Below are positions 1 through 35,744 of a DNA stretch of 35,744 nucleotides, in pieces. Source of the DNA: Lysobacterales bacterium (GTDB taxonomy: Bacteria; Pseudomonadota; Gammaproteobacteria; Xanthomonadales; SZUA-36); assembly GCA_021648125.1 (NCBI GenBank), contig JAKITK010000032.1, positions 1 to 35,744 on the forward strand, in the 5' to 3' direction. Numbering within the stretch: the first letter of the stretch is position 1; every line of letters begins with the position of its first letter. Below the pieces are notes generated by a model. That model was given only the letters and a program-made list of their open reading frames with translations. It had not been told where the DNA came from and made no database searches. The translations under genes and the position numbers were made by a program.

Positions 1-2
1 TT

Positions 3-359
3 GCAGCACGAAAGACATATGACTTGCTCAGCTCAGATCATTACATTAATAATTCTGATAAAACAGCGGAACAGTGGCTTAAACAATCCGCTCTTTCGGG
101 TAATCCGGACTCCATGATTGACTGGGCCAATTATGCGGCATTTAATACGAAAGCTAGTGATGATGAGCTTAAAACCGCAAGAGAGTTTCTGATAGTGGGT
201 AACAAAAACCGCTCTAAATCGATTAAATGGTATTTAACTTCCGCTGAGCTCTATAAGCACGCCCAAAACTTTAAAAAAGCTAAAAAAGAAGTCAAGAAAG
301 CTAATAAACTGGCTTACAAGCTAGGTTGGGAATCAGCTGTCGCTTATTCAGAAGGCTGA
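3..359 (+). CDS. Partial hypothetical protein, helical repeat type, 5' end outside the window
   Basis: The reading frame is open from the first bases of the window, so the TTG at 24 is probably internal and the true start lies upstream. The visible 118 or so residues are rich in Ala, Lys and Leu. They contain segments such as WLKQSALSGNPDSM and the lysine-rich KKAKKEVKKANKLAYKLG, which look like Sel1/TPR-type helical repeats. No catalytic motif is visible. It ends 42 bases before upp on the same strand, so the two may be cotranscribed. I do not recognise a specific family and assign no function. The repeat assignment comes from pattern only. Confidence 0.55.
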   Translation, partial: AARKTYDLLSSDHYINNSDKTAEQWLKQSALSGNPDSMIDWANYAAFNTKASDDELKTAREFLIVGNKNRSKSIKWYLTSAELYKHAQNFKKAKKEVKKANKLAYKLGWESAVAYSEG

Positions 360-401
360 TAGAATACGCCTGATAAGATCATACCAACAGGAAGCTACTT
401 C

Positions 402-1067
402 ATGCACGCAAAGGTACGAAACCTCAGCACAGTGGATTCCGCTCTGAATGCGTACTTGGCAGAAATTCGAGATAAAAACATTCAGAAAGACAGCCTGCGG
501 TTTCGTCGAAACATGGAACGAGCGGGTGAAATTATTGCCTATGAAATCAGCAAAACGCTAACTTATATCACCCAGCCAATCACCACACCGCTTGGCACTA
601 GTAACTGCAGGGTGCTGGAACAACAGCCGGTTCTGGCAACTATACTGCGTGCCGGACTGGTCATGCATCAGGGGTTTTTGAATGTTTTTGACGGCGCGGA
701 GAACGCCTTTATTTCGGCCTATCGAAAACACCATGGTGATGGTAACTCAGATTCGTTTGAAGTCGTGGTGGAATACTTGGCCAGCCCAACAATCGATGGT
801 AAAACCGTTATTTTGTGTGATCCAATGCTGGCTACCGGTGCCTCGATGGTACTGGCTTATAAAGCCCTGCTGGAAAGAGGCAAGCCCAAACATATTCACA
901 TCGCTACTGTTATTGCCAGCGAGGCGGGAATCAGTTTTGCGCAGGAAAACTTACCTGAAAACATTACTATCTGGGCAGCCGCAATAGACTCTGAACTTAC
1001 CCCTAGATCTTATATCGTACCCGGCCTAGGTGATGCGGGCGACCTAGCTTATGGTGAAAAGGTATAG
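402..1067 (+). CDS. upp: Uracil phosphoribosyltransferase
   Basis: Converts uracil and PRPP to UMP in the cytoplasmic pyrimidine salvage pathway. The 221-residue length is close to the usual 208-210, with a slightly extended middle. The PRPP-binding loop is clear in VILCDPMLATGASM (about residues 136-149), and the C-terminal uracil-binding segment YIVPGLGDAGDLAYG is intact. The N-terminal half has the expected RFRRNMERAGEIIAYE and ATILRAGLVMHQGF segments. The ATG at 402 has a GGA-type ribosome-binding site about 10 bases upstream (aggaagctacttc). It converges with rpe, leaving 19 bases between the stop codons. Because it diverges somewhat from E. coli Upp it could be a paralogous UPRTase, but the fold and active site are convincing. 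Confidence 0.88.
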   Translation: MHAKVRNLSTVDSALNAYLAEIRDKNIQKDSLRFRRNMERAGEIIAYEISKTLTYITQPITTPLGTSNCRVLEQQPVLATILRAGLVMHQGFLNVFDGAENAFISAYRKHHGDGNSDSFEVVVEYLASPTIDGKTVILCDPMLATGASMVLAYKALLERGKPKHIHIATVIASEAGISFAQENLPENITIWAAAIDSELTPRSYIVPGLGDAGDLAYGEKV

Positions 1068-1086
1068 CCTCAGATAACTACTGCTA

Positions 1087-1758
1087 TTAAGCTTCCAGGT
1101 TTGCACGCATGGCTGTAATGGTTGCGGCGTAATCATCAGTATTAAATATTGCCGAACCGGCTACAAATGTATCGGCTCCGGCGGCGGCAATTTCGGCAAT
1201 GTTGTTAATCTTTACACCGCCGTCAATTTCCAAGCGAATGTCAAAACCACTGTCATCAATCAGTTTTCGCGCCTGACGAAGCTTGGTTAATGCTGATGGC
1301 AGGAAAGACTGACCACCGAAACCGGGGTTTACCGACATAATTAGAATCACATCAATTTTATCCATTACAAACTCTAGACAATCCAGCGGTGTTGCCGGAT
1401 TAAAAACCAAGCCCGCTTTACAGCCTCCAGCCTTAATCAGCTGAAGGGATCGATCAATATGGGTAGAAGCATCTGGATGGAAGGTGATAATGCTGGCACC
1501 GGCATCAACAAAGTCCGCAATCAACTGATCTACGGGTGTTACCATTAAATGCACATCAATGGGTGCGGTAATTCCATAGTCCCGTAGAGATTTACACACA
1601 GCAGGCCCGAAAGTGAGTACCGGCACATAATGATTGTCCATTACATCAAAGTGCACCCAGTCGGCACCATCAGCCAGTACTTTGGCAACATCATCACCCA
1701 AACGGGCAAGATCAGCGGATAAAATTGAAGGGGCGATTACTGAAGGCTTAGAATTCAT
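1087..1758 (-). CDS. rpe: Ribulose-phosphate 3-epimerase
   Basis: Interconverts ribulose 5-phosphate and xylulose 5-phosphate in the pentose phosphate pathway. The 223-residue protein is the usual family length. Metal and substrate motifs of the TIM barrel appear in order: [13 protein letters not shown] at the N terminus, [36 protein letters not shown] (phosphate loop) and LEIDGGV with the catalytic Asp. An ATG start at 1758 is preceded by GGAG about 9 bases upstream on the minus strand. Convergent with upp. In many gammaproteobacteria rpe lies beside gph and trpE; those genes are not visible here. Confidence 0.95.
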
Positions 1759-1931
1759 CTGTTACTCCGTATTTTAAATTTGCTTGCGACTACCGCACAT
1801 GAAAATCAACAGGGGTAATTATAAGTCCATATTGGGGGAAAGGCACTTATACAATGTGTTTTATTTGAGTGCTAGCGGTATAAGTATCGATTAACGACAC
1901 TGAAATCATAAGCATGCTAGAAACAGGTTCG

Positions 1932-2053
1932 GGTTGGCTGGCTTTACGCGTGGGCATAAATGCCCACCCTACGCGGAGTAAGGTTGGCTGGCTTTTACGC
2001 GTGGTAAGGTCGGTGGTTTTTACGCGTGGGTATAAATGCCCAGCCTACGCGGG
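1932..2053. repeat. Cluster of three REP-like palindromic repeats
   Basis: Three related units lie in tandem. Unit 1 is 1932-1976, containing the near-palindrome GTGGGCATAAATGCCCACC flanked by tttacgc and tacgcgg. Unit 2, 1982-2003, is a truncated half (ggttggctggcttttacgcgtgg). Unit 3 is 2010-2053, with the variant core gtgggtataaatgccc. Repeats of the GTGGGCATTTATGCCCAC type are common between genes in gammaproteobacteria and can fold as stem-loops. The right end of unit 3 overlaps the last codons and stop of the minus-strand gene at 2045. The other sequence between rpe and this gene (1759-1931) shows nothing I can name. Confidence 0.75.
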
Positions 2054-2992
2054 GCAATGCTGCTGGCTTAGGGTATCAGCAAGGGTTAGTATTTTTTCTA
2101 TCGGGGCAAGATAAGAGACAGTTGCCTTAGTGGCAAGAAAATTAGACACCGGAAAACTATTGACAATCCCAGGGTCTGCACCACATAGAACTGCAGCGAT
2201 AAAATAAGCCATGCCTACAGAAATTCTCTTTGGCGTGAACTGGCCTCCCGTTGAATAGGAATGGGCATAAGCCAGCAAACCAAGGTCCGGGCGCTCCATT
2301 AAGTTTTCGTTGGTGAAAGTCAAAGCTATTGCTGCATAATCTATCCCCAGCAAGAACAACTCAGTTAAATAATGCTCTGAATGTGTCTGCACCGCATAAA
2401 TATATTTTGCCATCACATTGCCAGCTAATGCCTGCTGGTAAAGTTCGTCATGCCGTGAGAGCATACCTAAATCAGATTCAAAATCACCATCAAATGCTTC
2501 CATGCATTGCTTTTTGGTTTGCATGAACCTCTTGTACTTCAAATTTTCAAGGTAATGAATTTCTTGCTTTACTTCAGTATCCGAAACTTGTCTGGGTATT
2601 GTGAGTGTAGTTGTATCCAGCATCTGTTCCTGAAGTTCTAATCTATTACATTTATTTTGAAAATTTGAAATTTCCAGTGCTATCATCAAATCACCTGCCA
2701 AGGCGGCATTTAGTTTTTCTGCATACGCCTGCCCAACAATCCCATCACTAAGAACTGGCGTAGTAGTTTTTAAAATTGATTCATAAAACTGTTTAGCTGA
2801 ATGCTTAGTTTTTGATGGCCTCTTATTAGCGGGTTTTATTTGAGTGACTTTATCAGTTGTACCAGCACTAACGCCCTGATCAATACCAAGCTGATCAGCT
2901 ACCACCTCTGGTTCAGAGTAATAGTTATAAACAACAAATGCGCCAATAAAAACTACGATAATTGATACTGCTACTGTTTTAAACTTCTTCAT
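2045..2992 (-). CDS. Membrane-anchored hypothetical protein
   Basis: A 315-residue protein of unknown function. Residues 5-24 (KTVAVSIIVVFIGAFVVYNY) form one hydrophobic segment after a KKFK start, so it is probably anchored in the inner membrane with the rest in the periplasm. A Lys/Thr-rich linker (about 45-65) leads to a helical domain with Sel1-like stretches such as YQQALAGNVMAKYIYAVQ and YSTGGQFTPKRISVGMAYFIAAVLCG. Four to five Cys residues in the outer part could form disulfides. The final residues CPA and the TAG stop are encoded within a REP-like repeat, so the original C terminus may have been altered. No catalytic motif is visible. Confidence 0.65.
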   Translation of the reverse strand: MKKFKTVAVSIIVVFIGAFVVYNYYSEPEVVADQLGIDQGVSAGTTDKVTQIKPANKRPSKTKHSAKQFYESILKTTTPVLSDGIVGQAYAEKLNAALAGDLMIALEISNFQNKCNRLELQEQMLDTTTLTIPRQVSDTEVKQEIHYLENLKYKRFMQTKKQCMEAFDGDFESDLGMLSRHDELYQQALAGNVMAKYIYAVQTHSEHYLTELFLLGIDYAAIALTFTNENLMERPDLGLLAYAHSYSTGGQFTPKRISVGMAYFIAAVLCGADPGIVNSFPVSNFLATKATVSYLAPIEKILTLADTLSQQHCPA

Positions 2993-3081
2993 CCTTAGCC
3001 CTATAAAACATGATTTACAATCAAGTGCTTAACGTAATAAATACAACCTTTAGTATACCGAATTTGACAGGTTAATGAGAT

Positions 3082-3114
3082 GCCGGATCAAAGCCCGGCC
3101 TAACGTCTTTTTTT
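3082..3114. terminator. GCCGG/CCGGC hairpin followed by a T run
   Basis: GCCGG (3082-3086) and CCGGC (3095-3099) form a 5-bp GC stem around atcaaagc, and seven Ts follow at 3108-3114 after an 8-base gap. The gap is long for a classical Rho-independent terminator. The unit (gccggatcaaagcccggc) also resembles a common gammaproteobacterial intergenic repeat. It lies between two minus-strand genes, while the T run favours plus-strand termination, so its role is uncertain. Confidence 0.35.
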
Positions 3115-3148
3115 ATGAAAACAGTGTACGCTGATTGCCCAATAATTT

Positions 3149-4156
3149 CTAACGCACACTAGAGGCGCTTTCAGGAATAAACAACTTACCCCTCACCATT
3201 TCTCGGTATTGCAGCGGGGTAATTTCACAGTGCTTACGAAATAAACGTGAGAAGTACCCGGCATCCTGCAGCCCTACTCTCCAAGCAACTTCACTGATAG
3301 ACAGGTTGCTATGACGCAACAATTCCTTAGCATTACTAATACGCTGGCTTTGCAAGTAGGCCTGCGGGCTATAACCCGTTGCTGATTTAAATCGGCGATT
3401 CAAATTGCGACTACTGAGTTTTACAAAATCTGCAAGGTCCGAAATCCGCAAGGGCTGATCAAGATTATCACGCAACCATTGCTGAGCATCCAGAACCAGT
3501 TCATCCGGATGCGAGCTATCCACCTCGCTTTGGTAAGCCGCACGCCGAAAAGGCAGACGGATTTCCGGTGAAAACTGATTTTCTATTGCTTGAGAAATTC
3601 TGCTGCCAAACCATTCTTCAATAATATGCACCATCACATCTGCAATAGAATTAACACTGCCAACACAATATATACCATCACATTCGGTAATTAAATGGCG
3701 TGATTTCAATTCAACATCGGGGTAACGTCTGGCGAACTGGCGGAAGTAGTTCCAGTGGGTGGTTGCTGGTTTACCGTTTAACAATCCAGCTTCAGCCAAC
3801 AGGCAACTGGCTGTGCCTACACTACAAATACGCGTGCCAGACACAGCAAACCCACGTAAATCTCCCAACCAATCTTTGGCAGCCGTAACCGTTGGTTGCG
3901 GATTCCTCCAGATAGCCGGTAGCAACAACAAGTCCAGGGGTGGAAGTGCCTCCAGCTTTATATCGGGCTTCAGGTTAATTCCGCTGGCGAGTTTTATTTC
4001 TTTTATAGAGGGTGCGGTGAGAATAAAACGCACCTGGGTTTGTGTGCTGTGTTTTTCCGCCGCCGCCATTTGACTGGCAGCCTGGAGAATTTCCATCGGT
4101 AAGGTGATACTGGTGGCAAGTGCACCCGGATAGATTACTGCGGCAACGGTACGCAT
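3149..4156 (-). CDS. GlxA-type AraC-family transcriptional regulator (DJ-1/PfpI plus HTH)
   Basis: A two-domain regulator. Residues about 5-170 form a DJ-1/PfpI-like domain (VIYPGALATSITLPMEIL; CSVGTASCLLAEAGLLNGKPATTHW, where the nucleophile-elbow Cys is present). A C-terminal AraC HTH pair spans about 230-320 (LRISDLADFVKLSSRNLNRRFKSATGYSP; ISEVAWRVGLQDAGYFSRLFRKHCEITPLQYR). I chose the ATG at 4156 because AAAGG lies 5 bases upstream; an in-frame TTG at 4168 gives four more residues. It diverges from fabY across 91 bases containing a TGTCCT direct repeat with 9-base period (about 4205-4219). Regulation of fabY is possible but not shown. GlxA-type regulators usually sense small metabolites; the ligand is unknown. 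Confidence 0.88.
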   Translation of the reverse strand: MRTVAAVIYPGALATSITLPMEILQAASQMAAAEKHSTQTQVRFILTAPSIKEIKLASGINLKPDIKLEALPPLDLLLLPAIWRNPQPTVTAAKDWLGDLRGFAVSGTRICSVGTASCLLAEAGLLNGKPATTHWNYFRQFARRYPDVELKSRHLITECDGIYCVGSVNSIADVMVHIIEEWFGSRISQAIENQFSPEIRLPFRRAAYQSEVDSSHPDELVLDAQQWLRDNLDQPLRISDLADFVKLSSRNLNRRFKSATGYSPQAYLQSQRISNAKELLRHSNLSISEVAWRVGLQDAGYFSRLFRKHCEITPLQYREMVRGKLFIPESASSVR

Positions 4157-4247
4157 AAAACCTTTCAAATCAGATAATAATAGCGTCTAAAATAACATGT
4201 TTAGTGTCCTTTATGTCCTATCCGTTTCGACCGCTGCAAACTAGACT

Positions 4248-6134
4248 ATGTCCTCACAATCAGACAATGACAAAATGAGCATACAAAAACTACCCGTAAT
4301 TGTCGGTTTCGGCGGCATTAACCCGGCAGGCCGGGCTTCAGGTCACCATGCCTATAATCGGTTGGTGCATTCTGTTCTACCGACATCAACTCGCGAGCGC
4401 AGCTTGACTGCGCTGGCTCGCTTGATGGGTCTAGATTATGCCGCAACTGATACTCAACACCTTCTCGATCACAGTCTGATTCGCCGGATTGAAACAAACC
4501 ATTTTGATGTTGATGCTGTGCCCTGGAACAAACGCTTTGCCACCAGTAGTAACGGCAAAGCGATCAGTTTTATGCTGAAAAAGCAGAACCTGCCAGAGCA
4601 TATACCTGAAAACTGGCAGCTTAGCCCGGTTTCAGACAGCCATGTAAATATTCAGATTACCGGCGAGCAGAATTTTCTGCTGCCAACCCGCCGTGAATTT
4701 GAAGTCAAAGCCGCCGGCCAGCTACCTACAGGCTTTGATCCGGGCAAACTCTATCCTTCGCGCAGCCATCCCCGCGCACTGCAGATGATGGTGTATGCAG
4801 CATCGGATGCACTCGGTAGTATCGGTATTGATTTAGACACCATACTTTCTCGAATTTCGGTGGATGAAGTCAGCGTGTATGCCGGTAGTGCTATGGGACA
4901 ACTTGATAATGCCGGCACCGGCGGTATGCTCAAAGCGCGTTACAATGGCCATAAAGTTAGTGCTAAAAACTGCCCACTTGGACTGGCGGAAATGCCGGCA
5001 GATTTTATTAACGCCTATGTGCTCGGCACCATGGGTTCAACTGGTGCCAGCCTAGGTGCTTGTGCTTCATTTCTCTATAATTTGCGTCACGGAATTGAAG
5101 ACATTCGTAGCGGCCGCAGCCGTGTAGCATTTATCGGCTCCACCGAAACTCCGATAAACCCGGAAGTTATGGACGGTTATAATGCCATGGGCGCCTTAGC
5201 TACCGATAAAAACTTGCGCCGCCTGGATGGTATTTCAGCCGAATCTGAGCCGGATCACCGTAGGGCCTGCCGCCCGTTCGCAGAAAACTGTGGTTTTACT
5301 GTGGCTGAATCCTCGCAGATGGTGGTGTTGTTTGATGACCAGTTGGCGATGGAACTGGGTGCTACGATGTTTGCTGCACCGCTGGATGTGTTTATCAATG
5401 CTGATGGGTTTAAGAAATCCATCGCCGGCCCCGGAATTGGAAATTACATCACTATGGCCAAGTCAGTAGCGTCAGCACGCGCCATTCTTGGAAAAAACGC
5501 CATCCGTCATAATGGCATGGTTCAAGCTCATGGCACCGGCACCCCGCAAAATCGGGTAACAGAAGCACATATTTTAAATCAAACCGCGAAAGCCTTCGGC
5601 ATTGAAGCATGGCCAGTTGCAGCGATTAAAAGCTATCTCGGCCACTCCCTCGGCTCTGCCTCCGGGGACCAATTAACCACAACCTTGGGGATTTGGAAAC
5701 ATGGTTGGATTCCGGGCATTCATTCAATAAAAGAAATCGCTGCTGATGTTAGCCACGATAAACTCATCATCAGCCCGGATCATCAACAAATTGATCCCAA
5801 TAAGCTTCACTATAGCGTACTCAACTCCAAAGGCTTTGGTGGCAACAACGCTTCAGCCGCCCTGCTGAGCCCGGGGATTGTGAAAAACATGCTGCAACAG
5901 CGATATTCTGCCAGTGAATGGAAAACCTGGGAGAATGCTAACGAAGCCGTTCGTGAACAGCAACATGCCTATGATGAACGCATGATTGCCGGTAGCGAAA
6001 GCCCGGTATATAAATTCGATCATGGTGTTCTGGATGCTGCTGATGTGCAGATTACAGAGCAAGAAATACATATTGCAGGTCAAGCTGTGAATCTGGATTT
6101 CCAGTCACCTTATACCGATATAAATATTAAATAA
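4248..6134 (+). CDS. fabY: FabY-type beta-ketoacyl-ACP synthase
   Basis: The 628-residue protein matches the long FabY class described in Pseudomonas aeruginosa (about 634 residues), which condenses acetyl-CoA with malonyl-ACP to start fatty acid synthesis. The N terminus LPVIVGFGGINPAGRASGHH resembles the conserved FabY opening. The thiolase-fold triad is complete: Cys272 in TGASLGACAS, His428 in QAHGTGTP and His466 in KSYLGHSLGSASG. The ATG at 4248 has no strong ribosome-binding site; an in-frame ATG at 4275 is an alternative. It is divergent from the GlxA/AraC gene. Its nearness to oleABCD, which consumes fatty acyl-CoA, is suggestive but may be chance. A PfaA-like or secondary-metabolite synthase is less likely because no other domain is present. 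Confidence 0.85.
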   Translation: MSSQSDNDKMSIQKLPVIVGFGGINPAGRASGHHAYNRLVHSVLPTSTRERSLTALARLMGLDYAATDTQHLLDHSLIRRIETNHFDVDAVPWNKRFATSSNGKAISFMLKKQNLPEHIPENWQLSPVSDSHVNIQITGEQNFLLPTRREFEVKAAGQLPTGFDPGKLYPSRSHPRALQMMVYAASDALGSIGIDLDTILSRISVDEVSVYAGSAMGQLDNAGTGGMLKARYNGHKVSAKNCPLGLAEMPADFINAYVLGTMGSTGASLGACASFLYNLRHGIEDIRSGRSRVAFIGSTETPINPEVMDGYNAMGALATDKNLRRLDGISAESEPDHRRACRPFAENCGFTVAESSQMVVLFDDQLAMELGATMFAAPLDVFINADGFKKSIAGPGIGNYITMAKSVASARAILGKNAIRHNGMVQAHGTGTPQNRVTEAHILNQTAKAFGIEAWPVAAIKSYLGHSLGSASGDQLTTTLGIWKHGWIPGIHSIKEIAADVSHDKLIISPDHQQIDPNKLHYSVLNSKGFGGNNASAALLSPGIVKNMLQQRYSASEWKTWENANEAVREQQHAYDERMIAGSESPVYKFDHGVLDAADVQITEQEIHIAGQAVNLDFQSPYTDINIK

Positions 6135-6447
6135 GGTTTAGACACTATAATTCCTCTCTACAGCGCCTTGGTAACGGATTAACCCAATGGATAAACAATG
6201 GTGATGCTTACTGACGCCAGGCAGCAAGTACCCTTTTTTCTTTATCCGAGTGGTATGACCGTTGCGATTATTATCACCGCTTGGAATATCCTAGGTGATC
6301 ATCGAGTTTAGCGTTTAGTGCTGCTTCAACGGTTATCTCGGTCAGCATTTGGGTGAAATCACTAAAGCAGGCTTTGCTTTTTGCTTTTTCACTGCACATT
6401 ATGCAACTAACGGGCAATGTGTTGTTTTCCCACAATTAAATAGGTAG
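6135..6447. other. Intergenic region, 313 bases, between fabY and the SIMPL gene
   Basis: No convincing gene lies here. The only structure found is an AT-rich hairpin: AAAGCA (6364-6369), loop ggctt, TGCTTT (6375-6380), followed by TTGCTTTTT. This could be a weak plus-strand terminator for fabY, although it is 230 bases downstream. The rest is stop-rich in all frames. Confidence 0.4.
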
Positions 6448-7173
6448 TTAATCTGTCAGAAAAAAAGTGATCGTTGTTACCACACGAACATCTTTTTCTA
6501 TCTTTCCCGTATCACCATATTCTTCACCAGCATCACGAATGTAAAAGCTGCCTTGCCGGGCATTTCTTATACCACCAACACTTACTCCTGCACTTTCTGC
6601 AAATTCGTTAGCCGCTATACGGGAGTTTTTAGTCGCTTCTCGCAACATAGCAGGTTTAATATCATTCAATTTTGTGAAGCGATATGCTGGCTCTCCACTA
6701 CTAATATTAATTCCTTGGGCGATTAATTTGCTTACATTAGCCCTTGCTTTAGATACCAGATCAACTTTGTTTGTTTCTACGCTGATTAAGCCAATCAGCT
6801 GATGTTCCTGATCTACTAGTTTTTGATTATCATCTCTATATTCCCTGTAATTATAATCAATTATTCCTATTTCAATTTCTTCTTGTTTAAATCCATTCTT
6901 TTTTAACAATTCAATGATGATTTGTTGATGTTCTTCTGATTTTTCGTATAGTGCAGAGATTTCATCGCGACTTTTCCCAGTAACACTAAATCTGAGTTTC
7001 CAGTTCGCTCGATCTGCCTTTACTCTTCGTTCTGCGAGACCTTTTGCTTCAGCAGTGTTAAGCGCAACCTTAGCGTTATACATTGTTTGCCCAATAAAAT
7101 AACCACTGATTGCGATCCCGGCAGCTAAAAATATACCAAGGGCAAGTAGACCTAAAGAGTTTTCATTTTTCAT
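6448..7173 (-). CDS. SIMPL-domain (DUF541) protein
   Basis: A 241-residue protein with one N-terminal membrane segment (about residues 7-27, LGLLALGIFLAAGIAISGYF), then a SIMPL/DUF541 domain with the usual opening VKADRANWKLRFSVTGKS, a central NISSGEPAYRFTKLNDIKP, and a C-terminal beta-rich end VRVVTTITFFLTD. Relatives (YggE, BP26 and others) are periplasmic or surface proteins, linked to oxidative stress in E. coli, with no known enzymatic activity. It stands alone, facing left, with a weak AGG upstream of the ATG. The family call is firm and the role unknown. Confidence 0.85.
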   Translation of the reverse strand: MKNENSLGLLALGIFLAAGIAISGYFIGQTMYNAKVALNTAEAKGLAERRVKADRANWKLRFSVTGKSRDEISALYEKSEEHQQIIIELLKKNGFKQEEIEIGIIDYNYREYRDDNQKLVDQEHQLIGLISVETNKVDLVSKARANVSKLIAQGINISSGEPAYRFTKLNDIKPAMLREATKNSRIAANEFAESAGVSVGGIRNARQGSFYIRDAGEEYGDTGKIEKDVRVVTTITFFLTD

Positions 7174-7516
7174 ATTACAAGCCTGTTCAAAACACTTAAT
7201 TTATGATTTTAGATATTCAGTTACACAACGAGTCTGTAGAAAAACCCGACAAAACCCTGCCTTTCGACACCTCTATTATTCTAATGTTTTCACTAAAACC
7301 AAAAAAACTCCGTTTAATATCTAGCAGTTCTGGTTTACCTAACCAATATTGAATGGCATTACCTTACCATTTCTTATACTTGAGTCAATCATACCACCTG
7401 TAACAGCCTCATTTGTTAATTGGAAAACACTAGAACTAAAATACCGATGTAGCGGCTAATACCGCCTATTAGAAAATAAAAGCATCTATACCAGAGCATC
7501 AGCCTATTGCTGACTG
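7174..7516. other. Intergenic region, 343 bases, with a hairpin at its right end
   Basis: No gene is supported. CAGCCTA (7500-7506) and TAGGCTG (7518-7524) form a perfect 7-bp stem around an 11-base loop, with agtttttg following on the plus strand. The hairpin covers the oleD stop codon. On the minus strand, in which oleD is transcribed, the T tract lies before the stem rather than after it, so it does not look like a normal oleD terminator. A motif near 7229 (gagtctgtagaaaaaccc) faintly recalls an insertion-sequence end but has no partner. Confidence 0.35.
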
Positions 7517-8494
7517 TTAGGCTGAGTTTTTGAGTCTGCCTAGTCCATCTTTAATTGATATATTAGGCTGATAGCCAAAATCCCGTGTTGCAGCGCTGGT
7601 ATTAAACCAGTGGGCAGTGCTCAATTGTTCGACTGAAAACCGGGTAAGCGGAGGCTCTCCAGATAAAGGCAAGAACCGCCAAGCCTGCTCACAAATTGCT
7701 CCCACTACTTTTGCAAGGCTCGTAGGAACTGCACGAATTTCTGCGTTAATACCAACGGCAGCCAATAAGCTTTGGATAATTTCGCCCTGAGGCAAGGGTT
7801 CGTTGTTGGTGATGAAGTATGGCTTGCCGGCACACTTGGCCTGACCTTGTAATTCCAGCAGTGCCAGCACATGCGCTTGGGCGGCGTTTTCAACGAAAAT
7901 GGTATCAATGATTTTTTCAGGTGCGGGCAAAGATAGCTTACCGCCCCGAACTTTTTTCATCAGCCGTGGCAGGATGTGTGGATCATCAGGCCCCCATATT
8001 AAATGTGGTCTTAGGGCTACCGTTTGTAGGCCATTTCCGTTTTCCGCCAATACTATTTTCTCGGCCTCGGCCTTGCTCTCAGGGTAGGCCGACAGGAAGT
8101 GTTCGGCCAGCGGTATGGATTCATCCCCATTTTCAATATCGCCACCACTGTGAACCACGCTGGGTGAGCTGGTGTGCACAAGGTTTGGAATTGAAAGCTG
8201 ACGACAAAGCCTGATGACATTTTGAGTACCAACCACATTGATATTGTGGTATTCAGCGGGGTCTCCCCAGATACCGGCCTTGCCAGCCGTATGAATGACG
8301 GCATCGCAACCTTGTGCCGCTTTTAATAGTTGCGACAGGTCGGTAATATCACCCTGCACTACTTCAGCACCTGCTGCGTGCAAATCTTCTGCCGACCTGC
8401 GCTGGTAGGCAACCACACCGACACCCATCTCCAACAGTTGTCTACAGATCGCACTGCCGAGAAATCCACCACCACCTGTGACTAAAACCTTCAA
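7517..8494 (-). CDS. oleD: OleD, NAD(P)H-dependent 2-alkyl-3-ketoacyl reductase
   Basis: In long-chain olefin synthesis OleD reduces the 2-alkyl-3-keto acid made by OleA to the 2-alkyl-3-hydroxy acid. It is an extended short-chain dehydrogenase with the Rossmann motif VLVTGGGGFLGSAICRQL at the very N terminus, the catalytic Tyr/Lys in YPESKAEAEK, and the substrate segment ALRPHLIWGPDDPHILPRL. I prefer the TTG at 8494, which overlaps the oleC stop (TTGA) and has GGAG 8 bases upstream, giving 325 residues and the normal N terminus. An in-frame ATG at 8524 would add ten atypical residues inside oleC. Last gene of oleABCD, translationally coupled to oleC. Confidence 0.9.
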   Translation of the reverse strand: MKVLVTGGGGFLGSAICRQLLEMGVGVVAYQRRSAEDLHAAGAEVVQGDITDLSQLLKAAQGCDAVIHTAGKAGIWGDPAEYHNINVVGTQNVIRLCRQLSIPNLVHTSSPSVVHSGGDIENGDESIPLAEHFLSAYPESKAEAEKIVLAENGNGLQTVALRPHLIWGPDDPHILPRLMKKVRGGKLSLPAPEKIIDTIFVENAAQAHVLALLELQGQAKCAGKPYFITNNEPLPQGEIIQSLLAAVGINAEIRAVPTSLAKVVGAICEQAWRFLPLSGEPPLTRFSVEQLSTAHWFNTSAATRDFGYQPNISIKDGLGRLKNSA

Positions 8495-10173
8495 ACATTT
8501 TCTCCTAATTGGCCAGCCGCCCATACCGCCAATTGCCCACGATTGATCTTTGAATTGTGCCGAATATCAACCGGGAAACCTGGATGAAAGAGGACTGTTT
8601 TTATACTTTGTGTGAGTGAATTTGCTTGTGCGGTATGCAATAAATCAGTGCGTACTTGAGCCTTTGCTAGCGCATTCAGCTTGCCTTTGAGTTCAACACA
8701 CAATGTCGGGGTTTGCGTACCGCGCTTGCCCAAACCAACCAATGCGGAACGCAATAGTTCAGGGTGTGGGTTAAATACGGCTTCACAGCGATCGGCAAAT
8801 AATACTTCCCCGCTGGTTTCCAGCCGTTGGGTAACCCGGCCGTAATACCACAAACGACCGGCATTATCGATACTGCCAGCGTCACCCATACGATGCCAGA
8901 TTGTGCCATCAACATCGCGAATTTTTGCCAGTGCAGTTTGCTTTTCACGCTTCCAATATTGGTCTGTACAGCTGGGGCCAGAGACTATTATTTCACCCGC
9001 CTTGCCCGTAGGCATTGCTGTAATTTCATCCATTGAAGTGATTGCATGCTCACTTATATTGATGATTTTTATTCGGTTAGGCGCCACAGGGTGTCCTACA
9101 CAAATTCCGCTGCCAGATGCCGACAGTGCCTGAAGTTCTGGGTTTATTTGTTTACCGGAAATAGTGCATACCGGAAGACATTCTGTTGCCCCATAGGGGG
9201 TGTGTATTTCGGCATCATCCGCGAGGGCTTTTTCCATCCGCCGGATTACTCGGATAGGTACAGCGGCACCAGCGGAAATTACCCGGCGCACACTGTTTAA
9301 CTTGATGTTGTTATCTACCAAATAATGACTGAGGGTATTTAGCAGTGCCGGTGAACCAAAAATGTTATTTACCTGAAACGCCTCAATAGTTTTAACCAAT
9401 ACTTTTGGGTTGGCTTTCGCCGGTCGGGTCGGGTCCATTCGCGGCACAATGGTTGTCATACCCAATGCGGGGTCAAATAGTGCAAATGGCGGGAAAGTGG
9501 GTAATCCGACTTCACCGGGCTTAATATTAAAAGCCTGTTTTAGCATTTCTACTTGGGCGCTAAAATGTCGGTGCCGATACACTACTCCCTTGGGTATTCC
9601 GGTAGAGCCTGAAGTAAACAAAATAGCGGCCATATCTTCTGCATCTGGCAAGTGCAGCATTTCGCCGGAGCTACGATTACCCAGCTTACGCAATGTTTTC
9701 AGGTTAATTCCACCCAGTCCAAGGGTCGGGCCGGCGGTCACAAATTGGCGACAGGATGGTTTCGCCCAGCCTAATATTTTGCGCGCCACTTGAGCTTTGG
9801 TAATTCCAATAAATGCTTTCGGTGCGGCTTCCTCAAGACAACTCTTTAAGGGTTTAATACCAATGCCGGGGTCTACCAATACCGGAACAATACCGGCCTT
9901 GAACATGGCAAAAAACATGGCGATAAAATCCAGCCCCGGGGTCAGCATCAGTGCTGTTCTGGTACCCGGCTCTAGTCCATATTCGAGCAAACCACGAGCA
10001 TAAACATTGCTCAGTTCATTTAGTTCTTTATAGGTTTTATGGGTATATTTATACGGCTGTAACAAACCACCCTGAGGATAATGAATGGCAATACTGTGGG
10101 GTTGTTGCTCGGCCTGCCAGCTTAAAGCACCAGCAATATTCTTAAACTGACCGGTATTCCAATCAGTCGACAC
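8491..10173 (-). CDS. oleC: OleC, beta-lactone synthetase
   Basis: An AMP-binding (ANL superfamily) enzyme of 560 residues. OleC activates 2-alkyl-3-hydroxy acids with ATP and closes them to beta-lactones, the olefin precursors. The P-loop is AILFTSGSTGIPKGVVYRH (about 187-205); the adenine motif is TPYGATECLPV; the hinge region is WYYGRVTQRLETSGE. The C-terminal half ends with HNSKINRGQLAVWA, carrying the conserved Lys-type region. The GTG start at 10173 overlaps the end of oleB by 11 bases. The ole context separates it from ordinary acyl-CoA synthetases. Confidence 0.92.
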   Translation of the reverse strand: MSTDWNTGQFKNIAGALSWQAEQQPHSIAIHYPQGGLLQPYKYTHKTYKELNELSNVYARGLLEYGLEPGTRTALMLTPGLDFIAMFFAMFKAGIVPVLVDPGIGIKPLKSCLEEAAPKAFIGITKAQVARKILGWAKPSCRQFVTAGPTLGLGGINLKTLRKLGNRSSGEMLHLPDAEDMAAILFTSGSTGIPKGVVYRHRHFSAQVEMLKQAFNIKPGEVGLPTFPPFALFDPALGMTTIVPRMDPTRPAKANPKVLVKTIEAFQVNNIFGSPALLNTLSHYLVDNNIKLNSVRRVISAGAAVPIRVIRRMEKALADDAEIHTPYGATECLPVCTISGKQINPELQALSASGSGICVGHPVAPNRIKIINISEHAITSMDEITAMPTGKAGEIIVSGPSCTDQYWKREKQTALAKIRDVDGTIWHRMGDAGSIDNAGRLWYYGRVTQRLETSGEVLFADRCEAVFNPHPELLRSALVGLGKRGTQTPTLCVELKGKLNALAKAQVRTDLLHTAQANSLTQSIKTVLFHPGFPVDIRHNSKINRGQLAVWAAGQLGENV

Positions 10174-11080
10174 TGTTGTGACCGCAATCAGCTGTTGGCT
10201 TGCCGATGAACTTACTTATAATTTCAATCAGTTCCGGCCCGCCGTCTTCGAGAATATAATGACCGCAATCGGGAAAACGGTGAACTTCGGCCTGTGGGAA
10301 GTACTGCAACCATTTATTCAGAAATGGCGCATCAAAAACGAAATCTTTTTCACCCCAGGCAATAAGACAGGGTTTATCTGCCAGCAAAGGCAGCTTTTCT
10401 GCGGTTTGTTCTAAAATATCATAGCCCGGGTCCTTACTACTTAAGGGGATATCCTGTACAAATCGCGCTGTAGCAATGCGGTTAGCCGGGGTGTCATAAG
10501 GTAGTTTATAGGCATCACGAATGGCTTTGCTAACGGGTTTTTTGAAACCAACACGGGCTGCAATCCCGGAAAAAGCATTAAAACGGGTGGTTAGGTATTG
10601 CCCGAGCTTCAGATCGCGAACAAAACTCAAAGCTGGTGGTATGCGCTTATCTTCCGGTATCGGAAATGCCGCCGTGTTCATAATAACTAATTTATCAATT
10701 AGCTCAGGATGTTGAACCGCCCAAGCATTACCTATCATTCCACCCCAGTCGTGGACGACTAATGTGAGCGGTTGCTGTAAATCTAAATGTTTGACCAGCG
10801 TTGCAATATCTTCAATACGACTTGCTAGGCGATAGTCATATTGCTCGTCACCGGGTTTGTCGGAAAGCCCGCAGCCAATGTGGTCTGGAACAATGCAGCG
10901 AAAGTTATCACTTAATGCCAACACCAGATTCCGGTAATAGAAAGACCATGTAGGATTTCCATGCAGCATAAGCACAGGTGGCGCATCACGCTTGCCTTCA
11001 TCAAGATAATGTAGCTTTAAATCACCCCGAACATGCAGATAATTACTGCTGAACGGATACAGTTGTATAGATGGTCTCAT
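10163..11080 (-). CDS. oleB: OleB, beta-lactone decarboxylase (alpha/beta-hydrolase)
   Basis: OleB decarboxylates the OleC beta-lactone to the cis-olefin. The 305-residue protein belongs to the haloalkane-dehalogenase-like alpha/beta-hydrolases. Visible features are the oxyanion turn HGNPTWSF (40-47), the nucleophile Asp111 in VVHDWGGMIGNAW, the acid region LIAWGEKDFVFDAP, and His274 in DCGHYILED. An ATG start lies 16 bases after the oleA stop with a weak aagag upstream. Without the neighbours it would be called a haloalkane dehalogenase; the operon makes OleB the better call. OleB and OleC are separate proteins here, as in Xanthomonas and Shewanella, and not the actinobacterial fusion. Confidence 0.92.
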   Translation of the reverse strand: MRPSIQLYPFSSNYLHVRGDLKLHYLDEGKRDAPPVLMLHGNPTWSFYYRNLVLALSDNFRCIVPDHIGCGLSDKPGDEQYDYRLASRIEDIATLVKHLDLQQPLTLVVHDWGGMIGNAWAVQHPELIDKLVIMNTAAFPIPEDKRIPPALSFVRDLKLGQYLTTRFNAFSGIAARVGFKKPVSKAIRDAYKLPYDTPANRIATARFVQDIPLSSKDPGYDILEQTAEKLPLLADKPCLIAWGEKDFVFDAPFLNKWLQYFPQAEVHRFPDCGHYILEDGGPELIEIISKFIGKPTADCGHNSVD

Positions 11081-11096
11081 CAGTAAATAACTCTTG

Positions 11097-12113
11097 TTAC
11101 CAGATAATTTCTGCCATCGAACAGTTCAGACCAGAACCAATACCCAGCAGAGCTACCCGGTCGCCTTTTTTCAGACGGCCTAATTCAGCCGCCTTTACCA
11201 GCGCAATTGGCACAGCGGCAGGGCCGATATTACCAAACTCAGGGTATATTGCGTGTACCTTGTTTATATCCAGACCAAGCAACTTCACCAATGCTTCGGT
11301 ATGTACCTTGCTAACCTGGTGAATCACGACCTGATCCAGTTCTGCAGGCACCCAGTTAAATACACTTTTTGCCACTTGAAAAGTCGCTGCTGCAAGCTTT
11401 AATCCTTCGGTTAATAACACTTTAGTATTGGTCACCATGCAATCCATCTGCCCGTGGCAAAGGTCGCTAAATTGTGTTGCTGCACGGGACACGCTACCCA
11501 GATAGGCATGCCCATCGGGTGAAATTTCTTTGCGGGATAAAATCATAGCGACACCGCCTGAACCCAGTGTCAGGGATGCAAATTCTGCACGAAATTGTTG
11601 TTCGGTCACGCCCTTACCTAACAAGCGCTTAATGGTTGCTTCTGTAATCGGGCGGCTGGATTCACCATTAACTACTAGAGCGTAATCAATTTCGCCACGC
11701 TCCAGCATACGCGCAGCCGCATCCATTCCATTTAAAAAGGCTAAACATGCATTGCCCATATCGAAGTTCATGCAATGGTCGGACAAGCCCAGTTTTCCAT
11801 GAACAATACATGCAGTTGAGGGCTCGAGATAATCGCGACATACAGAAGTATTGATTACTACGCCTATTTTTTTGCGATCTATACCGGCTTCCTCAATGGC
11901 TTTTTCGGCCGCAAGCGTGGCTGCATCAGAGGGCATAGTGCCTTCTTCCCAAAACCTGCGGGCAGCAATCCCAGAGACCTTCTCCAGTAAATTACCTCGA
12001 ATACCAAGGCGTTTGAAAGTGGGTTGCAACTGCTCTTCTATTTCTGCTGATGTAACTCGAATGGGTGCATCTATTGCGGCTAGAGCCTGAATAACAACAT
12101 TATTGAATTTCAT
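11097..12113 (-). CDS. oleA: OleA, fatty acyl-CoA head-to-head condensing thiolase
   Basis: Condenses two fatty acyl-CoA molecules to a 2-alkyl-3-ketoacid, the first step of head-to-head hydrocarbon synthesis. The 338-residue protein has the OleA signatures: Cys123 in MGNACLAFLNG, Glu97 in CRDYLEPS (26 residues before the Cys, the same spacing as Glu117 and Cys143 of the Xanthomonas enzyme), His in VIHQVSKVHTE and Asn in YPEFGNIGPAAVP. The ATG at 12113 follows AGGAAATCC. First gene of oleABCD. It diverges from pyrC across about 130 bases. KASIII is an alternative superfamily call, but the Glu and the ole operon decide it. Confidence 0.95.
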   Translation of the reverse strand: MKFNNVVIQALAAIDAPIRVTSAEIEEQLQPTFKRLGIRGNLLEKVSGIAARRFWEEGTMPSDAATLAAEKAIEEAGIDRKKIGVVINTSVCRDYLEPSTACIVHGKLGLSDHCMNFDMGNACLAFLNGMDAAARMLERGEIDYALVVNGESSRPITEATIKRLLGKGVTEQQFRAEFASLTLGSGGVAMILSRKEISPDGHAYLGSVSRAATQFSDLCHGQMDCMVTNTKVLLTEGLKLAAATFQVAKSVFNWVPAELDQVVIHQVSKVHTEALVKLLGLDINKVHAIYPEFGNIGPAAVPIALVKAAELGRLKKGDRVALLGIGSGLNCSMAEIIW

Positions 12114-12146
12114 GGATTTCCTATCTTCTATTTTTATAGTATGTAT

Positions 12147-12152
12147 TATAAT
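12147..12152 (+). promoter_or_regulatory. Candidate -10 box for pyrC in the oleA/pyrC divergent region
   Basis: A perfect TATAAT lies 92 bases before the pyrC ATG. The overlapping ATTATA (12145-12150) could serve as a -10 box in the other direction for oleA. No clear -35 was recognised for either. Position and sequence only. Confidence 0.35.
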
Positions 12153-12220
12153 CTGTGCTTAGCAAGATGTTTGATATTTCACAAATAAAAACATCTGACA
12201 GGCCAATAACGCACCATTTC

Positions 12221-12240
12221 AGCATTCGGAATGCTAGGGG
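12221..12240 (+). promoter_or_regulatory. Leader hairpin abutting the pyrC ribosome-binding site
   Basis: AGCATT (12221-12226), loop CGG and AATGCT (12230-12235) form a perfect 6-bp stem-loop that ends directly at the AGGGG Shine-Dalgarno (12236-12240), with the ATG at 12245. Enterobacterial pyrC is controlled by a leader hairpin at its ribosome-binding site. The one here lies upstream of the SD rather than masking it, so the mechanism would differ. Function is inference. Confidence 0.35.
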
Positions 12241-12244
12241 TACT

Positions 12245-13279
12245 ATGAAAACAATCACCTTAACTCGCCCGGACGACTGGCATTTACACCTTCGCGACAA
12301 CAATGTATTGAATTCGGTGGTGGCCGATACTGCAAGCCGTTTTGCGCGAGCCATCATTATGCCAAACTTAAGCCCACCCGTCACAACTACTGACCAGGCA
12401 TTGGCTTATCGGCAGCGTATCATTAAGACTATTCCAGGTCAGCTCGTGTTTAAACCATTAATGACGCTTTACCTTACAGACAATACCGCAGTTGAGGAAA
12501 TCACTACCGCAGTAAAATCCGCCTGTATCTACGGCGTTAAATGGTACCCTGCTGGTGCCACCACCAATGCAGCTTCAGGGGTTACTGATATTCGTCACTG
12601 TGAGGCCGTTTTGGCTGCCATGCAAGAGCACGACCTGCCGTTACTGGTGCATGCTGAAGTCACCGATCCTGAAATTGATGTATTTGATCGTGAAGCCGTG
12701 TTTATTCAACGCCACCTACAACCCGTGATCGAAAAATTTCCGCGTTTACGGGTGATATTTGAACACATAACCACCCAGGATGCGGTGGAGTTTGTAGAAC
12801 AAGCTTCACCCCAAGTTGCCGCCACCATTACCGCACACCACTTGTTGCTTAACCGTAATCATATGTTTAACGGCGGCTTGCACCCGCATCACTACTGCCT
12901 GCCCTTGCTCAAGCGCGAACAACATCGGCAAGCACTGGTTAAAGCAGCAACCAGTGGTAACCCTAAGTTTTTTCTGGGTACCGACAGCGCCCCGCACCCG
13001 CGCGATGCCAAGGAATCAGCCTGTGGGTGTGCCGGCATTTACACCGCACATGCCGCTATCGAGTTATATGCCGAAGTTTTTGAACAAGCCGGCGCGCTCG
13101 ATAAGCTCGAAGCCTTCGCCAGCTTCCACGGCCCGGACTTCTACCACTTACCCCGCAATCAGGAAACCATTACGTTGCAAAAACAGGCGTGGAAAGTACC
13201 TGCTGAATTAGAGTTGGGAGATAAAACCTGTGTTCCCTTCAGAGCCGGGGAAATGGTTGAGTGGAAATTACCAAATTAA
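12245..13279 (+). CDS. pyrC: Dihydroorotase, class II
   Basis: Cyclises carbamoyl-aspartate to dihydroorotate in de novo pyrimidine synthesis. The ATG at 12245 ([18 protein letters not shown]) gives 344 residues, the family's normal length, with AGGGG 5 bases upstream. The frame is open 30 codons further but that extension is not typical. The binuclear zinc site is visible: HLHLRD, the carboxylated Lys in [44 protein letters not shown], and the catalytic Asp in [17 protein letters not shown]. Divergent from oleA. Confidence 0.95.
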
Positions 13280-13370
13280 TCCTCGGCTTTCCGGAAAAGT
13301 GAACCTTTAACAAGCCTTCAAGTATTTTTGCACGCAAAAGACCAACTAAGCTAACAAATAATTGGTGTTT

Positions 13371-13401
13371 TTTTAGTTAATGTTTCATTTTAGTTGCGTT
13401 T
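13371..13401 (+). promoter_or_regulatory. Direct repeat upstream of the dienoyl-CoA isomerase gene
   Basis: TTTTAGTTaatGTTT (13371-13385) is repeated as TTTTAGTTgcgTTT (13388-13401), a 17-base period. It sits 65-95 bases before the preferred ATG, where an operator could lie. A short TTCATC triplication (about 13429-13446) follows. Function is not established. Confidence 0.25.
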
Positions 13402-13465
13402 GGGGGGTTGGAACATTTATCCTTTATCCTCATCTTCATCTTCATCAAAAAAGGATATGGCTTTT

Positions 13466-14320
13466 ATGACCACATACACATGTTTTGACGTAGATATTAG
13501 TGATGGTGTTGTTCATATTGTGTTGAAAAGAGGCGACGCACTCAATACGATGACCCCAGCATTTTGGCAAGAATTGCCAGAGATTGTTCGCAGGATTGAC
13601 GATGAGGCCGAGGGGCGGGTCATCGTAATTTCCTCAACGGGCAAGCATTTCACCGCCGGGATGGATTTTGAAGTATTTGGCGCAAGTGGTGGCTTGATGG
13701 GAACTGATAGCGCTGAGGCGCAAAGCAATGGTCAAAGGCGCGAATCGCTTCGAGGGTTTGTAGCTATGTTGCAAGATACATTTAGCGCATTAGAGGCCGT
13801 CCGGATGCCGGTTCTGGTTGCTGTACAAGGGGGATGTATTGGCGGTGGTATTGATATGATTTCGGCTGCTGACATACGTTATTGTACCGAAGATGCATTT
13901 TTCTGTATTCAGGAAATCAATTTGGGTATGGTCGCAGATGTCGGAACTTTTCCACGCCTTGCTCATTTGATTCCACAGGGCTGGATCCGCGAAATGGCCT
14001 ATACGGGTCGGCGCTTATCAGCTGATAAAGCCAAGCAGATCGGGCTGGTAAATGAAATTTACGACACCCAAGAAAACATGCTAAAAGCAGTGCTGGGCAC
14101 GGCCCGCGAGATCGCCGCCAAAGCGCCTTTGGCCATATCTGGCTCCAAGACCATGATCAATTATGCCCGTGACCACAGCATTCGCGACAGTCTTGATTAT
14201 ATTGCCACATGGCAGGCAGGTATGTTCCAGCCAGCAGATATAATGGAAAGCGTGGCGGCACAAAAAGAAAAACGCGAGCCGAATTATCTAGATTTACGGC
14301 CGATTAAAAAATCCATTTAG
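13466..14320 (+). CDS. Delta3,5-Delta2,4-dienoyl-CoA isomerase (ECH1-like crotonase)
   Basis: A 284-residue crotonase-fold protein close to eukaryotic ECH1, which moves the double bonds of 3,5-dienoyl-CoA to 2,4-dienoyl-CoA during oxidation of unsaturated chains. Asp130 (GGGIDMIS), Glu150 (CIQEINLG) and Asp158 (ADVGTF) have exactly the 20- and 8-residue spacing of the rat ECH1 catalytic residues (Asp176, Glu196, Asp204). The segments AADIRYCTEDAFF and NYARDHSIRDSLDYIATWQ are also ECH1-like. I chose ATG 13466 because AGGA lies 10 bases upstream. ATG 13457 is too close to that site, and the TTG at 13394 adds a poly-Ser tract from a TTCATC repeat. The product would feed the dienoyl-CoA reductase at 22532. 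Confidence 0.85.
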   Translation: MTTYTCFDVDISDGVVHIVLKRGDALNTMTPAFWQELPEIVRRIDDEAEGRVIVISSTGKHFTAGMDFEVFGASGGLMGTDSAEAQSNGQRRESLRGFVAMLQDTFSALEAVRMPVLVAVQGGCIGGGIDMISAADIRYCTEDAFFCIQEINLGMVADVGTFPRLAHLIPQGWIREMAYTGRRLSADKAKQIGLVNEIYDTQENMLKAVLGTAREIAAKAPLAISGSKTMINYARDHSIRDSLDYIATWQAGMFQPADIMESVAAQKEKREPNYLDLRPIKKSI

Positions 14321-14350
14321 GCTAAATTCAGGGCTGGTAGGATAAGTGCT

Positions 14351-14998
14351 CTAGCGCCGCCGCATCATGGGGGCCAGCATATTGATGAACTCTTCCATAA
14401 TTTCATTTAGCGCTTTGGGGTCCTCCACAAAGGCCTCATGGGTAATCAGTCCTCGATAGAAAACACGGGCAATTTTCCAGACACGGGCTAGGCGCGCGTC
14501 GTCACCGTCGATCAATATGTAGTTTTGCAAGACCGAGTCTTGGAGACGCGCGTTCCAGCGCACCAAATCGGGTTTGATTCGCTGCTTTAGCTTTATGTCA
14601 GTTCTATAGGCAATCAGAATTTCCAAAAAGGCACGGGCTTCTGCGGTATTGGCGACTTGTTCCCATACTCGGCGTAATTCGGCCTTCATCACTGTCAGCT
14701 CGCATTGCTCTGGAGACAGGTCGGTATTTGGTACCGGCTTTTTTGGTAAATTGGCAGCCGGGCGCAGGATTTTATTGGTCGTTTCAACAATCAAATCTTC
14801 TTTGGTAGGGAAGTGGTGCGTGAGTGCTCCACGCGAAACGCCCGCCTCTTGCGTGATCCGGCTAGTGCTGGTGTTGGCATAGCCGTACTTGTCGAGGCAG
14901 CGAATGGTGGCTGCGCACAGTGCGTCTTTGGTTTCGCGCACCTGTTGTTCGCGTCGGGTCAATTGTTGCTTTCCACCGCTGTTTGATCGAGTTTTCAT
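14351..14998 (-). CDS. TetR-family repressor, AtuR-like position
   Basis: A 215-residue TetR-type regulator. The N-terminal HTH is clear (TSTSRITQEAGVSRGALTHHFPTKEDLIVE, about residues 42-71), followed by an all-helical ligand-binding domain. It points away from the atuA-like gene, as AtuR does in Pseudomonas, where that TetR repressor binds inverted repeats in the atuR-atuA gap. A perfect palindrome lies in the equivalent gap here. The isomerase gene at 13466 converges on it, with 30 bases between stops. The ATG at 14998 has no strong ribosome-binding site. The ligand is probably an acyl-CoA or terpenoid intermediate (inference). Confidence 0.85.
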   Translation of the reverse strand: MKTRSNSGGKQQLTRREQQVRETKDALCAATIRCLDKYGYANTSTSRITQEAGVSRGALTHHFPTKEDLIVETTNKILRPAANLPKKPVPNTDLSPEQCELTVMKAELRRVWEQVANTAEARAFLEILIAYRTDIKLKQRIKPDLVRWNARLQDSVLQNYILIDGDDARLARVWKIARVFYRGLITHEAFVEDPKALNEIMEEFINMLAPMMRRR

Positions 14999-15271
14999 TG
15001 CTGTAATTTAGTCACTATCATGGAGACGAGGCTTTCTTTGTTTCGCTTGATGCATGGAGTCATAGGCGTTCAGATAGACTTCTTTCGTGCTTCACGCTAC
15101 GCCACAGCTGCTTTAGAAACACATTGTCCGCCATGCGTATTGGTTTTGAGTACCTTGGTGAATACCTCACTGGTATACCGCTATCTCCTAGTCTGTATTG
15201 GAGATGCTCAGCATTTGATAATGGCACACTTGTTGACTCAGTTCCAATACTTTTTTAATAAATCAAATAAC

Positions 15272-15289
15272 AAACAGAACATTCTGTTT
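15272..15289. promoter_or_regulatory. Perfect palindromic operator, probably for the TetR repressor
   Basis: AAACAGAA (15272-15279), two central bases CA, and TTCTGTTT (15282-15289) form an exact 8+8 inverted repeat, the size and symmetry usual for TetR-family operators. It covers the place where the -35 element would lie for the TATAAT at 15308, so bound repressor would block RNA polymerase. Binding by the neighbouring TetR protein is inference from position. Confidence 0.65.
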
Positions 15290-15307
15290 TTTTAATTGAA
15301 AACACGA

Positions 15308-15313
15308 TATAAT
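15308..15313 (+). promoter_or_regulatory. Candidate -10 box of the atu-like operon
   Basis: A perfect TATAAT, 95 bases before the atuA-like ATG. The matching -35 region (about 15285-15290) is poor and lies in the palindrome's right arm, which fits a repressed or activator-aided promoter. Confidence 0.4.
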
Positions 15314-15407
15314 GAACTGCGTATCTGAATAAGTAAGCAAGTCCTAATTTATTTTTGTTCAAGACAGGCTTGAACAAAGGTATTGGAAATACACTTAGAG
15401 ACCATTT

Positions 15408-17243
15408 ATGGCTAACAGCAAAATCATTAAAATCGGAGGGGCCAGTGGATATTGGGGCGAATCGGATATGGCGGTGCCGCAATTTCTCGCTGACAGTCGC
15501 CTTGATTATATTGTCTTTGACTATCTTGCCGAAATCACCATGTCGATTATGGCGCGGGCGCGGGCCAAAGACGCGAGCAAGGGTTATGCACTCGACTTTG
15601 TTTCCTCGGTTCTAAAACCAAATTTGCTGGAAATTGCTAACCAAGGTGTCAAGATTATTTCCAATGCGGGCGGTGTAAACCCCGTTGCTTGCGGTGCAGC
15701 TATCAGGGAATTACTCAAGGAGCTAGGGCTGGATTTACGGGTTGCCGTTATTACAGGCGATGATATTTTAGCGTCTATACGCGCGGGTGACCGGGGATCA
15801 CTCCGCGAAATGTATGCAGGTACAGCACTGCCAGCAGCTGAAAAAACCATGAGTGCCAATGCTTATCTTGGTGCATTCCCCATAGCCGAGGCTCTGAATA
15901 AGGGCGCGGATATTGTTGTTACGGGCCGTTGCGTAGATAGCGCGGTGACGCTCGGGGCGTGTATCCATGAATTTGGCTGGGCGGCGGAGGATCTTGACGC
16001 GCTAGCGGGCGGTTCACTTGCCGGCCATGTGATCGAGTGCGGGCCACAAGCCACAGGCGGTAATTTTACCGACTGGCGCGAAGTGTCGGATAATCTTGCG
16101 AACATTGGTTACCCTATAGTCGAGATCACGCCCGCGGGCACATTCATCTGTACAAAACCAAAAAACAGCGGCGGCATGGTAACGATTGGCACGATTAGCG
16201 AGCAAATTGTTTACGAAATTGGCGACCCGCAAGCCTATATATTGCCTGATGTGATTTGCGATTTCGCCGGGATAAAGCTTGAGAAAATAGCAAAGAACCG
16301 CATTCGTGTTAGTGGTGCGCGCGGTTCTGCCGCGCCGGACAGTTATAAAGCCAGCATCACCTATATGGATGGCTATCGTGGCGTAATGTCGTTAAGTTTT
16401 ACAGGCTTTGAAGCTGATGAGAAAGTTAAGGTGTTCTCTGATGCTGTTCTTGTGCGTGCGCGCGAGAAACTTGGGCTAATGAATGCACCGGACTATACAG
16501 AAATTAGCCTAGAAGTTTTGGGCACGGAATGTCAATACGGAAGTGCTGCCCAAACTCCCAAAAGAGCGGAGGGGGGAGCGCGGGAGATTATCGGCAAATT
16601 CGCTTTCAAGCACAGTGATCAAAAAGCGATAATTTTGCTATTTAAAGAGATCACCGGCATGGCGCTGGCCTCACCTGCCGGACTGTCCGGCCTAGGAGGC
16701 GGGCGGCCTAAACCTTCTCCCGTTGTCCGCCTGTTTTCTTGCACAATACCCAAAAACAGTTTGACAGTGTCAGTCGAAATTGACGGCGAGACATCCGAAA
16801 TCCAAATTGCCAAAGGCCAGATTTTCAACCCGGAAATTATCGAACGACCTGCCCTGCCTTCAGGTTTATCCGCTGGTGAAATGACGACAGTCCCATTGAT
16901 CAAACTGGCCTGGGGTCGTAGTGGCGACAAAGGAAACAAAGCCAATATCGGGATTGTTGCCCGTAAGCCGGAATACCTGCCTTACATTGTTTCTGCACTC
17001 ACAGAGCAAGTTGTGGCTGAACGTTTTGCCCATTTTCTGGACGGGCCTTTAGATGAGTTGGCTAACCCGGTTGAGCGATTTTTAATGCCAGGACTGAGCG
17101 CTATCAATTTTCTCTTGCATGATGTTTTGGGCGGCGGCGGTATGGCCAGCCTACGCAATGACCCGCAGGGAAAGTGCTATGCCCAGATACTTTTAGATCA
17201 TCCTATTGCAGTGCCTATACAAATTGTAGAGAGCTTATCATGA
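15408..17243 (+). CDS. AtuA-like protein (DUF1446 plus C-terminal AtuA-like domain)
   Basis: The 611-residue protein matches AtuA of the acyclic terpene utilisation cluster. The DUF1446 domain covers about residues 5-450 (IGGASGYWGESDMAVPQFL; IISNAGGVNPVACG; IVVTGRCVDSAVTLG; GHVIECGPQATGG). A C-terminal ferredoxin-like domain (about 500-608) carries LAWGRSGDKGNKANIGIVAR. AtuA is needed for growth on citronellol in Pseudomonas, but its reaction has not been firmly assigned. First gene of an operon whose genes overlap or nearly touch. The ATG at 15408 is the natural start, with only a weak agaga upstream. Its stop overlaps the next start (ATGA), so the two are translationally coupled. Confidence 0.85.
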   Translation: MANSKIIKIGGASGYWGESDMAVPQFLADSRLDYIVFDYLAEITMSIMARARAKDASKGYALDFVSSVLKPNLLEIANQGVKIISNAGGVNPVACGAAIRELLKELGLDLRVAVITGDDILASIRAGDRGSLREMYAGTALPAAEKTMSANAYLGAFPIAEALNKGADIVVTGRCVDSAVTLGACIHEFGWAAEDLDALAGGSLAGHVIECGPQATGGNFTDWREVSDNLANIGYPIVEITPAGTFICTKPKNSGGMVTIGTISEQIVYEIGDPQAYILPDVICDFAGIKLEKIAKNRIRVSGARGSAAPDSYKASITYMDGYRGVMSLSFTGFEADEKVKVFSDAVLVRAREKLGLMNAPDYTEISLEVLGTECQYGSAAQTPKRAEGGAREIIGKFAFKHSDQKAIILLFKEITGMALASPAGLSGLGGGRPKPSPVVRLFSCTIPKNSLTVSVEIDGETSEIQIAKGQIFNPEIIERPALPSGLSAGEMTTVPLIKLAWGRSGDKGNKANIGIVARKPEYLPYIVSALTEQVVAERFAHFLDGPLDELANPVERFLMPGLSAINFLLHDVLGGGGMASLRNDPQGKCYAQILLDHPIAVPIQIVESLS

Positions 17244-18871
17244 CTGTTTTCACATCCAAAATTTCCAACACTTCGGAAGCTTTCCTACAAAACAAAGAGG
17301 ACATGATCGCGCTTGTTACAAAATTGCGGGAATACGAAATCCGGGCCGAGGCCCTGTCCGAGAAACGCCGCCCTCGGTTTGAGAAACGTGGCCAGTTAAC
17401 GCCCAGAGAGCGGCTTAAAAGATTGCTCGATCCGGGTATGCCGTTTGTTGAGCTTTATAATATGGCTAATTTTCTGCTTGATAACCCGGATGCCGAGACA
17501 AGTATTCCCGGTGCCAGTGCGATTACCGGTATCGGCTTTGTCAGCGGGGTGCGTTGTCTGGTCATGGCCGATGACAGCGGTATCAATGCCGGGGCGATCA
17601 CCACTGGTACAATTCAAAAAATGCTGGGAATTTTGAAAATTTCTTTGGAGCAAAAACTTCCGTTCATTCATCTGGTGGAAAGTGCTGGTGCCAACTTGAT
17701 GAAATACACTGTCGAGCTTTGGGCACACGGTGGAGGTATGTTTCACGGGCGCGCAAAATTATCTGCCGCAGGCATTCCGACAATCGTAGTCCTGCACGGT
17801 CCGTCCACGGCGGGCGGTGCTTATCAGCCGGGCATGAGTGATTATGTTATTGGGGTTAAAAATAACGGCATGGCAGCTCTGGCTGGCGCGGCGCTCACTC
17901 AAGCGGCAACCGGAGAAATTGCGGATGATCGGGAACTTGGCGGTACGGAAATGCATGCATCTGTCACCGGGCTGGTCGAATATCTGGCAGAAGATGATGC
18001 CCACGGCATTTTGATCTGCCGGGATATTGTTGAACGGCTGGACTGGAATAAAAATTGTGTTCCATATCCGCGGCAGGAGCTAATACCTCCCTTGCTCGAC
18101 CCGCAAGATTTAGCGGGCATTGTGCCGGTGGATTATAAAACCGCCTATGATGCTCGTGAAGTCATGGGACGGATTGTTGACGGTTCGGATTTTGTCGAGT
18201 TTAAGCCGTACTTTGGCCCTGCAACGGTTTGTATCCAGGCCAAGATATTTGGCCATGCCGTCGGAATCATCGGTAATAATGGCCCCATAGACCCGAACGG
18301 TGCGGCCAAAGCCACACATTTTTTCCAGCTTTGTGACCAGTCAGATACGCCGATTATTTTTCTAAATAATATCACCGGATATATGGTGGGTACGGAATAT
18401 GAACATAAGGGCATGATTAAGCTTGGAGCCAAGATGATTCAGGCGGTTTCCAATGTAAGCGTGCCCAAAATCACTCTGTATATTGGCGCTAGTTTCGGGG
18501 CTGGAAATTACGGTATGTGCGGTTATGCCTATGCGCCAGATTTTCTATTTGCCTGGCCTAATGCGACCACGGGCGTGATGGGCGGGGAACAGGCTGCAAC
18601 GACGATGGATGTGGTCATGCGTGCGGGTGCCAAACGGCGCGGTGTCGAGATAGACGAGGAAATGGAAGCAAAAATGGCAATGCAAAAGCAGGCGATCATT
18701 GACCATTTTGAACCACAATCAGACGCGTTTTATACATCCGGGCGGATGCTCGACCAAGGTATTATTGACCCGCGTGATACCAGAAGAATTCTCGGCTTTA
18801 CCTTGGAAACTTGTTGGGAATCTCGTAACCGGTCGTTAAAGCCCAACAGTTTTGGCATAGCGCGAATTTAG
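17240..18871 (+). CDS. Acyl-CoA carboxylase carboxyltransferase (beta) subunit, AtuC-like
   Basis: Transfers CO2 from carboxybiotin to an enoyl-CoA substrate, in partnership with the biotin subunit at 19712. The 543 residues agree with AtuC/LiuB-type carboxyltransferases. The N half contains RFEKRGQLTPRERLKRLLDPG and VESAGANLMKYTVELWAHGG. The substrate loop is GPSTAGGAYQPGMSDY, followed by GAALTQAATGEIADDRELGGTEMH. The C half has GIIGNNGPIDPNGAAKATHF and GASFGAGNYGMCGYAYAPDF. The ATG at 17240 has gagag 5 bases upstream and overlaps the preceding stop. Geranyl-CoA or a related beta-methyl enoyl-CoA is the likely substrate because of the AtuA and AtuE neighbours. Methylcrotonyl-CoA (LiuB) is the main alternative. 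Confidence 0.87.
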   Translation: MTVFTSKISNTSEAFLQNKEDMIALVTKLREYEIRAEALSEKRRPRFEKRGQLTPRERLKRLLDPGMPFVELYNMANFLLDNPDAETSIPGASAITGIGFVSGVRCLVMADDSGINAGAITTGTIQKMLGILKISLEQKLPFIHLVESAGANLMKYTVELWAHGGGMFHGRAKLSAAGIPTIVVLHGPSTAGGAYQPGMSDYVIGVKNNGMAALAGAALTQAATGEIADDRELGGTEMHASVTGLVEYLAEDDAHGILICRDIVERLDWNKNCVPYPRQELIPPLLDPQDLAGIVPVDYKTAYDAREVMGRIVDGSDFVEFKPYFGPATVCIQAKIFGHAVGIIGNNGPIDPNGAAKATHFFQLCDQSDTPIIFLNNITGYMVGTEYEHKGMIKLGAKMIQAVSNVSVPKITLYIGASFGAGNYGMCGYAYAPDFLFAWPNATTGVMGGEQAATTMDVVMRAGAKRRGVEIDEEMEAKMAMQKQAIIDHFEPQSDAFYTSGRMLDQGIIDPRDTRRILGFTLETCWESRNRSLKPNSFGIARI

Positions 18872-18881
18872 GGAGAGTGAG

Positions 18882-19709
18882 ATGAGTAAATTTGAAAGTT
18901 GTGACACGCTTGAGCTGGAACTTGACCGTGACTGGCTGACTGTTTGGCTCAATCGTCCCAAGGCCCGCAATGCGCTGTCTGGGAAAATGATCGCGGAGCT
19001 ACATCATGTATTTTCTTGCCTAAAAGACAACTGCAATATTCGCGGGGTTAGCATGCGCGGGCGCGGCGGTATATTTTGTTCCGGTGGTGATCTCAAGGGT
19101 TTTAAAACCGTCTTGCAAGGCGGCGGCCAGAGCCTTGAGGATATTGCCCGGATCAGTCGTCAAAACGGTATGTTATTTGATCTGATTAACGAAGCCCCGC
19201 AAGTTGTTGTTATGTTGGTCGAGGGCGCAGCTATGGCGGGCGGCTTGGGGATATTGTGTTGTGGCGATGTTGTGGTGGTAACCCAAGACGCAAAATTCGC
19301 CATGACTGAAACCTCGATCGGTATTCCGCCCGCGCAAATTGCCCCCTTTGTGGTTGAGCGTTTGGGGCTAAAAACTGCTCGCCGGCTGATGCTAACGGCG
19401 AGCCGGTTTACGGGAGAGAAAGCGCTACATATGGGCCTGGCTGATCATTTGGCCGCTGATGCGGCCCATATGGAGTTGATAGAAGCAGAGATTAAAAAAC
19501 AGGTGCGTCAATGTGCACCAAAGGCTAATGCGGTGACCAAGCAGATCGTTCTTGCAACCCGCCATGCCGACCGTGCGAGTATGATTGAACTGGCCGGAAC
19601 AAGCTTTGCCCAATGTATGTTGTCGGAGGAAGGACATGAAGGCATTGCTGCATTTTTCGAAAAACGGAAACCCATTTGGGCGGTTTCCTCGTCAAATAAG
19701 CAGGTGTAA
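18882..19709 (+). CDS. Enoyl-CoA hydratase, AtuE/LiuC-like (isohexenylglutaconyl-CoA hydratase type)
   Basis: A 275-residue crotonase, expected to hydrate the 3-carboxymethyl enoyl-CoA made by the carboxylase. The oxyanion segment is IFCSGGDLKGF and the second is EGAAMAGGLGILCCGD. Only the second classical catalytic Glu is present (Glu143 in AMTETSIGIPPAQIAPF); the first is Gly123. The stretch TETSIGIPPAQIAPFVVERLG followed by ARRLMLTASRFTGEKALHMGLAD matches methylglutaconyl-CoA/isohexenylglutaconyl-CoA hydratases rather than ordinary crotonase. GGGAGA lies just before the ATG, 10 bases after the upstream gene. It sits between the two carboxylase genes, as atuE sits between atuC/D and atuF in Pseudomonas. 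Confidence 0.82.
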   Translation: MSKFESCDTLELELDRDWLTVWLNRPKARNALSGKMIAELHHVFSCLKDNCNIRGVSMRGRGGIFCSGGDLKGFKTVLQGGGQSLEDIARISRQNGMLFDLINEAPQVVVMLVEGAAMAGGLGILCCGDVVVVTQDAKFAMTETSIGIPPAQIAPFVVERLGLKTARRLMLTASRFTGEKALHMGLADHLAADAAHMELIEAEIKKQVRQCAPKANAVTKQIVLATRHADRASMIELAGTSFAQCMLSEEGHEGIAAFFEKRKPIWAVSSSNKQV

Positions 19710-19711
19710 TT

Positions 19712-21702
19712 ATGTCAAAATTTACAACAATTTTGGTGGCTAATCGCGGTGAAATAGCTGTTCGAGTAATGAAAACGGCCAAGGCGCTTGGCTATAGGAC
19801 GGTGGCCGTATATTCAGGCGCCGATGTACATTCGCCGCATGTCAAAATGGCAGATGACGCGGTGTGTATCGGGCCTGCACCAGTCGGTGAAAGCTACCTT
19901 GTGATAGATAAAATTATCGAAGCGGCGCGGGTAAGTGGTGCCGGAGCCATCCATCCGGGCTATGGTTTCTTGTCCGAAAATGCAGCTTTCTCCAAAGCAT
20001 GTGAGAAATCCGGGTTGGTTTTTATTGGCCCAACGGCCAAATCCATTGAACTGATGGGCAACAAAGCGGCCGCCAAGCGCAGGATGATCAAAGCGGGGGT
20101 TCCTTGCATACCGGGATATGAGGATGCCGACCAGGCAGACGAAGTCCTGATAAATGCGGCCAAAAAAATCGGCTTTCCGATCATGGTCAAAGCGACGGCA
20201 GGCGGTGGTGGACGCGGTATGCGTTTGGTGCACAAGGCCGAGTATTTGCTGGATGGGATGAATTCGGCCCGTTCCGAAGCTTTAAACGCATTTGGCTCCG
20301 ATGAGTTAATCCTAGAAAAAGCCCTTATCAAACCGCGCCATGTGGAGGTGCAAATCTTCGCTGACACCCACGGCAATACGGTGCATTTTGCCGAGCGCGA
20401 TTGCTCCGTCCAGCGCCGTCATCAGAAGGTGGTCGAAGAAGCACCGTGCCCGGTGATGACAGACCCATTGCGTGCCCGCATGGGGGCGGCTGCGGTCGAT
20501 GCCGCTAAGAGCATTTCTTATCGGGGTGCGGGTACGGTCGAGTTTCTTTTAGACACTTCGGGTGAGTTTTATTTTTTGGAAATGAATACGCGCTTGCAAG
20601 TGGAACATCCGGTAACGGAAATGATCACCGGGTTTGATCTTGTCGCCTTGCAGATAAAAGTTGCCCAGGGGGAACCCCTTGGCTTGACCCAAGATGATGT
20701 GAAGTTGAACGGCCATGCCGTGGAGGTACGGCTGTACGCCGAAGATCCGGCGATGAATTTTTTGCCAGTCACGGGGCGAGTTGATCTGTGGAAACCCGCT
20801 GTTGGCGAGGGTGTGCGTATTGATGCGGGTATTGCTTCCGGGCAAGAAATTTCACCGTTTTATGACCCCATGGTTGCCAAAGTAATCGCCTGGGGCGAAA
20901 CACGAGACATTGCGGTCAGTCGGCTTATTGGCGCGCTTAAAAATACGCGGTTATTTGGCACCAAGACCAATAAAAGTTTCCTGATTGATGTGCTGTCCAA
21001 TAAAAACTTTCAGGCAGGCACTGCGACAACAGCGTTTATTGCTGAAGAATTTGGTGACGGCGGTGTCGTGGATAAACCATTGGCCTTAACCGAGGCGGCG
21101 ATTGCGGCGGTGTTGCAATACCACACATCGCGAAACTATATTCATAAAGCCGGGCTTGGTATAAACGCGGAGTTGATGAACTGGAATTCGGCCGGGTATC
21201 TGGAGACTCCCTTTAGATATTGCAGCGGCGATACCCGTATGGATTTAACACTGCGCACGACCAAGCCGGACACCTATGAAATCATATGCGGCGACCAAAA
21301 CACGAGCATAGATATACTTGATATTGAAGCAGGCGAGGCTACACTTAGTGTCAATGGACGGCGTAAGCAGGCCGGGTTCTTTGTGCCTGAGGACGGTAAA
21401 ATTCACTTGGAGCTTGAGGGGCGAACATTTAGCCTGCGCAATGAAAACGCCTATGCATCGCTCAGTGATGAGGCTGGCGGCGGTGGGCGTGTGCTAGCCC
21501 CCATGCACGGTGTTTTACTTGAGGTGCTTGTAAGCAAAAACGATACCGTGTCTAAAGGCGACGGTCTGGCTGTTTTGGAGTCTATGAAAATGCAGTACAA
21601 AATTTGTGCAGAGGTGGACGGGATTGTTAAATTTATGCATTTAACAGGCGGTGTGCAGGTCGCGGCAGGTGACCTGATACTGGAAATTGATGAAGAAAAA
21701 AA

Positions 21703-21706
<4 letters not shown>
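19712..21706 (+). CDS. Acyl-CoA carboxylase biotin-containing (alpha) subunit, AtuF-like
   Basis: Carboxylates its own biotin with ATP and bicarbonate for the beta subunit. The 664 residues match the AtuF/LiuD layout. The biotin carboxylase domain covers 1-450 (LVANRGEIAVRVMKTAKALG; GYGFLSENAAFSKAC; ATP-grasp loop KATAGGGGRGMRLV; FAERDCSVQRRHQKVVEE; LEMNTRLQVEHPVTEM). A less conserved middle domain follows, then a biotinyl domain with ESMKMQ, where Lys626 is the biotin site. It starts 2 bases after the hydratase and overlaps the next gene by ATGA. Nothing is missing, so the enzyme should be active. Confidence 0.9.
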
Positions 21707-24556
<2,850 letters not shown>

Positions 24557-24597
24557 TTTGCATCACCATACCCCCCGCTCTACCCTCTCATTCCCTC

Positions 24598-24617
24598 GCC
24601 GGCGGAAACCGGCTTTT
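24598..24617 (+). terminator. Rho-independent terminator after fadH
   Basis: GCCGG (24598-24602), loop cggaaa, CCGGC (24609-24613) and TTTT form a compact GC stem-loop with a T tail 41 bases after the fadH stop. It closes the tetR-controlled operon. A second hairpin, AGACAAA-tgt-TTTGTCT (24673-24689), lies just below the convergent membrane-protein gene and may stop leftward transcription, but it lacks a T run on that strand. Confidence 0.7.
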
Positions 24618-24700
24618 ATACGCGACCGGCAGATGAAAAAGTGAGAGCAGAAATGGGCGCGTAGACACATCGAGACAAATGTTTTGTCTTAACGTTTTCA

Positions 24701-25768
24701 CTATTCAGGTTTGGCGGGCGAATTCTTTTTTAACAATCCACCAAACTGGAAATAATCTGCAAAAACCAACAAGAAAGGAAATGTCACCGACAGCAATGCG
24801 GACGCCAACCAAATTTCACGCTCAAAGGACGGTGGCCCCATGCCTAATTCTCTTGTGACCAGTGCAGAGAGCGCAAAGAATATTTTCGCCAAACCAAGGC
24901 CAACTATCAGCGCCAAGCTGATTTTCAGTATGCCTTTCAAAGGTTGCGTGAACTTGGAAAATAACGAATCTTGTAACATGTTGAGGATAATGACGGAGCC
25001 AAACACAAATGGTATCAGTACTGTCGCCATGAAGGTCACGACATTGAGCTTAAATACAGACAGGGCCAGATAATAAATTATGACACTTAAGCATAATGTA
25101 ACAATTGTAAACACTAAACCGAGCATGGGCTGTTTCATTAATGCGGGCGCTTTGGTAAGCGGCCATAAATCTAGGTGCAAAATGACGAACATCATGGTAA
25201 TGAAGGACACATAGAAAACCGTTGCCTCCCAAGCGTTAAACAGGCCCCGCGGATCCAGTCTGGCTACATAGATGGGTGTCTCGGCCAAAAATTCATAGCT
25301 ATAAAAGAGTTGAAATAACGCGAAGCTAATCACATGGGCCACAACAAGGATTACCAGCCCAGCGAGAACGGGACTTTTTATGTTCGGCAAAATCGGCCAA
25401 GCTCCCATGATGATTGTGAGCCAAAACATCGTGCCGATTGTGACAATCGTGAAATGTATAAGCATTGGCGCCAACGGTGTTAGGCCGCCACCGACCACAT
25501 AGAACATTATGCTGCCTGCTATCAGGCCGCTCAAGAAAGTCACGGCCAAAAGGCACAACCCCTTTGTGGGCGGCTCCAGTTTTGCAATAAATTCAGGGGG
25601 GTTGCGACCCCAAACCACGCCAACCATAATTGATGTGGGGATGATACACATGAGGCTGTAGGATACCCATCCGGTAAATAGCTCAAAGCTAAAAAGTGAG
25701 ATAAAACCCAAAGAAAGGGCCATAATCAGCACCGTTGCCACAATGCCCGCCACTGGTTGGTTAAACAT
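24701..25768 (-). CDS. Polytopic membrane protein of unknown family
   Basis: A 355-residue, very hydrophobic protein with about ten predicted membrane segments, judged by eye: GIVATVLIMALSLGFISLF, CLLAVTFLSGLIAGSIMFYV, PVLAGLVILVVAHVISFALF, LVFTIVTLCLSVIIYYLAL and others. It has a short charged C terminus (KKNSPAKPE). I do not recognise the family and see no ATP-binding, MFS or RND signature. It is third in the GntR-monooxygenase operon, 33 bases after the monooxygenase, with AGAGGAAG before the ATG. A role in moving the aromatic substrate or a product across the inner membrane is plausible, but inferred from position only. Confidence 0.7.
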   Translation of the reverse strand: MFNQPVAGIVATVLIMALSLGFISLFSFELFTGWVSYSLMCIIPTSIMVGVVWGRNPPEFIAKLEPPTKGLCLLAVTFLSGLIAGSIMFYVVGGGLTPLAPMLIHFTIVTIGTMFWLTIIMGAWPILPNIKSPVLAGLVILVVAHVISFALFQLFYSYEFLAETPIYVARLDPRGLFNAWEATVFYVSFITMMFVILHLDLWPLTKAPALMKQPMLGLVFTIVTLCLSVIIYYLALSVFKLNVVTFMATVLIPFVFGSVIILNMLQDSLFSKFTQPLKGILKISLALIVGLGLAKIFFALSALVTRELGMGPPSFEREIWLASALLSVTFPFLLVFADYFQFGGLLKKNSPAKPE

Positions 25769-25801
25769 TTTATCTTCCTCTAAGTTAATCTCGGAACAAA
25801 G

Positions 25802-27463
25802 CTATCCAAGCAGTGCCACAAAAGCGGCGTTGAGGTTTGCTAGGCTTTGGCTTTGCTCCGAGCTATCGGGTACTCTGGCCATGATATGGCCATCAGGTCT
25901 GACAACAAGCACACTAGTATCTGTGAGTTCGAGGGATTTTAGCCATGCCTGCCCACCTTCATAAGTATCGTTCAAAACTACGGCACTATACGGGACATTA
26001 AGCGCAGCGCACAGCGCTTCCAGGCCCTCAACTTTTGTGCCCGAAACAATCGTGAAAGCTGTCGGATCAAGCAAATCCAGGGTTGATATTTTTTTACCGT
26101 CCTTGATCAACCAGGCATGGGGCATACGAAAGCCAGGTTCAGCGCGCGGGACAAAGGTCTCGACGCTGCCCGTATATCCCTGGTCATAGCTGAAGCCAAG
26201 CTGCAAGCCGATAGAGTTGAAATGCTGCACCTGAATTTTAACGGCGTTGTCGATGCGCTTCTGGCGGCCATCCTTGGCTAGCCATTGCTTGAAAGCCGAT
26301 TCGGATTGCCAGATGTCTGCCGGGCAGGACATCTCAGACAGCGCGCCAAGCCGCTTGGCATTTTCAAGGCTTTGCTTGGCGTTTTGTGTGGCAATTGGTT
26401 TGCATTCAGATTCGTAGCTAGACAATAATTTGTCACTAGCCCAGCCTTTCATAACGCCAGCGATCTTCCAGGCCAAATTATTTGCCTCCAGAATACCCGT
26501 ATTTAACCCCAGACCTCCCGAGGGAGGGAAACGGTGGGCCGCATCGCCGATTAGAAAGAAACGACTTTTGCGGTAAGATTTAGCAATCTCTGAATTCATC
26601 GTCCACGGCACCGCGAATTTAAACACTATGTCATCTACCTCATACCCAATGGCATTTCTGACGAGCTCGAGACAATGGGCCTCGGTGTACACAGACACAT
26701 CAAGCTCGCTATAGGGCATCAAAAATATAAGGCTCCACAATTCTTCTGTGCGGTAACAAAGTAGTGTGCAATTACACGCAGGGTCTGTGAGCCAGTAAAT
26801 AACACCGAGCCGGTCTTTCAGGACCTCGCGGAGATTCGCAGCAAATGTGATGCTCATACAAGCCATAACATTGGCCTCGCCGTTCATGCCAATGCCAAGA
26901 CTATCGCGCACCGGACTTCCAGCACCATCGGCGGCAATTACATATGTGCTTTCGAGCGCGTATGAGCCGTCTGCGGTTTTAATTGTTGATGTAATACCGC
27001 CCTCCAAGTGTTCTTCTGCGCTCTCCCAAGTGTGGCCGCGCCTAAGCTCGGTCAACGGACAGTTTTCCACTTCCTCAAGCAATATGCTCTCAAAATCTGG
27101 CTGTGGAATATTGACGAGGGGGGTTGGAGTAATGTCAAAAGCGCCGTCGTCTTGTCTTTCATAGGGAACTTTTCCCAAAACCGGTGCGTCCAGACGCGGT
27201 AGAAAATAGACGCTACCCCCATCTTCGGGCGGCAAAGCAGCTGCTTTGATTTTATCAAAATCAAGACCTAGGCTGCGGCAAATTTCAAGGCTGCGGGGGT
27301 TCATGGCGTGGGCTTTGGGGGCGAGTGAGCGTTCCGTTAGGTGCTCAACAATAACAGTTTGGATACCAAGTTTTGCCAGCAAAAGCGCCTGGGTACATCC
27401 TGATGGGCCACCGCCTACAATGAGAACAATATCTTTGCTAGTAGATGTGGTGTCAGTTGTCAT
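25802..27463 (-). CDS. FAD-dependent aromatic-ring monooxygenase (PheA/TfdB/MhpA family)
   Basis: A 553-residue class A flavoprotein hydroxylase. The Rossmann GXGXXG is IVGGGPSGCTQALLLAKLG near the N terminus; the DG motif is IAADGAGSPVRDSLG; the GD motif is FFLIGDAAHRFPPSGGLGLNTG. The C-terminal thioredoxin-like domain (about 430-553) is typical of phenol and hydroxyphenylpropionate hydroxylases. Such enzymes add one oxygen to phenols, resorcinols or hydroxybenzoates using NAD(P)H and O2. AAGGAAA precedes the ATG, which lies 17 bases after the GntR stop, so the two are cotranscribed. The substrate cannot be read from sequence. FAA-hydrolase and cupin genes in the facing operon suggest ring hydroxylation before cleavage. 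Confidence 0.88.
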   Translation of the reverse strand: MTTDTTSTSKDIVLIVGGGPSGCTQALLLAKLGIQTVIVEHLTERSLAPKAHAMNPRSLEICRSLGLDFDKIKAAALPPEDGGSVYFLPRLDAPVLGKVPYERQDDGAFDITPTPLVNIPQPDFESILLEEVENCPLTELRRGHTWESAEEHLEGGITSTIKTADGSYALESTYVIAADGAGSPVRDSLGIGMNGEANVMACMSITFAANLREVLKDRLGVIYWLTDPACNCTLLCYRTEELWSLIFLMPYSELDVSVYTEAHCLELVRNAIGYEVDDIVFKFAVPWTMNSEIAKSYRKSRFFLIGDAAHRFPPSGGLGLNTGILEANNLAWKIAGVMKGWASDKLLSSYESECKPIATQNAKQSLENAKRLGALSEMSCPADIWQSESAFKQWLAKDGRQKRIDNAVKIQVQHFNSIGLQLGFSYDQGYTGSVETFVPRAEPGFRMPHAWLIKDGKKISTLDLLDPTAFTIVSGTKVEGLEALCAALNVPYSAVVLNDTYEGGQAWLKSLELTDTSVLVVRPDGHIMARVPDSSEQSQSLANLNAAFVALLG

Positions 27464-27480
27464 AATGGTTTTCCTTTGGC

Positions 27481-28188
27481 TTAGGGGTGTTTAACGGCTT
27501 GGTTTTCAAGTTTATCCATTGAGGCGAGAATGAACTGCGTAGTTTCGTTAAAGTGTTGGCTCAATAATTCACAGGCCTTGTCGGCGTCCTTGTCTAATAC
27601 AGAATCCATAAGGTCTTGATGTTCCTTTGTTACATTTCGATGAATACTTTTGCCTTCCGACAGAACAACCGCCTTGCGGTAGCGGGTACTGCATTCGAAA
27701 AGAGTTGAAATGAACAGCATTAACCATTCGGATTTACACCCTGACAACAAGGTAAAGTGGAAGTCAGAATGGGCGGTTTCCCAATCTGGGTCCAGCGCAA
27801 GGCGACTGCCCTCGGGCGTATTTTGAATGCGTGACATCCGGTGGTGAGCCGCAATGATTTCGCCCTCCCAGACCACACCGCCATTTGTGATCGCTTCGCG
27901 TAAGGCAAGACACTCCAGCTCAATGCGTATGCGCTGGGTATCGATTAATTCTTTTCTGGAGATTTCCGAAACTCTAAACCCGCGTTGATCTTCAGCCGTG
28001 ATAAAGCCAGTAGTGGATAGGCGCGACAAGGCCTCTCGAAGCGGGTTTATCCCGGCTTGATACTGTTTACTCAAACTGCTCAAATTAAGACGGGCGCCCG
28101 GTGCATGCGTGCCGTTTACGATGTCATCACGAACAGAATCCGCAAGCTTGGATGCCATTGTTCGTTTTTGTGTTTGTTCAGTGACCAT
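27481..28188 (-). CDS. GntR-family (FCD) transcriptional regulator
   Basis: A 235-residue FadR-like regulator. The winged HTH spans about 8-75 (KLADSVRDDIVNGTHAPGARLN; INPLREALSRLSTTGFITAEDQRGFRVSEIS), followed by an FCD ligand domain (RIRIELECLALREAITNGG; metal-type His residues in SDFHFTLLSGC and EHQDLMDS). I chose ATG 28188 because GGAGG lies 7 bases upstream; the open frame continues to 28293 without a better site. It leads the leftward operon and diverges from the rightward one, so it probably controls both through the AT-rich gap between them. The inducer is unknown, probably an organic acid from the pathway. Confidence 0.88.
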   Translation of the reverse strand: MVTEQTQKRTMASKLADSVRDDIVNGTHAPGARLNLSSLSKQYQAGINPLREALSRLSTTGFITAEDQRGFRVSEISRKELIDTQRIRIELECLALREAITNGGVVWEGEIIAAHHRMSRIQNTPEGSRLALDPDWETAHSDFHFTLLSGCKSEWLMLFISTLFECSTRYRKAVVLSEGKSIHRNVTKEHQDLMDSVLDKDADKACELLSQHFNETTQFILASMDKLENQAVKHP

Positions 28189-28248
28189 TTTCAAACCTCC
28201 ATGTTTTCCTAGCTCCGTAGATTGGCATAGTGACAATACCTCCACAAG

Positions 28249-28339
28249 ATAGTATATATAGAAAAAATGATTATTATAGCTAGTATATACCATTCTATAT
28301 ATTTAAATTGCAATAATATATTATGCTATATATTGCATA
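28249..28339. promoter_or_regulatory. AT-rich divergent control region with repeated half-sites
   Basis: TAGTATATA occurs at 28250-28258 and again at 28281-28289, 31 bases apart, close to three helical turns. An imperfect inverted repeat TATGC (28322-28326) / GCATA (28335-28339) follows. The whole gap between gntR and the FAA-hydrolase gene (28189-28401) is strikingly AT-rich. These are candidate GntR operators and promoter elements. The pattern is seen directly; the function is inferred. Confidence 0.4.
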
Positions 28340-28401
28340 TAATTATTAAATGGTGTATTTTAATTCCATTAAAGACATTAAAGACAAATATGGAGTGGGG
28401 A

Positions 28402-29247
28402 ATGCGGTTAGTACGGTATGGTGATAAAGGTATGGAAAAACCAGGCTTGCTTGATAGCAAGAACCGGGTCAGATCACTTGCCGGGCTTGTTCCTAATATT
28501 GATACCGCAATGCTCGCCCCGGCCGCACAAGAGGTTCTTAGAGCTATTGATCCGGAAAAATTACCACTGATTCAGGCCGATTGCCGATTGGGAATGCCGC
28601 TTATTGGCATACGACAAATTATTGCGGTAGCGGGAAATTATCGGGCTCATGTTGAAGAAAGAGGGCATATTCAACCAACAGAACCCATGATATTTCATAA
28701 GTCAGTCGGCTCTTTATCTGGCCCTACCGATGATATTATTTTGCCTCCCGGTACCAATGAAAATGACTGGGAAGTGGAGCTTGGCATCCTCATTGGCAAA
28801 ACGGCACAACGGGTTTCAGAAAATGAGGCGCTGTCCCATGTGGGCGGCTATTGTCTTGTGAACGATATTACAGAGCGGCACTGGCAACACAAACGCATTG
28901 GCCAGTTTGGCAAAGGCAAAAGCTTTGATAGTTTCACGCCGATTGGCCCCTGGTTGGTCACCCCTGAGGAGCTTGGAGACCCCCAGACGCTTGACATGTG
29001 GTTGGAGCTTAATGGCAAGCGGCGACAGCAGGGCTCGACAGAGGAAATGGTATATGGGGTCGCGGAAATCGTCAGCTATATCAGCCAGTTTATGACATTG
29101 GAGATTGGTGATCTGATCGTGTCGGGTACATGCGCAGGTGTCGGCGCGGCCTGCAAACCACCCGTGTTCATGCAAGATGGAGACAGGCTGGATTTTGGTA
29201 TATCCGGGCTTGGGGTGCAACGCCATGCCGTGCGGCGGGCAAAATAG
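28402..29247 (+). CDS. Fumarylacetoacetate-hydrolase-family enzyme
   Basis: A 281-residue FAH-superfamily protein. These use a metal ion to cleave C-C bonds of acylpyruvates or to hydrate or decarboxylate keto acids from aromatic ring cleavage. The core is visible: IIAVAGNYRAHVEE, MIFHKSVGSLSGP, and the metal ligands in ENDWEVELGILIGK (E-x-E type) and CLVNDITERHWQ. The substrate lid is KGKSFDSFTPIGPWLV, and LIVSGTCAGVG precedes the C terminus. I chose ATG 28402 because GGAG lies 7 bases upstream; ATG 28390 is an alternative, and the longer frame runs through the AT-rich operator. First gene of a six-gene operon. Fumarylpyruvate or acylpyruvate hydrolase is possible; the exact reaction cannot be fixed. 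Confidence 0.85.
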   Translation: MRLVRYGDKGMEKPGLLDSKNRVRSLAGLVPNIDTAMLAPAAQEVLRAIDPEKLPLIQADCRLGMPLIGIRQIIAVAGNYRAHVEERGHIQPTEPMIFHKSVGSLSGPTDDIILPPGTNENDWEVELGILIGKTAQRVSENEALSHVGGYCLVNDITERHWQHKRIGQFGKGKSFDSFTPIGPWLVTPEELGDPQTLDMWLELNGKRRQQGSTEEMVYGVAEIVSYISQFMTLEIGDLIVSGTCAGVGAACKPPVFMQDGDRLDFGISGLGVQRHAVRRAK

Positions 29248-29259
29248 GAAGGAAATATT

Positions 29260-29856
29260 ATGACTGATGAAAAAGTGAAAGCCAGCAATTCGCGTGTAAA
29301 TGCCGTGGTTGAGCGACCGGAAGAAATTATTACTTCGACAGCTGATTATTACGCCTTGCGAGAGAAATGGACCAAGCAGCTCGCGACACCGAAATTGATG
29401 CGCAGTGCCGACGCGCCCTCGGTTATGGACGGTGAGCAAAATATAAAATTGTTGTTAAGCGGTGAAGAGAGCGGGGGGCGTTTCATGGTGAGCCTAATCA
29501 CTCTGGAACCGGATACGGGCGCCCCACCCCACCACCAACCCAATGAAGACGAAATTTTTCTTGTAGTTTCCGGTCAGGTTACCATCACAATTGGGCATGA
29601 AACCCAAACCGTGGGGTCGGGCGATTTCGCCTATGCACCGCGCAACACAACCCATGCCTTTCGGGCGGCGGGCGGCAAGCCAGCGGTTATGTTTTCCATA
29701 AACAGCCCCGGTGGGCATGAGAGAGGTTTCGAATATATCACGGGTATGGTGAAAAACGGCCATCCCATAGAAGAAGCCATAGCCGGGCTGAAAAATTATG
29801 ATTTCATCATCGATGAGATTGAAAACGAAGACGACAAAAAACGAATTGGCGTGTAA
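29260..29856 (+). CDS. Single-domain cupin, possible dioxygenase or isomerase
   Basis: A 198-residue protein with one cupin barrel at about 60-160. Motif 1 is PDTGAPPHHQPNEDEIFLVVSG and motif 2 is FAYAPRNTTHAFRA. In related cupins motif 1 usually reads HxH before NEDE. Here the codons at 29530-29538 give His91-His92-Gln93, so one expected metal-binding His is Gln, while the Glu of motif 1 and the His of motif 2 are kept. It could still bind metal through three residues or be non-catalytic. AAGGAA precedes the ATG, 12 bases after the FAA-hydrolase gene. A quercetinase-like or ring-cleavage role is possible but unproven; it is too short for a two-domain gentisate dioxygenase. Confidence 0.8.
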   Translation: MTDEKVKASNSRVNAVVERPEEIITSTADYYALREKWTKQLATPKLMRSADAPSVMDGEQNIKLLLSGEESGGRFMVSLITLEPDTGAPPHHQPNEDEIFLVVSGQVTITIGHETQTVGSGDFAYAPRNTTHAFRAAGGKPAVMFSINSPGGHERGFEYITGMVKNGHPIEEAIAGLKNYDFIIDEIENEDDKKRIGV

Positions 29857-29908
29857 TTTTATTCGCCAAAAACCAAACAAAAATCATTAATACATGAGGG
29901 GAATTGAT

Positions 29909-32245
29909 ATGAGTGATAAGACTATGCAAACAAAGACTTCGTTAACCAAAACATTGCTAACATCAGCAATTGCCTCGGTACTACTATCGCCAGCTATAGT
30001 GTGGGCGGAGGAATCCGATTTAATCCTAGAAGAGGTCCTGGTCACGGCGCAAAAACGGGAAGAGAACATCACCGATGTTCCGATTTCCATAACGGTGGTT
30101 TCGGCAGAAACTCTCGACAAGCGTGGCATTACAGACACTTCTGAATTGGCGAAAGTTGTGCCGGGCTTTGTCTATCAGTCTTCAACATTTGGCTCACCGA
30201 TCTATTATATTCGTGGTATTGGCTTTGCCGAAATCACCCAGGCTGTAAGCCCGGCCGTCAGCATTTATGTTGATCAGATACCGCTACCTTTTTCGGTGAT
30301 GGCGCGTGGCGCGATTCTGGATTTGCAATCAGTCGAGGCGCTTAAGGGGCCGCAGGGGACTTTGTTTGGCCAAAACTCCACCGGCGGTGCCATCAACTAT
30401 ATCGCTGCGAAGCCAACCGAAGAATTTACGGGCGGATTTGATTTAAGTTATGGGCGTTTTAATGATATAGAGATAGGCGGGTTTGTCAGTGGCGCTTTAG
30501 GCGATACACTGAAAGCCAGAGCCTCCGTTCGCAGTGAAAGCCGAGGAAATTGGCAGCAGAGTTCCAGCCGAAACGACGAGCTTGGCGAGCGGGATTTTAA
30601 TACGTGGCGGGTATTGCTCGATTGGGCTCCGTCTGACAATGTGGATTTTTTGTTCAATGTAAATGGCTGGCAGGATAAATCGGATTCACAAGCCAATCAG
30701 TTTATCGGCTTCAGGTTTTTGGTGCCTTGTCCGGGGCCAGGCCGTCAAGCTGCCTGTGATGCTTTGGAGGCCCAGCCCATATCCCCCGCAACCGCCAGAG
30801 CCGCTGACTGGGATCCGGGTCGCAGTTTTGCCGTTGATGATGATTTTTACCAGGTTTCCCTGCAATCCAATTGGCAGGCAAGTGATAATTTTGCGCTGAC
30901 CTCCCAAACCTCCTATTCAAAATATGACTCCCTCGCACCCTTTGATACCGACGGCATGGCCTATACGAATTTGACTGTCGAGGGTGATATTGATATCGAA
31001 AGTTTTAATCAGGAACTGCGTGTAAATGGTGAACTTGAGAATGGTGTAATCTGGATGCTCGGCGGTAATTACCAAAAATCCGATTCCAGTGAAGTTCAGT
31101 TAAGTATTTTGGGATCGACCAATAGTGCTGGCTTTGACGGTTTGATTTCACGCAATGCCCAAGATGTAAGCTCCAAAGCGATGTTTGCCAGTGTCGAGGT
31201 GCCCTTGGGGGATAAATTTAAAATCTCAACATCCGCCCGTTATACATCAGAAGACCGCGACTTTAGTGGCTGCGCGCAAGATGATGGCAATGGCGGGCTT
31301 GCTGCCCTGTTAGGGATAATTTCAAATCTAAGGACTGGATTGCCGCCCATACCGCCACGCTTTATCGCGGCGGGTGGATGTGTAACGCTCAATTCTGATA
31401 CCAGCTTACCCATAGGCGGTCTGGTTACCCAAAGCCTGTCTGAGGATAATATTTCCTGGCGCGCCAGTTTGGATTACAAACCGAACGCGGACACGCTTTT
31501 GTATTTAACCGGCAGTAAAGGCTATAAATCCGGCTCATACCCGCTGGTACCCGGGGTTTTTGATGATCAGTTTATTCCGGCCACCCAAGAATCGGTTTTA
31601 GCTTACGAGCTTGGCTTGAAGAAAACACTGGCGAATCAGCGCGTGCAGCTCAACAGCGCTTTGTATTACTATAACTATGATGACAAGCAAGTGCGTGGGT
31701 TCCTGGATGTTGGCTTTCCCTTTGGCAATGTGCCCGCACTTGTCAATGTGCCCAAATCAAGGGCCTGGGGTTTTGAAACCGAGATCACCGCTATCTTGAT
31801 GGATGGGTTACAGGTTAGTGGGGCCGTAAATTATATAGATACGAAAGTCACCGAGGACTTTTATACACCTGACCCGCTCGGTGATATTTTCAATATCAAC
31901 GGCGAAGCTTTCCCCATGGCACCCAAATGGCAATTGAGTATGGATATTGAATATAGCTTTCCCATTGGCGAAGCCCTGGTGGCTTTCTTCGGGATTAGCC
32001 CGAGCTACCGCTCGGCAACAAAAGCTGCTTTCGGAACCAACCCCCTTCTGGCGGTGGATAGCTATACATTGCTTGACCTGAGAGCCGGTATCGAATCGGA
32101 GGTAGGAGACTGGCGGGCGGAAGTTTTCGCTAGAAATGTCACGGACCAATTTTACTGGACACAAATCACCCGCGAAATTGATGCGCTAACCCGCACGGTT
32201 GGTATGCCGGCGACTTACGGCGTGCGTGTAAGCTATAGATACTAA
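29909..32245 (+). CDS. TonB-dependent outer-membrane receptor
   Basis: A 778-residue receptor for active uptake through the outer membrane. A signal peptide covers about residues 1-36 (TSLTKTLLTSAIASVLLSPAIVWA), ending before EESDL. A TonB-box-like LEEVLVTAQKREE is followed by the plug (DVPISITVVSAETLDKRG; IRGIGFAE; VEALKGPQGTLFGQNSTGGAINYI), then a beta-barrel ending VRVSYRY with the usual C-terminal aromatic. I chose ATG 29909 because AGGGG lies 7 bases upstream; an ATG at 29894 adds five residues. No TonB/ExbBD genes are nearby. Receptors of this subclass often import plant or algal compounds as well as iron chelates. The catabolic operon suggests it takes up the pathway substrate. Confidence 0.92.
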   Translation: MSDKTMQTKTSLTKTLLTSAIASVLLSPAIVWAEESDLILEEVLVTAQKREENITDVPISITVVSAETLDKRGITDTSELAKVVPGFVYQSSTFGSPIYYIRGIGFAEITQAVSPAVSIYVDQIPLPFSVMARGAILDLQSVEALKGPQGTLFGQNSTGGAINYIAAKPTEEFTGGFDLSYGRFNDIEIGGFVSGALGDTLKARASVRSESRGNWQQSSSRNDELGERDFNTWRVLLDWAPSDNVDFLFNVNGWQDKSDSQANQFIGFRFLVPCPGPGRQAACDALEAQPISPATARAADWDPGRSFAVDDDFYQVSLQSNWQASDNFALTSQTSYSKYDSLAPFDTDGMAYTNLTVEGDIDIESFNQELRVNGELENGVIWMLGGNYQKSDSSEVQLSILGSTNSAGFDGLISRNAQDVSSKAMFASVEVPLGDKFKISTSARYTSEDRDFSGCAQDDGNGGLAALLGIISNLRTGLPPIPPRFIAAGGCVTLNSDTSLPIGGLVTQSLSEDNISWRASLDYKPNADTLLYLTGSKGYKSGSYPLVPGVFDDQFIPATQESVLAYELGLKKTLANQRVQLNSALYYYNYDDKQVRGFLDVGFPFGNVPALVNVPKSRAWGFETEITAILMDGLQVSGAVNYIDTKVTEDFYTPDPLGDIFNINGEAFPMAPKWQLSMDIEYSFPIGEALVAFFGISPSYRSATKAAFGTNPLLAVDSYTLLDLRAGIESEVGDWRAEVFARNVTDQFYWTQITREIDALTRTVGMPATYGVRVSYRY

Positions 32246-32261
32246 AGGTTGTTCCTAGGTT

Positions 32262-32552
32262 ATGACAATACTGCATATGGTATGGCTTAAAGCGCCCAAG
32301 GGTGTATCGGATGCTAATATGGAAGATTTGCTGGAGGATATCCGGTGTATGAAAAGCATTCCGTCCGTGATTAATATTGTGGCTGGTAAGAACTTAAAAA
32401 ATACCGACCACGGATATGAATACGGCGTCTTGATGACTTACGCCGATAAGGTAGCGCAACAGCTTTATATCAAGCACCCGTTACACGAAAAAGTACGTGA
32501 CCAAATCAAGGCCATGGGTGTGGGCATGATGGGCCTAGACTTTGAACATTGA
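32262..32552 (+). CDS. Dabb-domain protein (dimeric alpha/beta barrel), olivetolic-acid-cyclase-like
   Basis: A 96-residue stress-responsive A/B barrel (Dabb) protein. His5 in ILHMVWLK, Tyr69 and His75 in LYIKHPLHEKV match in position and spacing His5, Tyr72 and His78 of plant olivetolic acid cyclase, where the Tyr/His pair catalyses aldol ring closure of a polyketide. The YxxHPxH pattern is widespread in the family, so enzymatic activity is not proven. The gene lies between the TonB receptor (16 bases upstream) and the malonyl-CoA synthetase (11-base overlap), so it belongs to the operon. It could act on a polyketide-like ring-cleavage product or bind the substrate. Confidence 0.82.
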   Translation: MTILHMVWLKAPKGVSDANMEDLLEDIRCMKSIPSVINIVAGKNLKNTDHGYEYGVLMTYADKVAQQLYIKHPLHEKVRDQIKAMGVGMMGLDFEH

Positions 32553-34086
32553 TGTTTCGGCAGCGCTAGAAAATCCGGCCCATTGGCTGGAGTCTGTCGC
32601 GCAGTCTGATCCCGGGCGCCCATTGATGCGTGTGCCCGGCGAGGAAGTTTATAGCTATGCTGATGTTACTGATATTTCCGGACGCTTTGCGACTTATCTG
32701 GCCCGGTGCGGTATCAGGGCGGGTGACCGTGTAGCTGCGCAAGTGGATAAGTCGCCGCAGAACCTTATGCTGTGTTTGGCCTGTATTCGCATGGGAGCCA
32801 TATATGTGCCGCTAAATACGGCCTATTCAAAAATGGAGCTTGAATATTTCATTGGTGATGCGGAGCCTGACCTGCTGGTTTGCCAACCAGAGAGGCTTGA
32901 TGAAATAAAATCGGTTACAGACAAATTTAATGTGCCGGCTTTGCATTCTCTTGGCGTCGACGGGGAGGGAACATTTGTAGAGGGTGCCTTAAATTGTCCG
33001 CCCGGTGATTTCCTACCCTTTAGCGGAGATCCCTCCGAAATCGCAGCCCTGCTCTATACCTCCGGCACCACGGGCCGTTCAAAAGGCGCGATGATTACCC
33101 GTCAGGCACTGGCCCATTGTGCAAAAACCCTTTCAGATACCTGGCATTTTACGGCGGACGATGTTTTACTACACGCCCTACCCATATTCCACGGTCACGG
33201 CCTCTTCATCGCCGCAAATACGGTTTTATATGCTGGTGCGCAGATGATTTTCACCAAACGCTTTGATATAGATGAGGTTATTGCCAACCTGCCTGACGCT
33301 ACCGTATTTATGGGCGTGCCGACCATGTACATGCGTCTAATAAAGCATCCGGGGTTTTCACCAGAGGTTTGCAACAAACTTCGCTTAGCCATTTCTGGTT
33401 CTGCACCGATTATGCTCGAAACCCTGGATGCCTTTAGAGAGAAATCTGGATGCACTATATTGGAGCGATACGGCTTGACGGAAACCCTGATCGTCACCGC
33501 CAACCCTTATGAAGGCACCGCTGTACAAGGCTCTGTCGGCCTGCCAGTACGCGATGTGGAAGTGAGTCTTGCGGATATAGAAACGGGTGATGTACTAAGC
33601 GGCCCTGGTCAGGTTGGGACAATTAAAGTGCGCAGTCCCGGCCTGTTTAAAGGCTATTGGCGCAACCCTGAAAAAACCGCAGAAGAAATGTGCACGGACG
33701 GCTATTTCAAGACCGGAGATTTGGGGCGGTTCGACGAAAATGGTTATCTCTATATTGTTGGCCGTAGTAAAGACATGATCATCACCGGTGGTTATAATGT
33801 CTACCCTAAGGAAGTGGAAATTAAAATCGACGGTCTGGGTTATGTGAAAGAAAGTGCCGTTATTGGCCTGCCGCATCCGGACTTTGGCGAGGCTGTGACC
33901 GCAGTGGTAGTGACAAATACAGCGAGTCATCCGGGCGAGGCGGATATGATCGCCGCTTTGAAAGGCGGATTTACCAAATACAAGTGCCCAAAAAAAATAA
34001 TCTTTGTGGGAAGCCTGCCGCGCAATGCCATGGGTAAAGTGCAAAAAAACCTGCTGCGGCAAGACTATAAGACTCTCTATCAATAA
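32542..34086 (+). CDS. matB: Malonyl-CoA/methylmalonyl-CoA synthetase, MatB-like
   Basis: An ANL enzyme of 514 residues, making malonyl-CoA or methylmalonyl-CoA from the free diacid, CoA and ATP. It is close in pattern to Rhodopseudomonas MatB: P-loop LLYTSGTTGRSKGA, then DVLLHALPIFHGHGLF, FMGVPTMYMRLI, the specificity segment LERYGLTETLIVTANPYEG, hinge YIVGRSKDMIITGGYNVYPKE and the catalytic C-terminal LPRNAMGKVQKN. It starts at TTG 32542, inside the end of the Dabb gene; no ATG is better placed and the ribosome-binding site is weak. It precedes an ScpB-like gene by 13 bases, suggesting the pair handles a C3/C4 diacid released by the pathway. Confidence 0.85.
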   Translation: MNIDVSAALENPAHWLESVAQSDPGRPLMRVPGEEVYSYADVTDISGRFATYLARCGIRAGDRVAAQVDKSPQNLMLCLACIRMGAIYVPLNTAYSKMELEYFIGDAEPDLLVCQPERLDEIKSVTDKFNVPALHSLGVDGEGTFVEGALNCPPGDFLPFSGDPSEIAALLYTSGTTGRSKGAMITRQALAHCAKTLSDTWHFTADDVLLHALPIFHGHGLFIAANTVLYAGAQMIFTKRFDIDEVIANLPDATVFMGVPTMYMRLIKHPGFSPEVCNKLRLAISGSAPIMLETLDAFREKSGCTILERYGLTETLIVTANPYEGTAVQGSVGLPVRDVEVSLADIETGDVLSGPGQVGTIKVRSPGLFKGYWRNPEKTAEEMCTDGYFKTGDLGRFDENGYLYIVGRSKDMIITGGYNVYPKEVEIKIDGLGYVKESAVIGLPHPDFGEAVTAVVVTNTASHPGEADMIAALKGGFTKYKCPKKIIFVGSLPRNAMGKVQKNLLRQDYKTLYQ

Positions 34087-34099
34087 CACCAAAAAACTC

Positions 34100-34879
34100 A
34101 TGAATTATGTACGCACAAAAATAATAGACAAAGTTGGCACAATAACCATGTGCCGGAGCGAAAAAATGAACGCGTTTAATGACCCGTTCATTGGTGAGAT
34201 GATTGCGGCTTTTGAGATACTGCAAAATGATAATGTCCGCGCCGTTATCCTGCGGGCACAAAACAATGCCAAGGTCTGGTCGGCGGGCAGAGACCTTGAA
34301 AGCCTACCAAACGGAAAGCATGATATAGAAGGATGGGATACACAGTTGGAGGCTTTGGGAGAGACTGTCCTTAACTGTCCGGTTCCCGTTATTGCACTGA
34401 TTGAGGGTAATGTTTGGGGCTTCGCTTGCGAAATTGCTTTTTCCTGTGATTTGATTGTGGCCGTACCCGAAACAAGCTTTGCTATCACACCTGCGAAACT
34501 TGGTGTACCCTATGCACTCAGTGGTCTGCGCACAGTTATTGAGCGCCTTGGGCCTAACTTGGCCAAAGAAATGTTGTTTTGCGCAACCGGTTTTGATGCG
34601 CAGCGGCTCTACGGGCACGGGATTATCAATCATGTTGTCAACCCTGATGAAATTGAAAAATTTGTGCAAGACATGGCGCACAAAATTTCTTGTTTGGCCC
34701 CGCTCAGTATCGCGGCGCTCAAGCAACAGATATCGGATATCACCAGGGCACATTATCTTCCCCCAAAAACCATAATACAAAGCGAAAAAAGAGCTGCTCA
34801 TCTGCTCGGTTCAGCCGATTTTAGAGAAGGAATATCAGCCCTTAAAGCGAAGCGGCGGCCAAAATTCCAGGGGAAATAA
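34100..34879 (+). CDS. Methylmalonyl-CoA decarboxylase-like crotonase (ScpB family) with altered oxyanion site
   Basis: A 259-residue crotonase aligning along its length with E. coli ScpB/YgfG, which decarboxylates methylmalonyl-CoA to propionyl-CoA. Shared features are KVWSAGRDLESLPNG, IEGNVWG, FAITPAKLGVPYALSGL, and the C-terminal EGISALKAKRRPKFQGK. Thr130 and Tyr138 match Thr132 and Tyr140 of ScpB. His66 is replaced by Arg64, and the second Gly of VWGG (Gly110) by Phe108, both at the oxyanion hole. The substrate or reaction may therefore differ. The ATG at 34100 is 13 bases after matB; no clear ribosome-binding site is visible. Last gene of the GntR-side operon. Confidence 0.82.
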   Translation: MNYVRTKIIDKVGTITMCRSEKMNAFNDPFIGEMIAAFEILQNDNVRAVILRAQNNAKVWSAGRDLESLPNGKHDIEGWDTQLEALGETVLNCPVPVIALIEGNVWGFACEIAFSCDLIVAVPETSFAITPAKLGVPYALSGLRTVIERLGPNLAKEMLFCATGFDAQRLYGHGIINHVVNPDEIEKFVQDMAHKISCLAPLSIAALKQQISDITRAHYLPPKTIIQSEKRAAHLLGSADFREGISALKAKRRPKFQGK

Positions 34880-35112
34880 GTTGGTGAGTTTTGAAAGAAA
34901 ATCGATCTTCAACTGAGAAATTTAACCACTTATTCTAATGAATGACCGTAAACTTACTTATTTAGAGTATAAAGCCTGCTAACTTGTATTCTCCGGTTGT
35001 TATTCTAAGCCGAAAAGCACTGCAGATAGTCTTGTTCCTTATGACTCATTCGTGCAGTAATAGAGTTCATCTCTATATTTACATAACCAATATTACAATG
35101 TATAAAAGTGCA

Positions 35113-35181
35113 TATTCCGGCCCAATCTGGGCACCCATTCCGGTTTTATGTGAACACTGATTCTGGTTTTATCTGAACACT
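35113..35181. mobile_element. IS21-family terminal repeats, solo end
   Basis: Two near-identical 22-base units, 35137-35158 and 35160-35181, share ATTC-GGTTTTAT-TGAACACT with two differences and a 23-base period. A third, degenerate unit begins at 35113 (ATTCCGG...TGGGCACC). On the minus strand they read TGTTCA...AAAACC..GAAT, the pattern of multiple transposase-binding repeats at IS21-family ends. No istA or istB gene is present nearby, so this is a relic or truncated end. Confidence 0.6.
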
Positions 35182-35378
35182 TTCCCATATCCATCACAAA
35201 CAAGACTCTATACCGCCGGAGTTACCCGAAATCACAGAACGATTGGGGTTAAACCCGGATAGTTGATTGAAGGAGATCAACAACTTTTCATCTAGAGGTT
35301 TTACGGCTGTTGGTACGGTCGAGCAATCACACCAGTTTTGTGCAGCAGTTGGTAAGCAGTGGAATCATGGATTAAAGC

Positions 35379-35453
35379 TTATTCCAGCTCTTGAATAAAG
35401 ACAGCCACTCTAGAAAATACCTCGGCAGGCTTACTGTTGAGGCATTTATGTGG
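35379..35453 (-). pseudogene. Decayed C-terminal fragment of an IS30-like transposase
   Basis: The minus strand from 35453 encodes PHKCLNSKPAEVFSRVAVF and ends at a stop at 35379. IS30-family transposases commonly end with a (R)P(R/H)KCLx-KTPAEVF motif. Just upstream, NLAT is in a different frame, and no longer open frame exists. The fragment is therefore frameshifted and dead. The match is short, so the family is tentative. Confidence 0.45.
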
Positions 35454-35617
35454 CTAAATTATAGAGAAAATTACTATCCTAGGCATTTCTGAGTAACTCA
35501 GAGCTTTCTGTGCACTTCGCAAATACAAACTCGAAGGAAAAGCTTTCAAATCACCTACTCACCAAAAAAAACAGCAGTTTTTATTTGATACCTGTCCTGA
35601 ATATTGGTAATTAAAAG

Positions 35618-35744
35618 GTAAGCGCAAAGTAAACCCCACCCTGTTTTCCTGAACGATTTCCCGTCACGCTATGCTTTTGATGAACCAGGAGCAATAAGCA
35701 ATGCAAAAAATGATACCCACGCTGACCCAGCGCCAGCGTTATTG
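35618..35744 (+). mobile_element. Left end of an IS66-family-like insertion sequence, continuing past the window
   Basis: The sequence GTAAGCGCAAAGTAAACCCC begins at 35618. IS66-family terminal repeats typically start GTAAGCG. A gene begins 83 bases inside (35701), the expected position of the first IS66 accessory gene. The right end is outside the window, so the call rests on one end only. Confidence 0.5.
35701..35744 (+). CDS. Partial gene start, probably IS66-type accessory protein
   Basis: ATG at 35701 with AGGAG 9 bases upstream begins MQKMIPTLTQRQRYW and runs off the window. The opening resembles small TnpA-like accessory proteins of IS66 elements, and the terminal repeat just upstream supports this. 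IS30 transposases can also begin LTxxQRY, so the family remains tentative. Confidence 0.45.
   Translation, partial: MQKMIPTLTQRQRY

Follow-up and report, generated by a model that had tools for sequence, protein, structure and literature searches.

An Atu-type isoprenoid operon joined to a GntR-controlled arm in a gene island that may degrade a prenylated phenol or meroterpenoid

Do two catabolic gene arms that lie side by side in one genome serve a single pathway, or are they only neighbours? The question is raised by a 17-gene block at 13466-34879 of the Lysobacterales contig JAKITK010000032.1, within a window (the whole stretch of DNA analysed) of 35,744 nucleotides. In this block an Atu arm, a geranyl-CoA-carboxylase-like operon that includes a FadH-type 2,4-dienoyl-CoA reductase, adjoins a GntR-controlled arm encoding a class A flavin hydroxylase, an FAA-hydrolase (FAAH), a cupin, a TonB receptor, a Dabb protein, a MatB-like enzyme and an ScpB-like enzyme. 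An earlier note had suggested that the arms may treat the tail and the head of one hydrophobic molecule. Reading frames and family profiles located every gene it had named, and its gene list was refined by a TIGR03084 protein, FadH, a membrane protein, and shorter GntR and FAAH frames. Our preferred but tentative reading, with a probability of about 0.38, is that the block is a single catabolic island that has moved horizontally, carries two regulators and degrades a hydrophobic compound in which a phenolic ring bears an isoprenoid tail. A prenylated phenol or a meroterpenoid is a possible substrate.

The enzymes of the Atu arm were assigned by comparison with curated families and solved relatives. 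AtuA (15408..17243, + strand) scored 458.8 bits against PF07287 (cut-off 22.8) and carries a C-terminal AtuA_ferredoxin domain (PF23544, 100.1 bits). AtuC (17240..18871, +) is a carboxyltransferase beta subunit whose nearest solved relative is geranyl-CoA carboxylase (GCC) beta, 5ikl (564 bits), with Pseudomonas MCC, 3u9r, at 429 bits. According to the available excerpts of PMC4673880, Gly versus Phe at the selectivity position and a three-residue insertion separate GCC from MCC. Alignments to 5ikl and 3u9r place Gly at the MCC Phe191 position of AtuC and show one extra residue, not three, so that it agrees with the geranyl-CoA type in having Gly and lacking the three-residue insertion; the MCC paralogue in the same genome carries Phe at this position. 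The AtuE-like crotonase or hydratase (18882..19709, +; Pfam ECH_1) reached 160.3 bits against the gamma-carboxygeranoyl-CoA hydratase model NF004227 (cut-off 426), and is thus, judged by its sequence, a crotonase in the right place without curated isohexenylglutaconyl-CoA hydratase equivalog status. AtuF (19712..21706, +; Pfam biotin carboxylase domains and Biotin_lipoyl) combines the biotin carboxylase and biotin carrier subunits. It is followed by the TIGR03084 (MDMPI_N) protein (21703..22530, +; 277.2 bits, cut-off 247.95), which stands beside AtuF in many inspected Atu operons. The putative 2,4-dienoyl-CoA reductase (22532..24556, +), with OYE and FAD/NAD domains, matches E. coli FadH, 1ps9, over its full length (residues 2-671 of 673, 800 bits); a further FadH-type protein, 53% identical, is encoded at another place in the same genome. 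At the other end of the arm lie ECH1 (13466..14320, +), a crotonase of the PRK06142 family (NCBIfam NF004794, 328.9 bits, cut-off 308), which we take to be dienoyl-CoA-isomerase-like, and a TetR regulator (14351..14998, -; Pfam TetR_N) in an AtuR-like position divergent from AtuA. We also considered a gentisate-like route in which the MDMPI_N protein would act as maleylpyruvate isomerase, and rejected it since TIGR03084 (277 bits) outscored the mycothiol-dependent model (89 bits); a role as ring-pathway isomerase was rejected also because the protein occurs in Atu operons without a ring-degrading arm.

The arm shares with the Pseudomonas system (atuR-atuABCDEFGH) the divergent TetR/atuA pair with an inverted repeat, AtuA, a GCC-type AtuC, AtuF and an AtuE-like crotonase. 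It differs in that AtuB, AtuD, AtuG and AtuH are not encoded in the cluster at 13466-34879, in the AtuE-like protein falling below the curated equivalog cut-off, in the additional TIGR03084 and FadH genes, and in being joined to the GntR arm. Alphaproteobacterial Atu operons have the same backbone, AtuA-C-E-F-TIGR03084, with or without FadH; FadH is 70-73% identical to that of the island in 3 of 16 neighbourhoods. Acyl-CoA dehydrogenase genes adjoin all six of the alphaproteobacterial Atu loci at which candidates, picked by eye, were tested (9/9 ORFs), whereas the island has none. A membrane protein gene (24701..25768, -) sits between the Atu operon and the hydroxylase gene; its product has many hydrophobic segments and no Pfam or NCBIfam match, and is a possible transporter.

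In the GntR arm, the class A flavin monooxygenase (25802..27463, -; Pfam FAD_binding_3 and Rng_hyd_C) has 2,4-dichlorophenol 6-monooxygenase and 2-hydroxybiphenyl 3-monooxygenase as its top solved relatives, and is a candidate phenolic-ring hydroxylase. The GntR/FCD regulator (27481..28188, -; Pfam GntR and FCD), whose open frame extends to 28293, is divergent from the acylpyruvate-hydrolase-like FAAH (28402..29247, +); the two overlapping frames shrink to 27481-28188 and 28402-29247 with starts matching those of a second copy of the island, described below. The FAAH has L-2,4-diketo-3-deoxyrhamnonate hydrolase, 8gsr, as its best solved relative (281 bits; the next scored 158) and falls short of the curated 2,4-didehydro-3-deoxy-L-rhamnonate hydrolase equivalog (NF053535, 347.9 bits, cut-off 500). 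The single-domain cupin (29260..29856, +; Pfam Cupin_2) weakly matches quercetinase 2h0v (62 bits) and has HHQ in place of HxH, the usual cupin motif. It is a candidate ring- or chain-cleaving dioxygenase, and the island encodes no classical ring-cleavage dioxygenase. Structures predicted from two-row alignments had a mean pLDDT of 43.9 for the cupin and 44.4 for the membrane protein. The TonB-dependent outer-membrane receptor (29894..32245, +; Pfam) and the Dabb-domain protein (32262..32552, +; PF07876, 49.6 bits, cut-off 25) follow.

The last two genes offer a possible chemical link between the arms. The MatB-type malonyl-CoA synthetase (32542..34086, +; NCBIfam NF005702, 686.5 bits, cut-off 558) is the sole acyl-CoA synthetase in 13466-34879. 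Its pocket has Gly207 and Ile306 in both island copies instead of Thr207 and Met306, the residues found in 11 of 12 comparators chosen from 40 listed of 282 plasmid records; the remaining comparator, L120, has Ser/Ile. The same two residues occur in an engineered MatB of this family, T207G/M306I, which in the excerpts available was used beside the wild type to make malonyl-CoA analogues. In the island the two changes are natural and present in both copies. The residues fit a substituted malonate and make the head-tail link plausible, but the change is only suggestive because wild-type MatB, in the excerpted results of one study (PMC6542682), already takes substituted malonates, up to eight-carbon derivatives. 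ECH2 (34100..34879, +), a methylmalonyl-CoA-decarboxylase (ScpB/YgfG)-like crotonase with 1ef8 and 6n92 as nearest solved relatives, exceeds the curated cut-off (NCBIfam NF008506, 270.4 bits, cut-off 257) and, like E. coli YgfG/ScpB, keeps Thr132 and Tyr140. His66 and Tyr140 are active-site residues of methylmalonyl-CoA decarboxylase; unlike YgfG/ScpB, both island copies have Arg at the place of His66.

All 17 genes are also present on one contig, G061:C54, of a distant alphaproteobacterial MAG (Dive100_bin10.85), and the recurrence of the full set in so distant a genome means that the arrangement goes beyond chance. The proteins are 60-88% identical between the two islands (for example, TetR 65-67%, the membrane protein 69%, ECH1 73% and the TonB receptor 76%). 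In the 16 usable gene pairs, the GntR pair being left out, pS is 0.68-0.83, at or close to saturation of the silent sites; dN/dS was 0.03-0.11 in the 11 pairs with finite dS, ratios that are rough at such dS. The gene order in G061 is an inversion-free circular permutation of that in the window, with relative orientations kept: ECH1 lies beside TetR-Atu in the window and directly after ECH2, in the FAAH-ECH2 run, in G061. In a tree, the two island AtuCs were sisters (100/100) inside the AtuCs of the alphaproteobacterial class (the entries L048 and L070 are the same sequence match). A congener carries different genes after PyrC.

Next we surveyed how often the arms occur together. The GntR arm, traced by its flavin enzyme and cupin, was found in two genomes only and was contiguous with the Atu arm in both; the cupin had no further match at 1e-25 in 398 genomes of the phylum. 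The Atu arm, on the other hand, is common in Alphaproteobacteria without the GntR arm. Among 24 genomes besides G061 that have a close AtuC, all of the alphaproteobacterial class, 15 were inspected, giving 16 AtuC neighbourhoods (G840 being represented by one of its two matches), and none of these showed GntR-arm genes. Nor were any seen in the 4 of 12 TIGR03084-carrying genomes that have AtuA, AtuC and AtuF beside TIGR03084. The two surveys overlap by one genome (G424 and G771 are apparently the same), which lies outside these four. The dependence is therefore one-way, of the GntR arm on the Atu arm. The earlier note had held that separate occurrence of the arms in most relatives would speak against a single unit: this is so for the Atu arm, which is often alone, while the GntR arm was never seen alone in its two genomes and has stayed beside the Atu arm despite the saturation or near-saturation of silent sites. 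From this pattern the two arms most likely belong to a single pathway that has moved horizontally and has taken in a general Atu module. The sample is small, only two genomes, and one joining event with later transfer would produce this pattern as well. Between the islands, FadH (74-75% identical, against 70-73% to Atu loci without the GntR arm) is hardly closer, and AtuE (65% against 61%) is little closer.

The regulatory regions were searched for operators. A palindrome, ACAGAAC[A/G]TTCTGT, is kept in the TetR/AtuA gap of both genomes (15274..15287 in the window) and is a candidate TetR operator. This arrangement resembles that of an AtuR-type repressor with a putative operator, an inverted repeat, in the atuR-atuA gap; a title cited in PMC4847356 reports that AtuR binds two inverted repeats of 13 bp. 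The palindrome is exact at one site per genome in both genomes, and all other places have two mismatches. When up to two mismatches were allowed, shuffled sequences reached the observed count in 16/100 cases for the TetR pattern and in 21/100 for a GntR pattern; only the exact, conserved TetR palindrome was therefore used. It was not found at the GntR arm, so no shared regulation was seen, and a search for a shared operator of both arms found none. A motif common to both GntR regions, AATAATATATTAT, was too AT-rich to claim.

From the observed genes, their families, their joint occurrence and the carboxylase and MatB residues we infer a scheme in which every reaction, the reaction order and the substrate are proposals. 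The compound would be taken up by the TonB receptor and hydroxylated on its ring by the flavin hydroxylase. The cupin, perhaps with the Dabb protein (and a GST in G061), would open and rearrange the ring, and the FAAH would split an acylpyruvate to pyruvate and a tail-bearing malonate. This malonate could be converted by the MatB-type synthetase to a 2-substituted malonyl-CoA, which the ScpB-like crotonase would decarboxylate to R-CH2-CO-CoA; with a prenyl group as R, this product would be a 4-enoyl-CoA. The scheme requires an acyl-CoA dehydrogenase, and family profiles found neither this nor a short-chain dehydrogenase among the genes of 13466-34879. Desaturation would depend on a dehydrogenase gene outside the island, and FadH and ECH1 would act on the 2,4-dienoyl intermediates. 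One thiolysis would then give a 3-methyl-branched acyl- or enoyl-CoA, whose beta-methyl group AtuC/F would carboxylate; AtuE would hydrate the product and AtuA would remove the group as acetate. It is doubtful that the route holds in this specific form, in which the ring is dismantled, the tail leaves as 2-prenylmalonate, the altered MatB and the ScpB-like enzyme pass it as prenylacetyl-CoA to FadH and the Atu carboxylase, and the island moves between classes as a circular unit.

The same genes can be read in other ways. Two independent pathways may have become neighbours and then been co-transferred, the GntR arm acting on a phenolic or flavonoid-like compound and the Atu arm on an acyclic isoprenoid or branched acid. 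The separate regulators, a TetR site seen at the Atu operon alone and the frequency of the Atu arm on its own all point this way, and catabolic genes often cluster on mobile islands. We nevertheless regard this as somewhat unlikely: no gene of the 17 has left the group although silent sites are close to saturation and blocks have been swapped, ECH1 lies on the TetR-Atu side in the window and in the FAAH-ECH2 run in G061, and FadH, ECH1 and the altered MatB-like enzyme provide a possible chemical bridge.

Alternatively, there may be one pathway for a non-aromatic substrate, such as a cyclic terpenoid or a branched polyketide-like compound, with the flavin enzyme oxidising an enol or ketone and the MatB- and ScpB-like enzymes handling the resulting alkylmalonate. 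The matches of the flavin enzyme include RdmE, GrhO5 and RebC, named after natural-product enzymes; the cupin and FAAH assignments need no aromatic ring, and the most that the MatB change implies is a substituted malonate. However, the flavin enzyme has phenol hydroxylases as its top two solved relatives and FAAH-type hydrolases are common in aromatic pathways, so we consider a non-aromatic substrate unlikely. A variant of the flavonoid (fde/ifc) pathway in the GntR arm, with flavin A-ring hydroxylation, ring opening, C-C cleavage and a late cupin, the Atu arm handling side products only, appears very unlikely. As in the clusters of Herbaspirillum (fde) and Variovorax (ifc), a group A flavin monooxygenase and a cupin share one cluster, and in Variovorax the cupins act late (PMC11069340, in excerpt). 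Those clusters differ in using a glyoxalase-type ring-opening enzyme beside the flavin hydroxylase, for which no family match exists among the island genes, and the excerpts of PMC11069340 mention no Atu enzymes, MatB or ScpB. Moreover, flavonoids are plant compounds, whereas the name of the MAG Dive100_bin10.85 points to a deep-sea vent.

No described gene set of such make-up for bacterial breakdown of prenylated aromatics or meroterpenoids was found among the listings of an open-licence library. If the preferred reading of one moved pathway for a ring-and-tail compound is true, the island would supply all the candidate genes for a specific chemical idea, the release of the tail as a substituted malonate, and a natural case of the MatB pocket change that engineers made for polyketide work. 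A general Atu module would have become part of a rarer and more specific island that has passed between classes within one phylum.

Plasmid records were also searched. The cupin had no match at 1e-20 and the flavin enzyme none at 1e-80; at 1e-50 the latter matched 89 records, all less than 60% identical (29-32% in the 15 listed of the 89). The membrane protein had three matches, about 31% identical over 71-73% of its length, in Klebsiella, and the one that was inspected is flanked by IS5 transposases.

The two-arm gene set described in the earlier note is present at 13466–34879 of the window, which is a complete contig of a 3.23-Mb assembly. The island runs from one crotonase, ECH1 (start 13466), to a second, ScpB-like one, ECH2 (end 34879). 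The left arm consists of ECH1, a divergent TetR gene, AtuA, AtuC, an AtuE-like gene, AtuF, TIGR03084 and FadH. The right arm carries a membrane protein, a class A flavin monooxygenase and a GntR regulator on the minus strand, and an FAA-hydrolase (FAAH), a cupin, a TonB receptor, a Dabb protein and the MatB-like and ScpB-like enzymes on the plus strand. To the left of the island lie UPRT, Rpe, an AraC-type regulator, a ketosynthase-like gene, a SIMPL protein, oleDCBA-like genes and PyrC. The ketosynthase-like protein (628 aa, 4248–6134), whose gene adjoins the AraC/DJ-1-type regulator, scored 109 bits with the FabF model, far under the cut-off of 494. The oleABCD-like long-chain olefin genes (7517–12113), also present in the congener G003, matched the OleC and OleD type families at 669 and 394, below the curated equivalog cut-offs of 900 and 580 respectively.

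When the GTDB r220 genomes were scanned by pattern for the flavin enzyme, one relative was confirmed, in the alphaproteobacterial MAG Dive100_bin10.85 (G061). Going by its name the MAG is probably of vent origin, since ‘Dive100’ also appears in a study of Southwest Indian Ridge vents. G061 and the window's lineage belong to the same phylum but to different classes, that of the window probably being gammaproteobacterial. The AtuC of G061, 88% identical to that of the window, is on the same 65.6-kb contig as the flavin enzyme, and all 17 island genes were found there, between 26.2 and 51.8 kb, in the order membrane protein, flavin monooxygenase, GntR; FAAH, cupin, TonB receptor, Dabb, MatB-like, ScpB-like, ECH1; TetR, AtuA-C-E-F, TIGR03084, FadH. 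Four additional genes separate GntR from FAAH in this copy: a second TonB receptor, a small protein, a small membrane protein with a weak, sub-threshold MauE match, and a GST. Relative gene orientations are identical throughout, and a single swap of the two blocks converts one order into the other, making the orders circular permutations; a circular intermediate during transfer would be one simple reading of this. The membrane protein (24701–25768 in the window) adjoins the flavin enzyme in both islands; it had no Pfam or NCBIfam match, and gave partial, distant matches (~31% identity) to three Klebsiella plasmids. By eye, frames a few kb from the G061 island (17474–22375 of its contig) resemble F420 biosynthesis genes, and two frames further away (8452–10485) resemble F420-dependent monooxygenases.

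Identity between the island pairs ranged from 60% (ScpB-like) to 88% (AtuC), and was 73.5% overall across 6,798 aligned residues, the only figure in which GntR is counted. Silent sites were saturated or nearly so (pS 0.68–0.83 in the 16 usable gene pairs; the GntR comparison was invalid and is left out of this and of dN/dS). Eleven pairs gave a finite dS, with dN/dS ratios, rough at such distances, of 0.03–0.11; dS was infinite in the other five. Saturated silent sites together with low dN/dS imply that the genes have long remained intact and in one set. By percent identity, AtuC, TetR and AtuA of the two islands are clearly closer to each other (88, 67 and 70%) than to the best Atu loci lacking a GntR arm (72, 42 and 59%). 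However, FadH (74–75% vs 73%) and AtuE (65% vs 61%) are only slightly closer, which weakens any claim of one tight history for all genes. GC content is 46% left of the island and 49.7% within it, and in G061 49.5% in the island copy and 48.0% in the remainder of the contig.

Matches to the flavin enzyme came from a single genome in each set surveyed: 1 of 61 near the window's genome (its own), and 1 of 296 in the order and 1 of 32 in the family of G061 (G061 in each case). The surveys for the cupin (398 genomes of the phylum) and for AtuA (39 family genomes) likewise gave one genome each, both times the window's own. A close AtuC was commoner in the class of G061, with 25 of 376 genomes (24 if G061 itself is excluded), than in that of the window, with 2 of 360, its own included. 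In an AtuC tree of 32 rows, the island pair was grouped at 100/100 among rows of the alphaproteobacterial class. In G003, a 60% complete genome whose PyrC gene is split across two contigs, the SIMPL, ole and PyrC genes matched those of the window at 82–97% and were followed downstream of PyrC by other genes; the other two congeners gave no match to PyrC. The rarity in the window's class, the AtuC tree and the difference after PyrC together indicate that the island was transferred into the window's lineage.

Co-occurrence of the arms, proposed in the earlier note as a check, came out both ways: the arms are contiguous in G061, whereas the Atu arm often occurs without the GntR arm. No match to the flavin monooxygenase, FAAH, cupin, Dabb, membrane protein or GntR was found in 16 AtuC neighbourhoods from 15 other genomes in the class of G061, these neighbourhoods spanning 12.7–35 kb (mostly 20 kb), so that a more distant GntR arm would escape detection. 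Three of the 16 carry a FadH 70–73% identical. TIGR03084 was present in 13 of 398 genomes, the window's own counted; it adjoins AtuA, AtuC and AtuF in 4 of the 12 others, and no GntR-arm genes lie within 16 kb in those four. Given this absence beside the surveyed Atu loci, the Atu arm is a general module, not tied to the GntR arm, which is the rare part. A palindrome, ACAGAAC[A/G]TTCTGT, is kept in the TetR/AtuA gap of both islands and has one exact occurrence in each genome; the other hits carried two mismatches, in numbers like those of a reversed control pattern. A search of the GntR arm did not find the palindrome, so the arms are under separate control as far as can be read from the DNA.

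In both copies of the MatB-like enzyme, residues 207 and 306 are Gly and Ile (numbering checked on a Rhizobium MatB, where they are Thr and Met). Among 12 chosen plasmid homologues, 11 have Thr/Met and the twelfth Ser/Ile. The T207G/M306I pair was reportedly found to broaden the MatB pocket in the primary paper. Malonyl-CoA analogues have been prepared with MatB T207G/M306I plus wild-type MatB (PMC8044089, PMC13351777), and PMC6273144 mentions a more promiscuous variant obtained by mutating the active site. However, the MatB described in PMC6542682 took 2-substituted malonates, up to eight-carbon derivatives, which counts against a strict reading of Gly207/Ile306. The ScpB-like enzyme retains Thr132 and Tyr140, with His66 changed to Arg, in both copies. 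Published criteria for geranyl- and methylcrotonyl-type carboxylases (GCC and MCC) are the Phe191 position and a three-residue insertion (PMC4673880); in the alignment, AtuC has Gly at the MCC Phe191 position and is without the insertion, and the genome's other carboxylase has Phe there. The FadH-like enzyme aligns with E. coli FadH over its whole length and, since a second FadH-type protein (53% identical) is encoded elsewhere in the genome, may be a dedicated extra.

The island is made of known modules in a new combination, and a scheme that employs nearly every gene can be drawn. A hydroxylated ring of phloroglucinol-like pattern would be opened by the candidate cupin, and FAAH would split the acylpyruvate, releasing a malonate that bears the former ring substituent R. 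The MatB-like and ScpB-like enzymes would convert this to R-CH2-CO-CoA, which for R = prenyl would be a 4-enoyl-CoA. Desaturation, by a dehydrogenase that would have to be encoded elsewhere, would give a 2,4-dienoyl-CoA, a type of compound on which FadH acts, and one round of beta-oxidation a 3-methyl-branched acyl- or enoyl-CoA, the entry point of Atu chemistry (PMC4847356). Such a scheme would account for MatB and ScpB types beside Atu. We give the full mechanism, in which one island degrades a phenolic ring and its isoprenoid tail via a tail-bearing malonate, a probability of about 0.38, lowered a little by the missing dehydrogenase and by the MatB of PMC6542682 already taking substituted malonates. 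The more specific version, with the ring of a prenylated phenol or meroterpenoid dismantled, the tail leaving as 2-prenylmalonate and a circular transfer between classes, is unlikely. The suggestion that the two arms belong to one pathway gains real support from the presence of all 17 genes together in G061, with a prenylated phenol or meroterpenoid as a possible substrate.

A MatB relative on a Bradyrhizobium plasmid (13974–15512 of that record) has Ser/Ile at the same pocket positions; it adjoins an enoyl-CoA hydratase, an amidase and a GntR regulator, and perhaps marks another substituted-malonate pathway. Right of the island (34880–35744), a segment of ~70 bases (~35106–35183) matches 29 plasmid records, at 76–82% identity among the ten matches listed, and the contig ends soon after. 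The segment resembles the terminus of an insertion sequence, perhaps an IS21-like one.
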